Below the pieces are notes generated by a model. The model was not told where the DNA came from, did not search any database, and saw only the letters and a list, made by a program, of their open reading frames with translations. From the NCBI RefSeq assembly GCF_041435015.1, contig NZ_CP107989.1, forward strand, positions 5,704,001-5,768,000: a DNA stretch of 64,000 nt. The letters run 5' to 3'. Below are positions 1 through 64,000 of this stretch, in pieces. Position numbers and translations under genes: made by a program. Origin of the DNA: Streptomyces canus (GTDB lineage Bacteria > Actinomycetota > Actinomycetes > Streptomycetales > Streptomycetaceae). How positions within the stretch are numbered: the first letter of the stretch is position 1; each line of letters opens with the position of its first letter.

Positions 1-82
1 CCAGCAGCGCCTGGAGCCGTTCCGGGACGAGGCCGTCGTCAGGGAGTTCGGGGCCCGGCTGGACCTTCAGGCGGCCGCGTAA
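1..82 (+). CDS. C-terminal end of an unidentified protein (partial)
   Basis: The reading frame starting at base 2 is open from the left edge and ends with TAA at 80-82, leaving 26 residues that end in LDLQAAA. The piece is hydrophilic and too short to assign to a family. The gene begins outside the window. The 170 bases between it and the next gene suggest a separate transcription unit. Confidence 0.55.
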   Translation, partial: QQRLEPFRDEAVVREFGARLDLQAAA

Positions 83-252
83 AGGAGGACGTATACAGCG
101 GATGCGGGCCCGGAACTGTCACGTGATCTCCCGGGATTTGTTACTGCGGTCACAGGGACGCAGGTCACGTCCTGTGCTACGTGGCACCGGGCTCGGAGGA
201 CCCGGTAGCGTGAACCGACGATTCCGAAGTTCCCGCATCAGTAGGAGTCCCG

Positions 253-2067
253 GTGACGCAGAGTGGACAGGGCGAGCAGCCCTCGGCGCGCGAAGCGCGC
301 GAAGGCATCGTGCTGCCCTCCGACGGCGGGGAACCCCTGCTGCCGGGACAGACGGGTGGCCACGGCGGTCCGCAGCCCGGATACGGGCCCCCGCAGCAGG
401 GCGGTTACGGCGGCCCTCCGCAGCCGGGCCCGTCCGGCCCGGCGCCCGACGCGGCGTACGGCCGGCCTTCGGACGCCCCGTCCTACGGCCAGCCGCCCGG
501 CGGTCAGGCATGGGGCACCCCGTGGGGCCCCGGCCAGCAGCAGGACCAGGCCCAGCAGGGCCAGGATCAGCCGCAGGCCCAGGACTGGTCGCAGCCGCCC
601 ACCCAGACCTGGGGCACACCCCAGTCGCCCGGCGGCATACCGCCCCAGTCCCAGCCGCAGCCCGCGCCGGGTTACGACACCGACGAGCCGACCTCGTACT
701 ACCTGCCGCCCGTCGGTCAACCCGCCCCCCAGTCCCAGCCGCTGCCCCCGCAGCAGGGCCAGGTCGCGCCCTACGAGGCTCCCGGGGCCGGTGCGCCGCA
801 GCAGCAGCCCGCGCCGGGCTACGACTCCAACGAGCCGACCTCCTACTACCTCCCGCCCGTGGGCCAGCCCCTCCCGTCGGGCCCCGGCATACCCGCCTCC
901 GCGCCCCTGCCGCCCGCCGACGAGGGCGCCACGCAGTTCATACCGCCGGTCGCGGCCGCCCCCGCCACCCACGAGGGGGCCACCCAGTACCTCCCGCCCG
1001 TCCGCCCCGGCGCGCTCCCGCCCGAGGTGTCCGCCGAGGCGGCGCACTACCCGAGGCAGCACCCGCAGTCCCCGTACGGCGCGCAGTCCCCGTACGGCGC
1101 GCAGCCCCCGCAGAACGCGGCCCCCGGCGCCGGCGCGTTCCCGCCCGCAGCGCCGAGCGGCCCCGACGCCGAGGCCACGCAGTTCATCGCGCCCGTGCCC
1201 GGGCAGACCCCCGGCGCACCCTACGGCGGGGAACGGCAGCCGCCCTCCGAGTTCGACAACCTCTTCCGGGGTGGGCCGGGCGCTGACGGCGGGGCCGCGT
1301 CCACGCAGCAGATGCCGCGGTTCGCCCAGCCCGAGGCCGTACCGCCCGCGTACGGGGCCCAGCAGCAGGCGTACGGCGCCCAGCCGCCGTACGGCCCGCC
1401 CGGCGGTGACGTCTACGACGACGGCGACCGAGGTGGCCGCGGGCGGTCGCGGGTGCCGGTGATCGCAGCCGTGGGCATCGGTATCGTCGTGCTGGGCATC
1501 GGTGCGGGCGCGCTGCTCGCCGGGGGCGGGGGCGGCGACGGGGGCGACAAGAACGAGACCGTGTCGGCGACGGCCCCCGCGACCGACGGCTCCGCCTCTC
1601 CTTCCTCCGATCCCGCGAAGGGGCAGGCCGCCGAGCTGGACAAGTTGCTCGCCGACAGTGGCAACAGCCGTTCCTCGGTGATCAGCGCGGTGGCGAACGT
1701 GAAGTCCTGCAAGAACCTCGGCCAGGCGGCCAAGGATCTGCGGGACGCGGCGGCCCAGCGCACCGGCCTGGTGACTCGGCTCAAGGCGCTCCCCGTCGAC
1801 CAGTTGCCGAGCCACGCCGAGCTGACCGACGCCCTCACCAGGGCCTGGCAGGCGTCCGCGTCCGCCGACAACCACTACGCGGCCTGGGCCGACCAGTCCG
1901 CCGGCAAGAAGGGCTGCAAGAAGGGCCAGGCCCGCATCACGGGCCAGACCCAGGCCGGCAACCGGGACAGCGGCACCGCCAGCACCGAGAAGGCCGAGGC
2001 GGCCCGGCTGTGGAACGCGATCGCCAGGAAGTACAGCCTGACCGAGCGCACGGCGACCCAGCTGTGA
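253..2067 (+). CDS. Pro/Gln-rich single-pass membrane protein
   Basis: This 604-residue protein starts at GTG 253, with AGGAG at 243-247 as a ribosome binding site. About the first 395 residues are low-complexity and rich in Pro, Gln, Gly and Tyr, with recurring blocks such as GYDTDEPTSYYLPPVGQ and ATQFIPPV and repeated SPYGAQ. A basic stretch (RGRSR) is followed by one hydrophobic helix at about 402-425, then a Ser/Thr/Asp linker and a roughly 160-residue hydrophilic C-terminal domain with two cysteines that could form a disulfide outside the cell. The layout predicts a disordered cytoplasmic N-terminus and an extracellular C-terminal domain. No enzymatic motif is visible. Repetitive cytoplasmic tails of this kind are common in Streptomyces membrane proteins, and the function is unknown. 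Confidence 0.85.
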   Translation: MTQSGQGEQPSAREAREGIVLPSDGGEPLLPGQTGGHGGPQPGYGPPQQGGYGGPPQPGPSGPAPDAAYGRPSDAPSYGQPPGGQAWGTPWGPGQQQDQAQQGQDQPQAQDWSQPPTQTWGTPQSPGGIPPQSQPQPAPGYDTDEPTSYYLPPVGQPAPQSQPLPPQQGQVAPYEAPGAGAPQQQPAPGYDSNEPTSYYLPPVGQPLPSGPGIPASAPLPPADEGATQFIPPVAAAPATHEGATQYLPPVRPGALPPEVSAEAAHYPRQHPQSPYGAQSPYGAQPPQNAAPGAGAFPPAAPSGPDAEATQFIAPVPGQTPGAPYGGERQPPSEFDNLFRGGPGADGGAASTQQMPRFAQPEAVPPAYGAQQQAYGAQPPYGPPGGDVYDDGDRGGRGRSRVPVIAAVGIGIVVLGIGAGALLAGGGGGDGGDKNETVSATAPATDGSASPSSDPAKGQAAELDKLLADSGNSRSSVISAVANVKSCKNLGQAAKDLRDAAAQRTGLVTRLKALPVDQLPSHAELTDALTRAWQASASADNHYAAWADQSAGKKGCKKGQARITGQTQAGNRDSGTASTEKAEAARLWNAIARKYSLTERTATQL

Positions 2068-2072
2068 GCGGT

Positions 2073-2102
2073 CCGCGGGGGGCGTCTCGGCGCCCCCCGC
2101 GG
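2073..2102. terminator. Strong bidirectional hairpin terminator
   Basis: A perfect 12-bp G+C stem (2073-2084 pairs with 2091-2102) closes a 6-base loop in the 36-bp gap between the convergent genes ending at 2067 and 2104. There is no U-tract, which is usual for Streptomyces terminators. Confidence 0.85.
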
Positions 2103-2103
2103 G

Positions 2104-3441
2104 TCAGTTGACGTCCGCGTTCTGGAGGGTCCTCGTCACGTCGGTGAAGCCCTTGCGGGCCGCCACGAGCTGGCCCTGGCGCACCACCTGGAGCGTCACA
2201 TGGGCGTTGACCATGCGCGGGAAGCCCACCGAGGCGAGGTCGTCGGTGGAGCTCCAGGTGTCCCGGGTGGTCCACCGCAGCGTCGGTGTCAGACCGCCGG
2301 TCGGGATCTTGAGCCCGTTGTTGAGAGTGGCGCGGATGCTGCCGGCGGACACCTCGCCGCTGCCGAGCGACTCGACGGCCTTCTTGAACACCGTGTAGGC
2401 GATCCAGGTGGTCTGCACCCCCGCGTCCGCCGAGTCGATGCGGTTGTCGCCGAAGGCCTCCTCGCTGATGACCTTCTTCATCGCGGCCCAGCGGGCATCG
2501 CTCTCCACGGGGTACCAGCCGGTGATGTACGAGCCCTCGTAGGGTCCCGACGCCCCGCCTGACGCGTCGATCACCGTCTGGTCGACGCTGCCCATCGCCA
2601 TGGCCGTGCGCACCTGCGGGTAGTCCGCGCGGGCGCGCCGGAAGGAGTCCATGAAGGTGCTGGTGCGGTCGCCGAGCGCGGGCACCACACACCCCTGCTT
2701 CGAGCCGGCAGCCGGGGCGCCGGACGTCGAGCCGTCGAGCGCCTTCGTGGACTGCGCCGAGTACTCGCTGGCGTCGTCCGCGGCCCGCACGTCGCCCGCG
2801 GCCCGGTGTCCGCCGGTGGCCAGCCCGGAGTCCAGCAGTACGGGCAGCTCGTCGCCCGCGATGGTGTCGGGCCGTACGAGGGTGACGTTGCCGCAGGCTG
2901 TGGCGAGCGCCTTGCCGAGGCCGGCCAGCAGGGTGGGCTGGCCGCCGTTGACGGGGTAGGACAGCGGGCTGGTGAACTCGGCGTTGGTGACGCCGTAGCC
3001 GCCTATGTAGGGGATGCCGGCGCCCTCGAGGGGCGGGAAGAAGGAGTCGGCGTATTGGCTGTAGGAGCCGACGACCGCGACGACGTTCTCCTTGACCGCG
3101 CGCCGGGCGCACTTCGCCGCGGACACCCCGTCGTTGTGGTCGTTGCAGGTCAGGACGGTGAGCTTACGGCCGTTGATGCCGCCCTTGGAGTTGATCCAGC
3201 GGGCGTACGCCTGGGCGAAGGCGGGCATGCCGGGCTTGTTGGTCGCCTTGGTGTCCGACGGGGCCCAGGTCATGACCTTGATCGGGCCGTCCCCGGAACC
3301 CCCCGTGGTACCGGGGACGACCCCGCAACCGGCGGCGAGGGAAGCACACGCCACCAGCGCCCCCGCCGCGAGGGCGGTGGCTCTGACGGGCCGGTGGTGC
3401 TGGGGGAGGAAGGTGCTGCGGATGCGTCGCCTGCCGGTCAT
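2104..3441 (-). CDS. ABC-type substrate-binding lipoprotein (branched-chain amino acid/Peripla_BP_6 type)
   Basis: From ATG 3441 the product is 445 residues. A basic N-terminus and hydrophobic segment end in the lipobox LAAGC with the lipidated Cys at residue 39, so the mature protein should be anchored outside the membrane. The rest reads as a periplasmic-binding-protein fold of the Leu/Ile/Val type, with an early segment FAQAYARWINSKGGINGRKL, followed by a type I two-lobe layout. No permease or ATPase genes adjoin it, so it is an orphan binding protein that may feed a distant transporter or act as a sensor. The frame is open further upstream, but the signal peptide fixes the start at 3441. 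Confidence 0.82.
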   Translation of the reverse strand: MTGRRRIRSTFLPQHHRPVRATALAAGALVACASLAAGCGVVPGTTGGSGDGPIKVMTWAPSDTKATNKPGMPAFAQAYARWINSKGGINGRKLTVLTCNDHNDGVSAAKCARRAVKENVVAVVGSYSQYADSFFPPLEGAGIPYIGGYGVTNAEFTSPLSYPVNGGQPTLLAGLGKALATACGNVTLVRPDTIAGDELPVLLDSGLATGGHRAAGDVRAADDASEYSAQSTKALDGSTSGAPAAGSKQGCVVPALGDRTSTFMDSFRRARADYPQVRTAMAMGSVDQTVIDASGGASGPYEGSYITGWYPVESDARWAAMKKVISEEAFGDNRIDSADAGVQTTWIAYTVFKKAVESLGSGEVSAGSIRATLNNGLKIPTGGLTPTLRWTTRDTWSSTDDLASVGFPRMVNAHVTLQVVRQGQLVAARKGFTDVTRTLQNADVN

Positions 3442-3559
3442 GGACCCACACGCTTCCGTCACATCGCCAACTCGGGAGTGACCCTCGGTAGATGAAGGGT
3501 GACGTAAAGGTGAACAGCGGGGGCCTGTGAGGCACGTATGGGGGAAGAACGTACGATCG

Positions 3560-4060
3560 GTGACCGTGCAAGGTTCGGAGAACTCTTCCCGTCGCGGCCG
3601 TCGCTCCTCCACCATGGGCGGCATGCCACTGAACGACATGCCGTGGTGGCGCTGGCGCAGCAATGTGCGCTCCGCGCTGCACATGCTCTCCGACCCGGGG
3701 TTCCAGCAGAACGTCTGGCTGGCCGGCGTCGAGGGGTACGGGGACGTCACCGACGCCGTGTACCGCCTCGTCGAGGACACCTGGCTCGACAACTGGTCCG
3801 CCGAGAAGTACGTGGGCACGATCTTCCGGGACTCCCAGGAGGCGGCCCTCGTCGACACCGCCGTCCTGCGGGTGCTGCGGATCATGCACCAGGTCGGTCC
3901 CGACGCCCCCGTCTCCGTGTACATGGAGAACCCGGGGTGGCCGGACGCGGTGCGGGCGGCGCGGGACGCGCACGTGCGCATGGCGACGGCCGACGGGGAG
4001 GACCCGGACGGGCCGCCGCGCACGCTCGAGGTGCTGCAGATCATGACCCGGTCCGCGTGA
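3560..4060 (+). CDS. Conserved actinobacterial protein of unknown function
   Basis: This protein has 166 residues if started at GTG 3560 (VTVQGSENS). The frame is open back to 3527, and GTG 3566 or ATG 3614 are alternatives. The N-terminus is basic and probably disordered. The remainder is a compact soluble domain rich in Trp and Arg near its start (MPWWRWRSNVRSALHML) with a conserved-looking core (TWLDNWSAEKYVGTIFRDS). There is no signal peptide or membrane segment. I recognise it as a type commonly found in Streptomyces but cannot name a function. It lies 46 bases before purU on the same strand and may share its transcript. Confidence 0.7.
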   Translation: MTVQGSENSSRRGRRSSTMGGMPLNDMPWWRWRSNVRSALHMLSDPGFQQNVWLAGVEGYGDVTDAVYRLVEDTWLDNWSAEKYVGTIFRDSQEAALVDTAVLRVLRIMHQVGPDAPVSVYMENPGWPDAVRAARDAHVRMATADGEDPDGPPRTLEVLQIMTRSA

Positions 4061-4106
4061 CGGACGCGCTGTCTGCCGCACCGGTGGATATGCGACCCTG
4101 TCCTGC

Positions 4107-4976
4107 ATGAACGAGCAGTCCACCCCGGCCGACCAGTACGTCCTGACCCTGTCCTGCCCCGACAAGCAGGGCATCGTGCACGCCGTGTCGAGCTATCTCT
4201 TCATGACCGGCTGCAACATCGAGGACAGTCAGCAGTTCGGCGACCACGACACGGGTCTGTTCTTCATGCGCGTCCACTTCTCGGCGGAGGCGCCGGTGAG
4301 GGTGGACAAGCTGCGGGCGTCGTTCGCCGCGATCGGTGACTCCTTCGACATGGACTGGCAGATCAACCGGGTCGAGGACCGGATGCGGGTCGTGCTGATG
4401 GTCAGCAAGTTCGGGCACTGCCTGAACGACCTGCTCTTCCGTGCGCGCATAGGTGCGCTGCCGGTGGAGATCGTCGCGGTGGTGTCCAACCACACCGACT
4501 TCGCCGAGCTCGTGGGGTCCTACAACATTCCCTTCCACCACATTCCGGTGACGCGGGAGAACAAGGCCGAAGCGGAGGCGCGGCTGCTGGAGCTGGTGCG
4601 CGAGCAGGACGTCGAACTCGTCGTGCTCGCCCGGTACATGCAGGTGCTGTCCGACGATCTCTGCAAGCAGCTCAGCGGCAAGATCATCAACATCCACCAC
4701 TCGTTCCTGCCGAGCTTCAAGGGCGCGAAGCCGTATCACCAGGCTCATGCGCGGGGGGTCAAGCTGATCGGGGCGACGGCGCACTATGTGACCGCGGACC
4801 TCGACGAGGGGCCGATCATCGAGCAGGAGGTCGAGCGGGTGGGGCACGGCGTGACGCCGGACCAACTCGTGGCGATCGGGCGGGACGTGGAGTGCCAGGC
4901 GCTGGCGCGGGCCGTGAAGTGGCACGCCGAGCGCCGGATTCTGCTGAACGGGCGGCGGACGGTCGTGTTCGCCTAG
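4107..4976 (+). CDS. purU: Formyltetrahydrofolate deformylase
   Basis: PurU hydrolyses 10-formyltetrahydrofolate to formate and tetrahydrofolate in the cytoplasm, balancing one-carbon pools and supplying formate. The 289-residue length is normal. An N-terminal ACT regulatory domain (about 8-85, beginning VLTLSCPDKQGIVHAVS) precedes the formyltransferase-fold catalytic domain (about 92-275). The catalytic Asn-His-Asp set can be seen as N195 and H197 in INIHHSFLP and D233 in DLDEGPI. The start is ATG 4107. The gene is followed by a large inverted repeat that probably terminates it. Confidence 0.96.
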   Translation: MNEQSTPADQYVLTLSCPDKQGIVHAVSSYLFMTGCNIEDSQQFGDHDTGLFFMRVHFSAEAPVRVDKLRASFAAIGDSFDMDWQINRVEDRMRVVLMVSKFGHCLNDLLFRARIGALPVEIVAVVSNHTDFAELVGSYNIPFHHIPVTRENKAEAEARLLELVREQDVELVVLARYMQVLSDDLCKQLSGKIINIHHSFLPSFKGAKPYHQAHARGVKLIGATAHYVTADLDEGPIIEQEVERVGHGVTPDQLVAIGRDVECQALARAVKWHAERRILLNGRRTVVFA

Positions 4977-4993
4977 GAGCTCGGGGGCCTGTG

Positions 4994-5128
4994 CTTGTAG
5001 GGCGGCTGCGGGTCAGTGGGGGCTCGTCGCGCAGTTCCCCGCGCCCCTGAAAGACCTCGACTGCACATGCCTCGAGGGGCGCGGGGAACTGCGCGAGCAA
5101 CCACGAACCACCCGCAGCCGCCTACGAG
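4994..5128. repeat. Dispersed Streptomyces intergenic palindromic element, likely bidirectional terminator
   Basis: A 21-bp perfect inverted repeat (5028-5048 and 5075-5095, core GCAGTTCCCCGCGCCCC and its complement) lies inside a longer imperfect one. The outer arms carry GGCGGCTGCGGGT near 5000 and its complement near 5120. The element fills the gap between convergent purU and the anti-sigma-like gene. Similar sequences recur between genes in many Streptomyces genomes, and a diverged relative lies at 16152-16232. Confidence 0.7.
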
Positions 5129-5141
5129 CCCCCGCCCGCCC

Positions 5142-6869
5142 CTACATCCGGCTCAAGCTCGCCGCCGCGAACAGTACGTCCCTGATCGCCTCGCGATCAC
5201 CCAGCTGCCCCGCCGCGGCCTCCGCCGGCGGCACATGGCCCGCGGCCAGCTGGCAGAACTCCACGCCGTCCAGCGCCACATGGGCCACCTCGTGCTCCGC
5301 CGAACCCACCGCCGCGGGGGAGTCCAGGGGGATCAGCCACTCGCCTCCACCCAGGCCCTCGATCTCCAGACGCAGAGTGCGGCCAGGGCCTCCGGCGCTC
5401 ACGAGATGCCGTCCATGGGTCGGTGACGCCAAGCCCTTCTGCCGCCGTTCCGCCAGCACCGCGGGCAGCACGCGGGCCGCCAGGTCGATCATGCGGTGGA
5501 GATGGCGGGGGGACGGCGGCTCGTAGGGGTAGTCGACCGCCTCCGCGATGTCCTCCGCGTGGACCCAGCACTCGAAGGCACGGTCCAGCATCGCGTCGTG
5601 GAGGGGGAGGACGAAATCGCCGTAGGCCACCTCGAGTTTGCCGGAGGTGCCGCCGGTGAACGACACCGTGCGGACGAGGTCGTGGCTCTGCTCGCGCCAG
5701 GGGGTCCGTACCGAGCGGGTCGGCGGGAAGTGCGACGCGCGCCAGTACGCCTCGGTGCGGCCGGCCGGTGTGGGCGCGTCCACGGAGACCTCGCCCATCG
5801 GATCGTCCAGACCCAGGGCGACCGCGACGAGGCCGTCGACCGACATCAGGTGGGCTATGACCCCGGCGACCGTCGTACGCCGGCTCGTCGCCTCCTCGGC
5901 GTCGAACCAGCGCAGCCGCACCGGCGCGTGCCACTCGGAGTCGCCGAAGTCCTGCAGCAGGGCGTCGAGGCGGGCGGTCTCGGCGTCGTACGGCGTCGCC
6001 CACTCGGGCACCGGGATGCGCGGCGGACGCCGGTCGAGGCAGCCGTCGAGGACGCGGGTGCGCAGGCCGGGGTCCAGGTCGAGGCTCTCCGGGCGCTGCA
6101 ACAGGCCCACCGCCCCGCGCAGCCGCAGTGCCTCCTCGGCGCAGGCGCCGCAGACGCCGAGGTGGTCCTCCACGGCGGCCGTCTCCTCCGCCGAACACGC
6201 GGCCAGCGCCCACGCCCCGAGCAGCGCCTTCAGCACCCGGTGCTCCAGGACGAGGGGCGCGGGGGTGACCGGCACCTCCAGCACCGGCAGCGGACGGCCG
6301 GTGTCCTCGACGGAGGCGCGGGGGAGCGGTATGCGGGGCGGGTGCTGGGGGTCCGTGCCGTGCGAGTCGTCGCCCGCGAGGTCGTCGGGGCCGCCGCCGC
6401 CCGCACTGCCCGCGCCTCCGGCGCCGGGGCGGGTCGCGTCAGCGGCGCCGTGCGTACCCCCGGGGCCGGGGTGGCCCGGTCCGTCCGCGCCCAGGGGGGA
6501 CGGATCGCCGAAGCCTCCCGCGCCGACGCCGGTCGGATCGCCGTTGCCGTGCTCGTCCGTGCCGGGCCGGGGCGCGTCGCCGGTGCCGTGCGTACCCCCG
6601 GGGCCGGGGTGGCCCGGTCCGTCCGCGCCCAGGGGGGACGGATCGCCGAAGCCTCCCGCGCCGACGCCGGTCGGATCGCCGTCCGTGCCCGGGCCGCCCT
6701 CGTGGTCGTCGCCCGCGCTGCGGGTGCCGTCGTCGCCGTTTCCGAGGCCGTCGCTCATTTTCCCCGTGCTCCCGGGAAACACCCCACGGTCCCCCGAACC
6801 CTCGCGCGCCCCCCTGCCCTCGTACCCGTCCTGCTGGTCGTGCGCCTCGAAACCGTCTGCTCCGCTCAC
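5142..6869 (-). CDS. Zinc-finger anti-sigma-like protein with MDMPI-type domain
   Basis: This 575-residue protein starts at GTG 6869, and its start overlaps the stop of the upstream sigma-factor gene by GTGA, indicating translational coupling. The first 190 residues are Gly/Asp/Pro-rich and contain a perfect direct repeat of about 32 residues. A zf-HC2-like anti-sigma zinc finger follows (about 210-250, with H-x3-C-x2-C as HLGVCGAC). The C-terminal half resembles the maleylpyruvate-isomerase/DinB-like metal-binding domain (segment AGVIAHLMSVDGLVAVALG). By analogy with zinc-finger anti-sigmas it probably binds the adjacent ECF sigma factor, but the mycothiol-type domain could instead be catalytic or a redox sensor. 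Confidence 0.82.
   Translation of the reverse strand: MSGADGFEAHDQQDGYEGRGAREGSGDRGVFPGSTGKMSDGLGNGDDGTRSAGDDHEGGPGTDGDPTGVGAGGFGDPSPLGADGPGHPGPGGTHGTGDAPRPGTDEHGNGDPTGVGAGGFGDPSPLGADGPGHPGPGGTHGAADATRPGAGGAGSAGGGGPDDLAGDDSHGTDPQHPPRIPLPRASVEDTGRPLPVLEVPVTPAPLVLEHRVLKALLGAWALAACSAEETAAVEDHLGVCGACAEEALRLRGAVGLLQRPESLDLDPGLRTRVLDGCLDRRPPRIPVPEWATPYDAETARLDALLQDFGDSEWHAPVRLRWFDAEEATSRRTTVAGVIAHLMSVDGLVAVALGLDDPMGEVSVDAPTPAGRTEAYWRASHFPPTRSVRTPWREQSHDLVRTVSFTGGTSGKLEVAYGDFVLPLHDAMLDRAFECWVHAEDIAEAVDYPYEPPSPRHLHRMIDLAARVLPAVLAERRQKGLASPTHGRHLVSAGGPGRTLRLEIEGLGGGEWLIPLDSPAAVGSAEHEVAHVALDGVEFCQLAAGHVPPAEAAAGQLGDREAIRDVLFAAASLSRM
6447..6682 (-). repeat. 98-bp perfect direct repeat inside the anti-sigma-like gene
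   Basis: Two identical copies (6447-6544 and 6585-6682) lie 138 bp apart. Because 138 is a multiple of three, loss or gain of a unit keeps the reading frame. They encode the repeated Gly/Pro-rich segment GDPTGVGAGGFGDPSPLG in the disordered N-terminus. Confidence 0.9.
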
Positions 6870-7447
6870 GCCGCGCCTCCGTATCCCGGCGGCGCCCCGG
6901 GCGCTCCCGTGTCGTGGGCCGTGGACAGGAGCTGGAGGCCCAGGCGGAGGCGGCGGCGGGCCTCGTCCTCGGTGATGCTGAGGTCGGCGGCCGCCTGGCG
7001 GTAGTCACGGCGCTGGAAGTAGGCCAGCTCCAGGGCGGCCCGCAGCGGGGTGGGCATGGACTGGACGATGTAGTCGGCGCGGGCGGCGACCGAGGCGTGG
7101 CGCACCTTGCGCTCCAGTTCCTCCGTGGAGCCCTCGGCGCCCTGGGTGAGCGCGGCGGTCTCGGTGGCGCGCAGCCGCTGCACGGCCAGGCGGTGGGTCA
7201 GCCCGGCGACCCAGGAGCGCAGCGGTCCCTGTTTGGGGTCGTAGGCCTCGGGGTGCTCCCAGACGTGGACGAAGACCTCCCGTGTGATGCCGTCGGCGGC
7301 GCGCTCATCTCCGAGCACGCGATGGGCGAGGCCGTGCACGAGTGAAGCGAAACGGTCGTAGAGCTCGCCGAGGGCGGCCGCCTCACCGCGTGCGAGCCGC
7401 TGCTGCATCTTGCGGTCCCAGCGGGGCGGTGCGTCCTTCTTCGCCAT
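6866..7447 (-). CDS. ECF-family RNA polymerase sigma factor
   Basis: This 193-residue sigma-70 family protein starts at ATG 7447. Region 2 is at about 25-85 (LGELYDRFASLVHGLAHRVL, then VFVHVWEHPEAYDP), a linker covers about 95-125, and region 4 is at about 130-185 with a helix-turn-helix around YRQAAADLSITEDEARRRL. There is no sigma region 1 or 3, which fits the ECF class. It is the first gene of a two-gene operon with the zinc-finger gene, whose start overlaps its stop, so the pair is probably a sigma/anti-sigma switch. A STAS antagonist is encoded divergently next door. Target promoters are unknown. Confidence 0.88.
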   Translation of the reverse strand: MAKKDAPPRWDRKMQQRLARGEAAALGELYDRFASLVHGLAHRVLGDERAADGITREVFVHVWEHPEAYDPKQGPLRSWVAGLTHRLAVQRLRATETAALTQGAEGSTEELERKVRHASVAARADYIVQSMPTPLRAALELAYFQRRDYRQAAADLSITEDEARRRLRLGLQLLSTAHDTGAPGAPPGYGGAA

Positions 7448-7762
7448 GCGGCCCCCTCACCCCTGGAAGTGTCCGGGTCAAGCCTGCGCCCACCGTCTCC
7501 TCGAATGTAGTCGGCACCTCCGGCAGCGCACGCCCCTTTGTTCCAATGCACGCCCCCTGACGGGCCGCAGGTGGTAGTGGACCTTCCCCTACCCGCCCAC
7601 TCACTGATCAGACCTGATCGAACAGGATCGAAGCCGACTAAAACAAGCCTCTTTCGAACCATTTCCGTTTCTCGGTCTTTGTTTCAGGGAACGGCCGCTG
7701 GGCAGCCGCGCTGCAAGGAAGCGTAGGAAAGGCTTCCGTTTGCTTTCCGGCGAGCGAAGGGC
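7448..7762. promoter_or_regulatory. 315-bp divergent control region between the sigma factor and the STAS gene
   Basis: This region is less G+C-rich than its surroundings. It holds a short cluster around 7603-7630 with the palindrome CTGATCAG and repeated TGATCGAA/GGATCGAA. No convincing -35/-10 pair could be fixed by eye. It must carry both promoters. No open frame in it looks coding. Confidence 0.4.
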
Positions 7763-8143
7763 ATGGTGGTGGCGTTCAATGTGACCGGCAACGAGCAGGG
7801 CGACTGGACCGTGCTCAGTGTGACGGGCGAGCTGGACCTGGTGACCTCGCCGGTGCTCCGCCAGCGCGTCCACGACGTGGTGGCCGAGGGGCGCCACAGT
7901 CTCGTCCTCGACCTCTCGGATGTGTACTTCTGCGACTCCAGCGGTGTCGGCGTCCTCATCGCCTCCCGCCGCCTGATCCGCTCCTGCCAGGGTGATCTGC
8001 GCCTGATCCTCCCGGCCCAGGGCGCCGCCGACGGCTCCCACGTCAACCGCGTCCTCGGCGCCCTCGGCGTCCGCCGGCTGTTCGAGGTCCACCCGGACCT
8101 GGACTCGGCGACCGACGAGGAGGCGGGACCACTGTCGGCCTGA
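7763..8143 (+). CDS. STAS-domain anti-sigma factor antagonist
   Basis: This 126-residue protein starts at ATG 7763 (an adjacent GTG at 7766 is possible), with GAAGG just upstream. The whole length is a STAS domain of the SpoIIAA/BldG type: beta strands around VLSVTGELDLVTSPVL, then the phosphorylation loop CDSSGVGVLI with Ser59/Ser60 after Asp58. In this family, phosphorylation of the loop serine by a cognate HATPase anti-sigma kinase blocks binding, and the dephosphorylated form releases a sigma factor. A HATPase protein that could be such a kinase is encoded at 13465-13941. A pairing is possible but not shown by the sequence. Confidence 0.92.
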   Translation: MVVAFNVTGNEQGDWTVLSVTGELDLVTSPVLRQRVHDVVAEGRHSLVLDLSDVYFCDSSGVGVLIASRRLIRSCQGDLRLILPAQGAADGSHVNRVLGALGVRRLFEVHPDLDSATDEEAGPLSA

Positions 8144-8307
8144 GCGCGTACGCCGGTTGTGACCTGGGGCACCCCGACTGCCACACCGTTGTCCCGAAAT
8201 TCCTCCGGTCTTGGCACAGGCGCCGCCTTCCGGCCCCCGGGGCGCCGCCCGCGTCGTACGCTCCGTGCGAGATGCACCCGATGTGATGTGAGGCGGCCCG
8301 AAGAGAC

Positions 8308-8820
8308 ATGGTCAGCAGCGAGTACGAGCGCAGGATCGCCGGCCGGTTCGTCACCTTCGACCAGGACGGCAACGGCTACATCGACCGCGAGGACTTCAAC
8401 GTGGCGGCCAAGGCGCTGCTCACGGAGTTCGGTACCGCGGCACGCTCCGACAAGGGACAGGCGCTGTACGTCGGCGCGGAGGCGTTCTGGCAGGGCATGG
8501 CCGGGATCGCGGACCGGGACGGCGACCAGCGGATCACCCGGGACGAGTTCGTGAACGGCGCGGTCAAGCGGCTGCGCGACAACCCGGAACGCTTCGCCGA
8601 GATCGCCCGCCCCTTCCTGCACGCCGCGCTCGCCGTCGCGGACCAGGACGGCGACGGACGCGCCACCGTCGAGGACACCGCGCGCGTGCTGAGGATCCTC
8701 GGTGTGAGCGAGGACATCGCGCGGGCCGCCGCGGCCACCCTGGACGCCGACGGCGACGGCAAGGTCGGCGAGGACGAGATCGTGCCCGCCTTCGCCCGCT
8801 ACTTCACCGTGCCCGAATAG
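8308..8820 (+). CDS. Four-EF-hand calcium-binding protein (calerythrin-like)
   Basis: This 170-residue cytoplasmic protein starts at ATG 8308. Four canonical 12-residue EF-hand loops are visible: DQDGNGYIDRED (18-29), DRDGDQRITRDE (69-80), DQDGDGRATVED (112-123) and DADGDGKVGEDE (146-157). All have Asp at positions 1, 3 and 5 except loop 1 (Asn at 5), and all end with Glu or Asp. The length and loop spacing match bacterial calerythrin/sarcoplasmic-type calcium buffers or sensors. It has no signal peptide. Its end overlaps the convergent CoA ligase gene by 22 bp. Confidence 0.95.
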   Translation: MVSSEYERRIAGRFVTFDQDGNGYIDREDFNVAAKALLTEFGTAARSDKGQALYVGAEAFWQGMAGIADRDGDQRITRDEFVNGAVKRLRDNPERFAEIARPFLHAALAVADQDGDGRATVEDTARVLRILGVSEDIARAAAATLDADGDGKVGEDEIVPAFARYFTVPE

Positions 8821-10307
8821 CGCTCCCTGAGCTGGTACTTCAGGACCTTCCGCAGGGTCTCGTTGCGCGGGAGGGCGTCCACCACCTCCACCTGCTCCGG
8901 CAGCTTGTGGGTCGAGAGCCCTTCCGCGCGCAGATACGCGGTCACGGCGTCCAGGGTCAGCTTCCCCGCGCCCTCGGGCTGTTCCACCACGGCACACACG
9001 CGTTCCCCCCGCTCGGCGTCCGGCAGCCCGATCACGGCCACGTCCCCGACGTCCGGATGCGCGGCCAGCAGGTCCTCGATCTCCTTCGCCGAGATGTTCT
9101 CGCCCTTGCGGATGATCACGTCCTTGAGCCGTCCGGTGAGCACCAGGTGGCCGCCGGCCGTGAGACGTCCGAGATCCCCTGTGCGCAGATAGCCCTCCTC
9201 GTCGAAGGCCTCCGCCGTCTGGGAGGGGTCGAGATACCCCTGACACACCGCCTCCCCCTTCAGCCGCACCTCCCCGTCCACGATCCGCACGGACATCCCC
9301 TCCGGCGCCCGTCCCTCGGTCGTCGCGAGGTTCTCCACCGTGTCGTCCGGATCTCCCATGGTGATCATCGGCACCTCGGTCATGCCGTACCCGTGCGTCA
9401 GCTGCACCCCCAGCTCCCGTACGACGGCGTGATAGACCTCCGGCGGCTTGGGCGCCCCGCCGCCCGCGAGCAGCCGCAAGGAGGGGATGATCTTCTCGCC
9501 CGGTTGTTTGCGCTGCTCGGTGAGGAACATCGAGTAGAACGCCGTCGAACCGCCTGCCACCGTCACCCCGTGGCGGCGGTATCCCTCCAGCGCCTCCGGC
9601 AGGGCGAACTGCTCGAACATCACCGCCGGAAAGCCGTACAGCAGCAGCATCACGGTGTAGTCCGGGCCCGCGATGTGCGCGTACGGGAAGGCCATCGACC
9701 CCACGTCGTCCGCCGTGAGGCGCAGCGCGTGCGCGAGGCAGGAGCCGCCCGCGATCAGTGAACGGTCCGTGTGGAGAACGCCCTTGGGGTCGGAGGTGGT
9801 TCCCGAGGTCCAGTAGATCCACCGGACGGAGGTGCCGTCGGCGGGCGGGGCGGGCAGGACGGCCGGATCGCCGTCCGGGAGGTCGTCGTACGCCTCGAAG
9901 ACCCCCTTCGCGCCGAGCCGCCGGGCCATCTCCGTGTGGTCGAAGCCGCGCCAGACGCCCGGTACGGCGAAGAACTCCGCCTTCGACTCCCGCAGGGCGA
10001 AGGCGACTTCGCGGTCCCGGTAGAACGGGATGACGGGCGACTGCACGGCGCCCAGACGGGCGAGCGCGAAGGAGAGCAGGGCCGTCTCGACACGGGTCGG
10101 CAGCTGCCAGGCGACGACCGTGCCGGGGCGTACGCCCATGTCGTACAGGCCGGCCGCCACCCGCTCGGCACGCGCGCGCAGCTCGCCGAAGGTGAGCGTG
10201 CGGTCGTCCTGGAGGAGCACCCGGCGGTCGGGGGTCAGGTCGGCGCGGCGGGCGACCAGCTCCCAGAGGGTGCGGGACGCGCTGAGCGCGTGGGCGGTGT
10301 CGGTCAC
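8799..10307 (-). CDS. AMP-forming acyl-CoA ligase (FadD-like)
   Basis: This 502-residue member of the ANL superfamily starts at GTG 10307 after AAGGGGG. The ATP/AMP-binding loop YWTSGTTSDPKG is at 165-176, the aromatic motif is HGYGMTE, the hinge region is YLRTGDLG and GRLKDVIIRKGENIS, and the C-terminal lysine segment is NETLRKVLKYQL. It should activate a carboxylic acid to its CoA thioester through an acyl-adenylate. The sequence most resembles alicyclic or medium-chain acid ligases. The operator CTGACGGGTAGTCAG lies 18 bp upstream of the start and faces the acyl-CoA dehydrogenase operon. It probably supplies the first step of the catabolic regulon. Confidence 0.9.
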   Translation of the reverse strand: MTDTAHALSASRTLWELVARRADLTPDRRVLLQDDRTLTFGELRARAERVAAGLYDMGVRPGTVVAWQLPTRVETALLSFALARLGAVQSPVIPFYRDREVAFALRESKAEFFAVPGVWRGFDHTEMARRLGAKGVFEAYDDLPDGDPAVLPAPPADGTSVRWIYWTSGTTSDPKGVLHTDRSLIAGGSCLAHALRLTADDVGSMAFPYAHIAGPDYTVMLLLYGFPAVMFEQFALPEALEGYRRHGVTVAGGSTAFYSMFLTEQRKQPGEKIIPSLRLLAGGGAPKPPEVYHAVVRELGVQLTHGYGMTEVPMITMGDPDDTVENLATTEGRAPEGMSVRIVDGEVRLKGEAVCQGYLDPSQTAEAFDEEGYLRTGDLGRLTAGGHLVLTGRLKDVIIRKGENISAKEIEDLLAAHPDVGDVAVIGLPDAERGERVCAVVEQPEGAGKLTLDAVTAYLRAEGLSTHKLPEQVEVVDALPRNETLRKVLKYQLRERYSGTVK

Positions 10308-10325
10308 GGCGGCCCCCTTGTGGAA

Positions 10326-10340
10326 CTGACGGGTAGTCAG
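10326..10340. promoter_or_regulatory. Operator A, CTGAC-N5-GTCAG
   Basis: The sequence CTGACGGGTAGTCAG is an exact match to the 15-bp palindrome. It is 18 bp upstream of the ligase start at 10307 and identical to operator H2 at 46824. Confidence 0.85.
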
Positions 10341-10416
10341 ATCGTGGGCAGAGCGTAGGGCGGGACGCCTTGTCGGTCCAGGGGTGCGGGACTTAGCCTT
10401 CCGGTGCGAGCGGTAT

Positions 10417-10431
10417 CTGACGGGTTATCAG
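10417..10431. promoter_or_regulatory. Operator B (one mismatch)
   Basis: The sequence CTGACGGGTTATCAG sits in a longer palindrome with perfect 7-bp arms TATCTGA/TCAGATA (10414-10420 and 10428-10434). It ends 15 bp before ATG 10447, with GGAG at 10436-10439 between. Confidence 0.82.
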
Positions 10432-10446
10432 ATATGGAGTGCCGTC

Positions 10447-11580
10447 ATGGATCTCGCGTACACGCCGGAAGAGGAGGAGTTCCGGGCGCGGCTGCGGGAG
10501 TGGCTCGCCAAGGCGCTCCCCACGCTGCCGCCGAAGCCGTCCCCGCAGGACTGGCCCGGGCGCAGGACCTACGACCTCGGCTGGCAGCGCATGCTGTACG
10601 ACGCCGGGTACGCGCACGTGCACTGGGACGCGTCGCCCACCACGCGGCTGATCTTCCTGGAGGAGACGGCGGCCGCGGGCGCGCCCTATGTGGGCGCCGG
10701 GTTCGTCGGACTGCTCCACGCGGGACCGACGATCGCCGCCGAGGGCACCGCCGAGCAGCGGGAACGCTGGCTGACGCCGATCCTGCGGGGCGAGGAGGTC
10801 TGGTGCCAGGGGTTCAGCGAACCGGACGCCGGGAGCGACCTCGCGGCGCTGCGCACGCGCGCGTGTAGGGACGGCGACGACTATGTGGTGACCGGGTCCA
10901 AGATCTGGACCTCGCACGCCGAAGTGGCCGACTGGTGCGAGCTGCTGGTGCGGACGGATCCGGCGGCTCCGAAGCACCGGGGCATCACCTGGCTCGCGAT
11001 GCCCATGTCCTCGCCCGGTGTCGAGGTGCGCCCCTTGCGCACGCTCGCCGGGTCCGCCGAGTTCGCCGAGGTGTTCCTCGACGAGGTGCGGGTGCCGGTG
11101 GCGAACCGGGTGGGCGAGGAGAACGACGGCTGGCGCGTGACCATGGTGACGCTGTCCTTCGAGCGCGGAACGGCCTTCGTGGGCGAGGTCGTCGCCTGTC
11201 GGCGGGTGCTGGGCGAACTCGCCCGTACGGCACGGGAGAACGGGCGCTGGGACGATCCCGTGCTGAGGCGGCGGCTGGGGCGGCTGAACGCCGAGTTCCG
11301 TGCGCTGTGGCGGCTGACGCAGTGGAACGTGAGCGAGGCCGAGGCGAGTGGCGGGGTGCCGGGGGTGGGAGGTTCGGTTTTCAAGCTCCGCTACTCGCAC
11401 GCCCGCCAGGAGTTGTACGACGCCGCCGCGGACGTACTGGGGCCGGACGGTCTGGATCTCGACCGGCCCTGGGTGCTCGACCGGTTGTCCTCGCTGTCGT
11501 ACACGATCGCGGCCGGGACCTCGCAGATTCAGCGGAACATCGTGGCCGAGCGGATTCTCGGGCTGCCGAAGGGGCGTTGA
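10447..11580 (+). CDS. Acyl-CoA dehydrogenase, large-type subunit of a probable heteromeric pair
   Basis: This 377-residue FAD enzyme starts at ATG 10447 with GGAG at 10436. Family signatures are FSEPDAGSDLAALRTRA (middle domain), GSKIWTSHAEVADWCELLVRT, and the C-terminal FAD/substrate segment GTSQIQRNIVAERILGL. It should introduce a 2,3-double bond into an acyl-CoA. The next gene, one base downstream, encodes a second, shorter-type dehydrogenase. This arrangement is known for the alpha2beta2 steroid side-chain dehydrogenases of mycobacteria (ChsE1-ChsE2, FadE28-FadE29), so a heteromer is a reasonable inference. The gene lies directly behind operator B. Confidence 0.92.
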   Translation: MDLAYTPEEEEFRARLREWLAKALPTLPPKPSPQDWPGRRTYDLGWQRMLYDAGYAHVHWDASPTTRLIFLEETAAAGAPYVGAGFVGLLHAGPTIAAEGTAEQRERWLTPILRGEEVWCQGFSEPDAGSDLAALRTRACRDGDDYVVTGSKIWTSHAEVADWCELLVRTDPAAPKHRGITWLAMPMSSPGVEVRPLRTLAGSAEFAEVFLDEVRVPVANRVGEENDGWRVTMVTLSFERGTAFVGEVVACRRVLGELARTARENGRWDDPVLRRRLGRLNAEFRALWRLTQWNVSEAEASGGVPGVGGSVFKLRYSHARQELYDAAADVLGPDGLDLDRPWVLDRLSSLSYTIAAGTSQIQRNIVAERILGLPKGR

Positions 11581-11581
11581 C

Positions 11582-12970
11582 GTGCGCTTTCAACTGACCG
11601 AGGACCAGAAGGCGTTGCGTGGCGGAATGCGGGAGCTGCTCGCGCGGCGCTTCGACGGGGCCGCGCTGCGGGCCGCCGCGGAGGAACCCCGTCTGGACCG
11701 GGCGCTGTGGCGGGAGTTGGGTGCGGCGGGGTTCTTCGCGCTGCGGGTGCCGGAGGCGGACGGCGGGGTCGGGCTGGGGTTGCCGGAAGCCGTGCTGGTC
11801 TTCGAGGAGGCCGGGCGGGCCCTGCTGCCGGGGCCGCTGGTGGCCACCCACCTCGCGGCGGGCACGGTGCCGGGGGCGGCTACCGGCGAGGCGGTGGTGA
11901 CGGACGTCGACAGCGGCGGGCTGGTCGAGTGGCTGTCCGAGGCGGACGTCGTGCGCGGAGACGCCACGGCGGCCGTATCGCTGCGGTCCGTGGACCCGCT
12001 GACGCCGCTGCACCGGATTCCCGGAGCGGGGGGCGGGCCGGGTCGGGCCGGGCCCGCGTGCGATCCGGGGACGGGGGCGGGGCAGGAATCCTCTGTGCGG
12101 CTTCCGGAGACGGGGGTGGGGCAGGAATCCTCCGAGCGGCTCTCTGCGACGGGCCCGTCGCCGACGCCCGGGTCGTCCTCGGCTGCCGCGCCCGGTTCGT
12201 CTTCTCTCACCGCCCTCGATTCGCGTTCCGCGGCTGCGCCTGGTTCGTCCTCCGTCGAGGGTGCTGGTTCGTCGTCGGCGGCCGTTGGTGGTTCGTCGGC
12301 GGCTGCCGTGTCCGGCTCGGCTTTCGTCGGCGCCCCCGGTTCGCGTTCCGCGACTGCGGCTGGTTCGTCTTCCGGCGAGGCTGCTGGTTCTCCTTCCGCG
12401 GCCGCCGCCGGCCGGTCCTCCGAGACCGCCCCCGGCCGGTACTCCGCGGCTGCCCAGGGCCGGTCCTCCACGACCGCCTCCGGCCGGTTCTCCACCACTG
12501 ACCCCGCGCGCGGCCCCTCGCCGTCGGGTCTCCCTGTGTCCCGATCCCTCCACGTCTCCGACCCCGTTGCCGTACTCCTGACCGCCGCCGAGCAGCTCGG
12601 TACCGCCACGCGCGTGTGTGAGCTCGCTGTGCAACACGCCGGGGCGCGGGAGCAGTTCGGGCAGCCGATCGGGGCCTTTCAGGCGGTCAAGCACCTGTGT
12701 GCGCAGATGCTGGTGCGGGCCGAGACCGCCCGGGCCGCGGTGTACGCGGCCGCCGTGACCGCCGACCCGGTGGACGTCGCCGCGGCCCGGCTGCTGGCCG
12801 ACGACGCGGCCGAGCGGGGTGCCAGGGACTGTCTCCAGGTGCACGGCGGGATGGGCTTCACCTGGGAGTGCGAGGTGCAGCTGCATCTGAAGCGGGCCTG
12901 GGTGCGGGCCCGGAGGGCCGGCGGCGGTGCGGAGAGTGAGGAGTTGCTCGCCGTCGATCTGTTGGCCTGA
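11582..12970 (+). CDS. Acyl-CoA dehydrogenase partner with large Ser/Ala-rich insertion
   Basis: The start is GTG 11582, one base after the stop of the upstream dehydrogenase, giving 462 residues. Members of this short subfamily are typically about 300-350. Residues 1-149 form the N-terminal helical domain (FQLTEDQKALRGGMRELL). Residues about 325-462 form the C-terminal helical domain with AREQFGQPIGAFQAVKH and LQVHGGMGFTWECE. Between them, roughly residues 150-324 are low-complexity, made of degenerate PGSSSAAA / AGSSSxxA units replacing a short linker. The flanking domains are intact, so the protein may still fold as the partner subunit. The insert is probably disordered. Confidence 0.85.
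   Translation: MRFQLTEDQKALRGGMRELLARRFDGAALRAAAEEPRLDRALWRELGAAGFFALRVPEADGGVGLGLPEAVLVFEEAGRALLPGPLVATHLAAGTVPGAATGEAVVTDVDSGGLVEWLSEADVVRGDATAAVSLRSVDPLTPLHRIPGAGGGPGRAGPACDPGTGAGQESSVRLPETGVGQESSERLSATGPSPTPGSSSAAAPGSSSLTALDSRSAAAPGSSSVEGAGSSSAAVGGSSAAAVSGSAFVGAPGSRSATAAGSSSGEAAGSPSAAAAGRSSETAPGRYSAAAQGRSSTTASGRFSTTDPARGPSPSGLPVSRSLHVSDPVAVLLTAAEQLGTATRVCELAVQHAGAREQFGQPIGAFQAVKHLCAQMLVRAETARAAVYAAAVTADPVDVAAARLLADDAAERGARDCLQVHGGMGFTWECEVQLHLKRAWVRARRAGGGAESEELLAVDLLA
12034..12549 (+). repeat. Degenerate Ser/Ala/Gly-coding repeat tract
   Basis: This in-frame tract of about 515 bp inside the dehydrogenase consists of imperfect short units containing GGTTCGTC or GGCCGGTC cores. It encodes PGSSS/AGSSS and later PGRYS/SGRFS motifs. 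It appears to be a locally expanded sequence, because the codons on either side resume normal family sequence. Confidence 0.8.
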
Positions 12971-13464
12971 GGCGCCCGCGACCGGCCCGCACCCCGGCGG
13001 GTCCGGAGCGGATGTCGCGGATTGTGGCATACCGGAATCACGGAGCGTTGGTATCGGGTTGTGTCCTATGTGTGACTCGTCACGTCCTGGAGTCGGCGCC
13101 CCGCTCCGGTACCTTGTGTGAGATGCGAGTGGTTCCGAGCATGAGCCATGCCGGTGTTGCCGAAGAGGCGGCCCCGGACCCGGCGATGCGCGCCGCTGTT
13201 CGCGGGGCGGGAGGCCCTGCGGTCACCGCTTGTTCGACTTCCCGTGGTGGGCGTCGCACAGTATCCCGCACGGGTAATCCTTCGCGCTGGAATATGCCCG
13301 AAGCGCTTGTTGGCGTGACTGTACGTCAACCATGCTGTCCTGTAAGGGATTCACGTTCTGTGACCCCGGCTTTGGTCATTGTTCTGGTCATGCAAAAAAT
13401 GGCTACGATCGTGGCCCTCGTGAGGCGCGAGGCCATGTGCCCGCCGGTTCGGATGGTGTGAGCG
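12971..13464. other. 494-bp gap without a convincing gene; promoter for the HATPase gene
   Basis: Open frames here (for example 13012-13461) have no ribosome binding site, no family resemblance and an unusual Cys/Arg-rich composition, so I do not call them. A possible promoter for the downstream gene is TTGTTC (13379-13384) with TACGAT (13404-13409), separated by 19 bp. Confidence 0.4.
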
Positions 13465-13941
13465 GTGCAGGTGCTTCAAGTGCAGCTGGAGATCCGGCCC
13501 GACCCCGCAGAGGTGGGGCGAGCCCGGCGGTGGGCCCGTTCGCGGCTCGCCGTATGCGGGATGGAGCTCGACGAACCGCTCGCCGAGATCCTGATCCTGC
13601 TCGTGTCGGAGCTCGTCACCAACGCCGTGGTGCACACCGGCCGGCCGGCCGTCCTGCGCCTGTCCCTGCCGGATGCCGAGGTGGAGTCGGCCACCGTCCG
13701 TCTCGAGGTCGCCGACCGCAGCGGCCGGGCCCCGGTGCCGCGCTGCGCCGACGGTGAGGCGACCGGCGGCCGCGGCCTCGCGCTGGTCGACGGCCTCGCG
13801 GACCGCTGGGGCTGGAGCCCCGAAGGCACGGGCAAGAGCATCTGGTGCGAGCTCGACCGCTGCGAGCAGCCGCGACAGAGCGCGGAGACCTACGACATCG
13901 ACGCCTCGGCCTATGAGGGGTTCGCGTTCGAGGCGGTGTGA
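13465..13941 (+). CDS. HATPase-domain regulatory protein (anti-sigma kinase type)
   Basis: This 158-residue protein starts at GTG 13465. It consists of a single GHKL/HATPase_c_2 domain: N-box ELVTNAVVHTG, G1 box VADRSG, and G2 box GRGLALVDGLADRWG. There is no histidine phospho-acceptor domain or membrane segment. This is the RsbW/SpoIIAB-like class, very abundant in Streptomyces, in which members phosphorylate STAS antagonists or bind sigma factors. The partner is not identifiable from context, although the STAS gene at 7763 is within 6 kb. Confidence 0.9.
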   Translation: MQVLQVQLEIRPDPAEVGRARRWARSRLAVCGMELDEPLAEILILLVSELVTNAVVHTGRPAVLRLSLPDAEVESATVRLEVADRSGRAPVPRCADGEATGGRGLALVDGLADRWGWSPEGTGKSIWCELDRCEQPRQSAETYDIDASAYEGFAFEAV

Positions 13942-14257
13942 CCGGCGCACGGTCGCAGAGGCCGCCGTCACCCTTTGCTCGAGGCGGGTCGGTGCGCCGG
14001 GACGTGCATCCGTGCGCGGTCATGGCAAATGGGTCGTAAGTAATAAATCCCCGTACCGGTGTTGACGCAGCGTGTTCGATTGATGACGCTGGTGGTCAGC
14101 GATTCGCCGCGAGGGGACGCCGAGGGCTTCGGTGACGGAAGCCCCCGACGAGTGTGGATCGTGACGCGGTGTCGATTTCCTCAGGGCGGAAGGAAGTCGA
14201 TGACGGCGGCGCGCGAGACCGTGCTCGGGGCGGGTTGCGCGCCGCCGACCGACCACC
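13942..14257. other. 316-bp gap between convergent genes
   Basis: The gap lies between the HATPase gene stop and the cyclase stop. I see no gene and no strong hairpin. A TTGACG sequence near 14058 stands alone without a clear -10 element. Confidence 0.4.
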
Positions 14258-15184
14258 TCACAGAACGGCCACCGGGGCCACCGGCGTTCCGGTGCCGCCG
14301 GCGAACGGCTCGGGCATCGCCGACAGCAGGAACGCGTACCGGCCAAGTTGTCCACAGGCTGTGGACAACTCTTCCAGGTTCCAGTTCTGGCCCTGCAGCA
14401 TCCCCATCTCCACCAGGTCCAGGGCGTGCACCGGCAACCACAGGTCCTCGATCTCGGGCGGAAAGATCTCGAACGTGAGTGTGTCGTTGGCGACCGCCGC
14501 GACATCGCGCGCGTGGAACCACTCCGGGGTGCGGACCGACAGGCCCGGCGACGGATAGGCGTACGCCTCCTTGTCCCCGGCGAGATACACCTGGATCTGT
14601 CCGGTCCGTACGAGCACGATGTCACCGGCACGCACGCGCGTGCCCGCGAGTTCCTCGGCGGCCTCCAGGTCCTCGGGGGTCACGGCGTGGCCACCGTCGA
14701 GCCGGTCCACGCCCCGCGCGCGGGCCACGTCGAGCAGTACCCCGCGCGAGACCACGTGCCGCGCCTTGTCGATACCGCTGAACTCGGCGCCGCCGTGCGG
14801 GGTGATGGTGCCGGCCGGGCGTCCGTTGTAGAGCATGCCGGAGTGCGAGACATGGGTGAGCGCGTCCCAGTGGGTGGCGGCCTGCAGGCCCATGGTCACC
14901 GCGTCGTCGCTGCAGGCGACCGTTCCCGGTCCGAAGATCTCCTGGTTGATCTGCACCATCACGTGCAGGGGGTTGACCCGGCCCGGCATCATCCCGGTCT
15001 GCACGCCGTCCTGCCTGAGGGGCAGGGCGAGAGGGATGCGACGACCCGTGCGGACGGTCGCGGCGGCCTCGCGAACGACCTCGTCGGTGATCAGGTTCAG
15101 GGTGCCGATCTCGTCGTCGGCGCCCCAACGACCCCAGTTGTTCACGCGCTTGGCGATGTCGTGGAACGCGGCCGGAAGTGACAT
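14258..15184 (-). CDS. Cyclase family protein (kynurenine formamidase-like fold)
   Basis: This 308-residue protein starts at ATG 15184. It belongs to the metal-dependent cyclase/hydrolase family typified by bacterial kynurenine formamidase and putative polyketide cyclases. The metal motif is HWDALTHVSH (variant of HxxTHxDxPxH), with a downstream GDIVLVRTG strand. The N-terminal part reads NNWGRWGADDEIGTLNLIT, typical of a subgroup that is often found in degradation clusters. Reactions in this family are lactone or amide hydrolysis. It is divergent from an SDR operon, and a weak operator half (C1) lies 31 bp upstream. Confidence 0.85.
   Translation of the reverse strand: MSLPAAFHDIAKRVNNWGRWGADDEIGTLNLITDEVVREAAATVRTGRRIPLALPLRQDGVQTGMMPGRVNPLHVMVQINQEIFGPGTVACSDDAVTMGLQAATHWDALTHVSHSGMLYNGRPAGTITPHGGAEFSGIDKARHVVSRGVLLDVARARGVDRLDGGHAVTPEDLEAAEELAGTRVRAGDIVLVRTGQIQVYLAGDKEAYAYPSPGLSVRTPEWFHARDVAAVANDTLTFEIFPPEIEDLWLPVHALDLVEMGMLQGQNWNLEELSTACGQLGRYAFLLSAMPEPFAGGTGTPVAPVAVL
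14348..14368. other. Inverted pair of perfect DnaA-box sequences inside the cyclase gene
   Basis: TTGTCCACA (14348-14356) and its inverse TGTGGACAA (14360-14368) are separated by three bases. TTGTCCACA is the preferred Streptomyces DnaA box. The sequence codes for part of ELSTACGQL, so it may be fortuitous. No replication gene or box cluster is nearby. Confidence 0.6.
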
Positions 15185-15215
15185 CGGGCCCTCCCCGGGG
15201 CTTGTGTCCGCACAT

Positions 15216-15247
15216 CTGACAGGTCATAAAATCTAACGGTCCGTCAG
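15216..15247. promoter_or_regulatory. Operator C in the divergent cyclase/SDR promoter region
   Basis: The C2 copy is CTAACGGTCCGTCAG (15233-15247, one mismatch), ending 22 bp before ATG 15270. A weaker partial copy, CTGACAGGTCATAAA, starts at 15216, 31 bp from the cyclase start. Confidence 0.7.
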
Positions 15248-15269
15248 AAACCGCGGGAAGGGGCCGGGC

Positions 15270-16136
15270 ATGGGGAACTTCTTGGCAGGCAGGGTCGTCG
15301 CCGTGACCGGCGCGGGGCGGGGGATCGGGCGGGCGGTCGCGCTGGCCGCGGCGGGGGAGGGGGCGCGCGTCGTCGTCAACGACTACGGCGTCTCCGTGGA
15401 CGGGGCGTCCCCTGCGAGCGATGTCGCCTCGAGTGTGGTGAAGGAGATCGAGGCGGCCGGGGGTGAGGCCGTCGCCGTGGCCGACGACATCTCGACGATG
15501 GCGGGTGGGCAGCGCGTCGTCGATGTCGCGTTGTCCTCCTATGGGCGGCTCGACGGTGTCGTCTGCGTCGCCGGGATCCTGCGTGAGCGGATGCTGTTCA
15601 ACATGACCGAGGAGGAGTGGGATCCGGTCCTCGCCACGCATTTGAAGGGGACGTTCACGGTGTTCCGGGCGGCCTCCGCGGTGATGCGGAAGCAGCGGGC
15701 GGGGACCCTGATCGGGTTCACCAGCGGGAATCACCAGGGGTCGGTTTCGCAGGCGAATTACAGCGCGGCGAAGGGCGGGATCATCTCGCTGGTCCGTAGT
15801 GCGGCGCTCGGGTTGCACAAATATGGGGTGACCGCGAACGCGGTGGCGCCTGTCGCCCGTACGCGGATGTCGGCGAACGTGCCGTTCGAGCTGACGGAGA
15901 TCGGGGAGCCGGAGGACGTGGCCGCCATGGTGGTCTACCTGCTGTCGGCGCGGGCCCAGGAGATCACCGGGCAGGTGTACACCGTGGCGGGGCCGAAGAT
16001 CGCGGTGTGGGCTCAGCCTCGGGAGTTGCGCGCCGCGTATGCCTCCGGCGGGTGGACGCCGGAAACGATCGCGGAGTTTTTGCCGGGGAGCGTGGGAGTG
16101 GATCCGATGCCGTTGCTTTCTGGGCCGAATGCCTAG
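15270..16136 (+). CDS. Short-chain dehydrogenase/reductase (multifunctional-enzyme type)
   Basis: This 288-residue NAD(P)-dependent oxidoreductase starts at ATG 15270 with GGAAGG upstream. The cofactor motif TGAGRGIG is at about 14-21, DD at the adenine pocket is VADDIS, and the catalytic YxxxK is in NYSAAKGG. The pattern VVNDYGVS after the second strand is typical of the 3-hydroxyacyl-CoA dehydrogenases related to peroxisomal MFE-2. It therefore probably oxidises a 3-hydroxyacyl-CoA or a ring hydroxyl. It is the first gene of the operon that continues with an acyl-CoA dehydrogenase and an alcohol dehydrogenase. Confidence 0.9.
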   Translation: MGNFLAGRVVAVTGAGRGIGRAVALAAAGEGARVVVNDYGVSVDGASPASDVASSVVKEIEAAGGEAVAVADDISTMAGGQRVVDVALSSYGRLDGVVCVAGILRERMLFNMTEEEWDPVLATHLKGTFTVFRAASAVMRKQRAGTLIGFTSGNHQGSVSQANYSAAKGGIISLVRSAALGLHKYGVTANAVAPVARTRMSANVPFELTEIGEPEDVAAMVVYLLSARAQEITGQVYTVAGPKIAVWAQPRELRAAYASGGWTPETIAEFLPGSVGVDPMPLLSGPNA

Positions 16137-16151
16137 TGGCTCGGGGGTGCT

Positions 16152-16232
16152 CCTTGTGGGGCGGCTGCGGGTTGTCTGTGGCTTGTCGCGCCCGCGCGGC
16201 GGAGCCGCAAATCGATGCAGCCCCGCGCCCCT
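16152..16232. repeat. Diverged copy of the dispersed Streptomyces intergenic element
   Basis: It shares CTTGTGGGGCGGCTGCGGGT and the GCCCCGCGCCCCT end with the element at 4994-5128. The middle carries GCGCGGCGGAGCCGC instead of the second arm. It lies between the SDR and the next dehydrogenase. Confidence 0.6.
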
Positions 16233-16268
16233 GGTTCTCAACTCGTCCAGTACTGAGAGGAGACGTTC

Positions 16269-17420
16269 GTGGACTTTGGGTTCAGTGCTGACGACGAGGC
16301 GTTTCGCAGCGAGGCACGGGAATGGCTGTCCAGCCACGTGGACGGGGCCCAGGACCGCCGTACCTGGGAACGTACCCTCGGTAAGTCCGGGTGGATCGGG
16401 ATCGGCTGGGAGGAATCCGGGTACGGCAACCGGACCGCCACCCTCACCCAGCAGGTCGTCTGGGCCGAGGAGTACGCGGGGTCGGGGGCGCCGGCGCGGT
16501 CCGGGCACATCGGGGAGAAGTTGCTGGCTCCCACTCTCCTGGCGCACGGGACCGACGAGCAGAAGGCGCGCTTTCTTCCTCCCGTCGCCGCCGGGGAGGA
16601 GCTGTGGTGCCAGGGGTACAGCGAACCCGGGGCGGGGTCCGACCTCGCGGGGGTGCGGACCAGGGCCACGCGGGTCGAGGACGGGACGTATCGGATCAGC
16701 GGGCAGAAGATCTGGACGTCCCTCGCTCATGAGGCGGACTGGTGTTTCGTCCTCGCACGGACCGATCCGGACTCCCGCCGGCATCACGGGCTGTCGTTCC
16801 TCCTCGTTCCCATGGACCAGCCGGGGCGCATCGAGGTGCGGCCCATTCGGCAGATGACCGGGACCAGTGAGTTCAACGAGGTCTTCTTCGACGGGGCACA
16901 CGCGCGTGCGGAGCATGTCGTGGGGGGTGAGGGGCACGGCTGGCAGGTGGCGATGAGTCTGTTGGGGTTCGAGCGCGGAGTGTCCACGCTGGCCCAACAG
17001 GTCGGGTTCGCCGAGGAGTTGACGCGGGTGGTGCAGACCGCCGTACGGACTGGCGCTGCTTCCGATCCGGTCGTGCGGGCGCTGCTCGTGCGGCAGTGGG
17101 CCGAGCTGCGGACCATGCGGTGGAACGCCCTGCGGACGCTGGGGGGCTCGGGGGACGCCGGGGCCTCCAGCGTGGCCAAGCTGCTGTGGGCGGGGTGGCA
17201 TCAACGGCTCGGGGAACTGGCGATGCTCGTGCGGGGGGCGGAGGCGACGGTCGGGCCCGGAGACTGGTCCCCTTCCTCACCGTACGAACTCGACGCCCTG
17301 CAGCACCTGTTCCTGTTCTCGCGGGCCGACACCATCTACGGCGGCTCGGACCAGATCCAGCGCACCATCATCGCCGAGCGGGTGCTCGGTCTGCCCAGGG
17401 AACCCAAGGGGGTCGTCTGA
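16269..17420 (+). CDS. Acyl-CoA dehydrogenase
   Basis: This 383-residue protein starts at GTG 16269 after GAGAGGAG. Family motifs are present in order: GYSEPGAGSDLAGVRTRA, SGQKIWTSLAHEADWCFVLART, MTGTSEFNEVFFD, and the C-terminal GGSDQIQRTIIAERVLGL. It should dehydrogenate an acyl-CoA with FAD as cofactor and electron-transfer flavoprotein as acceptor. Its last base is shared with the start of the alcohol dehydrogenase gene, so the two are translationally coupled. It lies 132 bp after the SDR and is probably under operator C. Confidence 0.92.
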   Translation: MDFGFSADDEAFRSEAREWLSSHVDGAQDRRTWERTLGKSGWIGIGWEESGYGNRTATLTQQVVWAEEYAGSGAPARSGHIGEKLLAPTLLAHGTDEQKARFLPPVAAGEELWCQGYSEPGAGSDLAGVRTRATRVEDGTYRISGQKIWTSLAHEADWCFVLARTDPDSRRHHGLSFLLVPMDQPGRIEVRPIRQMTGTSEFNEVFFDGAHARAEHVVGGEGHGWQVAMSLLGFERGVSTLAQQVGFAEELTRVVQTAVRTGAASDPVVRALLVRQWAELRTMRWNALRTLGGSGDAGASSVAKLLWAGWHQRLGELAMLVRGAEATVGPGDWSPSSPYELDALQHLFLFSRADTIYGGSDQIQRTIIAERVLGLPREPKGVV

Positions 17421-18469
17421 TGCGCGGCGTGCTGTTCGACGGGAGGCAGATCCAGGTCGTCGACGATCTGGAGGTGCGGGATCCGGGACCCGGGGAGGTG
17501 CAGGTCGCGATCTCGGCGGCCGGGCTGTGCCACAGCGACCTGTCCGTGGTGGACGGAACGATTCCGTTCCCGGTCCCGGTGGTGCTGGGGCATGAGGGCG
17601 CGGGCGTGGTGGAGGCGGTGGGGGACGGGGTCACCCATGTCGGGCCCGGGGACCATGTGGCGCTGTCCACGCTCGCCAACTGCGGTGCCTGCGCCGACTG
17701 CGACCGGGGGCGGCCGACCATGTGCCGCAAAGCCATCGGGCGGCCCCAAAAACCCTTCTCGCGGGGCGGGGAGCGGGTGTTCCAGTTCGCGTGCAACTCC
17801 GCCTTCGCGGAACGGACGGTGGTGAAGGCCGTCCAGGCGGTCCGGATCCCGAAGGACATTCCCCTGCCGTCCGCCGCGCTCATCGGGTGCGGGGTGCTGA
17901 CCGGGGTGGGGGCCGTGCTCAACCGGGCCCGGGTGGACCGGGGGGAGAGCGTGCTGGTCATCGGGACCGGGGGGATCGGGCTCAACGTCATCCAGGGCGC
18001 GCGGATCGCGGGGGCGTCGCGGATCGTGGCGGTGGACGCCAATCCGGCGAAGGAGGCGATGGCCCGGCAGTTCGGGGCGACCGACTTCCTGACGGCGGCG
18101 GAGGGAGTACGGGACCTGCTGCCGCACGGCGTGGACCACGCCTTCGAGTGCGTCGGCCGGGTCGAACTCGTGCGCGCCGCCGTGGACTTGCTGGACCGGC
18201 ACGGCCAGGCGGTCCTGCTGGGGGTCCCGGCGGCGGGTGCGGAGGCGTCCTTCGTCGTCTCGTCGATGTTCCTCGACAAGTCCATCCTCGGCTGCCGCTA
18301 CGGTTCGTCGCGGCCGCAGCGGGACATCCCGCTGTACGCCGAGCTCTACCGGGAGGGACGGCTGTTCCTCGACGAGCTGGTCACGGAGACCTATCCCATC
18401 GAGGACTTCGAGAAGGCGGTGGGGGACGCGGAGGCGGGGCGGGTGGCTCGGGGCGTGCTCACGTTCTAG
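17420..18469 (+). CDS. Zinc-dependent alcohol dehydrogenase (class III-like)
   Basis: This 349-residue medium-chain dehydrogenase starts at ATG 17420 in a TGATG overlap with the upstream gene. The catalytic-zinc ligands sit in CHSD (about 38-41) and GHEGAG. The structural-zinc cysteines are in the cluster CGACADCDRGRPTMC. The NAD-binding motif is GTGGIGLNVIQGA. It resembles the actinobacterial NDMA/NAD-dependent alcohol dehydrogenases of the Rv0162c type. It probably oxidises an alcohol intermediate to an aldehyde or ketone in the same pathway as the upstream genes. Confidence 0.93.
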   Translation: MRGVLFDGRQIQVVDDLEVRDPGPGEVQVAISAAGLCHSDLSVVDGTIPFPVPVVLGHEGAGVVEAVGDGVTHVGPGDHVALSTLANCGACADCDRGRPTMCRKAIGRPQKPFSRGGERVFQFACNSAFAERTVVKAVQAVRIPKDIPLPSAALIGCGVLTGVGAVLNRARVDRGESVLVIGTGGIGLNVIQGARIAGASRIVAVDANPAKEAMARQFGATDFLTAAEGVRDLLPHGVDHAFECVGRVELVRAAVDLLDRHGQAVLLGVPAAGAEASFVVSSMFLDKSILGCRYGSSRPQRDIPLYAELYREGRLFLDELVTETYPIEDFEKAVGDAEAGRVARGVLTF

Positions 18470-18480
18470 GCAGCGGGCGG

Positions 18481-18505
18481 GGTTTTCCACAGGCCCTGGA
18501 AAACC
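18481..18505. promoter_or_regulatory. 25-bp palindrome upstream of the MFS gene
   Basis: Perfect 9-bp arms GGTTTTCCA and TGGAAAACC flank a 7-base centre. It ends 38 bp before ATG 18544 and 12 bp after the alcohol dehydrogenase stop. It may be an operator for the transporter, or a weak hairpin terminator. Confidence 0.5.
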
Positions 18506-18543
18506 CTTGGAGCGATGTCAGTGCCGGGCCCTAGCTTCGACGC

Positions 18544-19827
18544 ATGACCTACCGAGACGTCGCCTCCCCGCAGGTCCTGGTCTGGGCCTGCACGTCCGTC
18601 GGCGCCCGTATGCCGGTGGCGATGGCTCCACTGGCCCTCGTCTTCCTGGTGCGCGAGAGACCAGGAGGGTACGCGCTGGGAGCGGTGCTCGCGGCGGCCT
18701 ATGTGATCGGTGAGATCGTCGGCGCCCCGGTGCTCGGGATGCGGCTGCCCCCCGAGCGTCCCCGGCCCCGGCTGGCGGCGGGGCTCGCGACCGGGGCCTT
18801 CGGGTTCGCGGGGCTCGGGGTGTTTCCCGACGCGCCCTCCCTGGTGCTGGGCGCGTTCGCCTTCCTGGCCGGGGCCGCTCCCGCCGCCGCGACCGGCGGG
18901 CTGCGCGCACTGCTCACCGAGCTGGTCCCGGAGCGGGCCGTCGCGCAGGCGCTGTCCACCGAATCGATGCTCAACTCCGTCATCTGGGCCGTCTCCCCGG
19001 CCGCCGTCGCCGGCCTCGCCCTCCAAGTCGCGCCCCACGTACCCCTGTTGCTCGCCGCCGCGCTGATGGCGGCGTCGGTCGCGGGACTGTGGCTGCTCCC
19101 GGACGGATGGACGGTGGACGACTCGGCGGGCGGCGCGTGGTCCGGCGGATCGCTGCCCCGGCTGCTGCTGGGCGCCTGGCCGGTGTATGTCACGGGCGCG
19201 GCCAGCCTCAGCCTGCTGGGCCTCGCCGAACTCGTCCTTCCCGCCCTGCTCGAACAGCGCGGCATAGCCGTCGGCTGGTCGGGACCGCTGCTGACCGGCC
19301 TTGCGGTGGGCGGCGGACTCGGGGCGTTCCTCTACGGCCTGCGCACCTGGCCCGGTCTGCTGCGCACCCGCAGTGTGGTGCTGATGTGCGGCACCTCGGT
19401 CTGCGTGACGCTCATCGCGGTGATACCGAACACCGCCGGGATCGCGACCGCGCTCGCCGTGGGCGGCCTGCTCCAGTCGGGCGCGCTGGTCACCCGCAAC
19501 CTCGCCCTGCGCGACGCGCTTCCGCCCGGGGCGCTGGCCGCCGGCTACTCCGTGATGTACGCGGCGGCGGGCGCGGGTTACGCGGCCACGGGTTCGCTCG
19601 CCGGAGTCCTGCTCAAGGTGACGGTGCCGTCCACCGCCGTCCTGGCCGGGGTGGCGTTGACCCTCGCGCTGACGGGGGTCGGGTGGTGGGGGGAGGTGCG
19701 CCGCGCGGGGAGCTCAGCGCGGGGCGCCGACGCCGTCGGAGTGTCCGGCAGCGTGGTCGAGGGTCCCGCTCCCGGTCCGGAAGGTGCGCCGATAGGCGGT
19801 CGGTGTGACGCCGAGGGCCGTCTGTAG
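18544..19827 (+). CDS. MFS transporter
   Basis: This 427-residue polytopic membrane protein starts at ATG 18544. About 11-12 hydrophobic segments are visible up to residue 385, separated by the usual short Arg-containing loops. The C-terminal 40 residues are Gly/Ser/Pro-rich and hydrophilic. There is no substrate clue: family relatives are annotated only as MFS permeases. The last 114 bases run antisense over the end of the GlxA-type regulator gene, an unusually long convergent overlap. Confidence 0.85.
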   Translation: MTYRDVASPQVLVWACTSVGARMPVAMAPLALVFLVRERPGGYALGAVLAAAYVIGEIVGAPVLGMRLPPERPRPRLAAGLATGAFGFAGLGVFPDAPSLVLGAFAFLAGAAPAAATGGLRALLTELVPERAVAQALSTESMLNSVIWAVSPAAVAGLALQVAPHVPLLLAAALMAASVAGLWLLPDGWTVDDSAGGAWSGGSLPRLLLGAWPVYVTGAASLSLLGLAELVLPALLEQRGIAVGWSGPLLTGLAVGGGLGAFLYGLRTWPGLLRTRSVVLMCGTSVCVTLIAVIPNTAGIATALAVGGLLQSGALVTRNLALRDALPPGALAAGYSVMYAAAGAGYAATGSLAGVLLKVTVPSTAVLAGVALTLALTGVGWWGEVRRAGSSARGADAVGVSGSVVEGPAPGPEGAPIGGRCDAEGRL

Positions 19828-20763
19828 GTGCTGGCGCATCGACTGGGCGGTGCCGAAGCCCGCGTCGTGGGCGACCTGGTCGACGGAGAGGTCGGTGGAC
19901 TCCAGGAGATGCCGGGCGCGTTCCACTCGTTGCTGGGTGAGCCACTGGCCGGGGCTGACGCCGACCTCCTCGCGGAAGCGGCGCGTGAAGGTGCGCACGG
20001 ACATGGCCTCCTGCTCGGCCATGTCCCGCAGCTGGATCGGCTCGTGCAGACGGCCGAGCGCCCAGGCGCGGGCCGAGGTCGTGGTCGCCTGCTGCGGGTC
20101 GGGCACGGGCCGGTGGATGTACTGCGCCTGACCGCCGTCGCGGTGCGGCGGTACGACGGTGCGGCGGGCCACGTCGTTGGCGATCGCCGTGCCGTGGTCG
20201 CGGCGCACCATGTGCAGGCACAGGTCGATTCCGGCGGCCACGCCCGCGGAGGTCAGGATGTCCCCGTCGTCGATGAACAGGACCTCCGGGTCGACCTTGA
20301 CCTGCGGGAAGAGCCGCTGGAGACGGTCGGAGTCGGCCCAGTGCGTGGTGGCCGGGCGGCCGTCGAGAAGGCGGGCGGCGGCCAGGACGTAGACGCCGGT
20401 GCAGATGGAGGCGAGCCGGGTGCCGGGGCGGATGTGGGCGAGGGCGGCGGCCAGTTCGTCGGTCAGCACGCCCTGCTCGAAGACCGGGCCCAGTTCGTAG
20501 GACGCCGGGACGATCACGGTGTCGGCGGTCGCCAGGATCTCCGGTCCGTGCTCGACCTGGACGGCGAAGTCGGCGTCGGTCCGCACCGGGCCCGGCGGGC
20601 GGATCGAGCAGGTGAGGACCTCGTACAGCAGGCGCCCCTCGGCGTCCCTTGGGCGGCCGAAGATCCGGTGCGGGATGCCCAGCTCGAACGGCAGGACACC
20701 GTCCATGGCGAGGACGACCACGCGGTGCGGGCGGAACTCCGGGGGACGACCGTCAGGGCTCAT
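19714..20763 (-). CDS. GlxA-family AraC-type transcriptional regulator
   Basis: This 349-residue protein starts at ATG 20763. Residues about 10-190 form a DJ-1/PfpI amidase-like domain (HRVVVLAMDGVLPFELGIP, later ASICTGVYVLAAARLLDG with the nucleophile-elbow Cys). Residues about 225-330 are an AraC double helix-turn-helix domain (MSVRTFTRRFREEVGVSPGQW, then VAHDAGFGTAQSMRQHL). Such proteins act as DNA-binding regulators in the cytoplasm. It is divergent from the MFS gene starting at 20835 and is a natural candidate for its regulator. Confidence 0.9.
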   Translation of the reverse strand: MSPDGRPPEFRPHRVVVLAMDGVLPFELGIPHRIFGRPRDAEGRLLYEVLTCSIRPPGPVRTDADFAVQVEHGPEILATADTVIVPASYELGPVFEQGVLTDELAAALAHIRPGTRLASICTGVYVLAAARLLDGRPATTHWADSDRLQRLFPQVKVDPEVLFIDDGDILTSAGVAAGIDLCLHMVRRDHGTAIANDVARRTVVPPHRDGGQAQYIHRPVPDPQQATTTSARAWALGRLHEPIQLRDMAEQEAMSVRTFTRRFREEVGVSPGQWLTQQRVERARHLLESTDLSVDQVAHDAGFGTAQSMRQHLQTALGVTPTAYRRTFRTGSGTLDHAAGHSDGVGAPR

Positions 20764-20834
20764 GGCCCGATCCTAACGAATGCTGTCCTTCGGGCCAATG
20801 GATCCGGGGCGGCGCAGGACGGAAGCTCTATGTC

Positions 20835-22145
20835 GTGACCCAGACAAGCGAAGCCGCCGTGCAGGCAGCCCACACGGAACACCAGTCGGCCCCTCGTATC
20901 CACCGCGCCTGGTTCGTCGCCGCCGTCACCTTCGTGACGATCATCGGAGCGGCCGCCTTCCGCTCCCTGCCGGGCCTGCTCATCGACCCCCTGCACGACG
21001 ACTTCGGCTGGTCGCGGGGCACCATCAGCGCGGCCGTCTCCGTCAACCTCGCGCTGTACGGCCTGACCGCGCCCTTCGCGGCGGCGCTGATGGACCGCTT
21101 CGGCATCCGGCGGGTGGTCGCGGTCGCGCTGACTGTGATCGCGGTCGGTTCGGGCCTGACCGTGTGGATGACGGCGGCCTGGCAGCTGATGCTGTACTGG
21201 GGCCTGCTCGTCGGTCTCGGCAGCGGCTCGATGGCCCTGGCGTTCGCCGCGACCGTCACCAACCGCTGGTTCACCGAGCGGCGCGGCCTGGTCACCGGCA
21301 TCCTGACCGCCGCCTCCGCCTCCGGTCAGCTGATCTTCCTGCCGGTGCTGTCCTGGATGGTCGAGAAGCACGACTGGCGCCCGGCGGCGATCACGGTCGC
21401 GCTCGCCGCCCTCGCGGTCGTCCCCTTCGTCTGGCTGCTGCTGCGCGACCACCCGGCCGACGTGGGCCTGAAGCCGTACGGCGCCAAGGAGTTCGTGCCG
21501 AAGCCGGAGCCGGTCCCGGGCGCCGCGCGCCGAGCCGTCATGGTCCTGTTCAAGGCCGCCCGCACCGGCCCCTTCTGGCTGCTGGCCGGCACCTTCGCGA
21601 TCTGCGGCGCCTCCACCAACGGCCTGATCCAGACCCACTTCGTGCCCGCCGCCCACGACCACGGCATGCCCGTCACCGCGGCCGCCTCGCTGCTCGCGGT
21701 GATCGGCGTGTTCGACGTGGTCGGCACGGTGGCCTCCGGCTGGTTCACCGACCGCTTCGAACCGCGCCGCCTGCTCGCCGTCTACTACGCCCTGCGCGGC
21801 ATCTCGCTCCTGTTCCTGCCCATGCTGCTGGCCCCCTCGGTCCACCCGCCGATGCTCTTCTTCATCGTCTTCTACGGCCTCGACTGGGTCGCCACCGTCC
21901 CGCCCACCGTCGCCCTGTGCCGCGAGCAGTACGGCGACGACAGCGCGATCGTCTTCGGCTGGGTTCTCGCCTCCCACCAGGTCGGCGCGGCGCTGATCGC
22001 CTTCCTCGGCGGTGTCGCCCGGGACGTGTTCGGCTCGTACGACATGATCTGGTACGCGTCCGGCGCGCTGTGCGCGGCGGCGGCGCTGATGGCGCTGGTG
22101 ATCAGGAGGAGGCCCGCCGCGGTGCCCTTGGCGGCGGCGGCCTAG
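20835..22145 (+). CDS. MFS transporter (oxalate/formate antiporter-like)
   Basis: The start is GTG 20835 with GGAAG at 20821-20825, giving 436 residues; the open frame upstream covers the divergent gene and is not used. Twelve hydrophobic helices are apparent, with family loops FGWSRGTISAAV after helix 1, MDRFGIRRV between 2 and 3, and WFTDRFEPRRL in the second half. The pattern fits the MCT/OFA-like MFS subgroup that moves small organic acids. It ends 4 bp from the convergent flavin reductase gene. Confidence 0.88.
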   Translation: MTQTSEAAVQAAHTEHQSAPRIHRAWFVAAVTFVTIIGAAAFRSLPGLLIDPLHDDFGWSRGTISAAVSVNLALYGLTAPFAAALMDRFGIRRVVAVALTVIAVGSGLTVWMTAAWQLMLYWGLLVGLGSGSMALAFAATVTNRWFTERRGLVTGILTAASASGQLIFLPVLSWMVEKHDWRPAAITVALAALAVVPFVWLLLRDHPADVGLKPYGAKEFVPKPEPVPGAARRAVMVLFKAARTGPFWLLAGTFAICGASTNGLIQTHFVPAAHDHGMPVTAAASLLAVIGVFDVVGTVASGWFTDRFEPRRLLAVYYALRGISLLFLPMLLAPSVHPPMLFFIVFYGLDWVATVPPTVALCREQYGDDSAIVFGWVLASHQVGAALIAFLGGVARDVFGSYDMIWYASGALCAAAALMALVIRRRPAAVPLAAAA

Positions 22146-22149
22146 ACCT

Positions 22150-22743
22150 CTAGAGGAACCGCCCCTTGTGGAACAGGAGGGGCGGTTCGCCGTCTCCGTC
22201 GCCCGGCCCGAGTGCGTCCACCCGCCCCACCACGATCAGATGGTCCCCGCCGGTGTGCACCGCGTGGATCGTGCAGTCGATCCAGGCGAGGGTGCCCGCG
22301 AGGCGGGGAGAGCCGGAGGCCGGTGCCGGGGCGTGGGCCACACCCGCGAACTTGTCCGCGCCGCTCACCGCGAACGCCCTGCACAACTCGCCCTGTTCCG
22401 CGCTCAGGACGTTCACGCAGAAGGCGCCCGCCTGGGCGATGCGGGGCCAGGTCGTCGACGTACGGCCCACCATGAAGGCGACGAGCGGCGGGTCGAGGGA
22501 GAGGGCGGAGAAGGACTGGCAGGCGAAACCGGCCGGCTCCTCGCCGGGCGGCCCGGGTGCCGTCACCACGGTCACGCCGCTCGCGAACAATCCCAGCACG
22601 CGCCGGAACTCGGCCTGCTCGACGGGCGCGCGCTCGTCCTCCCGCACACACCGCAGCTCCGGGCGGGGCAGCGCCTCGACCGCGAGGCTCCTGCCGGACC
22701 GGAGGTAGCGGACGGCGGCCTCGGCCATTCCTGCTTGTCCCAT
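22150..22743 (-). CDS. Flavin reductase family protein
   Basis: This 197-residue protein starts at ATG 22743 with GGGGG five bases upstream; the GTG at 22746 is less well placed. The flavin-reductase-like FMN-binding split barrel (about 45-197) shows FRRVLGLFASGVTVVTA, GFACQSFSALSLDPPLVAF and a C-terminal LLFHKGRFL. Family members supply reduced flavin to two-component monooxygenases. No obvious partner oxygenase lies next to it. An exact operator lies 16 bp upstream, so it belongs to the regulon either as its own unit or as the last gene after the hydratase. Confidence 0.9.
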   Translation of the reverse strand: MGQAGMAEAAVRYLRSGRSLAVEALPRPELRCVREDERAPVEQAEFRRVLGLFASGVTVVTAPGPPGEEPAGFACQSFSALSLDPPLVAFMVGRTSTTWPRIAQAGAFCVNVLSAEQGELCRAFAVSGADKFAGVAHAPAPASGSPRLAGTLAWIDCTIHAVHTGGDHLIVVGRVDALGPGDGDGEPPLLFHKGRFL

Positions 22744-22759
22744 CACACCCCCATTGAAG

Positions 22760-22774
22760 CTGACGGATCGTCAG
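22760..22774. promoter_or_regulatory. Operator D, exact
   Basis: The sequence CTGACGGATCGTCAG has 6-bp perfect arms (CTGACG/CGTCAG) and is 16 bp upstream of the flavin reductase ATG at 22743. Confidence 0.85.
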
Positions 22775-22803
22775 ATAGGAAGGGGGTTGTCCCCGTCTGA
22801 CCG

Positions 22804-23595
22804 TCAACGGCCCCGGTACTCGGGGCTCCTGCGCTCCACGAAGCTCGCCACGCCCTCCTGCGCGTCCTGCGTCGTCATGTTGATCTCCTGGGCGGCGGCC
22901 TCCGCGGCGAAGGCGGTGGCGCGGTCGGTGTCCAGGGAGGCGTTCACGAGCTGTTTCGTCAGGGCGAGGGCGCGGGTCGGGCCGGCGGCCAGGCGCTCGG
23001 CCCATTCGCGGGCCGTCTTGGTCAGCTCCTCGTCCTCCAGGACCCGGTTGACGAGACCCAGCCGTTCGGCTTCGCGAGCGGTGAGCGCCTCGCCGAAGAA
23101 CATCAGCTCCTTCGCCCGCCGCGGGCCGATCAGACGAGGGAGGAGGTAGGCGCCGCCGCCGTCGGGGACCAGGCCCCGGCGGACGAAGACCTCGACGAAC
23201 TTGGCCGACTCGGCCGCCAGTACGAGATCGCAGGCGAAGGCGAGGTGCGCGCCGAGGCCGGCCGCGGTGCCGTTCACCGCGGCGATCACCGGCTTCTCGC
23301 AGTCCAGGACGGCCGCGATCAGCCTTTGGGCCCCCAGCCGCAGGGTGCGGGCCACATCGCCGGCGACGCGTTCTCCCGCACCGGAGGCCCCTCGCAGGTC
23401 CGCACCCGCGCAGAAGCCGCGGCCGGTTCCGGTGAGGACGACGGCCCGCACGTCCGGATCGGCCGACGCCCGGTCCAACAGTTCGACGACCAGGTCCCGT
23501 TGACCGGGCGTGAGGGCGTTGAGCACCTCCGGCCTGTTGAGGGTGATGTACGAGACCTGGCCGTCGACGATGTGCCGCACCTCGCTCACCGGCAC
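22804..23595 (-). CDS. Enoyl-CoA hydratase/isomerase family protein
   Basis: This 263-residue crotonase-fold protein starts at GTG 23595; GTG 23589, which forms a GTGA overlap with the upstream stop, is an alternative. The oxyanion-hole segments are GRGFCAGADLRG and GTAAGLGAHLAFACD. At the usual catalytic position LVPDGGG carries Asp rather than Glu, so hydration versus isomerisation cannot be decided. It should act on a 2-enoyl-CoA intermediate. It is translationally coupled to the CoA synthetase gene and shares its double operator. Confidence 0.92.
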   Translation of the reverse strand: MPVSEVRHIVDGQVSYITLNRPEVLNALTPGQRDLVVELLDRASADPDVRAVVLTGTGRGFCAGADLRGASGAGERVAGDVARTLRLGAQRLIAAVLDCEKPVIAAVNGTAAGLGAHLAFACDLVLAAESAKFVEVFVRRGLVPDGGGAYLLPRLIGPRRAKELMFFGEALTAREAERLGLVNRVLEDEELTKTAREWAERLAAGPTRALALTKQLVNASLDTDRATAFAAEAAAQEINMTTQDAQEGVASFVERRSPEYRGR

Positions 23596-25811
23596 ACCAC
23601 CAACGCGTCCAGCGCCACCGCCCCCTGCCCCCGGGGCAGCACCATCAGCGGGTTGATGTCGAGCTCCGCGACCTCGTCCCCCAGCTCCAGGGCCATGCGC
23701 TGCACGCGCAGCACGACCTCCACGAGGGCGTCGAGATCCGCGGCCGGCCGCCCCCGGACCCCGTCGAGGAGGGCCCGACCGCGCAGATCGTCCAGCATGT
23801 CCCGGGCCTGCTCCTCACCGAAGGGCGGCACGCGCACGGCCGTGTCCCGCAGCACCTCGACCAGGACCCCGCCGAGCCCGACCGTCACCGTCGGCCCGAA
23901 CAGCTCGTCGTGCGCGGCCCCCACGACCATCTCCACGCCCCGCTCGACCATCTGGCAGACCAGGACACCGTCCAGCGAGACGTCCTCGTAGCGGGCGATG
24001 TCGGTCAGCTCGCGGTAGGCGTCCCGTACTTGGCTGGCGGAGGTCAGGCCGATCTTCACCAGGCCCAGCTCGGTCTTGTGGGCGATCTTCGCGCCGGACG
24101 CCTTCATCACCACCGGATAGCCCACCAGGCCCGCCGCACGGACGGCCGCCGCCGCGCTGGTCACCAGCTGCTCGCGCGGCACCCGGATCCCGTACGCCCG
24201 CAGCAGCTGCTTCGCCGCGTGCTCGCTCAGCTGCTGGCCCGGGCGCATCAGGGCCTGTGCCTTGCGGAAGGAGGGCGAGGGGGTGCGCGGGGCCTCGTCG
24301 AAGGGGGAGCGGTAGCCGCTGACGAAGCGGTGGTGGTCGAGGTAGGCGCGGACCGCGGTGATGCAGTTGCCGACCGTGCGGAAGGTGGCCACCCGGGAGG
24401 AACCGAGCAGGACCTCGCGGTAGGCAGGCTCGGTGCCGACGGGCGAACCCCACACCACGCAGACCAGCTTGTCGGTCTGCTCGGCCGCGTCCACCAGGTC
24501 CTGCACCAGCCGGTCGCTCAGCGGAGGAAAGGGCCCGGTGACCGGACAGATCAGTACCCCGACCGAGGGGTCCGCGAGGATCGCGTCGATGATCTTCCGG
24601 CCGCGCCAGTCGCCGACCGGGTGCCCGCCGTTGTCGACGGGGTTGGCCACGCTCAGGAACTCCGGTATCCACTGGTGCAGTTCGGTCTGCTTCGCCTCCG
24701 GGAGAGTGGGGAGCCTGAGGCCCGCCTCCGTCGCCAGGTCGGCGAAGTGCGCGCCGGTGCCGCCCGAGATCGAGTAGACGACGACCCCCTCGGCGCGCGG
24801 CGGCCTCGCGCGGGCCAACAGGGCCGCGGTGTCCTGGAGTTCGTCGAGACCGTCGACGCGGATCACGCCGTACTGCCGCATCGCGGCGTCCACCACCGTG
24901 TCCGCGCCGGTGAGTTTGCCGGTGTGGGAGGCGGCCGTGCGGGCGCCGGTCTCGGTGCGGCCGACCTTGACCGCGACCACGGGCACCTTGCGGCGGGCGG
25001 CCCGGTCGGCGGCGAGCAGGAAGGAGCGGCCGTCCTTCAGGCCCTCGAGGTAGCAGGCGATGGCGCCGACCTCGGGACGCTCGGCGAAGTAGGAGAGGAA
25101 GTCGGCGCTCTCGAGATCGGCCTCGTTGCCGGTGGGGGCCCAGTGGGTGAGGCGGATGCCGAGCTCCTGGAGGGCGAAGACCGGGCGGCCCTGGTGTCCG
25201 GACTGGGTGATGAGGGCGATCCCGGGCCCGTCGAGGTCGTCGCGGAACGACGAGAAGGCGTTCAGGTTGGTGTTGGGCCCCAGCAGCCGCATCCCGGACT
25301 CCGTCACGGCGGCGGCGAGACGCTCCTGCGCCGCCACCCCCTCCTCGCCGGTCTCCGCGAAGCCGGAGGCGAAGACGACCGCGAACTTCACCTTGGCCTC
25401 GGCCAGTTGCCCGATCAGCGGAAGAGGCTCCGCGACCAGCAGAACGGCGAGATCGACCTGCTCGGGCAGGTCCGCGACGGCTGCCACACAGGGGATGCCG
25501 AAGACCGACGGGCGGGTCGGATGCACCGGGTGCAGCCGGGCTCCGACCCGGTCCGCCCAGTCGATCAACTGCCGGGTGACACCGGTGTTCGGACGGCCCT
25601 CGGCGTCCGAGGCGCCGATCACGGCGACCGACTCCGGACGGAAGAAGCGGTCCAGATCGGGGACGTCGGCATACAGCGGACGGCCGCCGACGTCGAGATC
25701 GTCGACCTCGGCGGGCCGGCCGTGGACGGCGGGCCCGGGTTGCTCGCCGCACGCGACGACCCGGGCCCGGCGGGAGTCGGTGGTGAGGGTGCCGTGGGTT
25801 GATCCAAGCAT
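23586..25811 (-). CDS. NDP-forming acyl-CoA synthetase (acetate-CoA ligase/Acs-family fusion)
   Basis: This 741-residue protein starts at ATG 25811. The N-terminal CoA-binding Rossmann domain (about 45-150, RPESVAVIGASDAEGRPN) and succinyl-CoA-ligase-like domains are followed by an ATP-grasp domain (about 510-741, YPVVMKASGAKIAHKTELG, near the end LDINPLMVLPRGQGAVALD). This is the alpha-beta fusion seen in ADP-forming acetyl/acyl-CoA synthetases and in protein acetyltransferases of the Pat type, but no GNAT domain is present. It probably activates a short acid or recovers energy from an acyl-CoA. Two tandem operators precede it. Confidence 0.88.
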   Translation of the reverse strand: MLGSTHGTLTTDSRRARVVACGEQPGPAVHGRPAEVDDLDVGGRPLYADVPDLDRFFRPESVAVIGASDAEGRPNTGVTRQLIDWADRVGARLHPVHPTRPSVFGIPCVAAVADLPEQVDLAVLLVAEPLPLIGQLAEAKVKFAVVFASGFAETGEEGVAAQERLAAAVTESGMRLLGPNTNLNAFSSFRDDLDGPGIALITQSGHQGRPVFALQELGIRLTHWAPTGNEADLESADFLSYFAERPEVGAIACYLEGLKDGRSFLLAADRAARRKVPVVAVKVGRTETGARTAASHTGKLTGADTVVDAAMRQYGVIRVDGLDELQDTAALLARARPPRAEGVVVYSISGGTGAHFADLATEAGLRLPTLPEAKQTELHQWIPEFLSVANPVDNGGHPVGDWRGRKIIDAILADPSVGVLICPVTGPFPPLSDRLVQDLVDAAEQTDKLVCVVWGSPVGTEPAYREVLLGSSRVATFRTVGNCITAVRAYLDHHRFVSGYRSPFDEAPRTPSPSFRKAQALMRPGQQLSEHAAKQLLRAYGIRVPREQLVTSAAAAVRAAGLVGYPVVMKASGAKIAHKTELGLVKIGLTSASQVRDAYRELTDIARYEDVSLDGVLVCQMVERGVEMVVGAAHDELFGPTVTVGLGGVLVEVLRDTAVRVPPFGEEQARDMLDDLRGRALLDGVRGRPAADLDALVEVVLRVQRMALELGDEVAELDINPLMVLPRGQGAVALDALVVCR

Positions 25812-25846
25812 CGGTCCGCCCGCTCCTGTCGTGACAGCACTAATAA

Positions 25847-25885
25847 CTGACGCAGTGTCAGATTACAGAACTGACGAGGTGTCAG
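25847..25885. promoter_or_regulatory. Operators E1 and E2, tandem exact copies
   Basis: CTGACGCAGTGTCAG (25847-25861) and CTGACGAGGTGTCAG (25871-25885) lie 24 bp centre to centre, a little over two helical turns. The nearer one is 35 bp from the start at 25811. A shorter palindrome, CTGTC-GT-GACAG (25826-25837), lies still closer to the start. Confidence 0.85.
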
Positions 25886-25917
25886 GAACGGGCGTGCACG
25901 CAAAGTTGATGCGCCGA

Positions 25918-27414
25918 CTACAGGACCGCGAGAACCTCCTTGGCCACTCGCTCGCCCGACCGCACCGCACCGTCCATGAAGCCCATCCAGTGCAGGGACG
26001 TCTCCGTACCGGCCCAGTGGATGCCGCCGACGGGGGTGCGCAGGGCGGGACCGTACTGGGTGAGCACTCCGGGCGCGCCGATGGAGACGGGGCCGCCGCG
26101 GGTGTAGGCCTCGTTGTTCCAGCGTTGCAGGACGAAGGAGGTGGGGGAGGCCGCTTTCGAGCCGAAGTACGTCACGTAGTCCTTGAGGACGGCCGCCTTG
26201 ACCTCCGCCTCGCTCGCCGCGTCGTACTTGCGGGCCTCGTCGGCCTCGATGAAGCCCATCAGGGCGCCGTAGGAGGCGTCGGGCGGGGAGTTGTCGAAGG
26301 TCGAGCTGATCACGCCGGTGTCGCTGACGACCTGGCCGTTGAGGCCGTCCGCCCGCCAGAAGGGGGTGTCGTAGATCGCGATCGCCTTGCCGACCGAGGC
26401 CATCGGAAGGCGCTGGGTGAGCTGGTCGCGGGCGGCGGGCAGCAGCGGGTCGTAGGTGATGCGGGCCGCGAGCGGCGGCGGTACGGCGACGACGACCCGT
26501 TTGGCCGTGACGGTGACCCCGTCGGCCGTGACGACGTACTTCGCGCCGGACTTGGCGATCGTGCGCACCGGGGCGTTCAGCACCACCCGGTCGCCCAGGG
26601 TAGCGGCGAGCTTGATCGGCACCAGCTGGGAGCCGCCGACGAAGCGCAGTTCCTGGGCGCCGCCCGCGGTCTCGGTGAGGCGTTCCAGGGTGCCGGGAGT
26701 AGTCTCGTTGCCGGCGGCGGCGATGTAGAAGAGGACGAACAGGAGGGAGAGCTCGCGCGGTTCGGCCGAGAAGATCGATGTGCAGGCCACGTCCAGGAGG
26801 AACTTGGCCGACGGGATCACGGCGTTGGCGCGCAGCCAGGTCTCGAAGGTCTGCCGGTCCCACTCCTCGGCCTTGGCGGCGGTCCAGGGCGCGTCGAGCG
26901 GGATCGTCTTGGCCATGTCGTCGAGGGAGGCCTGGACGATCGCCGCGTTGGCGAGACCGGCGGCGTCGATCGGCGGGACCGAGCCGAGGAGGCCGTCGGT
27001 GGCGTAGGGGGTCTTCTTGCCGTCCTTGTAGAGCAGGTTCTTGCCGGTGTTGTAGGTGGCGAAGGTCCCCACCCCGAGCGAGTCCGCAAGGGCCTTGATG
27101 CGGTCCTGGGTGGGGCCGATGAACTCGCCGCCGCCCTCGGTGACACCGCCGCCCGCCAGGGGCAGGTTGAGGACCCGGCCGCCGACCCGGTCACGGGCCT
27201 CCAGTACGGCGACGGTCTTGCCGCCCGCGACCAGGTCACGGGCCGCGGTGAGCCCGGCGAGACCGCCGCCGACGATCGCGACGTCCACGTCACGGGTGGC
27301 GGCGGATGCGGGGGAGGCGGCGGTGCCGGTCAGGGTGACGGCACCGGCCGCCGCGGCGGCACCGCCGAGCAGGGAGCGCCGGGAGAGCGGGGGGAGCTGT
27401 CTTTCGCGTGCCAC
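25918..27414 (-). CDS. Tat-exported flavin monoamine oxidase family protein
   Basis: This 498-residue protein starts at GTG 27414 with GGAGG upstream; the longer frame lacks a ribosome binding site. The N-terminus carries a twin-arginine signal (RRSLLGGAAAAAGAV) ending near ASPASA, so a folded FAD-containing protein should be exported. The dinucleotide-binding motif VAIVGGGLAGLTAARDLVAG follows at once. The C-terminal FAD contact region reads GGIHWAGTETSLHWMGFMDGAVRSGERVA, typical of amine oxidases. The likely reaction is oxidative deamination of an amine with hydrogen peroxide release. No regulon operator precedes it; the tandem operators at 25847-25885 lie beyond its 3' end. Confidence 0.9.
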   Translation of the reverse strand: MARERQLPPLSRRSLLGGAAAAAGAVTLTGTAASPASAATRDVDVAIVGGGLAGLTAARDLVAGGKTVAVLEARDRVGGRVLNLPLAGGGVTEGGGEFIGPTQDRIKALADSLGVGTFATYNTGKNLLYKDGKKTPYATDGLLGSVPPIDAAGLANAAIVQASLDDMAKTIPLDAPWTAAKAEEWDRQTFETWLRANAVIPSAKFLLDVACTSIFSAEPRELSLLFVLFYIAAAGNETTPGTLERLTETAGGAQELRFVGGSQLVPIKLAATLGDRVVLNAPVRTIAKSGAKYVVTADGVTVTAKRVVVAVPPPLAARITYDPLLPAARDQLTQRLPMASVGKAIAIYDTPFWRADGLNGQVVSDTGVISSTFDNSPPDASYGALMGFIEADEARKYDAASEAEVKAAVLKDYVTYFGSKAASPTSFVLQRWNNEAYTRGGPVSIGAPGVLTQYGPALRTPVGGIHWAGTETSLHWMGFMDGAVRSGERVAKEVLAVL

Positions 27415-27562
27415 GTGCGTCCTCCGTGGTGGAGAGAGTGTGGAGCTAGAACATGAGAAGTGTTCACATTCTGGCCCCGCACGGTGGCACACGACAACGC
27501 TCCCGTCACATCTGGCACATGAGTAACGGGAGTCGTACTGAAGAGAGTTGAGGTTTCCTACG

Positions 27563-28756
27563 TCAGACGGGAAGCCGCGAGAGCCGGCCCGCGCCGTCCT
27601 TCTCGACGGCCTTCGCGATCTTCTCCGCGTCGATCGCCACCTCGCGGAAGGTGCCGCTGATGGGAGTGACGTAGCCGGTGAAGAACAGTCCTGGGGTCTC
27701 GTCGGGGCAGCGGGAGCCGTTGACGACCGGTCTGCCCTGGGTGTCGAGGACGCCGAGGTGGCCTACCAGGCCCTCCAGCGAGCAGGAGTACCCGGTCGCC
27801 GCGATCACCGCGTCCGGACCGACGCGGGTGCCGTCGGCGAGCAGGACCTCGCCGTCCTCGAAGCCCTCCACGGCGGCCACCACCTCGACCTTGCCCTTGC
27901 GGACCGCGTCGATGAGGCCGACGTCCTGGACCGGGATGGCGCCCTCCTTGACCCGGCTGTAGAGCCCGGTGTCGGGGCGGGGCAGCCCGTGCTCCGACAG
28001 GTCGGGCACGCTGAGCTTCGCCATGGGCCGGGCCAGCCGGTCCACGAGGCCGACCGGCAGCCGCCGTACGAGAACGCCCGTGTACTGGGCTGCCCAGCCG
28101 GCCGTGGAGCGGCGGACGATGTGCGGGGCGGTGCGCACGGACAGCCGTACCCGCGAGGCGCCGCCCTCGACCAGGTCCACGGCGATCTCGGCACCCGTGT
28201 TGCCCACGCCGACGACGAGGACGTCACGGCCGGCGTAGGGCTCGGGGTTGCGGTACGCGCCGGCGTGCAGGAGCTCGCCCTTGTACGTGTCGCGGCCCGG
28301 CCAGTCCGGCAGCAGCGGGGTGTGGTTGTAGCCGGTGGCGACGACCACCGCGGCGCCGGTCAGCTCGCGGCCGCCGGTGGCGTGCAGCAGCCAGCCGGTG
28401 CCGTCGGGGGTGCGCTCGACGCGGGAGACCTCGACGCCGGTGACGGTCTCCAGCTCGTGGAACTCGGCGTACTTCTCCAGGTAGCGCACCACGTCGTCGC
28501 GGGCGACCCAGCGGCCGAAGCGGCGGGGCATCGGGAGGCCCGGCAGGGCCGACAGACGGCGGGTGGTGTGCAGGTGCAGCCGGTCGTAGTGGCGCCGCCA
28601 GGAGGCGCCGACGTGCTCGGACTTCTCCAGGACGACCGCGCGGATGCCCCGGGCGCGCAGCGCGTACGCGACGGAGAGTCCGGCCGGACCGCCGCCGACG
28701 ACGTAGACGGGGCGACCGGGCTGGTCGGGGCGGTCTGCGGGTGTGGAGTCGGCCAT
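27563..28756 (-). CDS. Flavin-containing monooxygenase-type NAD(P)-binding protein
   Basis: The start is ATG 28756, giving 397 residues; upstream frame belongs to shadow sequence of the next gene. Two Rossmann motifs are visible: FAD-type VYVVGGGPAGLSVAYALRA at about 17-35 and NADPH-type DVLVVGVGNTGAEIAVDL at about 175-195, with ATGYNHTPLLPDWPG between. This arrangement is that of class B flavoprotein monooxygenases (FMO/Baeyer-Villiger) or YpdA-like reductases. The FMO fingerprint FxGxxxHxxxY is not clear, so a reductase role is possible. It forms no obvious operon with its neighbours. Confidence 0.85.
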   Translation of the reverse strand: MADSTPADRPDQPGRPVYVVGGGPAGLSVAYALRARGIRAVVLEKSEHVGASWRRHYDRLHLHTTRRLSALPGLPMPRRFGRWVARDDVVRYLEKYAEFHELETVTGVEVSRVERTPDGTGWLLHATGGRELTGAAVVVATGYNHTPLLPDWPGRDTYKGELLHAGAYRNPEPYAGRDVLVVGVGNTGAEIAVDLVEGGASRVRLSVRTAPHIVRRSTAGWAAQYTGVLVRRLPVGLVDRLARPMAKLSVPDLSEHGLPRPDTGLYSRVKEGAIPVQDVGLIDAVRKGKVEVVAAVEGFEDGEVLLADGTRVGPDAVIAATGYSCSLEGLVGHLGVLDTQGRPVVNGSRCPDETPGLFFTGYVTPISGTFREVAIDAEKIAKAVEKDGAGRLSRLPV

Positions 28757-28903
28757 GAGCGCGAGCGTAATCAGACAGCGCGTTGATGGGTCTCGGTCAA
28801 GACGGGAATTGGTTGCGGATCGATCACGGCTGTAGGAGAGGTGGGTGGGACCTGTGGCGTAGGTCACCTGGTTGTGCGGGTACGGAAAAGTCACGGAGAA
28901 AGG

Positions 28904-28944
28904 CCACGGCGCCGGGCCCGCGGGTGCGGGGCTCGGCGCCGTGG
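28904..28944 (-). terminator. Hairpin terminator downstream of the secreted esterase gene
   Basis: Perfect 11-bp arms (28904-28914 CCACGGCGCCG, 28934-28944 its complement) flank a 19-base loop, 64 bp beyond the esterase stop and before the monooxygenase gene. Confidence 0.65.
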
Positions 28945-29007
28945 CGTGCGGCGGCCGGAAACTGACGGGAAACCGGGGCCGCGGTACAGCGGTTCCTACG
29001 GCATGGG

Positions 29008-30663
29008 TTACTTCTTCTTGGCCTTCTTGTAGCCCGTGACCTTGGCGATCCAGGTGATGAAGTCGCCGGGGTCGGTGTTGGCGCCGTGGCCCTCGTCCCA
29101 GTAGTAGAGGTGGTCGACCTCGTCGCCGAGGTTCTCGGCGCGGGCGGCGAGGTTCGCGGAGATGACGTGCGAGGTGTCGGTGTCGTTCGTGCCGAGGCGG
29201 ATCCACCAGTGCTTCGAGCGGCGCCCGTTGACCTTCTCCACGAGGTGGTACATCGGGTTCATCAGGTTCAGCAGCTCGGGGATGTCGCTCTCGACGCGCT
29301 TGGTGGACAGGCCCGTGGTGTCGTTCTTGGCGCCGTACACGGTGAAGTGGCGGTTCGCGGTCGTGGCCGAGCCGAACTCGTTGTTCTCGCCGGCCGACAG
29401 GTCGAAGGCGTCGAAGGCCGGCACGGTCTTCTTGCGGGCGCCGACGTGGGTGAGGAAGCCGGCCCAGGTGAAGGTGGCCGTGCCGTTCTTCCAGGTGATG
29501 AAGGTGTTCTTGGCGAGGTAGGTCTCCCGGTCGGAGTCCGACAGGGCCGCGAGATAGGTGGTGGCCGAGGGCTCCATGTACTGCTTGAGCAGGTACGCGT
29601 CGTAGTTCCGGGCGGTGAGGGTGCCGAAGCCCGAGCCCTTGAGGCCGCGCAGCCTCAACTTCGCCTGGTACTCGGCGAACTGCGACCCGAGGTCCTTGGA
29701 GACCGTCTGGTCGACCTGCTTTCCGGTGCCGAGGGCGTTGGTCCCCCAGTTCCACTCGTAGGCGCCGTCGGCGTGCTCCAGATCGGTGATGGGGCACCAC
29801 GCGCCCACCGCGAAGATCGCGTCGGAGGCGTCGGCCGCGCCGATCTCCTTCAGGTGCTCGTCGTAGAGCGGGCTGTCGCCGGAGGCGCCGAGCAGGGTGG
29901 ACACGGCACCGCCCGCGCTGGTGCCGGCGGAGACGATCCGGTCGACGTTGCCGGGGATGCGCCCCTTGTTCGCCTTCACGTACCGGACGGCCGCCTTGAG
30001 GTCGACGATCACGGCCGGAGCGCTGCCGTAGTACTCGCCGTCGGAGTTCTTGAGTCCACGACCACGGGCACCGGGCTCGACGACGACGTACCCGGCTGCC
30101 AGGGCCAGGAGCTGGTTGGTGTTCATGGCGCCGCCGGTGGCGTTGGTGTTGCCGTTGGCACCGGGCGCCGAGGCGGAGGCGCTCGCGGTGGGCGAGGCGG
30201 AGGCGCTGGAGGTGGGAGCCCCGCTCGGTGCGCCGCCTCCCGCCCCGCCGCCCATGCTCGCGCCTCCGACGCCGGCGGCGTCGGCCACGGAGGACGGCAT
30301 GTACCCGCCGACGGAGTTGGCGAGCAGGATCGGCGCGTTGCTCGCGTCGACCGCCGTGCCGTCGATCTCGACCGGCACGCTGACGTTCAGCGACTGGTAG
30401 GTCGCGTCGACCGGCTTGGAGACGTAGGTGATCGCCTTCCAGAAGTGGTAGGTGACCGCGTGCTCGGTTCCCTCGGTGTCCGTGACCGTCGTCGTCAGCT
30501 CGGTGTAGGCGTCGGGGTCGAAGGCGAGGCTGCCGTCGCTGCTCTTGGAGGCGTTGCCGGTCGCCGCATTGGCGTACAGGGCGATGCCTCCGACGGCCGC
30601 GACCCCGGCCGTCGCACCGATGCCGATGACGACGTTCCTGCGCTTGATTGCCCTGTGCTTCAC
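29008..30663 (-). CDS. Secreted tannase/feruloyl-esterase-like alpha/beta hydrolase
   Basis: This 551-residue protein starts at GTG 30663 with GAGGGAG. A basic start (MKHRAIKRRN) and a hydrophobic helix ending near ANAATG form a signal peptide. The nucleophile elbow is GTSAGG, and a late His lies in DEGHGANTD. A low-complexity linker of Gly, Ala, Ser and Pro (about 135-185) interrupts the N-terminal part, and the tail is Lys-rich. The fold pattern resembles subtype B tannases and related carboxylesterases, so it may release aromatic or other acids from esters outside the cell. Operator F lies between it and the divergent DoxX gene, but 155 bp from this start. Confidence 0.78.
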   Translation of the reverse strand: MKHRAIKRRNVVIGIGATAGVAAVGGIALYANAATGNASKSSDGSLAFDPDAYTELTTTVTDTEGTEHAVTYHFWKAITYVSKPVDATYQSLNVSVPVEIDGTAVDASNAPILLANSVGGYMPSSVADAAGVGGASMGGGAGGGAPSGAPTSSASASPTASASASAPGANGNTNATGGAMNTNQLLALAAGYVVVEPGARGRGLKNSDGEYYGSAPAVIVDLKAAVRYVKANKGRIPGNVDRIVSAGTSAGGAVSTLLGASGDSPLYDEHLKEIGAADASDAIFAVGAWCPITDLEHADGAYEWNWGTNALGTGKQVDQTVSKDLGSQFAEYQAKLRLRGLKGSGFGTLTARNYDAYLLKQYMEPSATTYLAALSDSDRETYLAKNTFITWKNGTATFTWAGFLTHVGARKKTVPAFDAFDLSAGENNEFGSATTANRHFTVYGAKNDTTGLSTKRVESDIPELLNLMNPMYHLVEKVNGRRSKHWWIRLGTNDTDTSHVISANLAARAENLGDEVDHLYYWDEGHGANTDPGDFITWIAKVTGYKKAKKK

Positions 30664-30818
30664 GGTTGGCTCCCTCGGCGTTTTTGCTGGCGGGAACGAA
30701 CGTAGCCGCGTCTTCGACAAAATTGCCAACAATCCGCGGGGATTCATGGGGGACCCACAGCTGCCAGGCGCACGCACAGGATTCTCGCCGCGACCGCGGT
30801 CTTCCCGGGGTCCGCGAT

Positions 30819-30833
30819 CTGACGTACCGTCAG
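30819..30833. promoter_or_regulatory. Operator F, exact, five bases before a start codon
   Basis: The sequence CTGACGTACCGTCAG occupies the place where the ribosome binding site of the DoxX gene (ATG 30839) would be. It must therefore overlap the promoter of a leaderless transcript or block translation-proximal transcription. Confidence 0.85.
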
Positions 30834-30838
30834 ATTCC

Positions 30839-31285
30839 ATGGACACGATCTGGCTGACCGGCGCGCAATGGCTGGCCGTCCTGCGCATCGGCCTCGGGCT
30901 GTGGTGGCTGGAGAGCTGGCGGCACAAGGACAAGAGGACGTGGTTCGAGGGCGGCGGCATCACCTGGGCCGCGGACATCGCCGCCAAGCACCGCTGGACC
31001 CCGGTCCGCAGCGGCTTCGACGTACTGGTCGCGCCCCGCCCCAGGACGATGGCGTACGTCGTCGCGTACGCCGAACTCGCCCTCGGCGCGGGCCTGATCC
31101 TCGGCTTCCTGACCCCGCTCGCGCTGGTCGGCGGCCTGCTCCTGAACGTCCTCTACTTCACGCTCATGATCCACGACTGGGCCGAACAGGGACAGAACTC
31201 GATGATGGCCCTCATCTCGCTCGTGGCCCTGTTCGCGATGTCCTGGCAGACATGGTCGCTCGACGCCGCGCTGGGCTGGTTCTGA
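30839..31285 (+). CDS. DoxX-like four-helix membrane protein
   Basis: From ATG 30839 the product has 148 residues; no Shine-Dalgarno sequence is present because the operator fills that space. Four hydrophobic helices are apparent (around LAVLRIGLGLWWL, VAYAELALGAGLIL, LALVGGLLLNVLYFTL and MALISLVALFAM). DoxX-family proteins include the small subunit of thiosulfate:quinone oxidoreductase and proteins linked to redox stress. Here the context suggests a membrane redox role in the catabolic regulon. The stop overlaps the start of the DUF35 gene (TGATG). Confidence 0.85.
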   Translation: MDTIWLTGAQWLAVLRIGLGLWWLESWRHKDKRTWFEGGGITWAADIAAKHRWTPVRSGFDVLVAPRPRTMAYVVAYAELALGAGLILGFLTPLALVGGLLLNVLYFTLMIHDWAEQGQNSMMALISLVALFAMSWQTWSLDAALGWF

Positions 31286-31698
31286 TGGGCGCGAGGTACG
31301 ACCTGCCGGAGGCGGACGCCTTCACGCGGACCTACTGGGACGCGGCCGCGCGGGGCGTCCTGCTGCTCAGGCACTGCGGGACCTGCGACCAGGTCCACCA
31401 CTATCCCCGTGAGTTCTGCCCGCGCTGCTGGAGCGAGGACGTCACCTGGTCCCCGGCCACCGGCCGCGCCACGCTCCACACCTGGTCCGTCGTCCACCGC
31501 AACGACCTGCCGCCCTTCAAGGACCGCACCCCGTACGTCGCCGCCGTCGTCGACCTCGCCGAGGGCCCCCGGATGATGACGGAGATCGTCGGCTGCGCGC
31601 ACGACGACCTGCGGGCCGGGCTGGACCTGGAGGCCGTCTTCCCGGACGGCGTGCCGAAATTCAGGGCGCGCGGGGCGGGCAGGGGCGGTTGGGGGTGA
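31285..31698 (+). CDS. DUF35 Zn-ribbon/OB-fold protein
   Basis: This 137-residue protein starts at ATG 31285 in a TGATG overlap. An N-terminal helix leads to a rubredoxin-like zinc ribbon with Cys31, Cys34, Cys45 and Cys48, then an OB-fold that begins at GRATLHTWSVVHRN. DUF35 proteins bind acyl-CoA and serve as partners of thiolase-fold enzymes, for example ChsH2 with the aldolase Ltp2 in steroid side-chain removal. No thiolase gene adjoins this copy; the nearest is at 35824. Its C-terminal coding region is duplicated just downstream. Confidence 0.88.
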   Translation: MGARYDLPEADAFTRTYWDAAARGVLLLRHCGTCDQVHHYPREFCPRCWSEDVTWSPATGRATLHTWSVVHRNDLPPFKDRTPYVAAVVDLAEGPRMMTEIVGCAHDDLRAGLDLEAVFPDGVPKFRARGAGRGGWG

Positions 31699-31731
31699 GT
31701 GATGGGCGTCGGCCTGGGTGGGGATGCGTTG

Positions 31732-31851
31732 ATGGTGAGGGAGGTCGTCGGTTGTGCCGGTGAGGACCTGTGGGCCGGCCTTGGCCTGGAGGGGGTCTTC
31801 CCGGACGGGGTGCCGAAATTCAGGCCGCGCGGGACGTCCGGGGCGGTTTGA
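31732..31851 (+). pseudogene. Duplicated C-terminal fragment of the DUF35 gene
   Basis: A 39-codon open frame (MVREVVGCAGEDLWAGLGLE..., then VFPDGVPKFRPRG) closely matches the last 40 codons of the DUF35 gene at 31285-31698, with the identical stretch VFPDGVPKFR. It lacks the zinc ribbon and most of the OB-fold. It is best explained as a remnant of a tandem duplication, or of a second DUF35 gene whose 5' part was lost. Confidence 0.75.
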
Positions 31852-31859
31852 ATAGACGG

Positions 31860-32456
31860 ATGACCGACGTCGACGATCAGCACCTCATCCGCCCCTTCAC
31901 CCCGCTGCACGGCCACGGCCTGCGCCTGTGCGCCTGGGACGCGGACTCCGGCGCCCAGGCCCAGGACTGGCTGCGCGGCGCGCTGGACCCCGAGTTCGGG
32001 CGCTGGAACACCCCTCTCACCCTGATCCACGACCTCGACGGCGCCCGTGCCGGCATGCGACGCAGGGCCGAACAGGCGGCGCAGGGCACGAGCGTGTCGT
32101 ACCGGATCACGGACGAGTCGAGCGGTACGACGCTCGGACACCTCGGCATCAACGTCATCGACCACGTCTTCCGCACCGCCCGCGTCGGCTACTGGGTGCT
32201 GCCCGAGGCCCGCGGCCACGGGGTGGCCACCCGCGCCCTCCGCCTCGGCGCCCACTGGGCCCTCACCGACCTCGGCCTGCACCGGCTGGAACTGGGCCAC
32301 GCCCTCGGCCACGGGGCCTCCTGCACCGTCGCCGAACGCTGCGGCTTCCGCTACGAGGGCACGCTGCGGGGCGCGATGTTCGAGTCGGGGCGGCACGACG
32401 CGTTCCGGGACGTGCACCTGCACGCCCGACTGGCGACGGACCCGGAGCCGTCGTAA
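31860..32456 (+). CDS. GNAT-family N-acetyltransferase (RimJ/RimL type)
   Basis: This 198-residue protein starts at ATG 31860, eight bases after the duplicated DUF35 fragment. It has the acetyltransferase_3 layout: LIRPFTPLHGHGLRLCAWD, then GHLGINVIDHVFRTARVGYWVLPEARGHGVATRALRLGA with the acetyl-CoA loop, and ERCGFRYEGTLRGAMFESGRHDAFRDV at the end. Family members acetylate protein N-termini, aminoglycosides or small amines. The substrate cannot be told. Confidence 0.9.
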   Translation: MTDVDDQHLIRPFTPLHGHGLRLCAWDADSGAQAQDWLRGALDPEFGRWNTPLTLIHDLDGARAGMRRRAEQAAQGTSVSYRITDESSGTTLGHLGINVIDHVFRTARVGYWVLPEARGHGVATRALRLGAHWALTDLGLHRLELGHALGHGASCTVAERCGFRYEGTLRGAMFESGRHDAFRDVHLHARLATDPEPS

Positions 32457-32495
32457 TTCGGAGGCGTCCGGCGCGCTCGCGCAGGATCATGAGAC

Positions 32496-33374
32496 ATGCC
32501 TCCCACAGCCTGGCACTCCACCGAAGACCTCGACGAGTTCCTCACCCGCGCCGGTGACTTCCTGCGCTCCTGCCCGGACCTGCACACCGTCGTCCTCACC
32601 GTGACCGAGGGCCTGCGCACCCGCGGGCTCCATGCGTACGGAGACGAGGCGCCCGTCTTCGGGCTGCTGGAGGAGGACGGGAGCGTACGGGGGGCCTACT
32701 TCCGGACACCGCCGTACCGGCTCTATCTCACGCCCCTGACCACCACGCGGGCCGACTCCCTCGCCGCCCATCTGGCGGCCCTGGACCATGCCGTCCCCGG
32801 CGTCAGTGCCGAGGCCGCGACCGCGGAAGGTTTCGCCGAGGCCTGGCGGCGCCGGACCGGGGGCGAGGCCGTGCCGTATCAGCGCCAGCGGCTGTACCGG
32901 CTGGACACGCTGACCGAGCCGGAGCCGGTGCCGCAGGGACGGCCGAGGATCGCGGGGGAGGGCGACCGGGAGCTGCTGGTGCGCTGGTTCGGGGAGTTCG
33001 TCCGGGACATAGGAGAGAGCGAGAACGACTCCGTGCGCGCCGAGTCCTGGGCCGACGCCCGCCTCGCCTACGGCGGCGTCACCCTCTGGGAGGCCCCCGA
33101 CGGCACCCCCGTCTCCATGGCAGGCCTCACACCGCCGGTCGCCGGCCAGATCCGGGTGGCGCCCGTCTACACCCCGGCCGGTCTCCGCGGCCGCGGGTAC
33201 GCCGGTGCCGCCACCGCCGAGGTCAGCCGGCTGGCGCGGGAGCGGGGCGCCGACGAGGTGCTGCTCTTCACCGACCTGGCCAACCCGACCAGCAACGGCC
33301 TCTACCAGCGCATCGGTTACCGGCCGGTGGCGGACTTCGCGGTGTACGACTTTCAGGGCCAGAGCAGTTCCTGA
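32496..33374 (+). CDS. GNAT-family N-acetyltransferase
   Basis: This 292-residue protein starts at ATG 32496. The N-terminal half is a degenerate GNAT-like domain, and the C-terminal half (about 150-290) carries the acetyl-CoA motif VAPVYTPAGLRGRGYAGAATAEVSRLA and the terminal NPTSNGLYQRIGYRPV. Two-domain acetyltransferases of this kind are common in Streptomyces. It overlaps the convergent PdxH-like gene by 22 bp. The substrate is unknown. Confidence 0.88.
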   Translation: MPPTAWHSTEDLDEFLTRAGDFLRSCPDLHTVVLTVTEGLRTRGLHAYGDEAPVFGLLEEDGSVRGAYFRTPPYRLYLTPLTTTRADSLAAHLAALDHAVPGVSAEAATAEGFAEAWRRRTGGEAVPYQRQRLYRLDTLTEPEPVPQGRPRIAGEGDRELLVRWFGEFVRDIGESENDSVRAESWADARLAYGGVTLWEAPDGTPVSMAGLTPPVAGQIRVAPVYTPAGLRGRGYAGAATAEVSRLARERGADEVLLFTDLANPTSNGLYQRIGYRPVADFAVYDFQGQSSS

Positions 33375-34018
33375 GACCAACCCTGATCCGCGCGACGGTA
33401 GTTGAGCCTGATGTGCCGCCTGCGCTCGTCTCCCTGGAAGAACTCCACCTCGTCCGGGAGCAGTCGGTACAGGGTCCAGGACGGGACCGGCACCTCCGGC
33501 TCACACTGCGCCCGTTCCCAGGCCTCCTCGGACACCCGCGCCAACTCCTCGAGTGAGCCCAGGACGTCGCTCTGCCGTCCGGTGAGCGCGGCGGCCAGCG
33601 CGCCGGTCGAGCGGGCGTGCAGGTCGGCCTGGCCCTCCTCGGAGGGCGCGGCGCTCACCGGCCCCTTCACCCGCACCTGCCGGCCGAGGACCGGCCAGTA
33701 GAAGCCGAGGGCGGCGTACGGCCGTACCGACAGGTGCCCTCCCTTGCGGCTGTGGGAGTGGCTCGCGAACGCCCAGCCGTCCTCGTCCGCCCCGTGCAGC
33801 ATCACGGTGCGTACGTCGGGCCGGCCCTCCGCGTCCGCCGTCGCGAGGGACAGGGTGTGCGGCTCGGTCTGCCCGGCGGCCACCGCCTCCGCGAACCAGG
33901 TGGTGAAGAGCTCCAGCGGGGTCGCGGGCGCGGTCGCGGGGTCGAAGGAGGGCAGCGAGGTGACCTCCGGGTCCCACACCCGCAGTGACCTGAGCAGTTC
34001 GTGAAGATCGGTTGCCAT
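33353..34018 (-). CDS. Pyridoxamine 5'-phosphate oxidase-like flavoprotein
   Basis: This 221-residue protein starts at ATG 34018. It has the PdxH layout: FMN-binding split barrel (about 40-150, PHTLSLATADAEGRPDVRTVMLHG, then SHSRKGGHLSVRPYAALGFYW) and a C-terminal dimerisation segment with WTLYRLLPDEVEFFQGD and RLNYRRADQGWSQELLWP. This is close to true PNP oxidase, which makes pyridoxal 5'-phosphate, although Arg/His residues of the substrate site were not all checked. It is adjacent to a second PPOX gene. Confidence 0.85.
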   Translation of the reverse strand: MATDLHELLRSLRVWDPEVTSLPSFDPATAPATPLELFTTWFAEAVAAGQTEPHTLSLATADAEGRPDVRTVMLHGADEDGWAFASHSHSRKGGHLSVRPYAALGFYWPVLGRQVRVKGPVSAAPSEEGQADLHARSTGALAAALTGRQSDVLGSLEELARVSEEAWERAQCEPEVPVPSWTLYRLLPDEVEFFQGDERRRHIRLNYRRADQGWSQELLWP

Positions 34019-34021
34019 GCC

Positions 34022-34447
34022 TCAGACGGTACCGAGGTCGGACGTCACCCACCGTTCGGGCCGCATCCGGATGATCACCTGCTCGCCGTGGTTCTTCGAG
34101 GCGAACTCCACGTATCCGTCCACCTTCTCGGCCGGCAGGTAGCGGGCGGAGATCTCCCGGAGGTCTTCGCCGGTGCCCGGCCGGGTGTCGACGACCGGCC
34201 CCTCCACGGACACGTACCGGATGGTGGGCTCGACGCGCTCGACCAGCAGGGAGAAGCGGCCGGCCGCCCGGATCAGTTCGTGCTTGCGGGAATCGCGCCC
34301 GGTCATGATCCAGATGTCACCACCGGGCGTGTACTGGTACCAGATCGGCAGGGCGAGCGGTGCGCGCCCCTCTCCGGCGTCGACCGCCAGCGCGGCGATA
34401 TGCGGCTCGGCCAGGAACTGTTCACGTTGCTCACGAGTCAGGGCCAT
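34022..34447 (-). CDS. PPOX-class (F420- or FMN-binding) split-barrel protein
   Basis: This 141-residue protein starts at ATG 34447. It has a single split-barrel domain: MALTREQREQFLAEPHIAALAVD, then APLALPIWYQYTPGGDIWIMTGRDSRKHELIRAAGR, then RYVSVEGPV. The pattern belongs to the flavin/deazaflavin oxidoreductase B group found in actinobacteria, which often use F420. The substrate is unknown. It lies three bases upstream of the PdxH-like gene, so the two form an operon. Confidence 0.85.
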   Translation of the reverse strand: MALTREQREQFLAEPHIAALAVDAGEGRAPLALPIWYQYTPGGDIWIMTGRDSRKHELIRAAGRFSLLVERVEPTIRYVSVEGPVVDTRPGTGEDLREISARYLPAEKVDGYVEFASKNHGEQVIIRMRPERWVTSDLGTV

Positions 34448-34488
34448 ACAGTGCAGGGTACTTCGCACACCTGAGGGAGGGACGGCCG

Positions 34489-35811
34489 GTGAATCGCTTG
34501 TCCGGTACGGCAGTTGGTGCCGCCGGAGTACTGCTGCTCGCGTCCCTCGCCGCCTGCGACTCCGGGGCGGCGCACTCCTCCCTCACCGTCCCCGAGCTCT
34601 CCTACCTGCGCCCCTACGGCGACAAGTCCGGCCCGAAGGACAAGATGCCCTTCTCCGTGACCGCCGAGGACGGGAACGGGCCCGGGGTCCGTCGGCTCAC
34701 CGTGGAGGTGGCCCCCGACGGGCGGGACGTGGTCCGGCTGAAGAAGTACGGCCCCTGCGAGGGCGACTCCGCGCATCTGACCTGCGAGGTCGACGGCGAC
34801 TACAGCAACTGGGCGGACAGCGCCCGTGCGCAGCCGCACGCCGTCAAGGGCGCCGAGGCCGGTGCCACGGCCGTTGTCCGCTACACCTACACCACGAAGA
34901 GCGGCAGAAAGCTCACCGCACGGACCCGGTTCGTCGTCGGCGAGCCGGTGGTCGAGGCGGTGGCGCCCGCGTACACGAAGGATCTCCTGCGACCCGGCTC
35001 CGAGCTGGTCTCTCCGCTCGTCGTGCGGAACACCGGCGAGGTGCCGGTCAAGGGGCTCGGGATCGCGATGATCGCCGACGGGACGGAGTTCACGCGGCGG
35101 TACGCCAACTGCCGTTATCCCGAGCTGAGCAAGGGGCATCTCGCGGTGTGCGAGCTGCCGGAGGCGACGATCGACCCGGGAGAGACGGTCGTCGTCCGCC
35201 CCGCCATGAGACTGCGCGTTCCCGCCGCGCAGATGTACCCCTCCTACGGCCGGGACGTCTGGGCCCTGGACATGGGCCCGGGTCAGTACCACAGCTATAC
35301 GAAGGGTGGCGGCCCCGGCGACGGACCGGCCCTGGAGGCCGAGCCCACCGCCGGCACCGAGGGCGCCTTCGTCGGGGGCGGCGGATCCACCCAGCTCGTC
35401 GTCGACACCCACGCCGACTACCAGGTCTCCGACGTCGAACTGCGCGGCGGTCCCGGCACCCGCCGCACCTTCCGCATCGAGGTCCGCAACGACGGTCCCG
35501 CCGACGCCGGCACCACGGCCGAGCTGGTCTTCGAGCCGCCCTTCGAGCTGAGAGTGGTGAAGGAGCCCATGGAGGAGTACGACGACGGCGCCTACCGGGC
35601 GTACTGCGACAACAACGGCTTCACCTACACCTGTGAGGTACCCGACCTGAAGCCGGGCGAGACCCGTTCCTTCGCGTTCACGGCCGAACTCGGCGCCCCC
35701 GGGGAGGGCACCCTGAGCCTCCTGGAGAAGGATCCCTCCAGCCCGTGGGACGTCGGCCGCAGGGACCCGGACACCGCCAACGACCAGGCGACCGTACGAG
35801 TCGTGCCCTGA
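34489..35811 (+). CDS. Exported lipoprotein with DUF11-like repeats
   Basis: This 440-residue protein starts at GTG 34489 after GAGGGAGGGAC. The signal sequence ends in LLLASLAAC with lipid Cys23. The mature part is predicted extracellular and beta-rich, with two domains of the CARDB/DUF11 kind (VVRNTGEVPVKGLGI and later EVRNDGPADAGTTAELVF), each ending in a motif like CELPEATIDPGETVVV or CEVPDLKPGETRSFAF. Such domains are structural cell-surface modules. No enzymatic site is visible. Confidence 0.8.
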   Translation: MNRLSGTAVGAAGVLLLASLAACDSGAAHSSLTVPELSYLRPYGDKSGPKDKMPFSVTAEDGNGPGVRRLTVEVAPDGRDVVRLKKYGPCEGDSAHLTCEVDGDYSNWADSARAQPHAVKGAEAGATAVVRYTYTTKSGRKLTARTRFVVGEPVVEAVAPAYTKDLLRPGSELVSPLVVRNTGEVPVKGLGIAMIADGTEFTRRYANCRYPELSKGHLAVCELPEATIDPGETVVVRPAMRLRVPAAQMYPSYGRDVWALDMGPGQYHSYTKGGGPGDGPALEAEPTAGTEGAFVGGGGSTQLVVDTHADYQVSDVELRGGPGTRRTFRIEVRNDGPADAGTTAELVFEPPFELRVVKEPMEEYDDGAYRAYCDNNGFTYTCEVPDLKPGETRSFAFTAELGAPGEGTLSLLEKDPSSPWDVGRRDPDTANDQATVRVVP

Positions 35812-35823
35812 GGCCCCCCGGCT

Positions 35824-36993
35824 TCAACGCCCCAGCACCACCGTCCCCGACGAGCAGAACCAGCCGCCCGTCCCGGACGCCACCGCCAGCCCCGGCGCCG
35901 ACCCGTCCGGGCGCCGCACCTGCCGTGCGCCCGCCTCCCCGCGCAACTGCCGTACGGCCTCCACGAGCAGGAACAACCCGCGCATGCCCGGGTGCTGGGC
36001 GGACAGGCCCCCGCCGTCCGTGTTCACCGGCAGGTCCCCGCCCTCGACCTTCAGCCGTCCCTTCTCCACGAAGACACCGCCCTCACCCTTGGCGCAGAAG
36101 CCGAGGTCCTCCAGCGTCACCAGCGTCATGTAGGTGAACGCGTCGTAGATCTGGGCCAGTTCGATCTCCTCGGGGCGTACGCCCGCCCGCTCGAAGGCCA
36201 GCCGTCCGCTCACCGCCGCCGGGGACACCGTGAAGTCGGGCCACTCGGACATGCTGACGTGCGAGACGTACTCCCCGGTGCCGAGCACCCAGACGGGAGC
36301 GGTACGGCAGTCCCGTACGTACTCCTCGGCCGCGAGCAGCACCGCCGCGCCGCCGTCGGAGCGGATGCAGCAGTGCAGCTTGGTGAAGGGGTCCGCGATC
36401 ATCGGGCCGGACAGGACGTCGTCGACGGTGATCGGGTCGCGGAACATCGCGTCGGGGTTGAGGGCGGCGTTGGCGCGGGCCTGGACCGCGATCTGCGCCA
36501 ACTGCTCGATGGTCGTGCCGTGTTCGATCATGTGGCGGCGGGCAGCCATCGCGTACTTGGCGATCAGGGTGTGACCGTAGGGCACCTCGAACTGGAGCGG
36601 GCCGCGGGCGCCGAAGGAGAGGGTGCCGGTGCGGCGGCCCGCCCTGATGTCGGCGCGGGCGGTGGAGCCGTAGACCAGCAGGACCGCGTTGGCGTGTCCG
36701 GCGGCGATCGCGTCGGCCGCGTGCGCCGCCATGACCTCCCAGGTGGAGCCGCCGACCGAGGTCGAGTCGACCCAGGTGGGGCGCAGGCCCAGGTACTCGG
36801 CGATCTCGACGGGGGCGAGGGTGCCGGTGCCGGCCGAGGCGAGGCCGTCGACCAGCGAGCGGTCCAGTCCGGCGTCGGCCAGGGCGCGGCGGGCGGCCTG
36901 GGCGTGCAGGGTGTAGGGGGTCGCGTCGTCCACACGGCCGCAGTCGGCCAGGGCCACGCCGGTGATCGCGACTTTCCGGCTCCCGGGGGGCAT
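35824..36993 (-). CDS. Thiolase-fold lipid-transfer protein (Ltp-like, no nucleophile Cys motif)
   Basis: This 389-residue protein starts at ATG 36993. It has the SCP2-thiolase-type fold: VAITGVALADCGR at the start, the first active-site region SVGGSTWEVMAAHAADAI (79-96) and the C-terminal NTDGGGLSAQHPGMRGLFLLVEAV. Thiolases have CxS at the first site; here the positions read GGST (81-84), so the usual acyl-Cys nucleophile is not evident. This is the pattern of retro-aldolases such as mycobacterial Ltp2, which cleave C-C bonds with a DUF35 partner. Operator G lies 43 bp upstream in a divergent region. Confidence 0.85.
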   Translation of the reverse strand: MPPGSRKVAITGVALADCGRVDDATPYTLHAQAARRALADAGLDRSLVDGLASAGTGTLAPVEIAEYLGLRPTWVDSTSVGGSTWEVMAAHAADAIAAGHANAVLLVYGSTARADIRAGRRTGTLSFGARGPLQFEVPYGHTLIAKYAMAARRHMIEHGTTIEQLAQIAVQARANAALNPDAMFRDPITVDDVLSGPMIADPFTKLHCCIRSDGGAAVLLAAEEYVRDCRTAPVWVLGTGEYVSHVSMSEWPDFTVSPAAVSGRLAFERAGVRPEEIELAQIYDAFTYMTLVTLEDLGFCAKGEGGVFVEKGRLKVEGGDLPVNTDGGGLSAQHPGMRGLFLLVEAVRQLRGEAGARQVRRPDGSAPGLAVASGTGGWFCSSGTVVLGR

Positions 36994-37036
36994 GAGGGGC
37001 TCCTGCCTCTGGGCATCTGGTGCGGGCGCTCCTAAT

Positions 37037-37051
37037 ATGACGGACCGTCAG
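37037..37051. promoter_or_regulatory. Operator G (one mismatch) in a divergent promoter region
   Basis: The sequence ATGACGGACCGTCAG contains the perfect 13-bp palindrome TGACGGACCGTCA. It is 23 bp from ATG 37075, with AGGAGGGA between, and 43 bp from the thiolase start at 36993. Confidence 0.83.
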
Positions 37052-37074
37052 ATCAGGAGGGAAGAGGAAGAGCC

Positions 37075-38322
37075 ATGGACGCTCGCTTCACCGCCGAACA
37101 GGACGAGATCCGACGTGCCTTGAGGGAGCTGCTGCGCAGGCGTTGCGGGCCCGAGGAGTCGAGGAGTGCGGTCGACACTCCGGCCGGCTACGACCCGGCA
37201 CTGTGGACGGCCCTTGCCGAACAGCTGGGACTGCCGGGGCTGGCGCTTCCCGAGGCGTACGGCGGTGTGGGGTGCTCGGTGACGGAACTGGCGCTGGCCT
37301 GCGAGGAGACGGGGCGGGTGCTGGCGCCCTCGCCGTTGCTGGGCACGGCGGTTCTCGTGGCCCCGCTGGTGCTGGCCCTGGGGACGGAGTGGCAGCGCGC
37401 CGATCTGTTGCCCCGGATGGCTTCCGGCACGTTGACCGCTGCCCTTGCCGTGCCCCCCGGGGCGGCGCTGGGGCTCACCGGCGACAACAGTGCCGAGTGG
37501 GCGGGCGGGGGGCGCGCGGGCGGGGTCCAGGCCCGGCGGTCCGGCGGTGCGGGTGGGGGTGCCGTCGCTACGGAGGGGGCGGGGAGGCCGCGTCCCGAAG
37601 AGCAACCCCACACTCTCGGCTGGCGGTTGTACGGCGAGGTCGATCAGGTCCTCGACGGCCACAGCGCCGATCTCCTGCTCGTCGCCGCACACGCGGGAGG
37701 GTTCGCCCGGTCCCGTACGCTCCTCTTCCTCGTCCCCGGCGACGCCCCCGGGCTCGTGCGCACCCGGCAGCGTGCCCTCGACGCCACCCGCCCCCAGGCC
37801 CGCGTTCAACTGCGGGACGTAGAAGCGGAGTTGCTCGGTGATGACGGGGCCGATGTCCTGGGGGCCCTCGCCCGCACAGGGGGCACCGCCGCCACCGTCC
37901 TCGCCTGTGAAGCCGTCGGGGCCGCCGACCGTGTGCTGGAGATGACCGTCGAGTACGTCAAGCAGCGGGAGCAGTTCGGGCGGGCGGTCGGGTCCTTCCA
38001 GGCCGTGAAGCACCGGCTCGCCGATGTGTACGTCCAGCTTCAGGCGGCCCGTTCCGCGGCCTGCTTCGCCGCCTGGGCCGCCGTTCACGACGGGGGGCGG
38101 GTCGGTGGGCTCGCCCTCGCCCAGGCCCTCGAAGCCCTGCGCACGGCCGCCGCCGAGGGCATTCAGCTGCACGGCGGCATCGGGTTCACCTGGGAGCACG
38201 AGGCGCAGCGGTACTTCAAGCGCGCCACCGGGGACGAGCTGCTCTTCGGCCCCGCGCACCGGCTGCGGGCGCACGCCGCCGACGCGGCGCGGCTCTTCGA
38301 GCGGGCGGAGGTGTCGGTGTGA
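37075..38322 (+). CDS. Acyl-CoA dehydrogenase (FadE-like, short insert)
   Basis: This 415-residue protein starts at ATG 37075 behind a strong AGGAGGGA. The N-terminal domain is MDARFTAEQDEIRRALREL, the substrate domain contains LGLPGLALPEAYGGVG, and the C-terminal motif is QREQFGRAVGSFQAVKHRLAD with LHGGIGFTWEHEAQRYFKRA. A Gly/Arg-rich stretch of about 25 residues (around 145-170, GGGRAGGVQARRSGGAGGG) interrupts the middle domain and may be an expansion like the larger one at 12034. The gene overlaps the next by GTGA. It should dehydrogenate an acyl-CoA. Confidence 0.9.
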   Translation: MDARFTAEQDEIRRALRELLRRRCGPEESRSAVDTPAGYDPALWTALAEQLGLPGLALPEAYGGVGCSVTELALACEETGRVLAPSPLLGTAVLVAPLVLALGTEWQRADLLPRMASGTLTAALAVPPGAALGLTGDNSAEWAGGGRAGGVQARRSGGAGGGAVATEGAGRPRPEEQPHTLGWRLYGEVDQVLDGHSADLLLVAAHAGGFARSRTLLFLVPGDAPGLVRTRQRALDATRPQARVQLRDVEAELLGDDGADVLGALARTGGTAATVLACEAVGAADRVLEMTVEYVKQREQFGRAVGSFQAVKHRLADVYVQLQAARSAACFAAWAAVHDGGRVGGLALAQALEALRTAAAEGIQLHGGIGFTWEHEAQRYFKRATGDELLFGPAHRLRAHAADAARLFERAEVSV

Positions 38323-38789
38323 TCGGGGCGAGGGTGGTCCAGCGGGTGTCGTCCACGCGCGGCTTCGCCAAGGTCGCGCCGCATGTGATTCCGGCCCTGG
38401 ACCGGGCCGTGCACCGCATCACGCGGGGCAAGTTCCTGCTCAGCGCGCAGATGCTGCCGGGAGTCGTGCTCACCTCGACGGGCGCGAGGAGCGGGCTGTC
38501 CCGCCGGACCCCGCTCGCCTGCATGCCCGAGGAGGAGGGCCGTACCTGGATCCTCATCGGCTCCAACTTCGGCCGCGACGGCCACCCCGCCTGGACCGCC
38601 AACCTCCTTGCCCACCCCGAGGCCTCGGTCAGCTGGAAGGGGCGGGACATCGCGGTGACGGCGACGCTGCTGACGGGGGAGGAGCGGGCGGCCGTGTGGA
38701 AGACCGCGCTGGCGTTCTGGCCGCCGTACGCCACCTATCAGGCACGGGTCGAGCGGGAGATACGTCTCTTCCGGATCACCCGGAGGTGA
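38319..38789 (+). CDS. Deazaflavin (F420)-dependent nitroreductase family protein (Ddn-like)
   Basis: This 156-residue split-barrel protein starts at GTG 38319, overlapping the stop of the dehydrogenase gene by GTGA. Motifs typical of the Ddn/FDOR-A family are present: GVVLTSTGARSGLSRRTPLAC, then WILIGSNFGRDGHPAWTANLLAHPEASV, with VSWKGRDIAVTA following. In this family F420H2 reduces quinones, coumarins or enone systems. Coupling to an acyl-CoA dehydrogenase hints at reduction of an unsaturated intermediate. It is followed by a hairpin terminator. Confidence 0.9.
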   Translation: MIGARVVQRVSSTRGFAKVAPHVIPALDRAVHRITRGKFLLSAQMLPGVVLTSTGARSGLSRRTPLACMPEEEGRTWILIGSNFGRDGHPAWTANLLAHPEASVSWKGRDIAVTATLLTGEERAAVWKTALAFWPPYATYQARVEREIRLFRITRR

Positions 38790-38804
38790 TGGCCGGACGC
38801 ACGA

Positions 38805-38838
38805 CAGGCGGCTGTCCACCCGTGTGAACAGCCGCCTG
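38805..38838. terminator. Bidirectional hairpin terminator
   Basis: Perfect 11-bp arms CAGGCGGCTGT and ACAGCCGCCTG flank a 12-base loop between the convergent F420-type reductase and TetR genes. Confidence 0.8.
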
Positions 38839-38862
38839 CCAGACAGGACTCGAGGAGGGCCG

Positions 38863-39510
38863 TTATTTCGTCGGCTTCTTGCCCGTCACGCCCAGGTGCA
38901 CCAACAGCGCCAGATTCGGCTTGAGTTCGGCCTGTTTGACGCCCCAGGTCTGGAAGCCCTTCTGGTGCGAGGCCACCGCGGCGAGCATCGCGACGAGGGA
39001 ACCCGCGACCGCGGCCGGGTTGACGTCCTTGTCGACCTTGCCCTTGGACTGGAGCTCGGTGACCGCGTCCACCAGGGAGTTGTTCACCGAGTTGAGGATC
39101 TTCATGCGGATCTTGTAGAAGCGTTTGTCGCCCTCGGCGGCGCCGAGGTCGACCACGCGCAGGATCGCGTCGTTCCTGCGCCAGAACTCCAGGAAACCTT
39201 CCACGAGTTCCTGCGCGGTCTGCCATCCCGCCTTGCCGACCCACGACCGGCCTTCGAGCAGCTGGGTCAACTGACCGCCCTCGGTGGCCATTTGCTCGGC
39301 GATCTCCAGGACGGCTCCCTCGACGTCCGGGAAGTACTGGTAGAAGGTCGCGGGTGAAGTGCCCGCCTTCCGGGCGACATCGATGACCTTGACGTCCCGG
39401 TAGGGGGAGGAGCTGAGCATCTCGCTGAGGCAGTCGAGCAGCTTCTGCCGGGTCGCCTGCCCACGCCGGCCGGCCACACGGCCGTCGACGGTACGCACTT
39501 GTCCTGTCAT
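38863..39510 (-). CDS. TetR-family transcriptional regulator (candidate master of the operator regulon)
   Basis: This 215-residue protein starts at ATG 39510. The N-terminal helix-turn-helix covers about 20-70, with the recognition region VIDVARKAGTSPATFYQYFP. The C-terminal ligand/dimer domain is helical and ends in a Lys-rich tail. It is the only TetR gene in the window and lies in the middle of the operator-bearing operons. A one-mismatch copy of the operator, CTGTCATGCCGTCAG, covers its own start codon. The position next to kbpA and afsK matches S. coelicolor, where a TetR gene (SCO4421, from memory) precedes kbpA. Control of the regulon is inference from position and motif. Confidence 0.9.
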   Translation of the reverse strand: MTGQVRTVDGRVAGRRGQATRQKLLDCLSEMLSSSPYRDVKVIDVARKAGTSPATFYQYFPDVEGAVLEIAEQMATEGGQLTQLLEGRSWVGKAGWQTAQELVEGFLEFWRRNDAILRVVDLGAAEGDKRFYKIRMKILNSVNNSLVDAVTELQSKGKVDKDVNPAAVAGSLVAMLAAVASHQKGFQTWGVKQAELKPNLALLVHLGVTGKKPTK

Positions 39511-39518
39511 GCCGTCAG
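39504..39518. promoter_or_regulatory. Possible autoregulatory operator over the TetR start codon
   Basis: CTGTCATGCCGTCAG matches the 15-bp palindrome with one mismatch in the left arm. It spans bases 39508-39510, the TetR ATG on the minus strand. Confidence 0.45.
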
Positions 39519-39633
39519 CTTACCGAGGGGTGATCGGAGCGCGATTCGGCCGACTGCAAATGGGGTGCGCGGGGCCGGGGAGACGGGTGTGCCTGGTCCT
39601 GCGGGGTGCGTGCGACGCCGTTACTTTGACGGT

Positions 39634-40386
39634 ATGGCCGAAAACAGGGCATCCGCAGACGGAACGGGATACGGCGAGGGCGTCCCCTGCTGGGTGGACG
39701 CGCAGCTTCCCGACGTGGCCGCCGGACAGCGGTTCTACGGTGAGCTCTTCGGCTGGACCTTCCACGACCGGCCGGACACCCACGGGGGTTCCGTGTGGGC
39801 CCACCACAAGGGCCGTCCCGTCGCCGCCCTCGCCCACAAGACGGACGGCCGGATGCCCACCGTGTGGACGGTCTACTTCTCCACCCCGGACATCGAGGGC
39901 CTCGCCGACCGGATCTGGGCGGCCGGCGGACAGGTCGTCACCGCGCCCATGCCGGTGGCGGAGCTGGGTGCGTCCGCGCTGGTCACCGATCCGGAGGGGG
40001 CCGTCTTCGGCCTCTGGGAGCCGGGCAGCCATCCCGGTTTCGGTGTGCGGCACGAGCCCGGCACCTTCGCCTGGGCCGAGCTGTACGCGCGGGACACCGA
40101 GGCAGCCAACACCTTCTACGGCGGGCTCTTCCACGACGCCCTGTTCGGACCCGAGGCCCACCCCGACTTCGGCCGCGCGCCGGTCTCCGACGTGTTCCCC
40201 GTCGAGATGCCGCCCCACTTCCTCGTGCACTTCGGTGTCGAGGACTGCGAGGCCGCGCTCGGGACGGTCGGCCGGCTCGGCGGGCGGGTCCAGGCGCCGC
40301 CATTCGAGACGTCGTACGGAAATGTGGCCGTCGTCACCGACAATCAGGGAGCGTCGTTCGCCCTTCTGGAGCGCTCGGAGCGATAG
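39634..40386 (+). CDS. kbpA: AfsK-binding protein A (VOC/glyoxalase-fold)
   Basis: This 250-residue protein starts at ATG 39634. It contains two vicinal-oxygen-chelate domains: first about 15-125 (PCWVDAQLPDVAAGQRFYGELFGW, ASALVTDPEGAVFGLWEPG), second about 135-250 (FAWAELYARDTEAANTFYGGLF, NVAVVTDNQGASFALLER). In S. coelicolor the gene just upstream of afsK encodes KbpA, a protein of about this length that binds unphosphorylated AfsK and inhibits its autophosphorylation. Size, position and strand agree. No metal-binding glyoxalase activity is implied. Confidence 0.88.
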   Translation: MAENRASADGTGYGEGVPCWVDAQLPDVAAGQRFYGELFGWTFHDRPDTHGGSVWAHHKGRPVAALAHKTDGRMPTVWTVYFSTPDIEGLADRIWAAGGQVVTAPMPVAELGASALVTDPEGAVFGLWEPGSHPGFGVRHEPGTFAWAELYARDTEAANTFYGGLFHDALFGPEAHPDFGRAPVSDVFPVEMPPHFLVHFGVEDCEAALGTVGRLGGRVQAPPFETSYGNVAVVTDNQGASFALLERSER

Positions 40387-40556
40387 AAGGTTCCGCTTTG
40401 AGGTGAGACACCCCAATTGACCCCGGGTTCGCCAGCAGGCCTCCGGCCAGGAAGAATCAGGGTTGCGTGCCGCCATGGCGGTGCGGTGGTGAGACGCTGC
40501 ACGGGGTCGCGTACATATGTGGGTGGCGCGGCTTGTACGGGGAGGTGGCAGGCAGA

Positions 40557-42905
40557 GTGGTGGATCAGCTGACGCAGCACGATCCGCGCAGGATCGGGCC
40601 GTTCGAGGTGCTGGGACGGCTGGGTGCCGGCGGCATGGGGCTGGTCTATCTCGCGCGCTCGGCGTCGGGCCGGCGGGTGGCGATCAAGACGGTTCGTACG
40701 GAGCTCGCCGAGGACCAGCTCTTCCGGGTCCGCTTCACCCGTGAGGTGGAGGCGGCCCGGGCGGTCTCCGGTTTCTACACGGCCGCCGTGGTCGACGCCG
40801 ACCCGCGCGCGGCCGTGCCGTGGCTGGCCACGGCGTACGTCCCCGCGCCCTCCCTCGAAGAGATAGTGAACGACTGCGGGCCGCTCCCGGCCCAGGCGGT
40901 GCGCTGGCTCGCGGCGGGCGTCGCGGAGGCGCTGCAGTCCATCCACGGCGCCGGGCTGGTCCACCGTGACCTCAAGCCCTCCAACGTCCTGGTGGTCGAG
41001 GACGGCCCCCGGGTGATCGACTTCGGTATTGCGTCCGGCGTCTCGAACACCCGTTTGACGATGACGAACGTCGCCGTCGGCACCCCCGCCTACATGTCGC
41101 CCGAGCAGGCGAAGGACTCCCGCAGCGTCACCGGCGCCAGCGACGTCTTCTCGCTCGGCTCCATGCTGGTCTTCGCCGCCACCGGCCACCCGCCCTTCCA
41201 CGGCGCCAACCCGGTCGAGACGGTCTTCATGCTGCTGCGCGAGGGCCCCGACCTCGAGGGCCTCCCGGACGAGCTGCGGCCACTCATCGAGTCCTGTATG
41301 CAGATGGAGGCCACGGGGCGTCCCAACCCGGCCGACCTCCAGGCCCAGCTGGCACCCCACCTCTTCGGCTCCGGCTCGGACGACAGCGGTACGGCCTCGG
41401 CCTGGCTGCCCGAGAAGGCCGTGGCCATGATCGAGACGCGGCGCGGCGGGCGCCCGGCGCCCACCCAGGCCGGTGGTGCCCGCAGCGGAGGCGGCCGCCC
41501 CGCCGTACCGCCGCCGCCCGCCTACGACCCGCCGCAACCCGCCCCCGTCCCCGTCGGCGCCCCCGACACCGGCCCCGTACGCCTCGCCGGTGCCCAGGTG
41601 CCCATCGGGCCCGGACCGCGCGTCGCCGACGCCCGTGCCGCCGCCGTGAAGGCGCCCCCGCCGGAGGCCGGCCTGGTCGCCACCTGGTCCCGGCCGCGCC
41701 CCGGTGTCAACGGCACGGAGCCCGCCGTGGGCCCCGCCGTACCGGCACTCCCGCCCGCGCCGCCGGAGAACCCGGGCGGCTGGCGGCCCTGGCGGTTCCG
41801 TATGTCGAACGACGTGTGGGGCACCCCGGCCGTCGCCGGGGACCTTGTCTACGTCACCTCCTTCGAGGTGCACGCCCTCGACGTCGGCACCGGCCGCCGT
41901 CGCTTCAAGACGCGGGACGTGGCCTGGTCGATGGCGGTCGCGGACGGCCGTATCCATGCCTCCGACGGCCCCACGCTCTTCGCCCTCGACGCCCGCGAGG
42001 GCGCCGACCAGTGGCGGCTGAACACGGACGCGTGGGTGTACTCCCTCAAGGCCGAACGCGGGACGGTGATCACCGGGACCCGCGGCGGCGGTGTGCAGGC
42101 CTGGGAGTCCGCCACCGGACGCAAGCTCTGGGAGCTGGCCGGCTGCCAGACCGACTTCGAGTCCCCCGAGGCCGGCCCCGCGCTCCACGAGGGCACGGTC
42201 TACGTCTGGCAGGAGGGCCGCCTGCGGGCCCTGGACGCCCGCACCGGTGAGGAGCGCTGGGCGTTCCCCATCGGCGACGCGGCCTCCTGCGGCGGGGTGC
42301 CGATCCGGGTGGCCCAGGCCCACGACGGGTTCGTGTACATCTCGGCCGGGACGCGCGTCATGGCCCTCGACGTGGCGAGCGGACGGGTGCGCTGGCACTT
42401 CGAGGCCCCGGCCGTCTTCCTGTGCCCGCCGACCTTCGTACCGGGGGCCGCGGTCACGGGCGGCGGGGTGTACCTCGCCGACTACCTCGGCACGGTGTAC
42501 GCCCTCGACGCGGCCGACGGCCGCGACCGCTGGCGCATCGCCACCGAGGCCCGGGCCTCGGTCGAGCCGGTGCTGGTGGCCGGGGGACACGTCCATGTGG
42601 GCAGCGGCAAGGGGCTGTACACGCTGGACGCCGTCACCGGTACGCCGAAGTGGCGGTTCCAGGCGGGCGGGGACATCGTGGGGGCGCCCGCGGTGGCCGA
42701 GGGGCGGATCCACTTCGGGTCCACCGACCATCTGCTCTACACCCTGAAGGCCGATGACGGCCGCCTGCGCTGGAAGCTCGCGACCGGCGGGGAGATCACC
42801 GGGTCGCCGGTGGTCAAGGACGGGGTCGTGTACGCATGCAGCAAGGACCGGTGCGTGTACGCGCTGGACGCGGAGAAGGGGACGGGAACGGCCAGGGCCA
42901 CCTGA
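40557..42905 (+). CDS. afsK: Ser/Thr protein kinase AfsK with C-terminal PQQ-type propeller
   Basis: This 782-residue cytoplasmic protein starts at GTG 40557 after GGAGG (40541-40545). The kinase domain (about 12-275) shows LGAGGMGLVY, VAIK with Lys44, HRDLKPSN with Asp138, DFG at 155-157, and an activation loop with Thr168, the autophosphorylation site reported for S. coelicolor AfsK; this numbering supports the chosen start. A Pro/Ala-rich linker (about 300-420) has no membrane helix. The C-terminal part is a beta-propeller of PQQ/quinoprotein-like repeats (LVYVTSFEVHALDVGTG, and so on). AfsK phosphorylates AfsR to raise antibiotic production. The ends match the known protein closely. Confidence 0.96.
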   Translation: MVDQLTQHDPRRIGPFEVLGRLGAGGMGLVYLARSASGRRVAIKTVRTELAEDQLFRVRFTREVEAARAVSGFYTAAVVDADPRAAVPWLATAYVPAPSLEEIVNDCGPLPAQAVRWLAAGVAEALQSIHGAGLVHRDLKPSNVLVVEDGPRVIDFGIASGVSNTRLTMTNVAVGTPAYMSPEQAKDSRSVTGASDVFSLGSMLVFAATGHPPFHGANPVETVFMLLREGPDLEGLPDELRPLIESCMQMEATGRPNPADLQAQLAPHLFGSGSDDSGTASAWLPEKAVAMIETRRGGRPAPTQAGGARSGGGRPAVPPPPAYDPPQPAPVPVGAPDTGPVRLAGAQVPIGPGPRVADARAAAVKAPPPEAGLVATWSRPRPGVNGTEPAVGPAVPALPPAPPENPGGWRPWRFRMSNDVWGTPAVAGDLVYVTSFEVHALDVGTGRRRFKTRDVAWSMAVADGRIHASDGPTLFALDAREGADQWRLNTDAWVYSLKAERGTVITGTRGGGVQAWESATGRKLWELAGCQTDFESPEAGPALHEGTVYVWQEGRLRALDARTGEERWAFPIGDAASCGGVPIRVAQAHDGFVYISAGTRVMALDVASGRVRWHFEAPAVFLCPPTFVPGAAVTGGGVYLADYLGTVYALDAADGRDRWRIATEARASVEPVLVAGGHVHVGSGKGLYTLDAVTGTPKWRFQAGGDIVGAPAVAEGRIHFGSTDHLLYTLKADDGRLRWKLATGGEITGSPVVKDGVVYACSKDRCVYALDAEKGTGTARAT

Positions 42906-42939
42906 GCGTGATGTCGGAGGCCCCCGTTAGAGTGATCGC

Positions 42940-43425
42940 ATGCATTCACGGGGGCGTGTTCTCAAATTCACGGCAGTCATGGCGATGGTGGTGCTCGCGC
43001 TGACGGGCTTCTCCAGCGGGCACAAGAGCAGCGGGCGGCACAAGAGCAGCCACAGGGACAGTGACAGCGGCGGTGGCTGCAGCAGCTCCCGCCAGCAGCA
43101 CGACAGCTATACACCCCGCACCACCAGCACCCGCAGCAGCTCCAGCAGCTCGGCCCTCAGGGACGGCACCGCGCTGGTGGTGAGCTGCGCGACGACGGCG
43201 ATCCCGTACGCGACGGTCGAGGTCACCAACCCGAACAGCCGCCAGGCCACCTTCGAGGTCGAGTTCGCCTTCGCGGACGCGGCAGGCAAGGCGCTGAGCT
43301 CGCAGACCAAGCGGATCTCGGTGCCCGCGAGGGGCACGTCGAACGTCCAGGTGAAGGCGAGCCCGTCCCTCCTGGCCGAGCTCGACCACTGCCAGGTCGA
43401 GCCGGAAGCCGACCTGGTGAACTGA
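42940..43425 (+). CDS. Small exported Ser-rich protein downstream of afsK
   Basis: This 161-residue protein starts at ATG 42940. A basic start and hydrophobic helix (LKFTAVMAMVVLALTGFSSG) form a signal peptide. A highly charged and Ser-rich stretch follows, then a C-terminal beta domain (TALVVSCATTAIPYATVEVTNPNS, ending ELDHCQVEPEADLVN) with cysteines that may pair. It occupies the place of the secreted-protein gene that follows afsK in S. coelicolor (SCO4424, from memory). Its function is unknown. Confidence 0.8.
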   Translation: MHSRGRVLKFTAVMAMVVLALTGFSSGHKSSGRHKSSHRDSDSGGGCSSSRQQHDSYTPRTTSTRSSSSSSALRDGTALVVSCATTAIPYATVEVTNPNSRQATFEVEFAFADAAGKALSSQTKRISVPARGTSNVQVKASPSLLAELDHCQVEPEADLVN

Positions 43426-43428
43426 CCG

Positions 43429-44397
43429 TCAGCCCCGCAGCTCCGTCAGGAAGTCGACCAGGGCCGCGTTCACCTCGTCCGGGCGCTCCTGCTGGGTCCA
43501 GTGGCCGCAGCCCGGGAGCAGGATCGGGTCCCGGACCAGATTGGGCATCAGCTCCGGCAGGCGCTCGATCAGTTCCGCGGTGCCCGGGAACGCCGGGACC
43601 AGATCCCGGTCGCCGTACATGTAGAGCGCGGGCGGGGTGACCCCGGCGCCGTGCCAGGGGGCCGTCAGCTCCCAGTTGCGGTCCAGGTTGCGGTACCAGT
43701 TGAGGGCGCCGGTGAACCCCTTGGCATAGCTCGCGGTGAGCTCGTCCAGGTCCTCCTCGGTGAGCCAGGCGGGCAGCTCGTCGGGCTCGGGCATGTCCGC
43801 GAGCCAGCCCCGCTCCAGGTCGGTCACCAGTGCCTGTTCGTAGTACCCGCCGCCCGCGCCGTCGCCCGAGGCGCCGACCAGCAGCCTGCGCAGCGCGGAG
43901 CGGGGGTCCTTGCCGAACTCGGCGTCGGCCACGCCGGGCTGTGCGAAGTAGTTCCAGTAGAAGTGCCCGCCGAACCGTTCCCGCATGGTCTGGAGGGGTG
44001 GCCGCTCACCCCGGAACGGCGGCGGCACGCTCAGCCCCGCCACCCCGCGCACCACGTCGGGCCGCAACAGCGCGGTGTGCCACGCGACCGGCGCCCCCCA
44101 GTCGTGCCCGACGACGAACGCCCGCTCCTCGCCCAGCGCGTGCATCAGTCCGACGACATCGCCGACCAGGTGGAGGATGCTGTACGCCGACACGTCCTGC
44201 GGATGGTCGCTCGCGCCGTATCCGCGCTGGTCCGGCGCGACCACCCGGAACCCGGCGGCGGCCAACGGCCCGAACTGGTGGCGCCAGGAGTGCCAGGACT
44301 CCGGGAAGCCGTGCAGCAGCACGACGAGCGGCCCCGCGCCCTCCTCCGCGATGTGCAGCCGTATGCCGTTCACGTCGACCATGCGATGTTCCACCAT
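43429..44397 (-). CDS. Epoxide-hydrolase-type alpha/beta hydrolase
   Basis: This 322-residue protein starts at ATG 44397. The oxyanion motif HGFPESW is at 29-35, the nucleophile elbow GHDWGAP carries Asp99, Tyr residues in the cap (for example FTGALNWYRN) can activate the epoxide, and the late catalytic His is in LPGCGHWTQQERP. All features match soluble epoxide hydrolases, which open epoxides to diols in the cytoplasm. It may process an epoxide intermediate of the neighbouring catabolic genes. It is transcribed in the same direction as the hydratase operon, but no operator of its own was seen. Confidence 0.9.
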   Translation of the reverse strand: MVEHRMVDVNGIRLHIAEEGAGPLVVLLHGFPESWHSWRHQFGPLAAAGFRVVAPDQRGYGASDHPQDVSAYSILHLVGDVVGLMHALGEERAFVVGHDWGAPVAWHTALLRPDVVRGVAGLSVPPPFRGERPPLQTMRERFGGHFYWNYFAQPGVADAEFGKDPRSALRRLLVGASGDGAGGGYYEQALVTDLERGWLADMPEPDELPAWLTEEDLDELTASYAKGFTGALNWYRNLDRNWELTAPWHGAGVTPPALYMYGDRDLVPAFPGTAELIERLPELMPNLVRDPILLPGCGHWTQQERPDEVNAALVDFLTELRG

Positions 44398-44433
44398 GGG
44401 GCGAGCATACGCCTGTATAGGACACCGACATTG

Positions 44434-45207
44434 CTAACGCAACCTGAATCCGGACTGCCGGGAACGGAACAGTTCGGCCTGCCGGTCCAGGGGGAGGTTC
44501 CCGAGCGAGATGAGGTGGGGTGCCTGCGCGAAGCCCTGTTGCACGGCGGCCTCCTTGGCGGCCCAGAGTGCGCGGACCGTGCCCTGCACCCCTTCCGGCG
44601 GATAGCCGGCGATGACCTCGGCGGCGGCGGCCGCGGCGGCCGACGCCCCGCCCGGTGACGTGAGTTCGGTGACGAGCCCGATGGCGTGGGCGCGCTCGGC
44701 GGAGAGCCGTTCCGCCGATCCCATCAGCGCCAACCGCGCGGCCTCCCCGTGCGGCATGACCTGCGCCATGAGCACCGACTCGTAGGCGCTGACCATTCCG
44801 TAGGTGGTGTGCGGGTCGAAGAACGTGGCGGCCGGGTCGGCGAGGAGGAAGTCGCTCTCCCCCAGCAGGTAGAAGGCGCCACCGCAGGCCATCCCGTTCA
44901 CGGCGGCGATGACCGGTTTCCAGAGGTCGTTGGACTTCGGGCCGATGTGGAGGAGCGGATCATCCGCCATGTAGGGGGAGTTGGGCTGCGGAACCTCGGC
45001 GTCCCGGTCGAGTCCGGTGCAGAAGGCCCGCTCGCCGGCACCGGTCAGGACCACGGCCCGTATGGTGTCGTCGAAGCGCAACTCGCGCCAGGCGGCGATG
45101 AGTTCGTCCCGCAGGCCCAGGTCGATGGCGTTCAGCCGGTGCGGCCGGTCGAGGGTGACGACGGCGACTCCGGTGTCCTTGTCGGCGGTGACCCGCAGGC
45201 CGGTCAC
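44434..45207 (-). CDS. Enoyl-CoA hydratase/isomerase family protein
   Basis: This 257-residue protein starts at GTG 45207 in a GTGA overlap with the DUF35 stop. The crotonase motifs are GERAFCTGLDRDAE and NGMACGGAFYLLGESDFLLAD. The catalytic Glu/Asp positions lie around TTYGMVSAYESVL, which is unlike classical hydratases, so hydrolase or isomerase activity cannot be excluded. It is the third gene of an operon starting with a thiolase-fold gene under operator H1. Confidence 0.9.
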   Translation of the reverse strand: MTGLRVTADKDTGVAVVTLDRPHRLNAIDLGLRDELIAAWRELRFDDTIRAVVLTGAGERAFCTGLDRDAEVPQPNSPYMADDPLLHIGPKSNDLWKPVIAAVNGMACGGAFYLLGESDFLLADPAATFFDPHTTYGMVSAYESVLMAQVMPHGEAARLALMGSAERLSAERAHAIGLVTELTSPGGASAAAAAAAEVIAGYPPEGVQGTVRALWAAKEAAVQQGFAQAPHLISLGNLPLDRQAELFRSRQSGFRLR

Positions 45208-45611
45208 GACAGCACCCACTGGGGAAGCCCGTCGGCGAACACCACGTGCACCCGGGCGCCGATCCGGATCCGGCCCGGATCGAGGGAGTTCAGCGGCGCC
45301 CCGGCCACGGTGACCAGGTTCCCGACCAGCCGTATCCGGGGGGCCTCCTCCAGTTCGACGACGACCACGTTGTACGGCGCCTGCGCCGCGTAGTCGGGCA
45401 GGAGGGGCGGGTGGGGGACGACGTAGGACCAGACGCGGCCGCGCCCGGAGACCGGCCGCCACTCCTCGGCGAACGACTGGCAGTGCGGGCAGCAGGGCCG
45501 GGGCGGAAAGCGGAGTTCCCCGCAGTCGGCGCAGGCCTGGACGCGCAGTTCGCCCCGGGCGGCGTACTCCCAGAAGGGGGCGCCCGTGGTGTCCTTCACC
45601 GGTTCGAGCAT
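45204..45611 (-). CDS. DUF35 Zn-ribbon/OB-fold protein
   Basis: This 135-residue protein starts at ATG 45611, one base after the thiolase-fold gene. Zinc ribbon cysteines are Cys27, Cys30, Cys41 and Cys44, followed by an OB-fold (GRGRVWSYVVPHPP). It is encoded directly between the thiolase-fold protein and a hydratase, the arrangement used by ChsH2-Ltp2 aldolase systems. A complex with the upstream gene product is therefore likely. Confidence 0.9.
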   Translation of the reverse strand: MLEPVKDTTGAPFWEYAARGELRVQACADCGELRFPPRPCCPHCQSFAEEWRPVSGRGRVWSYVVPHPPLLPDYAAQAPYNVVVVELEEAPRIRLVGNLVTVAGAPLNSLDPGRIRIGARVHVVFADGLPQWVLS

Positions 45612-45612
45612 G

Positions 45613-46764
45613 TCAGCTCCTGTTGGTCAGCAGCAGGGCGGAGGTGGGGACGCCCTCGCCGGCGGTGACGAGGCAGGTGGTGGCGTCCGGTACCTGGGCG
45701 GTGCTGGTCCCGCGCAGCTGCCGGACGCCTTCGTCGATGAGGTTGAAGCCGTGCACGTAGGCCTCGGACAGTCCTCCGCCCGAGGTGTTGATCGGCAGCC
45801 GTCCGCCGATCTCCAGGGCCCCGCCCTCCGTGAAGGAACCGCCCTCTCCGCGGCCGCAGAATCCGTAGCCCTCCAGGGAGAGCGGGACGAGGGAGGTGAA
45901 CGCGTCGTAGATCTGGGCCACGTCGACGTCCTGCGGGGTGAAGTCGGCGTGCTTCCACAGGTGTCGGGCTGCGGTCCAGGCGGGGCCGGTGAGCGGGTCG
46001 TCGTTCCAGTAGTTGACCATGCCGTGGTGCTGGGCGGGCAGGCCCTGGGCGGCGGAGTGGACGTAGACGGGAGTGTTCGGGCAGTCGCGGGCGCGCTCCC
46101 GGCTGACCAGCACACAGGCCAGCGCCCCGTCCGTCTCCAGGCAGTTGTCGAAGAGGCAGAGAGGTTCGCTGATCCAGCGGGAGGACATGTACATCTCGCG
46201 GGTCAGGGGGCGGTCGTACATGATCGCGGCGGGGTTCTGGTTGGCGCGGTTGCGGCAGGCGAGGGCGACGTTGAAGAGGTGGTCTCGGGTGGCCCCGTAC
46301 TCGTGCAGGTAGCGGCGGGTGAGCATGGCGATCTCGTCGGCGGGGCGGAGCAGACCGAAGGGTCTCGTCCACTGGGCCGGGGTGGGGAGCTGGACGGTGG
46401 TGTTGGTCCAGGGGCGGGGCCCCGAGCCGCGCTTCCGCGACCGCCAGGCGACACCGACGCTCGCCTGCCCGCTCGCTATCGCCGCCGCGAGATGCGCGAC
46501 CGTGGCGCACGAACCGCCGCCGCCGTAGCCGGCCTTGCTGAAGAAGGTGAGGTCGCCGAGGCCGACGGCCTTGGCCAGCTCGACCTCGTCCGTCTCCTCC
46601 ATGGTGTACGAGGCCAGGGCGTCGACCTCGCCGGGAGCGATCCCGGCGTCGTCGAGGGCGGCGAGAACGGCCCGGCAGGCCAGGGTTCTCTCGTCCTCGG
46701 CGAGGTGTCTGGCGAAGGGAGTCCGTCCGATACCGACGATCGCCGTGGCGTCCTTGAGGGTCAC
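45613..46764 (-). CDS. Thiolase-fold lipid-transfer/aldolase-like protein
   Basis: This 383-residue protein starts at GTG 46764 with GGAGG ten bases upstream; the GTG at 46785 lacks a ribosome binding site. The fold markers are ATAIVGIGRTPFARH, the first-site region KAGYGGGGSCATVAHLAAAI (77-96) without the normal CxS at the expected position, DVAQIYDAFTSLVPLSLEGYGFC, and NTSGGGLSEAYVHG where thiolases have a GHPxG histidine loop. Loss of both thiolase elements argues for a non-thiolytic role such as retro-aldol cleavage together with the adjacent DUF35 protein. Confidence 0.87.
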   Translation of the reverse strand: MTLKDATAIVGIGRTPFARHLAEDERTLACRAVLAALDDAGIAPGEVDALASYTMEETDEVELAKAVGLGDLTFFSKAGYGGGGSCATVAHLAAAIASGQASVGVAWRSRKRGSGPRPWTNTTVQLPTPAQWTRPFGLLRPADEIAMLTRRYLHEYGATRDHLFNVALACRNRANQNPAAIMYDRPLTREMYMSSRWISEPLCLFDNCLETDGALACVLVSRERARDCPNTPVYVHSAAQGLPAQHHGMVNYWNDDPLTGPAWTAARHLWKHADFTPQDVDVAQIYDAFTSLVPLSLEGYGFCGRGEGGSFTEGGALEIGGRLPINTSGGGLSEAYVHGFNLIDEGVRQLRGTSTAQVPDATTCLVTAGEGVPTSALLLTNRS

Positions 46765-46796
46765 GCTCCACGCACCTCCGCACACTGTGAGGCCTG

Positions 46797-46811
46797 CTGA
46801 CAGCCCGTCAG
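46797..46811. promoter_or_regulatory. Operator H1, exact
   Basis: The sequence CTGACAGCCCGTCAG lies 32 bp upstream of the thiolase-fold gene start at 46764. Confidence 0.82.
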
Positions 46812-46823
46812 GCTACAGCTAAT

Positions 46824-46838
46824 CTGACGGGTAGTCAG
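46824..46838. promoter_or_regulatory. Operator H2, exact
   Basis: The sequence CTGACGGGTAGTCAG is identical to operator A. It lies 31 bp upstream of the ligase start at 46870, and its centre is 27 bp from that of H1, giving one operator for each divergent gene. Confidence 0.87.
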
Positions 46839-46869
46839 CTAACGCGTTTCCGCTTTCGGGGAGGCCGAT

Positions 46870-48420
46870 GTGGAGTGGCGGAGCATCCCGGAGCTGGTCG
46901 CCCGGGCCGCGGAGCGGTACGGCGCCGCGGAGGCGGTCGTGGAGGGCCGGAACCGGGTCACGTACGGCGAGTTGGGCGCCCGCGTGGAGCGGGCGGCGGC
47001 CGCCTGCATCGCGAACGGCGTGCGGCCGGGCGACCGGGTGGCCGTCTGGGCCCCCAACTCCCTGGACTGGATGGTCTCGGCGCTGGGCGCGGTGTCGGCG
47101 GGCGCGGTCCTGGTGCCCCTCAACACCCGCTTCAAGGGCGCCGAGGCGGCGGATGTGCTGCGCCGCAGCGGGACCCGGCTGCTGTTCGTGACCGGCACCT
47201 TCCTGGGGACGTCGTACGTGGCGTCCCTGCGCCGCGCCGTCGCGGAGGGGCCGGCGCTGCCGGAGCTGGAGCAGGTGGTGGTGCTGTCGGACGACGCCCC
47301 GGCGGACTTCCGTACCTGGAAGGACTTCCTGGCGAGCGGGGACGGGGTCGGTCGGGCCGAGGTACGGGCGAGGGCCGCGGCGGTCGAGGGGTCCTGGCCG
47401 TCGGACATCGTCTTCACCTCCGGGACCACCGGCCGCCCCAAGGGCGCGGTGATCACCCACGAGCAGACCTTGCGGGCCTACGACGTCTGGTGCGAACTGG
47501 CCGGGCTGCGGCAGGGCGACCGCTACCTGATCGTGAACCCCTTCTTCCACACCTTCGGTTACAAGGCCGGGGTGATCGCCTGTCTGATGCGCGGGGCGAC
47601 GATGATCCCGCAGCCGGTGTTCAGCGTGGACACCGTGCTGGCGAACATCGCGGCGGAACGGATCTCGGTGCTGCCGGGCCCGCCGACCCTCCACCAGTCG
47701 CTCCTCGACCATCCGGCGCGCGATTCCCACGACCTGTCCGCGCTGCGCCTGGTGGTGACGGGCGCGGCGGTGGTGCCGCTCAGGCTGGTCGAGCAACTGC
47801 ACGGCGAGCTGGGCGTGGAGACGGTCCTGACCGCGTACGGCCTCTCGGAGGCGAGCGGCATCGTGACGATGTGCCGGCGCGGCGACCCGCTGCCGGTGAT
47901 CGCGTCGACCTCCGGACGGGCCATCCCCGGGACGGAGGTACGGGTCGAGGCGCCGGCCGGCGAGCCCGGCGAGGTCCTCGTCCGCGGCTTCAACGTGATG
48001 CGCGGCTACTACGAGGACGAGGCGGCCACCGCGGAGGCCGTGACGGAGGACGGCTGGCTGCGCACCGGTGACATCGGCGTCCTGGACGAGGCGGGCAACC
48101 TGCGGATCACCGACCGGCTGAAGGACATGTTCATCGTGGGCGGCTTCAACGCCTACCCGGCGGAGATAGAGCAACTCCTCGGGCTGCACCCGGCGGTGGC
48201 CGACGTGGCGGTCGTCGGTGTGCCGGACGCACGGCTCGGCGAGGTCGGCAGGGCGTACGTGGTCCGCCGCCCGGGCGCGGTCCTCACCGCCCACGACCTC
48301 ATCGCCTGGGCCCGCCGGGAGATGGCGAACTACAAGGTGCCGAGGTCGGTGGAGTTCGTGGCGGAGCTGCCGCGGAACGCGAGCGGGAAGGTGGTGAAGG
48401 GGGAGCTGCGCCGGTCCTGA
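46870..48420 (+). CDS. AMP-forming acyl-CoA ligase (FadD-like)
   Basis: This 516-residue ANL-superfamily enzyme starts at GTG 46870 after GGGGAGG. The ATP loop FTSGTTGRPKG is at 182-192, the motif YGLSEASG is near residue 317, the hinge is WLRTGDIG ... ITDRLKDMFIVGGFN, and the catalytic lysine lies in PRNASGKVVKGEL at the C-terminus. It resembles FadD3- and FadD17-like ligases used for cyclic or side-chain acids (weak inference). It is the second CoA ligase under the shared operator. Confidence 0.93.
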   Translation: MEWRSIPELVARAAERYGAAEAVVEGRNRVTYGELGARVERAAAACIANGVRPGDRVAVWAPNSLDWMVSALGAVSAGAVLVPLNTRFKGAEAADVLRRSGTRLLFVTGTFLGTSYVASLRRAVAEGPALPELEQVVVLSDDAPADFRTWKDFLASGDGVGRAEVRARAAAVEGSWPSDIVFTSGTTGRPKGAVITHEQTLRAYDVWCELAGLRQGDRYLIVNPFFHTFGYKAGVIACLMRGATMIPQPVFSVDTVLANIAAERISVLPGPPTLHQSLLDHPARDSHDLSALRLVVTGAAVVPLRLVEQLHGELGVETVLTAYGLSEASGIVTMCRRGDPLPVIASTSGRAIPGTEVRVEAPAGEPGEVLVRGFNVMRGYYEDEAATAEAVTEDGWLRTGDIGVLDEAGNLRITDRLKDMFIVGGFNAYPAEIEQLLGLHPAVADVAVVGVPDARLGEVGRAYVVRRPGAVLTAHDLIAWARREMANYKVPRSVEFVAELPRNASGKVVKGELRRS

Positions 48421-48441
48421 GCGACCGGCCCCGGACATGCC

Positions 48442-48480
48442 TCGGCCGCGACGGCTCCCCCTCCGCGCCGCCGCGGCCGA
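48442..48480. terminator. Hairpin terminator between convergent ligase and afsS
   Basis: Perfect 9-bp arms TCGGCCGCG and CGCGGCCGA flank a 21-base loop in the 83-bp gap. Confidence 0.65.
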
Positions 48481-48503
48481 TCCCCGTGCGAGGAAAGTCC
48501 TTG

Positions 48504-48692
48504 TCAGGCCTTCTCGTCCGTGGCGTGGTTGTCGAGCGGCTTGACCGTGCCGTCCGTCGTGCCGGCGGCCAGGGTGACGACCTTCTCGGCGCCGGTGGCG
48601 TGGTTGTCGAGGGTGGTGACCTCGTCCTCGGTCCCCGTGGCGTGGTTGTCGAGCGGCTTGACCGTGCCGTCCTGCTTCTCGGTTGCACTCAT
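48504..48692 (-). CDS. afsS: AfsS, small pleiotropic regulator of secondary metabolism
   Basis: This 62-residue protein starts at ATG 48692, with GGGAG upstream. The characteristic repeat DNHAT occurs three times (KPLDNHATGTED, TTLDNHATGAEK, KPLDNHATDEKA). In S. coelicolor AfsS has 63 residues, similar repeats, lies immediately downstream of afsR and is the main transcriptional target of phosphorylated AfsR. Its own mode of action is unresolved in the literature that I know. A GTG 12 bases upstream in frame is a weaker start because it leaves no room for a ribosome binding site. Confidence 0.93.
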   Translation of the reverse strand: MSATEKQDGTVKPLDNHATGTEDEVTTLDNHATGAEKVVTLAAGTTDGTVKPLDNHATDEKA

Positions 48693-48852
48693 GGGTGGTG
48701 ACACTCCCGGTTGTGTGATGGGCGAGGCCCGCCCGGCGACTCCCCCGAGGGTCGCCGGGCGGGCATGTCAGGGTCGGTAACCCCAGCGATGGAGACCACC
48801 GCTGACCCGTCTGCCCCCCGACGCGACGGATCGACACGATGAGCTTGCCGTG

Positions 48853-48874
48853 CGGCGATAAACGAACGATGAAC
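48853..48874 (-). promoter_or_regulatory. AfsR/PhoP-type tandem 11-bp box upstream of afsS
   Basis: Read on the minus strand it is GTTCATCGTTC followed at once by GTTTATCGCCG: two direct 11-bp repeats, the format of AfsR and PhoP (PHO box) targets at the S. coelicolor afsS promoter. It is about 160 bp upstream of the afsS ATG and just beyond the afsR stop. Confidence 0.8.
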
Positions 48875-48891
48875 GTCCTTCCGCCGGACGC

Positions 48892-51800
48892 CTAGACGGT
48901 GGCCGACGGGGCGAGCAGGAGCCGTACGTCGGCCGCCTCCGGCGAGCCCAGCTGCTCGTAGATGCCGAGCGCCTCCTGCCAGCACGCCTCCGCCCGGCCG
49001 GGCTGTCCGAGCCCGCTGAGGGCGCGGCCGAGCACGGTCAGGACGTTGCCGCGCCGCCACTCGCCGCCGATGCCCCGCAGTACGGCCAGGGCCTGCTCGG
49101 TCAGGGCGGCGGCCTGCGTGGGCCGGTGGCCGACGAGGTGCGCCTCGGCGAGCCGGAAGAGCGTCATGCCCTCCCACAGCCGCTGCCGGCTGTCGCGGAA
49201 GACCTCGAGCGCCTCGGTCAGCCGGTCCACCGCGGCGTCCAGCCGACCCTGCCCGGTGAGGGCCAGGCCCAGCGCGTACCGGCCGTTCGCGCCGCGCAGC
49301 GTGTGCCCCAGCCGGTCGTAGATGACGATGCCCTGCTGGGCGAGTTCCACGGCGCTGGTGCTCTGCCCCATGGCCAGGTGGATGCGGGAGAGGTTGCACA
49401 GCGCGCTGGCCTCGCCCGCGAGGTTCCGGTCGTGCCGGAAGCTCTCGATGGCCTCCTTCAGGTACGCCTCGCCCTCGGGGTGACGCCCTTGGTAGAGCGC
49501 GATGATGCCGCGGTCGTTGGCGGCCCAGCAACGGGGCGCCAGGTCGTCCGCCGCGCGGGCGAGGTCCATGGCCAGCCGGGCCTCGGCATCGGCCTGCTCG
49601 AAGCGGCCGGCGACGAGATGGACGTTGGTCAGCGTGGTGAGCGCACGCGCACGGCTGCGCGGGTCGTCCGTCGCGTCGGCCGCGTCCCGCAGGGCGACGG
49701 CGGCGACCTCGTACTGCTTCGAGTTGGCCCCCGACTCGGCCAGGTCCTTCGCCACCCACAGCAGATCCACCGCGCGTCGCAGCAGAGCCCCCTTCGCGCA
49801 CTGCTGGACGAAGGCGAGCAGGGCGTTGGCCTCCGCGTACAGCCAGTCCTGGGCGGTGTGGCGGTCCTCGAAGGACAGGCCGGGGTAGCGGATCTCCTCC
49901 AGGTGCTCCACCAGCCGGTCGCCGGGACGCTCGATGGCGTACACGGCCGCCGCGGTCGCGAGATAGAAGTCCAGCAGCCGGGACAGCGCCGCCTCCCGCT
50001 CGCTCGGCGGCCACTCGTCGCGCTCGGCGCACGCACGCGCGTAGAGCCGTACGAGATCGTGGAACCGGTAGCGGCCGGGCGCCGCCGATTCCAGCAGTGA
50101 GGTGTCGACCAGGGCCTCCAGGAGGTCCTCGGTGTCCTCCACGGGGAGATCCAGCACCGCGCCGGCCGCCGCCAGCGACATGTCCGGACCGTCGGCGAGG
50201 CCCAGCAGGCGGAAGGCGCGGGCCTGGGCGGGCTCCAGCTGGCCGTAGCCGAGTTCGAAGGTGGCCTTCACCGCGAGGTCGCCGGCCTGGAGTTCGTCGA
50301 GGCGGCGGCGTTCGTCGGCGAGCTTCGCCGCGAGGACGGAGACCGTCCAGGTGCGGCGGGCCGCCAGGCGGGAGGCGGCGATGCGGATGGCGAGGGGAAG
50401 GAATCCGCAGGCGGCGACCACGTCGAGGGCGGCCTTGCGCTCGGAGGCGACCCGTTCCTCGCCGACGATCTTGGTGAACAGCTGGAGGGCCTCGTCGGGG
50501 GACATCACGTCCAGGTCGACCAGGTGGGCTCCGGCGAGGTCGACCATGCGGACCCGGGAGGTCACCAGGGCCGCGCAGCCTTCCGTGCCCGGCAGCAGGG
50601 GCCGTATCTGGGCCGCGTCGCGCGCGTTGTCGAGCAGGACGAGGACCCGGCGGCCGTCGAGGACCGAGCGGTACAGGGCGGACCGCTCCTGAAGGGAGTC
50701 CGGGATCGCGGAGTCGGGGGTGCCGAGGGCTCTGAGGAAGGCGCCCAGGACCGTCTCCGGCTCGGCCGCCCGGGAGCCCGCGCCCTGGAGGTCGACGTAG
50801 AGCTGCCCGTCGGGGAAGACCGCGCGGCACTGGTGGGCCACGTGCACCGCGAGGGTCGTCTTGCCGACGCCGCCGATGCCGGCCAGCGCGGAGACCGCCA
50901 TCACGTGGCCCTCGGAGCCGGAGGCGAGCACCTGGCTCAGTTCGGTGACGAAGGACGCGCGGCCCGTGAAGTCCGGGACCGTGGCCGGGAGTTGTGCGGG
51001 CCGGACGGGGGCGGCGACCGGTTCGGGCTCCGGGGAGGAGGGGGCCGCGAGGCCGGGGTCGGCCTGGAGGATGCGCTGCTGGAGTTCGCGCAGGCCGGGG
51101 CGGGGGTCGACGCCGAGTTCGTCGGCGAGCAGGCGGCGGGTGTCGGCGTAGACCGCGAGGGCCTCCGCCTGGCGGCCGGAGCGGTACAGGGCCAGCATGA
51201 GCAGCTCACGCAGGCGCTCGCGCAGGGGGTGCTCGGCGGTGAGGGCGGTGAGTTCGGAGACCGCCCCCGCGTGGCAGCCCTGCTCCAGGTCCATGTCGAG
51301 GCGCGTTTCGAGGAGTTGCAGCCGCCACTCCTGAAGGCGTACGCGCTGTGCCTCGGCGTACGGCCCCGGCACTCCCGCGAGCACCTCGCCGTCCCACAGG
51401 GCCAGCGCCCGGGTGAGCGCCTCCCGCGCATGGCACAGGTCCCCGGTGCTGCGGGCCTTCTCCGCCTCGGTGGCCAGCTCCTGGGCGGCGGCCAGGTCGA
51501 GCGCGTCCTCGCCGAGCCCGCGGATCGCGTACCCGCCGGACTCGCTGACCAGGATCCCGGGGTCGAGGATCTTGCGGAGCCGGGAGGCGTACGTGCGCAC
51601 GGCGGCCAGGGCCTGGGAGGGCGGTTCCTCGCCCCACAGGGCGTCGATCAGCTCGGCGGCGGTCGCCGTACGGCCCTCGCGCAGCAACAGGGCGGCGAGC
51701 AGGGCCCGTTGCTGGGGCGAGCCGGTGTTCAACAACTCCTCACCACGCCGGGCCCGCACCGGCCCGAGCACGCTGAACCGCAACGACGGCAGGGGCGCCG

Positions 51801-52326
51801 CGGGGCGCGTGTCCTTCCCGGCTCCCGTCGCGGGGCGCGTGTGCTGCCCCGCTCCGGCCGCGTGGCTGGTGTCCTTCCCGGCTCCCGTCGCGGGGCTGGC
51901 GTGTTGCGGGGCTCCGGTCGTGGGGCTGGTGTGCTGCCCGACCCTCGTCGCGGGGCTTGTGTTTTCCCCGACTTCCGCCAGGGGGCTCGAGTGTTGCCCG
52001 GCCTCCGCCGTAGAGCCCGTGTGCTGCCCGGCTCCCGTCGCGGGGCGCGTGTGCTGCTCGACCCTCGTCGCGGGGCTTGTGTTTTCCCGGACTTCCGCCA
52101 CGGGGCTGGTGTGTTGCTCGACTTCCGCCACGTGGCTCGTGTGTTGCCCGGCCTCCGCCGTGGAGCTCGTGTGTTGCCCGGCTCCGGACACGGATCGCGT
52201 GTCCTCCTCGGCTCCCGCCGCGGGGCTCGCGTACTGCCCGGCCCCCGTCGCAGAGCCCCTGTCCTCCCCGGCCCCCGCCGAGGAGCCGGGACGCCTCTGC
52301 TCCGGCACCCGCGGTACACCGTCCAT
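48892..52326 (-). CDS. afsR: AfsR, SARP-type global regulator with NB-ARC and TPR domains
   Basis: This 1144-residue protein starts at ATG 52326 behind AGGGGGA; the known AfsR N-terminus MDG-PRVPEQRRPG fixes this start. S. coelicolor AfsR has 993 residues. The excess is a 160-residue block (18-177) of sixteen decapeptide repeats. Then follow the OmpR-type winged helix (about 182-270), the bacterial transcriptional activation domain (275-430), an NTPase domain with Walker A GIGGVGKTT near 480-490, and C-terminal TPR-like repeats (about 800-1130). AfsK phosphorylates AfsR, which then activates afsS. The order afsR then afsS on one strand is conserved. Confidence 0.97.
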   Translation of the reverse strand: MDGVPRVPEQRRPGSSAGAGEDRGSATGAGQYASPAAGAEEDTRSVSGAGQHTSSTAEAGQHTSHVAEVEQHTSPVAEVRENTSPATRVEQHTRPATGAGQHTGSTAEAGQHSSPLAEVGENTSPATRVGQHTSPTTGAPQHASPATGAGKDTSHAAGAGQHTRPATGAGKDTRPAAPLPSLRFSVLGPVRARRGEELLNTGSPQQRALLAALLLREGRTATAAELIDALWGEEPPSQALAAVRTYASRLRKILDPGILVSESGGYAIRGLGEDALDLAAAQELATEAEKARSTGDLCHAREALTRALALWDGEVLAGVPGPYAEAQRVRLQEWRLQLLETRLDMDLEQGCHAGAVSELTALTAEHPLRERLRELLMLALYRSGRQAEALAVYADTRRLLADELGVDPRPGLRELQQRILQADPGLAAPSSPEPEPVAAPVRPAQLPATVPDFTGRASFVTELSQVLASGSEGHVMAVSALAGIGGVGKTTLAVHVAHQCRAVFPDGQLYVDLQGAGSRAAEPETVLGAFLRALGTPDSAIPDSLQERSALYRSVLDGRRVLVLLDNARDAAQIRPLLPGTEGCAALVTSRVRMVDLAGAHLVDLDVMSPDEALQLFTKIVGEERVASERKAALDVVAACGFLPLAIRIAASRLAARRTWTVSVLAAKLADERRRLDELQAGDLAVKATFELGYGQLEPAQARAFRLLGLADGPDMSLAAAGAVLDLPVEDTEDLLEALVDTSLLESAAPGRYRFHDLVRLYARACAERDEWPPSEREAALSRLLDFYLATAAAVYAIERPGDRLVEHLEEIRYPGLSFEDRHTAQDWLYAEANALLAFVQQCAKGALLRRAVDLLWVAKDLAESGANSKQYEVAAVALRDAADATDDPRSRARALTTLTNVHLVAGRFEQADAEARLAMDLARAADDLAPRCWAANDRGIIALYQGRHPEGEAYLKEAIESFRHDRNLAGEASALCNLSRIHLAMGQSTSAVELAQQGIVIYDRLGHTLRGANGRYALGLALTGQGRLDAAVDRLTEALEVFRDSRQRLWEGMTLFRLAEAHLVGHRPTQAAALTEQALAVLRGIGGEWRRGNVLTVLGRALSGLGQPGRAEACWQEALGIYEQLGSPEAADVRLLLAPSATV
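51796..52275 (-). repeat. 30-bp tandem repeat, 16 units, at the 5' end of afsR
   Basis: Sixteen consecutive ten-codon units follow residue 17 of AfsR, with consensus close to GAGQHTSPAT; variants include EVGENTSPAT, RVEQHTRPAT and GAGKDTRPAA. All keep length and frame. The block separates the conserved N-terminal tip from the DNA-binding domain. Confidence 0.9.
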
Positions 52327-52498
52327 CGCCGTCCCCCTAGGGCCTGTTGACAACCCGGTCAGTCTGCCTTGTCCACGGCAGATGCGTCAGCTGTGGAGAG
52401 GCTGATCACAGATGGGCGCGCGGTATATCACAAGGCCCTCACTCTCTCTCCGCACACTTCCGCACAGGAACCGTCGGCATCGGTCGCCGCCCACCCAG

Positions 52499-52513
52499 CT
52501 GACGGACCGTCAG
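52499..52513. promoter_or_regulatory. Operator I, exact
   Basis: The sequence CTGACGGACCGTCAG lies 21 bp before ATG 52535 (12 bp before GTG 52526). It sits in the divergent region with afsR, 172 bp from the afsR start. Confidence 0.85.
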
Positions 52514-52534
52514 ATCGGCGCTACCGTGAGCGCC

Positions 52535-53767
52535 ATGGAGACCACGACGGCACTTCCGAAGATCATCTCCGTCGACGACCACACGGTGGAGCCCTCCGAC
52601 GTCTGGCAGAACCGGCTCCCGAAGAAGTACCTCGACACCGGCCCCCGCGTCGTCCGCGCCCCGCTGAAGGAGATCAGCTTCCTGGGCGGCCGCTTCAAGC
52701 CCGTGATGGGCGCCCCCGGGGACGACGGACCCCTGGGCGACTGGTGGCTGTACGAGGGACTCCAGCGCCCCCTCACCCGCCTCGACACGGCGGTCGGCTA
52801 CAGCAGGGACGAGATCAAGCTGGAGGTCATCACGTACGAACAGATGCGCCCCGGCTCCTACGACGTCCCCCAGCGCCTCGCCGACATGGACGTCAACCAC
52901 GTCCAGTCGGCCGTCTGCTTCCCGACCTTCCCGCGCTTCTGCGGCCAGACCTTCACCGAGGCCAAGGACCACGAACTGGGTCTGCTCTGCGTCCAGGCCT
53001 ACAACGACTGGATGGTGGAGGAGTGGTGCGGCCCCGACGCGCAGGGCCGGCTCATACCGCTCACCCTCATCCCGCTGTGGGACGCCGAACTGGCGGCCGC
53101 GGAGGTACGCCGCAACGCCGCCCGCGGGGTCCGCGCCGTCGCCTTCTCCGAGATACCCCCGCACCTCGGCCTGCCCTCCGTCCACTCCGACGACTGGGAC
53201 CCCTTCCTCGCTGCCTGCGACGAGACCGGCACGGTCATCTCGATGCACATCGGCTCCAGCAGCCGTATGCCCTCCACCTCCGCCGACGCCCCGCCCGCCG
53301 TCGGCTCCACGATCACCTTCGCCAACTGCTGCTTCTCGATGGTCGACTGGCTGATGAGCGGCAAGTTCGAGCGCTTCCCGAACCTCAAGGTCATGTACGC
53401 GGAAGGCCAGATCGGCTGGATCCCCTACATCCTGGAGCGCGCCGACGTGGTCTGGGAGGAGAACCGCGGCTGGGGCGGCGTCGCCGACAAGGTCCACCGC
53501 CCGCCGTCCGAGCTCTTCACCGAGCACGTCTACGGCTGCTTCTTCGACGACGCGTTCGGCCTGAAGAACCTGGATGCGATCGGCGTGGGGAACGTGCTGT
53601 ACGAGACCGACTACCCCCACTCCGACTCCACGTGGCCGAAGTCCCGCGAGGTCGGCGAGGCGCAGATGGGACACCTGGACGCCGAGGTGGTGGAGCGGAT
53701 CGTGCGGGGCAACGCCATCGACCTGCTCGGTCTCACCCCGGACGGCCTCTGGGGCGGCCCGAAGTGA
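52535..53767 (+). CDS. Amidohydrolase-family (amidohydrolase_2) metalloenzyme
   Basis: This 410-residue protein starts at ATG 52535; GTG 52526 (VSAMETTT) is an alternative. The metal-binding pattern of decarboxylase/hydrolase members is present: ISVDDHTVEPSDVW at the N-terminus, MHIGSSS in the middle and ETDYPHSDSTWP near the end. The sequence most resembles an actinobacterial subgroup related to amino-carboxymuconate-semialdehyde decarboxylase, often found in degradation clusters; the exact reaction is unknown. It is the first gene of an operon, with its stop overlapping the LLM gene start (TGATG). Confidence 0.88.
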   Translation: METTTALPKIISVDDHTVEPSDVWQNRLPKKYLDTGPRVVRAPLKEISFLGGRFKPVMGAPGDDGPLGDWWLYEGLQRPLTRLDTAVGYSRDEIKLEVITYEQMRPGSYDVPQRLADMDVNHVQSAVCFPTFPRFCGQTFTEAKDHELGLLCVQAYNDWMVEEWCGPDAQGRLIPLTLIPLWDAELAAAEVRRNAARGVRAVAFSEIPPHLGLPSVHSDDWDPFLAACDETGTVISMHIGSSSRMPSTSADAPPAVGSTITFANCCFSMVDWLMSGKFERFPNLKVMYAEGQIGWIPYILERADVVWEENRGWGGVADKVHRPPSELFTEHVYGCFFDDAFGLKNLDAIGVGNVLYETDYPHSDSTWPKSREVGEAQMGHLDAEVVERIVRGNAIDLLGLTPDGLWGGPK

Positions 53768-54681
53768 TGGAGTACGGCATCCAGCTCCCCGTCCAGTCCC
53801 AGAGCACCCTCTACGCCGAGCCCTGGGAGGCCGGCGCCGGGCCGGAGGATCTCGCCGAGGTGGCCGGGGCCGCCGACCGCGCCGGGTTCGCGTACATCGC
53901 GGCCTGCGACCACGTGGCCGTCCCCCGCCGCCTCGCCCCCGCGATGAGCACGGTCTGGTACGACCCGGTCGCCACCCTCGCCTTCCTGGCGGGCGTGACC
54001 GAACGGGTGCGGCTGCTGAGTCATGTGGCGGTGGTCGGGCTGCGGCACCCCCTGCTCACCGCCAAGCAGTACGCCACCCTCGACCATCTGAGCGGCGGGC
54101 GGCTGATCCTCGGGGTCGGTGCGGGACATGTGCAGGAGGAGTTCGAGGCGCTCGGGGTCGACTTCGCGGGGCGCGGGGCCGTTCTCGACGAGTCGATCGA
54201 CGCGCTGCGAAAGGCCCTGGGGCCCGAGGAGTTCCCCGAACACCACGGCAAGCTTTACGACTTCGAGGGCCTCGGGCAGCGTCCGCGGCCCACGCAGTCC
54301 CGCGTACCGGTGTGGGTCGGCGGGTCCTCTCCGGCCGCCGTGCGCCGGGCCGCGCTCAAGGGTGACGGGTGGCTGCCCCAGGGGGACCCCCGGGACCGGC
54401 TGCCCGCACAGATCGATCGGATACGGCGGCTGCGGGCGGAGGCGGGCGTCGAAGGGCCGTTCAGCGTCGGGGCCATCGCCGAGCCGCTCCACGTCGGCAC
54501 GCCCACGTGGGACGTCGGCCGCCGGACGCTCAGTGGCCCGCCCGACGAACTCGCCGAGTCCCTGCGTGCCTACCGCGCGATGGGCGTGGACCAGATCCAG
54601 GTGCGCTTCCGCAGCCGCGAACGGGCCGAACTCATCGACCAGATCTCGGCGTTCGGCGCCGACATCGCCCCCCACCTCTGA
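53767..54681 (+). CDS. LLM-class (F420-dependent) oxidoreductase
   Basis: This 304-residue TIM-barrel protein starts at ATG 53767 in a TGATG overlap. Luciferase-like monooxygenase markers are GFAYIAACDHVAVPRR, then YDPVATLAFLAGVTERVRLLSHV, GGRLILGVGAGHVQEEFEALG and WVGGSSPAAVRRAALKGDGWLP. The actinobacterial subgroup usually binds F420 rather than FMN. It may oxidise or reduce a carbonyl/alcohol intermediate produced in the same operon. Confidence 0.9.
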   Translation: MEYGIQLPVQSQSTLYAEPWEAGAGPEDLAEVAGAADRAGFAYIAACDHVAVPRRLAPAMSTVWYDPVATLAFLAGVTERVRLLSHVAVVGLRHPLLTAKQYATLDHLSGGRLILGVGAGHVQEEFEALGVDFAGRGAVLDESIDALRKALGPEEFPEHHGKLYDFEGLGQRPRPTQSRVPVWVGGSSPAAVRRAALKGDGWLPQGDPRDRLPAQIDRIRRLRAEAGVEGPFSVGAIAEPLHVGTPTWDVGRRTLSGPPDELAESLRAYRAMGVDQIQVRFRSRERAELIDQISAFGADIAPHL

Positions 54682-54692
54682 GGAGTCACCGC

Positions 54693-55463
54693 ATGGGCAA
54701 GCTGGACGGACGTGTCGTCCTCGTCACCGGCGCGGCGCGCGGGCAGGGCGAGCAGGAGGCCCGGCTGTTCCGGGAGGAGGGCGCCGAGGTCGTCGTGGGC
54801 GATGTGCTGGACGAGCAGGGGAAGGCGCTGGCCGAGGAGATCGGGGCGCTGTACGTCCACCTGGATGTCAGTCAGGAGTCCGACTGGCAGCGGGCGGCAC
54901 GGGCCGTCGTCGAGGAGTACGGCCGGGTCGACGGGCTCGTCAACAACGCCGGCATCCTGCGCTTCAACACCCTCCTGGACACGCCTCTCGCGGAGTTCAT
55001 GCAGGTGTTGCAGGTCAACCAGGTCGGCTGCTTCCTCGGCATCAGGACCGTGGCGCCGGTCCTGTCCGACGGCGGCACGATCGTCAACACCGCCTCCTAC
55101 ACCGGGGTGACCGGGATGGCGGGGGTGGGCGCCTACGCCGCCTCCAAGCACGCGATCCTCGGGCTCACCCGGGTCGCCGCGCTGGAGCTGGCACCGCGCG
55201 GTATCCGGGTCAACGCCATGTGCCCGGGAGCCGTGGACACCGAGATGTCCAACCCGGCGGTCCTGGACCCCTCGGCGGACGGCGAGGAGGCCTCCCGGGG
55301 GCTGGACCGGTTCTACCGCAAGGTCGTTCCGCTGGGCCGGATCGGGCGGCCGGAGGAGGTGGCGGCGCTCGCGCTCTTCCTGACCTCCGCCGACTCCTCG
55401 TACATCACCGGCCAGCCGTTCGTGATCGACGGCGGGTGGCTCGCCGGGGTCTCGGTCATCTGA
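54693..55463 (+). CDS. Short-chain dehydrogenase/reductase
   Basis: This 256-residue protein starts at ATG 54693 with AGGAG eight bases upstream. Cofactor motif TGAARGQG (about 12-19), NNAG in VNNAGILRF, and catalytic Ser/Tyr/Lys with YAASK in GAYAASKHA. The C-terminal PFVIDGGWLAG is typical. It resembles 3-alpha/20-beta-hydroxysteroid-type SDRs. It is the third gene of the operator I unit, 11 bases after the LLM gene. A one-mismatch operator (J1) overlaps its stop. Confidence 0.92.
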   Translation: MGKLDGRVVLVTGAARGQGEQEARLFREEGAEVVVGDVLDEQGKALAEEIGALYVHLDVSQESDWQRAARAVVEEYGRVDGLVNNAGILRFNTLLDTPLAEFMQVLQVNQVGCFLGIRTVAPVLSDGGTIVNTASYTGVTGMAGVGAYAASKHAILGLTRVAALELAPRGIRVNAMCPGAVDTEMSNPAVLDPSADGEEASRGLDRFYRKVVPLGRIGRPEEVAALALFLTSADSSYITGQPFVIDGGWLAGVSVI

Positions 55464-55474
55464 CCACCCATCAG
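55460..55474. promoter_or_regulatory. Operator J1 (one mismatch) overlapping the SDR stop
   Basis: CTGACCACCCATCAG ends 50 bp before operator J2 begins. It could be an auxiliary site for the next operon. Confidence 0.55.
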
Positions 55475-55524
55475 CTATTGACGCTGTTGGCGCCCGGTGC
55501 CACAGTCGGCGGCAGATCAGGAAT

Positions 55525-55539
55525 CTGACGGAGCGTCAG
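55525..55539. promoter_or_regulatory. Operator J2, exact
   Basis: CTGACGGAGCGTCAG lies 25 bp upstream of the TTG start at 55565. Confidence 0.85.
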
Positions 55540-55564
55540 AAACTACTGGGGACGGTGAACCTCC

Positions 55565-56683
55565 TTGGAATTCGGGCTCTTTGTACAGGGATACGTGGGC
55601 AAACGTGCCGAGACCGACCCGCTGGCCGAGCACAAGGCGCTGATGGAGGAGACCGAGTACGTCATCCAGGCGGACCGGTCCGGCTTCAAGTACGCCTGGG
55701 CGTCCGAGCACCACTTCCTGGAGGAGTACTCGCACCTCTCCGCCAACGACGTGTTCCTCGGGTACCTCGCGCACGCGACCGAGCGGATCCATCTCGGCTC
55801 CGGGATCTTCAACCCGCTCGCGCAGGTCAACCACCCCGTGAAGGTCGCCGAGAAGGTGGCCATGCTCGACCATCTCACCGAGAACCGCTTCGAGTTCGGC
55901 AGCGGGCGCGGGGCGGGCTCGCACGAGATCCTCGGGTTCATACCGGGCGTGACCGACATGAACTACACCAAGGAGATCTGGGAGGAGACCATCGCGGAGT
56001 TCCCCAAGATGTGGCTCCAGGACGAGTACGTCGGCTTCCAGGGCAAGCACTGGCAGCTGCCGCCGCGCAAGGTGCTGCCGAAGCCGTACGGGAAGGCGCA
56101 CCCCGCGATGTGGTACGCGGCCGGGTCGCCGCCGTCGTACGCCATGGCCGCGCGCAAGGGGCTCGGGGTGCTGGGCTTCAGCGTGCAGAAGGTCTCCGAC
56201 ATGGAGTGGGTCCTCGAGCAGTACAAGACGGCGGTGGTCGACGCCGAGCCGATCGGGGACTTCGTCAACGACAACGTGATGGTGACGACGACGGCCATCT
56301 GCGCGCCGACGCACGCCGAGGCGATCGAGATCGCCGTGAACGGGGGGCTGCACTATCTGCCGTCCCTGGTGTTCCGGTACCACGACACCTTCCCGCGGCC
56401 CGAGGGGTTCCCGGTGTGGCCGGAGACGCTGCCCGAGTACACCGCGGAGTTCGTCGAGGTGCTCATCGAGGAGGAGCTGCTGATCTGCGGGGATCCGGAC
56501 GAGGTGGTCCGGCAGTGCAAGCGGTGGGAGCAGGCCGGCGCGGACCAGCTGAGCTTCGGGCTGCCGGTGGGGGTGCCGAAGGAGGAGACGCTGCAGACGA
56601 TCCGGCTCATCGGGGAGCACGTGATTCCGAAGATCGACACGGATCCGGTGCACCGGACCACGCGGTTCCGCGAATCTGCGTAA
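55565..56683 (+). CDS. LLM-class flavin/F420-dependent oxidoreductase, TTG start
   Basis: This 372-residue protein starts at TTG 55565: an in-frame TGA at 55556 excludes anything longer, and the next ATG (55643) would remove the conserved first strand EFGLFVQGY. GGGGAC at 55548-55553 can serve as ribosome binding site. Typical luciferase-family segments are ASEHHFLEEYSHLSANDVFLGY, IHLGSGIFNPLAQVNHPVKVAEKVAMLDHLT and FEFGSGRGAGSHE. The motif is of the bacterial luciferase-like alpha-chain group. It is the first gene of the operator J operon and may catalyse oxygenation or hydride transfer. Confidence 0.9.
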   Translation: MEFGLFVQGYVGKRAETDPLAEHKALMEETEYVIQADRSGFKYAWASEHHFLEEYSHLSANDVFLGYLAHATERIHLGSGIFNPLAQVNHPVKVAEKVAMLDHLTENRFEFGSGRGAGSHEILGFIPGVTDMNYTKEIWEETIAEFPKMWLQDEYVGFQGKHWQLPPRKVLPKPYGKAHPAMWYAAGSPPSYAMAARKGLGVLGFSVQKVSDMEWVLEQYKTAVVDAEPIGDFVNDNVMVTTTAICAPTHAEAIEIAVNGGLHYLPSLVFRYHDTFPRPEGFPVWPETLPEYTAEFVEVLIEEELLICGDPDEVVRQCKRWEQAGADQLSFGLPVGVPKEETLQTIRLIGEHVIPKIDTDPVHRTTRFRESA

Positions 56684-56697
56684 GGGGGTTCGGTTCC

Positions 56698-58428
56698 ATG
56701 CTCGACCACCTCATCAAAGGGGCGACCGTCGTCGACGGCACGGGCGCCCCCGCCCGCACCGCCGACGTCGGCATCCGGGACGGTCGTATCGCCGTCGTCG
56801 GCAAGGTCACCGAAGACGCCCGCACCAGCGAGGACGCCACCGGGCTCGTCCTCGCCCCCGGGTTCGTCGACCCCCACACCCACTACGACGCCCAGCTGTT
56901 CTGGGACCCGTACGCGACGCCCTCCCTCAACCACGGGGTCACCACGGTCGCCGCCGGGAACTGCGGTTTCACGCTGGCGCCTCTGAACCCGGCCCGCCCG
57001 GACGACGCCGACTACACCCGCCGGATGATGTCCAAGGTCGAGGGGATGTCGCTGGTCGCCCTGGAGGAGGGGACGCCCTGGAGCTGGCACTCCTTCGGCG
57101 AGTACCTGGACGCTCTCGAAGGCCGGATCGCGGTCAACGCCGGTTTCATGGTGGGCCATTGCGCGCTACGGCGGTATGTCATGGGGCCGGACGCCATCGG
57201 GGGCCAGCCGTCCCAGGAGCAACTCTCAGAGATGCTGCGGCTGTTCCACGAGGCCATGGACGCCGGCGCCTGGGGTCTCTCCACCACCCAGTCGTCCACG
57301 CACTCCGACGGGGACGGAAAGCCCGTGGCGTCCCGGCACGCGCTGCCCGCCGAGCTGCTGGCCCTGTCACGGGCCGTAGGGGAGCACGAGGGGACGCAGA
57401 TCGAGGCGATCGTCGCCGGGTGTCTCGATCAGTTCAGCGACGCCGAGATCGAACTGTTCGTGGAGATGAGCGCGGCGGCCGGGCGGCCGTTGAACTGGAA
57501 CGTGCTGACCATCGACTCGTCCGTGCCGGAGCGGGTGCCGAGGCAGCTGTTCGCGAGTGAGCAGGCCCGGAAGGCGGGCGGCCGGGTGGTGGCGCTGACC
57601 ATGCCGATCCTCACCCCGATGAACATGTCCCTGGGCACCTTCTGCGCGCTGAACCTGATCCCCGGGTGGGGACCGGTGCTAGGGCTGCCCGTCCCCGAGC
57701 GGATCGAGCGGCTGCGCGACCCCGACGTACAGAAGGAACTGCTCAGGGCGTCCCAGTCCAAGGAGGCCGGGGTCTTCCGGCGGCTGACCAACTTCGGGCG
57801 GTACGTCATCGGCGACACCTACAGCGAGACGAACCGCGGGCTCAATGGGCGGGTCGTGGAGGACATCGCGGCCGAGCGCGGGCAGGAGCCGTTCGCGGCG
57901 CTGGTGGAGATCTGCGCGGCCGACTCGTTGCGTACGGTCCTGTGGCCCATGCCCACCGACAACGACCCGGCGTCCTGGGCGATGCGTGCCGAGGCCTGGC
58001 AGCACGAGGACGTGCTGCTCGGGGGGTCCGACGCGGGCGCGCATCTGGACCGGATGTGCGGGGCGCCGTACACGACCCGCTTCATCGGGGACTGTCTGCG
58101 CGGGCGGCGGCTGACGTCGTTGGAGCAGGCCGTGAAGATGCTCACCGACGACCCGGCCCAGCTGTTCGGGCTGCGGGAGCGCGGGCGGATCGAGGAGGGA
58201 TTCCATGCGGACCTCGTGCTCTTCGACCCGGAACGGATCGCCGCGGGCACGGCCACCCTGGTGCACGACCTGCCGGGCGACAGTCCACGGCTGGACTCCA
58301 AGGCGATCGGGGTACGGGCCGTGTGGGTCAACGGAGTCGAGGCGATCCGGGACGACGTGGTGAGCGGGTCCGTACCGGGCCGGGTACTGCGGTCCGGCCG
58401 GGACACGCGGACGGTGAACACGAAGTGA
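56698..58428 (+). CDS. N-acyl-D-amino-acid deacylase-type amidohydrolase
   Basis: This 576-residue protein starts at ATG 56698, 14 bases after the LLM gene. The metal-binding HxH is in GFVDPHTHYDAQLFWDP, other features are GVTTVAAGNCGFTLAP, GHCALRRYVMG and GGSDAGAHLDRMCGAPYTT near the C-terminus. The family includes D-aminoacylases and dihydroorotase-like hydrolases that open cyclic or acyl amides. Together with an aldehyde dehydrogenase and an LLM enzyme it suggests hydrolysis of a ring or amide intermediate. Its stop overlaps the next start by GTGA. Confidence 0.9.
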   Translation: MLDHLIKGATVVDGTGAPARTADVGIRDGRIAVVGKVTEDARTSEDATGLVLAPGFVDPHTHYDAQLFWDPYATPSLNHGVTTVAAGNCGFTLAPLNPARPDDADYTRRMMSKVEGMSLVALEEGTPWSWHSFGEYLDALEGRIAVNAGFMVGHCALRRYVMGPDAIGGQPSQEQLSEMLRLFHEAMDAGAWGLSTTQSSTHSDGDGKPVASRHALPAELLALSRAVGEHEGTQIEAIVAGCLDQFSDAEIELFVEMSAAAGRPLNWNVLTIDSSVPERVPRQLFASEQARKAGGRVVALTMPILTPMNMSLGTFCALNLIPGWGPVLGLPVPERIERLRDPDVQKELLRASQSKEAGVFRRLTNFGRYVIGDTYSETNRGLNGRVVEDIAAERGQEPFAALVEICAADSLRTVLWPMPTDNDPASWAMRAEAWQHEDVLLGGSDAGAHLDRMCGAPYTTRFIGDCLRGRRLTSLEQAVKMLTDDPAQLFGLRERGRIEEGFHADLVLFDPERIAAGTATLVHDLPGDSPRLDSKAIGVRAVWVNGVEAIRDDVVSGSVPGRVLRSGRDTRTVNTK

Positions 58429-59882
58429 GTTCGCCGGAGGAGCAACGGCTGTTCGTCGGTGGTGAGTGGGTGGTGCCGGGCGGTGGGCATTACGCGGTGG
58501 TCGATCCGGCCACCGAGGAGACCGTCGGGTGGGCGCCGGAGGCCTCGCGGGATCAGGTGCGCGCGGCCTGTGCCGCGGCCCGCGAGGCCTTCGGGACGTG
58601 GTCGCGCACGTCGGCGGGGGAGCGGGCGGCGATCCTCGCGCGCGCCTCCGACCTCATGCGCTCCCGCCTGGTGCCGTACGCCGAACTCGCCCAGGCCGAG
58701 ACCGGGGCGACCACCGCCACGGCCCGCGCGATGCAGGTCGGCGTCGCCGCCGCCCGCTTCCGGCGGTACGCGCAGGTCGAGCCCACCGAGTGGGCCATCC
58801 CGCCGCAGATCAACGAGGCCGGCCCGATGGGGAAGGCCGCGGTGATGGGCGCGCTGGCCGTCCGGCAGCCCGTGGGGGTCGTCACCTGCATCACGTCGTA
58901 CAACAACCCCTGGGCGAACCCGGCCGGCAAGATCGCCCCCGCGCTAGCCCTGGGCAACACGGTGGTCGTGAAGCCCGCCCCGCAGGACCCCCTTTCCGTC
59001 TACCGCATGGCGGAGGCGCTGGAGGCCGCCGGGGTCCCGCGCGGGGTCGTGAACGTGGTGAGCGGCCGTTCCGTGGAGGTCGGTGAGGCCGCGGTCGACT
59101 CCCCGGACGTCGACATGGTCAGCTTCACCGGCTCCACGGCCGTCGGACAGCGCATCGGCGAGGTGTGCGGGCGGTCCATGAAGCGGCAGTTGATGGAGCT
59201 GGGCGGGAAGGGAGCGGCGGTCGTCTTCGAGGACGCGGATCTCGGGTCGGCCGTGGCCGGGATCGGGACCACCTTCTCCTTCTACAGCGGACAGATCTGT
59301 ACGGCACCGACGCGGGTGCTGGTGCAGCGGGGGGTCTACGAGCGGCTCGTCGAGCAACTGGCGAAGTACGCAGGCAGGTTGAAGGTGGGCGATCCCCGGG
59401 AGGCCGGGACGGTCGTCGGGCCGGTGATCTCGGCGGCGCACCGGGAGCGGGTGGAGTCGTACGTCGAACTCGGCCGCAAGGAAGGCGCTTCCGTCCTCGC
59501 GGGCGGTGAACGGCCCGCTCAGGAGCGGGGTTTCTACGTCGCCCCGACCCTGCTCGCCGACTGCCGACCGGAGATGCGGGTGGTCCGCGAGGAGATCTTC
59601 GGCCCGGTCGTGACCGTGACGCCCTTCGACGACGAGGAGGAGGGCATCACGCTCGCCAACGACAGCGAATACGGCCTCATCGACTACGTGTGGTCGGCGG
59701 ACGTGGCCCGCGCCTTCCGGGTGGCACGGCGACTACGCGCCGGGGGAGTCGGGATCAACACGGTCGGCCGCAACATGGAGGCACCGTTCGGAGGCTTCCG
59801 CAGCAGCGGGGTCGGACGGGACTGCGGGTCGTACGCGCTGCACGCCTACAGCGAGGTGCAGTCGATCGTCTGGCCGGGGTGA
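58425..59882 (+). CDS. Aldehyde dehydrogenase
   Basis: This 485-residue protein starts at GTG 58425 in a GTGA overlap. Catalytic residues are visible: Lys183 in VVVKPAPQDP, Glu258 in LMELGGKG and Cys292 in YSGQICTAPTR, with SFTGSTAVGQRI at the cofactor site. It should oxidise an aldehyde to the acid with NAD(P)+. As the last gene of the operator J operon it probably acts on the product of the preceding enzymes. Its position among CoA ligases suggests that the acid is then activated. Confidence 0.94.
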   Translation: MSSPEEQRLFVGGEWVVPGGGHYAVVDPATEETVGWAPEASRDQVRAACAAAREAFGTWSRTSAGERAAILARASDLMRSRLVPYAELAQAETGATTATARAMQVGVAAARFRRYAQVEPTEWAIPPQINEAGPMGKAAVMGALAVRQPVGVVTCITSYNNPWANPAGKIAPALALGNTVVVKPAPQDPLSVYRMAEALEAAGVPRGVVNVVSGRSVEVGEAAVDSPDVDMVSFTGSTAVGQRIGEVCGRSMKRQLMELGGKGAAVVFEDADLGSAVAGIGTTFSFYSGQICTAPTRVLVQRGVYERLVEQLAKYAGRLKVGDPREAGTVVGPVISAAHRERVESYVELGRKEGASVLAGGERPAQERGFYVAPTLLADCRPEMRVVREEIFGPVVTVTPFDDEEEGITLANDSEYGLIDYVWSADVARAFRVARRLRAGGVGINTVGRNMEAPFGGFRSSGVGRDCGSYALHAYSEVQSIVWPG

Positions 59883-60015
59883 GGCGGCTTCTCGGGACGG
59901 GGTTCGGCCAACTGGCCGGTAACCCTCGGGCGGGCCCGTAGAGTCCCGGACCGGGGGCGGCGACATCGATGTCGCCGTACTGAAGACCAGTCAAGAACCC
60001 TTCCGGAGAACCGAC

Positions 60016-60552
60016 TTGAAGCTCACCAAGCGACTCGCCCTGACCACCGCGGCCCTCGCCGCCGCGACCGCCTTCCTGGGGACGACCGCCGGAAACGCGG
60101 CCCCCGCCGATGCGGCGCTCAAGCCCGTGAAGGCCCCCGCGGCCCTCAAGGTGCCCGACGGCAACAAGCTGACGGGCGTCTACCCGGCCCGGGGCGTGCA
60201 GACCTACACCTGCACCGACGGTGCCTGGAAGCTCCTGGAGCCGGCCGCCACCCTGTCGGACAGGAGAGGCCGCACGGTCGCCCTGCACTCCCGTGGCCCC
60301 GTCTGGGTCTCCACGGTGGACGGCAGCGCGGTGAACGCCGCAGCGATCGCCACCTCCCCCAAGACCGGCACCATCCCCGAGCTCCTGCTCCAGGCCACCG
60401 CCACCCGGGGCACGGGCGTCTTCGGGGGCGTCTCCTACATACAGCGCCTGAACACCACCGGCGGCGTCGCCCCGGCCACCGCCTGCACCGGCACGGATCA
60501 GGTGAGCATGGCCTACACCGCGACGTACGCCTTCTACAAGCCGGCCAAGTGA
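60016..60552 (+). CDS. Secreted DUF3455 protein, TTG start
   Basis: This 178-residue protein starts at TTG 60016 with GGAG at 60005-60008. A classical signal peptide (LKLTKRLALTTAALAAATAFLGTTAGNAAPA) leads to a single domain with PDGNKLTGVYPARGVQTYTCTDGAWKLLEPAATL and GPVWVSTVDGSAV, the pattern of DUF3455. Two cysteines (in YTCTDG and TACTGTD) may form a disulfide. The family function is unknown. Confidence 0.88.
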   Translation: MKLTKRLALTTAALAAATAFLGTTAGNAAPADAALKPVKAPAALKVPDGNKLTGVYPARGVQTYTCTDGAWKLLEPAATLSDRRGRTVALHSRGPVWVSTVDGSAVNAAAIATSPKTGTIPELLLQATATRGTGVFGGVSYIQRLNTTGGVAPATACTGTDQVSMAYTATYAFYKPAK

Positions 60553-60642
60553 CGTCGCCCGTGACGGTCTGAGCGGCGCGGCGGTGGCTTCCCGCCGACG
60601 CGGGGGCCGCCGCCGTGCCGCCAGCTCATGTGCTCCTGCCCC

Positions 60643-61143
60643 TCACAGGAACTCGCTCCGGTAGGTCGAGGCCAACTCGGCCGCGCGGCGGCGGCGCTCC
60701 GCGAGCTCGTCCTCCGACAGCTGTGGTGGGGGCGCGTCCTTGCCCGCCACGACATCGCCGATGCGCGTGAAGTACTCGTCCTGGCCCGCAGGGGTGCACA
60801 TGCACAGCATGCGGGCCGGCGCACCCGAGGCGTTGCGGAAGTTGTGCGGGGCGTTGGCCGGGATGTTGATCGTGGACCCGGCCCGTACGGTGTGCTTCTC
60901 GCCGCGGAAGGTGAACTCGATCTCGCCCTCGAGGAGGGTGAACATCTCCTCGAAGTCGTGCCGGTGCGGCGGCGGGCCGCCGCCGTCGGGGACGCGCATG
61001 TCGATCAGGCAGTACCGGCCGTCGGTCTGCTCGCCGGTGATCAGCATGGCGTACGTGTTGCCCACCAGAGAGATGTACGTCGTGCCGGGATCGTCGGGGT
61101 CCGCCACGGTCAGCGAGCGGGACGGATCGTCGTCGGGGATCAT
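60643..61143 (-). CDS. Cupin-domain protein
   Basis: This 166-residue protein starts at ATG 61143 behind AAGGAG at an 8-base spacing; the TTG at 61161 is the less likely alternative. The cupin motif 1 is PPPHRHDFEEMFTLLEGEIEF, with metal ligands His, His and Glu, and motif 2 is INIPANAPHNFRNASG. Such proteins bind a divalent metal and can be dioxygenases, isomerases or sensors. It is the downstream partner of the quinone oxidoreductase gene. Confidence 0.9.
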   Translation of the reverse strand: MIPDDDPSRSLTVADPDDPGTTYISLVGNTYAMLITGEQTDGRYCLIDMRVPDGGGPPPHRHDFEEMFTLLEGEIEFTFRGEKHTVRAGSTINIPANAPHNFRNASGAPARMLCMCTPAGQDEYFTRIGDVVAGKDAPPPQLSEDELAERRRRAAELASTYRSEFL

Positions 61144-61179
61144 CGGGGTCGTCTCCTTCAAGGGGCGGTCAGGTGAGGA

Positions 61180-62124
61180 TCAGGCGGCGGGCGCGACGAT
61201 GACGACCTTGCCGTGCAGCTCGCCCGTGGCGGCCTGGGCGTGGACTGCCGGCAGCTCCGCCAGCGGTACTCGCCGCGCGACGTCGACGCGCAGCTCGCCG
61301 GAGTCGACCAGCGCCACCAGCCGCGACAGCTGTTCGGCGTCGCTGTTGACGAACAGGTCGATGCCGCGCACGCCGCGTTCCTCGTCGCTGGGCGCGGGCA
61401 TCCACACCGTGGTGTTCACCAGCACGCCACCGGAACGGATCAGCGTGAGCAGCGCGGCCAGCTGCGCCGGTTCGATCGGCGCGAGGTTGAGCACGACGTC
61501 GACCGGCTCGGTCACCGCCACGGTCACCTCGGTGGCGGTGTGGTCGACGACCTCGTCGGCACCCGCGGTCTTGACCTGCTGGCTGCTGCGCGGGCCGGCC
61601 GTGGCGATCACGTACGCGCCGGCGTTCTTGGCCAGCTGCACGGCGTAGCCGCCGACCGCGCCGCCCGCACCGTTGATGAGCACGCGCTGCCCCGGCACCA
61701 GCTTCGCGTGATCGAACAGGGCCTGCCAGGCGGTGAGACCCACCAACGGCAGCGCGGCGGCGTCGGGCAGCGGGATGCTCCGGGGCGCCGGCGTCAGAAT
61801 CCCGGCCGGGGCCACCACGTACTCCGCGGCCGCGCCGTCGCCGCCCATCGGCAGGAAGCCGACGACCTGATCGCCGATTTCGAGGCCGGCCACGCCCTCA
61901 CCCAGCCCGTCGACCGTGCCGGAGACGTCGATGCCGGGAATGTGCGGCAACGTCACCGGGATGGGGCCCTGCATGAAGCCCCCGCGGATGTTGCCGTCAA
62001 CACCGTTGAACGACGTTGCGGCGACCCGGATCAGAACCTGACCGGCGCCGGGTACGGGCCGCTCGACGTCCTCGTGGCGCAGGACGCTCGGGTCGCCGTA
62101 CTCGTGGAAACGTACTGCCTTCAT
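61180..62124 (-). CDS. NADP-dependent quinone oxidoreductase (zinc-free MDR)
   Basis: This 314-residue protein starts at ATG 62124. It has the medium-chain reductase fold without zinc cysteines: MKAVRFHEYGDPSVLRHEDV, NGVDGNIRGGFMQG, and the NADP motif INGAGGAVGGYAVQLAKNAG. This is the zeta-crystallin/QOR-like group that reduces quinones or enones. It shares strand and close spacing with the XRE regulator (38 bp) and the cupin, forming a likely operon. Confidence 0.92.
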   Translation of the reverse strand: MKAVRFHEYGDPSVLRHEDVERPVPGAGQVLIRVAATSFNGVDGNIRGGFMQGPIPVTLPHIPGIDVSGTVDGLGEGVAGLEIGDQVVGFLPMGGDGAAAEYVVAPAGILTPAPRSIPLPDAAALPLVGLTAWQALFDHAKLVPGQRVLINGAGGAVGGYAVQLAKNAGAYVIATAGPRSSQQVKTAGADEVVDHTATEVTVAVTEPVDVVLNLAPIEPAQLAALLTLIRSGGVLVNTTVWMPAPSDEERGVRGIDLFVNSDAEQLSRLVALVDSGELRVDVARRVPLAELPAVHAQAATGELHGKVVIVAPAA

Positions 62125-62162
62125 GGGAAATCCTTTCGAAGCACTCTCGGGTCATGCGATGC

Positions 62163-62987
62163 CTAAGTGCCCACGGCGGGCAGGAGTTGGAGCTTTTCGT
62201 AGCTGGGTGAGCCGGGTGTGGCGGAGAAGACGAGCAGTTCCTGGGCCTGGTCGGGGTCGATCAGGCGCTGGCAGTACAGCTCCAGTTCTCCCAGATCGGG
62301 ATGGCGGTAGCGCTTGAGGTCGTTGTGGTGGCTGACGTCCACCTCGTGCAACCGCCAGACCTCGGCGAACTCGGGGCTGGCCTCCAGCAGTGCGGCGACG
62401 ATCTCGCCGGCCCTGCCCGTGGGCTCCGCCGTGTGCACCGCCCGGATCTCCACGGTGAAGACCCTGCCCCGCAGGGCGTGGTCCTCGACGGGGTAGAGGT
62501 CGCGTTGCGCCGGGTCGGTGAACCAGCGGTAGACCAGGTAGCGGGACAGTCCGCTGAAGCGGGTGTAGTCGCCCAGCAGGGCGACCGCCGGACGGGTCTG
62601 CAGCAGCGTCTCACCGAAGCGGGACATCACCAGGGCGGGTGTGTCCGCGAGCCGTTCGACGATCCGCATCATGGTCGGGCCGACGTGGTCGTCGCGTCCG
62701 ACCCGCCGCGGCGCCGAGTGCCCGGCGAGGTCGAAGAGGTGGTCGCGCTCGCTCAGGCTGAGGTGCAGTCCCCGGGCGAGCCCGGCGAGCACCTGCTCGG
62801 ACGGCATCGGACCGCGCTGTTGCTCGATCCGGCTGTAGTAGTCGACCGACATGCCGGCCAGTGCGGCGACCTCCTCGCGCCGCAGCCCACCGGTACGACG
62901 CCGCGGACCGCGGGGAAGCCCCACGTCCTCCGGTTGCAGCACCTCCCGGCGTGCCCGGAGGAAGTCGGCCAGCAACGCCCGATCCAT
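62163..62987 (-). CDS. XRE-family regulator with MmyB-type ligand domain
   Basis: This 274-residue protein starts at ATG 62987 with GGAGG upstream. The helix-turn-helix (about 30-85, RRTGGLRREEVAALAGMSVDYYSRIEQQ) precedes the MmyB-like PAS/ligand-binding domain (about 95-265). This architecture is common in actinobacteria, where the regulator often sits next to, and represses, a short-chain reductase gene. Here the divergent gene at 63301 encodes an NAD-binding protein, and three palindromes lie between. Confidence 0.9.
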   Translation of the reverse strand: MDRALLADFLRARREVLQPEDVGLPRGPRRRTGGLRREEVAALAGMSVDYYSRIEQQRGPMPSEQVLAGLARGLHLSLSERDHLFDLAGHSAPRRVGRDDHVGPTMMRIVERLADTPALVMSRFGETLLQTRPAVALLGDYTRFSGLSRYLVYRWFTDPAQRDLYPVEDHALRGRVFTVEIRAVHTAEPTGRAGEIVAALLEASPEFAEVWRLHEVDVSHHNDLKRYRHPDLGELELYCQRLIDPDQAQELLVFSATPGSPSYEKLQLLPAVGT

Positions 62988-63217
62988 CTCAGCCTCCCGT
63001 GTTCGACTGAGCAAGCGTGGCGTTGATCAGAACCCGGATGAAGGCCTCACTTATCCACGGACAAGTTGTCCCTGGCAGACCGAGCGGTGCCGGCTGAGCA
63101 CCGGCTGCGCGATATGCAGCTCATCGGCGGCGGGGCCGAAGTGCACCTCTGGTGATGCCTGCGGGGTATCACCACGACTAAAAGAAGTCTTGGACACCCG
63201 CTCAGGCCAATGGCAAC

Positions 63218-63287
63218 CTGAATAGGTGCCTATTGAGGCCGAAGTGAATTCGGCACATTGATTCGGCGCATGAATTCGACAATTCAT
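63218..63287. promoter_or_regulatory. Three palindromes in the regulator/NAD-binding gene divergent region
   Basis: The 313-bp region 62988-63300 has no gene. It holds AATAGG-TG-CCTATT (63221-63234, extended arms from 63218), GCCGAA-N5-TTCGGC (63238-63254) and ATGAATT-N4-AATTCAT (63270-63287). The last ends at the AAGGAG ribosome binding site of the 63301 gene. They are A+T-rich for this genome and are likely operators for the MmyB-type regulator. Confidence 0.6.
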
Positions 63288-63300
63288 AAGGAGCAGTAGC

Positions 63301-64000
63301 GTGCGCGTTTTCGTCGCTGGCGGGACCGGCCATTCCGGTTCGTACATCATCCCCGAGCTCATCGCAGCCGGGCACGAGGTCACCGGCCTGGCCCGGTCGG
63401 ACACAGCCGCGGCTGCGGTGTCCGCGCTCGGCGCGAAGGTGCGTCGCGGCGACCTCGAGGATCTCGACGGGCTCAAGGAGGCGGCCGCGGACTCCGACGG
63501 CGTCATCCACGTCGCGCACAGGCAGGACCTGCTTCCCTCCGGCGGGCTCGACGCCGTGGCCGCCGCGGAGCTCCCGATCATGCTCGCGTACGGCGAGGCA
63601 CTCGCGGGAACCGGAAAGCCGTTGGTCGCGGCGGGGAGCATCGGCTCGCCCGGGAATCTGGGCCGACCGGCCACCGAGGAGGACCCGGCTCTTCCCGGGG
63701 GCGATGAGTACAAGGGCACCCTGCGGGTTCGCAACGTCGTGGAAACCGCCGTCATCGGCCTCGCCGAGCGGGGCGTGCGGTCTTCGGTCGTGCGGATTGC
63801 CAACATCGCGCACAGCACGACCGACCGTGCCGGCTTCCTCCCCACGCTGGTCGCGCTCGCGAAGGAGAAGGGTTTCGTCGGCTACCCCGGAGACGGCGCG
63901 AACCTGTGGAACGCCGTGCACATCCGCGATGTCGCCTCCTTGTTCCGCTTGGCGCTGGAGAAGGGGCCGGCCGGCGCATACTGGCACGCGGTGGGGGACG
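63301..64000 (+). CDS. NAD(P)-binding epimerase/reductase family protein (partial)
   Basis: The frame from GTG 63301 (AAGGAG at 63288-63293) is open to the right edge, 233 codons, so the C-terminus is missing. The start VRVFVAGGTGHSGSYIIPELIAAG has the Rossmann GGTGxxG motif of atypical/extended SDRs. Later DGVIHVAH and EYKGTLRVRNVVETAVIGLAERG match the NAD-dependent epimerase/dehydratase or 3-beta-HSD-like group. The YxxxK pair is visible as YKGTLR, so Lys is not at the canonical place. It is divergent from the XRE regulator and probably its target. Confidence 0.88.
   Translation, partial: MRVFVAGGTGHSGSYIIPELIAAGHEVTGLARSDTAAAAVSALGAKVRRGDLEDLDGLKEAAADSDGVIHVAHRQDLLPSGGLDAVAAAELPIMLAYGEALAGTGKPLVAAGSIGSPGNLGRPATEEDPALPGGDEYKGTLRVRNVVETAVIGLAERGVRSSVVRIANIAHSTTDRAGFLPTLVALAKEKGFVGYPGDGANLWNAVHIRDVASLFRLALEKGPAGAYWHAVGD

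Follow-up and report, generated by a model that had tools for sequence, protein, structure and literature searches.

A TetR-family protein as the probable reader of a palindrome that precedes dispersed catabolic operons in Streptomyces canus

In a 64,000-nucleotide stretch of the Streptomyces canus chromosome (the window), many catabolic operons are preceded by the palindrome CTGAC-N5-GTCAG, which raises the question of whether they share one regulator and which protein it would be. Pattern searches with mismatches found nine exact copies in the window, compared with a mean of 0.14 and a maximum of one in dinucleotide-preserving shuffles, and none of 100 shuffles attained nine. When up to one mismatch was allowed, 14 cores were observed, compared with a shuffle mean of 2.96 and a maximum of 8. 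An earlier note on this DNA had put the chance expectation at about 0.05 exact copies, which is right in order of magnitude. All coordinates of its nine exact and four one-mismatch copies were also correct, but the one-mismatch total is five: the copy absent from that list, CTGTCATGCCGTCAG at 39504-39518, lies across the ATG of a TetR-family gene.

None of the 14 copies falls fully within a predicted gene, and each of the nine exact sites has its centre 13-67 bp from a gene start, the starts being predictions. The copy at 55460 straddles the end of an SDR gene (55463) and is therefore classed as auxiliary, in line with its previous description. The coordinates also agree with the earlier claim that no copy directly precedes afsK-like, MFS or GNAT genes. 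At the 30819 site a tannase-B-type gene (29008-30663, minus strand) is divergently placed, and this adjacency was not kept in all relatives. Sites and genes are collected in Table 1.

Table 1. Putative operators and predicted genes in the window; relatives are five other Streptomyces
Feature	Position	Strand	Remarks
Putative operator, exact core	10326..10340		Between FadD-type acyl-CoA ligase and acyl-CoA dehydrogenase A
Putative operator, one mismatch	10417..10431		Precedes acyl-CoA dehydrogenase A/B; ortholog in G011
Putative operator, one mismatch	15233..15247		Between cyclase-family gene and SDR/acyl-CoA dehydrogenase/ADH operon
Putative operator, exact	22760..22774		Precedes flavin reductase; 5/5 relatives
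Putative operator, exact	25847..25861		Proximal of tandem pair before ADP-forming acyl-CoA ligase and enoyl-CoA hydratase
Putative auxiliary operator, exact	25871..25885		24 bp from 25847
Putative operator, exact	30819..30833		Precedes DoxX-like and OB-fold/ChsH2-type genes; 5/5 relatives
Putative operator, one mismatch	37037..37051		Between thiolase-like and acyl-CoA dehydrogenase D genes; 5/5 relatives
Proposed autoregulatory operator, one mismatch	39504..39518		Overlaps TetR start codon
Putative operator, exact	46797..46811		Precedes lipid-transfer-type thiolase/OB-fold/ECH/hydrolase operon (43429-46764, -); 5/5 relatives
Putative operator, exact	46824..46838		27 bp from 46797; precedes FadD3-family CoA ligase; 5/5 relatives
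Putative operator, exact	52499..52513		Precedes amidohydrolase-2/LLM monooxygenase/SDR operon (52526-55463, +); 5/5 relatives
Putative auxiliary operator, one mismatch	55460..55474		SDR gene end; 5/5 relatives, mismatch in some
Putative operator, exact	55525..55539		Precedes LLM monooxygenase/amidohydrolase-3/aldehyde dehydrogenase operon (55595-59882, +); 5/5 relatives
AMP-binding (FadD-type) acyl-CoA ligase	8799..10307	-	Pfam
Acyl-CoA dehydrogenase A	10447..11580	+	Closest solved relatives 4x28, Tcur3483
Acyl-CoA dehydrogenase B	11348..12970	+	Open frame, true start later; IpdE2-like below cut-off
Cyclase-family gene	14258..15184	-	
SDR, acyl-CoA dehydrogenase C, zinc alcohol dehydrogenase operon	15270..18469	+	
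AraC-type gene	19714..20763		Inside cluster
Flavin reductase	22150..22746	-	
ADP-forming acyl-CoA ligase and enoyl-CoA hydratase	22804..25811	-	
DoxX-like (just under Pfam cut-off) and ChsH2-type OB-fold genes	30839..31698	+	
Thiolase-like gene	35824..36993	-	
Acyl-CoA dehydrogenase D and F420H2-dependent quinone reductase-type gene	37075..38789	+	
TetR-family regulator, TetR_C_38 domain	38863..39510	-	Proposed repressor of all sites
Alpha/beta hydrolase, ECH, OB-fold, lipid-transfer-type thiolase	43429..46785	-	
FadD3-family acyl-CoA ligase	46870..48420	+	NCBIfam 810 bits, cut-off 657
Amidohydrolase-2 (DitZ/PtmU3-like), LLM 1, SDR 2, LLM 2, amidohydrolase-3, aldehyde dehydrogenase	52412..59882	+	

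In the five relatives, a site is present at every orthologous position that the retrieved sequence covered. The 10326 site has an ortholog in G011, the sole relative whose stretch covered that place, the 15233 site was kept in the relatives that covered it (G011, G033 and G013), and the tandem pair at 25847/25871 was kept in all five. In the site alignment (68 sequences), footprint identity across the five relatives was 99.1% in the arms, 68.5% in N5 and 56.5% in the surroundings, values inflated by the use of the motif itself to recognise orthologous sites. Parts of the cluster and its sites are also found in Catenulispora, Actinomadura and other families, and similar target types follow the sites in G159, G086, G062, Catenulispora, Actinomadura and Embleya. 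S. griseus NCTC 13033 keeps the portion of the cluster that was read there. Judging from these comparisons, the arrangement is not special to the S. canus genome but is conserved in Streptomyces and partly in other actinomycete families.

The functional site would be longer than the core, at about 21 bp, approximating AATCTGACG-N3-CGTCAGATT, flanked by A/T and centred on G-N3-C. This extended form is far more specific than the core: with up to three mismatches it occurs 20 times in the 10.68-Mb genome, compared with 0 for the reversed control, and eight of these sites fall within the window. Among the 12 outside, three lie in predicted genes and three have no clear target, which counts against the proposal. 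According to the earlier note, a regulon would be contradicted if a genome-wide scan showed the palindrome equally often inside genes or before unrelated genes. The bare core proved enriched (60 exact copies, compared with 4 for the reversed control), but 16 of the 51 exact cores outside the window are inside predicted genes and seven on gene stop codons. Some of these cores precede unrelated genes (phosphofructokinase, cobO-type, glycosyltransferase, PDZ and NUDIX) among the 28 targets listed, 20 proteins of which were analysed with Pfam. Since the functional site would span about 21 bp, many of the 15-bp cores found alone elsewhere in the genome probably do not serve as operators.

The protein encoded at 38863-39510 matches TetR_N (4.9e-06; 26.7 bits, cut-off 24) and TetR_C_38 (2.4e-72), and its predicted structure is confident, nearly all-helical and of the EthR fold; it thus has the N-terminal helix-turn-helix and all-helical ligand domain of the TetR family. 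Identity to EthR itself (PDB 1t56, 3tp3 and others) is 19%, and the EthR operator and regulon differ from those proposed here. The nucleoid-occlusion factor SlmA was ruled out by its NCBIfam equivalog model (31.8 bits, cut-off 120). The TetR gene was present in all 37 searched genomes of the window's genus, and 12 of 13 orthologues, drawn from six families, share the helix-turn-helix stretch GTSPATFYQYF unchanged.

This protein is probably the orthologue of SCO4421. In the window and in G011, G007, G033, G107 and G013, its gene adjoins a glyoxalase-domain gene and a gene for a Ser/Thr kinase with PQQ repeats, which we take to be kbpA and afsK. Our guess at the S. avermitilis orthologue is SAV3818. 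The Sco4385 paper (PMC12093943) reportedly concerns a locus tag other than SCO4421. In S. coelicolor, SCO4421 is a TetR gene near afsK (SCO4423), with whiA-dependent expression and a signal in spore chains (PMC3878966, in part). Its deletion gave no phenotype in sporulation assays, which counts against the proposal, and the passages on SCO4421 in that paper, unlike our proposal, give no targets or operator (PMC3878966). A search of the open-access literature found neither published targets for SCO4421 nor a report of the window's regulon.

The site at the regulator's own gene links it to the palindrome. A one-mismatch copy lies on the tetR start in 30 of 30 orthologous loci, and in 73 of 79 named loci, mostly Streptomyces, a palindrome was found at -17 to -26; random windows contained one with up to one mismatch in 46 of 1580 cases. 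The 3′ half of the site encodes the first residues in Streptomyces, and therefore coding constraint may account for some of its conservation. The site is less conserved beyond Streptomyces: in further genomes a site lay within 60 bp of tetR in 14 of 21 (12 of the 19 that belong to other genera), and the 7 of 21 lacking one count against the pairing. No site was found near tetR in G045, G063, G085 and G119, and in G106, G150 and G182 it lies 230-265 bp upstream.

Genome-wide counts varied with the presence of the regulator. The 51 genomes that have the TetR gene contain 9-95 cores each, and the 10 that lack it contain 2-8. Extended sites numbered 2-98 in 27 of 30 genomes with the gene, or 2-20 once family f15 is set aside, and 0-1 in 15 genomes lacking it; these 45 genomes were picked after the core counts were seen. 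This co-occurrence is confounded by shared ancestry, and within-family contrasts come from two families only: f16 (7-18 with, 0 and 0 without) and f20 (2-8 with, 0-1 without). G010, G139 and G072 have the TetR gene and zero extended sites genome-wide, which counts against the pairing. In G010, and in G183 with its two extended sites, tetR is kept and most catabolic genes are missing from the 20 kb read around it, a pattern that speaks for the proposal.

The comparative evidence gives good support to the earlier proposal that one regulator is shared by a multi-operon catabolic regulon, and site conservation and regulator-site pairing favour the TetR protein for this role, as had also been suggested. 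The target families point the same way, and we consider it very likely that this protein binds the palindrome as its operator and represses a regulon for the catabolism of lipid-like compounds. Its dimer would sit on approximately the 21-bp site and so cover the promoter or the start of transcription of tetR itself, of 13-14 catabolic units within the window (26-27 genes, as read from gene order) and of a few genes at a distance. We infer repression from TetR membership and site position. Repression would last until an intermediate of the pathway frees the DNA of the protein; an acyl-CoA or a comparable hydrophobic compound is the most plausible candidate. The pathway would activate and beta-oxidise an alicyclic compound, perhaps steroid- or terpenoid-like. 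Some of the target proteins look like enzymes for steroid side chains or for diterpenoids; the similarity of amidohydrolase-2 to the solved DitZ and PtmU3 chains, together with the function of those two proteins, hints at a diterpenoid.

The sites could instead belong to the AraC-type protein encoded in the cluster or to an unlinked factor, with tetR merely a target, and the site before tetR would look the same in that case. We regard this as improbable, since a search for relatives of the window's AraC protein (blastp, 1e-8, against window proteins) found none within about 20 kb around tetR in one Catenulispora, two Actinomadura and one Embleya neighbourhood that have sites. The AraC gene is also present, along with tetR, in G010 and G183 despite their scarcity of extended sites, and across families the extended-site counts track the TetR gene. 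It is similarly doubtful that the TetR protein binds the sites as an activator or dual regulator. Some TetR proteins do activate, and the tandem and auxiliary sites (25871 and 55460) could permit looping or activation, but the closeness of the nine exact sites to predicted starts and the site on the tetR start codon fit the geometry of repression. That the palindromes are terminators or gene-end elements is barely credible: the arms include TGA stops and cores on stop codons occur outside the window and are common in family f15, but five of the nine exact window sites lie between divergent genes, none between convergent genes, and all nine closely precede a gene start, with A/T flanks at most of them.

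Family f15 itself has 232-473 core palindromes per genome, whose arms frequently contain gene stop codons, and its TetR orthologue has kept the DNA-reading helix with a shortened and diverged ligand domain. It is conceivable, though unlikely, that a former catabolic repressor now acts there as a genome-wide gene-end factor in insulation, termination or chromosome organisation.

A TetR protein that represses dispersed catabolic operons, as proposed here, has known counterparts. KstR2 targets include FadD3- and IpdE-type genes, which resemble genes of the window. Like the window's protein, KstR2 is a TetR repressor with a palindromic motif, but that motif, AnCAAGnnCTTGnT, present in three promoter regions, differs from ours (PMC3068626, in part). 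KstR of mycobacteria represses lipid-degradation genes in a large scattered regulon; its 14-bp palindrome, found in the promoter of KstR itself, recurs at 16 further intergenic positions in one mycobacterium and at 31 in a second (passages of PMC1995591). Its motif, TnnAACnnGTTnnA, is unrelated to the window's CTGACG-N3-CGTCAG, and its described target set and taxa are different (PMC1995591). BkaR is, as proposed here, an autoregulating TetR protein with paired palindromes and beta-oxidation-type targets, but its motif is GTTA(N)T(N4)A(N)TAAC (PMC3920632, in part). Identity of the window's regulator with KstR, KstR2 or BkaR was rejected, as these published operators do not match its motif. The window does share with a KstR-like dispersed regulon the occurrence of one palindrome before several acyl-CoA-type operons, conserved across species. 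The kind of system is thus already known, and what is probably new is the assignment of an operator and a regulon to this TetR protein.

An orphan TetR protein thereby gains a probable operator and regulon, and the pair is a candidate biosensor part. A large uncharacterised catabolic gene set becomes testable as one pathway. Since some of its members resemble enzymes that act on steroid side chains or diterpenoids, this pathway may be a means, widespread among actinomycetes, of breaking down polycyclic isoprenoids.

Every copy of the palindrome CTGAC-N5-GTCAG that the earlier note had counted, nine of them exact and four with one mismatch, was confirmed in place, and a fifth one-mismatch copy was found at 39504, overlapping the start of the gene for the predicted TetR repressor. 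The mean number of exact cores in the shuffled window was 0.14, and none of 100 shuffles contained more than one. When the 10.68-Mb genome was scanned, 60 exact cores were found against 4 copies of the reversed pattern. Of the 51 cores beyond the window, 16 fell inside genes predicted with a codon-usage predictor trained on the window. Some cores stood before genes (phosphofructokinase, cobO-type, glycosyltransferase, PDZ protein, NUDIX) without an evident catabolic link. The other 35 of the 51 lay outside predicted genes, 7 of them with a gene stop codon inside one arm. Because genic, stop-codon and non-catabolic placements exist, the bare 15-bp core is a mixed class of sites. Stop-codon palindromes are a minor second class in Streptomyces.

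In an alignment of 68 site sequences from six Streptomyces, additional information was found in A at -2 (0.79), T at -1 (0.56) and G at core position 6 (0.74) plus its mirror position. The extended pattern AATCTGACG-N3-CGTCAGATT, allowing up to three mismatches, had 20 genomic copies and none in the reversed control; 8 were within the window and 12 elsewhere. Six of these 12 were a short distance upstream of a gene, three were inside predicted genes and three had no clear target. Catabolic genes also stood behind some cores of weaker extension.

Coordinates, loci and targets of the features
Feature	Position or locus	Description
Extended-site target outside window		LLM monooxygenase
Extended-site target outside window		ABC transporter
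Extended-site target outside window		glyoxalase-type gene
Extended-site target outside window		amidohydrolase-2-like gene
Extended-site target outside window		279-aa gene, no Pfam match, divergent from SDR-like gene
Extended-site target outside window		nitronate monooxygenase + FadD-like gene
Extended sites outside window	8467793, 4348602, 6734910	no clear target
Weaker-extension core	5303263	before OB-fold/Ltp/FadD
Weaker-extension core	7428450	before GMC oxidoreductase
Weaker-extension core	9332072	before FadD/ECH/OB-fold/thiolase
Stop-codon cores outside window	L005, L013, L014, L024, L045, L046, L051	this genome
Tannase B gene	29008-30663 (-)	window
Long-protein gene	48892-51771 (-)	window; 959 aa as predicted
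f15 palindrome loci	L138-L152, L153-L159, L200-L212	
TetR homologue, G081 (f6)	C74:75373-75993	internal TGA stop

In five other Streptomyces (G011, G007, G033, G107, G013) the cluster again surrounds a core of tetR, a glyoxalase-type gene and an afsK-like gene, and every orthologous position inside the stretches read has a site; both tandem pairs are kept, with their spacing unchanged or nearly so. Ten positions were covered in six of six genomes, 15233 in four, and 10326 and 10417 in two. With the latter two omitted, pairwise identity was 99.1% (1546/1560) in the arms, 68.5% (534/780) in N5, 86.8% (812/936) in the 3-bp flanks and 56.5% (2996/5304) farther out, footprint figures that are biased upward because the motif itself was used to recognise the sites. 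The gene for the 959-aa protein is part of the cluster in each of these five relatives. It and the amidohydrolase-2 operon are divergent and flank site 52499, which lies ~190 bp upstream in both G011 and G013; the gene is possibly also regulated.

In a genome of family f16 (G159), the genes behind sites were amidohydrolase-2/-3, AcadA/B-like, SDR, FadD-like, ECH, LLM, nitronate monooxygenase and thiolase. The tetR gene adjoined such catabolic genes with sites in Actinomadura sp. K4S16, Actinomadura WMMA1423, Catenulispora rubra and Embleya scabrispora, and the Streptomyces arrangement recurred in S. griseus NCTC 13033 and S. filamentosus; these neighbourhoods come from eight of 79 named loci, picked mostly for bearing sites. 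Neither an exact core nor an extended site was present within the stretch read at 44 of the 79.

The sequence CTGACGGC-ATG-ACAG or a close variant spanned the tetR start at 30 of 30 loci. A palindrome with at most one mismatch was found within the 160 positions tested at 75 of the 79 named loci (73 at -17 to -26, 2 at -150; the other 4 loci had none), compared with 46 of 1580 random windows of the same size, although these loci are not independent tests, being related to each other and having half of the site coding. Among 21 further genomes (28 loci, some representing the same place twice), a site lay within 60 bp of tetR in 14, of which 12 were outside the window's genus; the nearest site was 230-265 bp upstream in three (G106, G150, G182), and none was near tetR in four (G045, G063, G085, G119). 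Among 13 aligned orthologues drawn from six families, 12 shared the helix-turn-helix stretch GTSPATFYQYF without change and one differed by a single residue.

SCO4421, the probable S. coelicolor orthologue, lies close to afsK and is reported to show whiA-dependent expression with reporter signal in spore chains, no phenotype being detected there for its deletion (PMC3878966). Neither operator nor targets were found in the searches of open-access papers.

The TetR protein of the window, which has a TetR_C_38 domain, was present in 51 of 61 relatives, including all 37 of the window's genus, and these had 9-95 cores against 2-8 in the 10 without it. When 148 genomes were drawn from across the class, the 26 with TetR matches at E 1e-40 or better had 5-473 cores and the others up to 15, save three f15 genomes (248-296 cores) in which a weaker homologue was present. 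The ranges overlapped, as G062, G072 and G081 had TetR yet only 5-7 cores. The extended site was compared in 45 genomes of our choosing, 30 with TetR (G063, G085, G119 and G180 included at weaker E) and 15 without, nine of these searched to weaker E and six at 1e-40 only. Of the nine, six had no match at 1e-8, and G122, G192 and G181 had only 23-29% identical hits near 1e-11. Extended sites numbered 2-98 in 27 of the 30 TetR genomes (2-20 outside f15), 0 in G010, G139 and G072, and 0-1 in all 15 without TetR (reversed control, 0-2 across the 45). The Mann-Whitney test gave p = 1e-6, uncorrected for ancestry; within families the values were p = 0.027 for f16 (7 vs 2 genomes) and p = 0.006 for f20 (4 vs 6). 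The G081 homologue, counted as positive despite its internal stop, is possibly a decaying regulator; that genome had 4 extended sites (reversed control, 1).

Five f15 genomes (G063, G085, G103, G119, G135; 4.3-5.5 Mb) had 232-473 cores each (reversed control, 2-7), and the arms often contained TGA stops belonging to one gene or to two convergent ones. Of 18 sites in 280 kb of G063, 12 were outside predicted genes and 8 had a gene stop codon in an arm; 127.5 kb of G135 had 14 exact sites, with several where convergent genes stop. These site classes are rough, since gene prediction used a Streptomyces-trained predictor. When G103 was compared with G135, block conservation was seen at the site upstream of tetR but not at the other sites compared. 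The f15 pattern is unlike that of the proposed operators in the window, and for this reason f15 counts should not be read as regulon size.

NCBIfam scores exceeded the cut-offs for a FadD3-family ligase (810 vs 657), lipid-transfer protein PRK07855 (573 vs 469) and tannase B (517 vs 300 bits); similarities to IpdE2 and PimC were under them. The tannase B gene is divergent from site 30819 and absent from that place in some relatives. Against solved structures, the amidohydrolase-2 matched DitZ (4.8e-62) and PtmU3 (6.3e-40), which we take to be diterpenoid enzymes, Ltp matched 6ok1 (2.3e-100), and the acyl-CoA dehydrogenases had 4x28, Tcur3483 and Tcur3481, presumably steroid side-chain enzymes, as relatives; the remaining targets gave broad matches only. 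Because of this likeness, a polycyclic isoprenoid substrate is plausible on sequence grounds.

In G010 and G183, tetR was kept and most catabolic genes were missing from the 20 kb around it. Together with G139, these Streptomyces with tetR and 0, 2 and 0 extended sites, respectively, are natural tests of other TetR targets.
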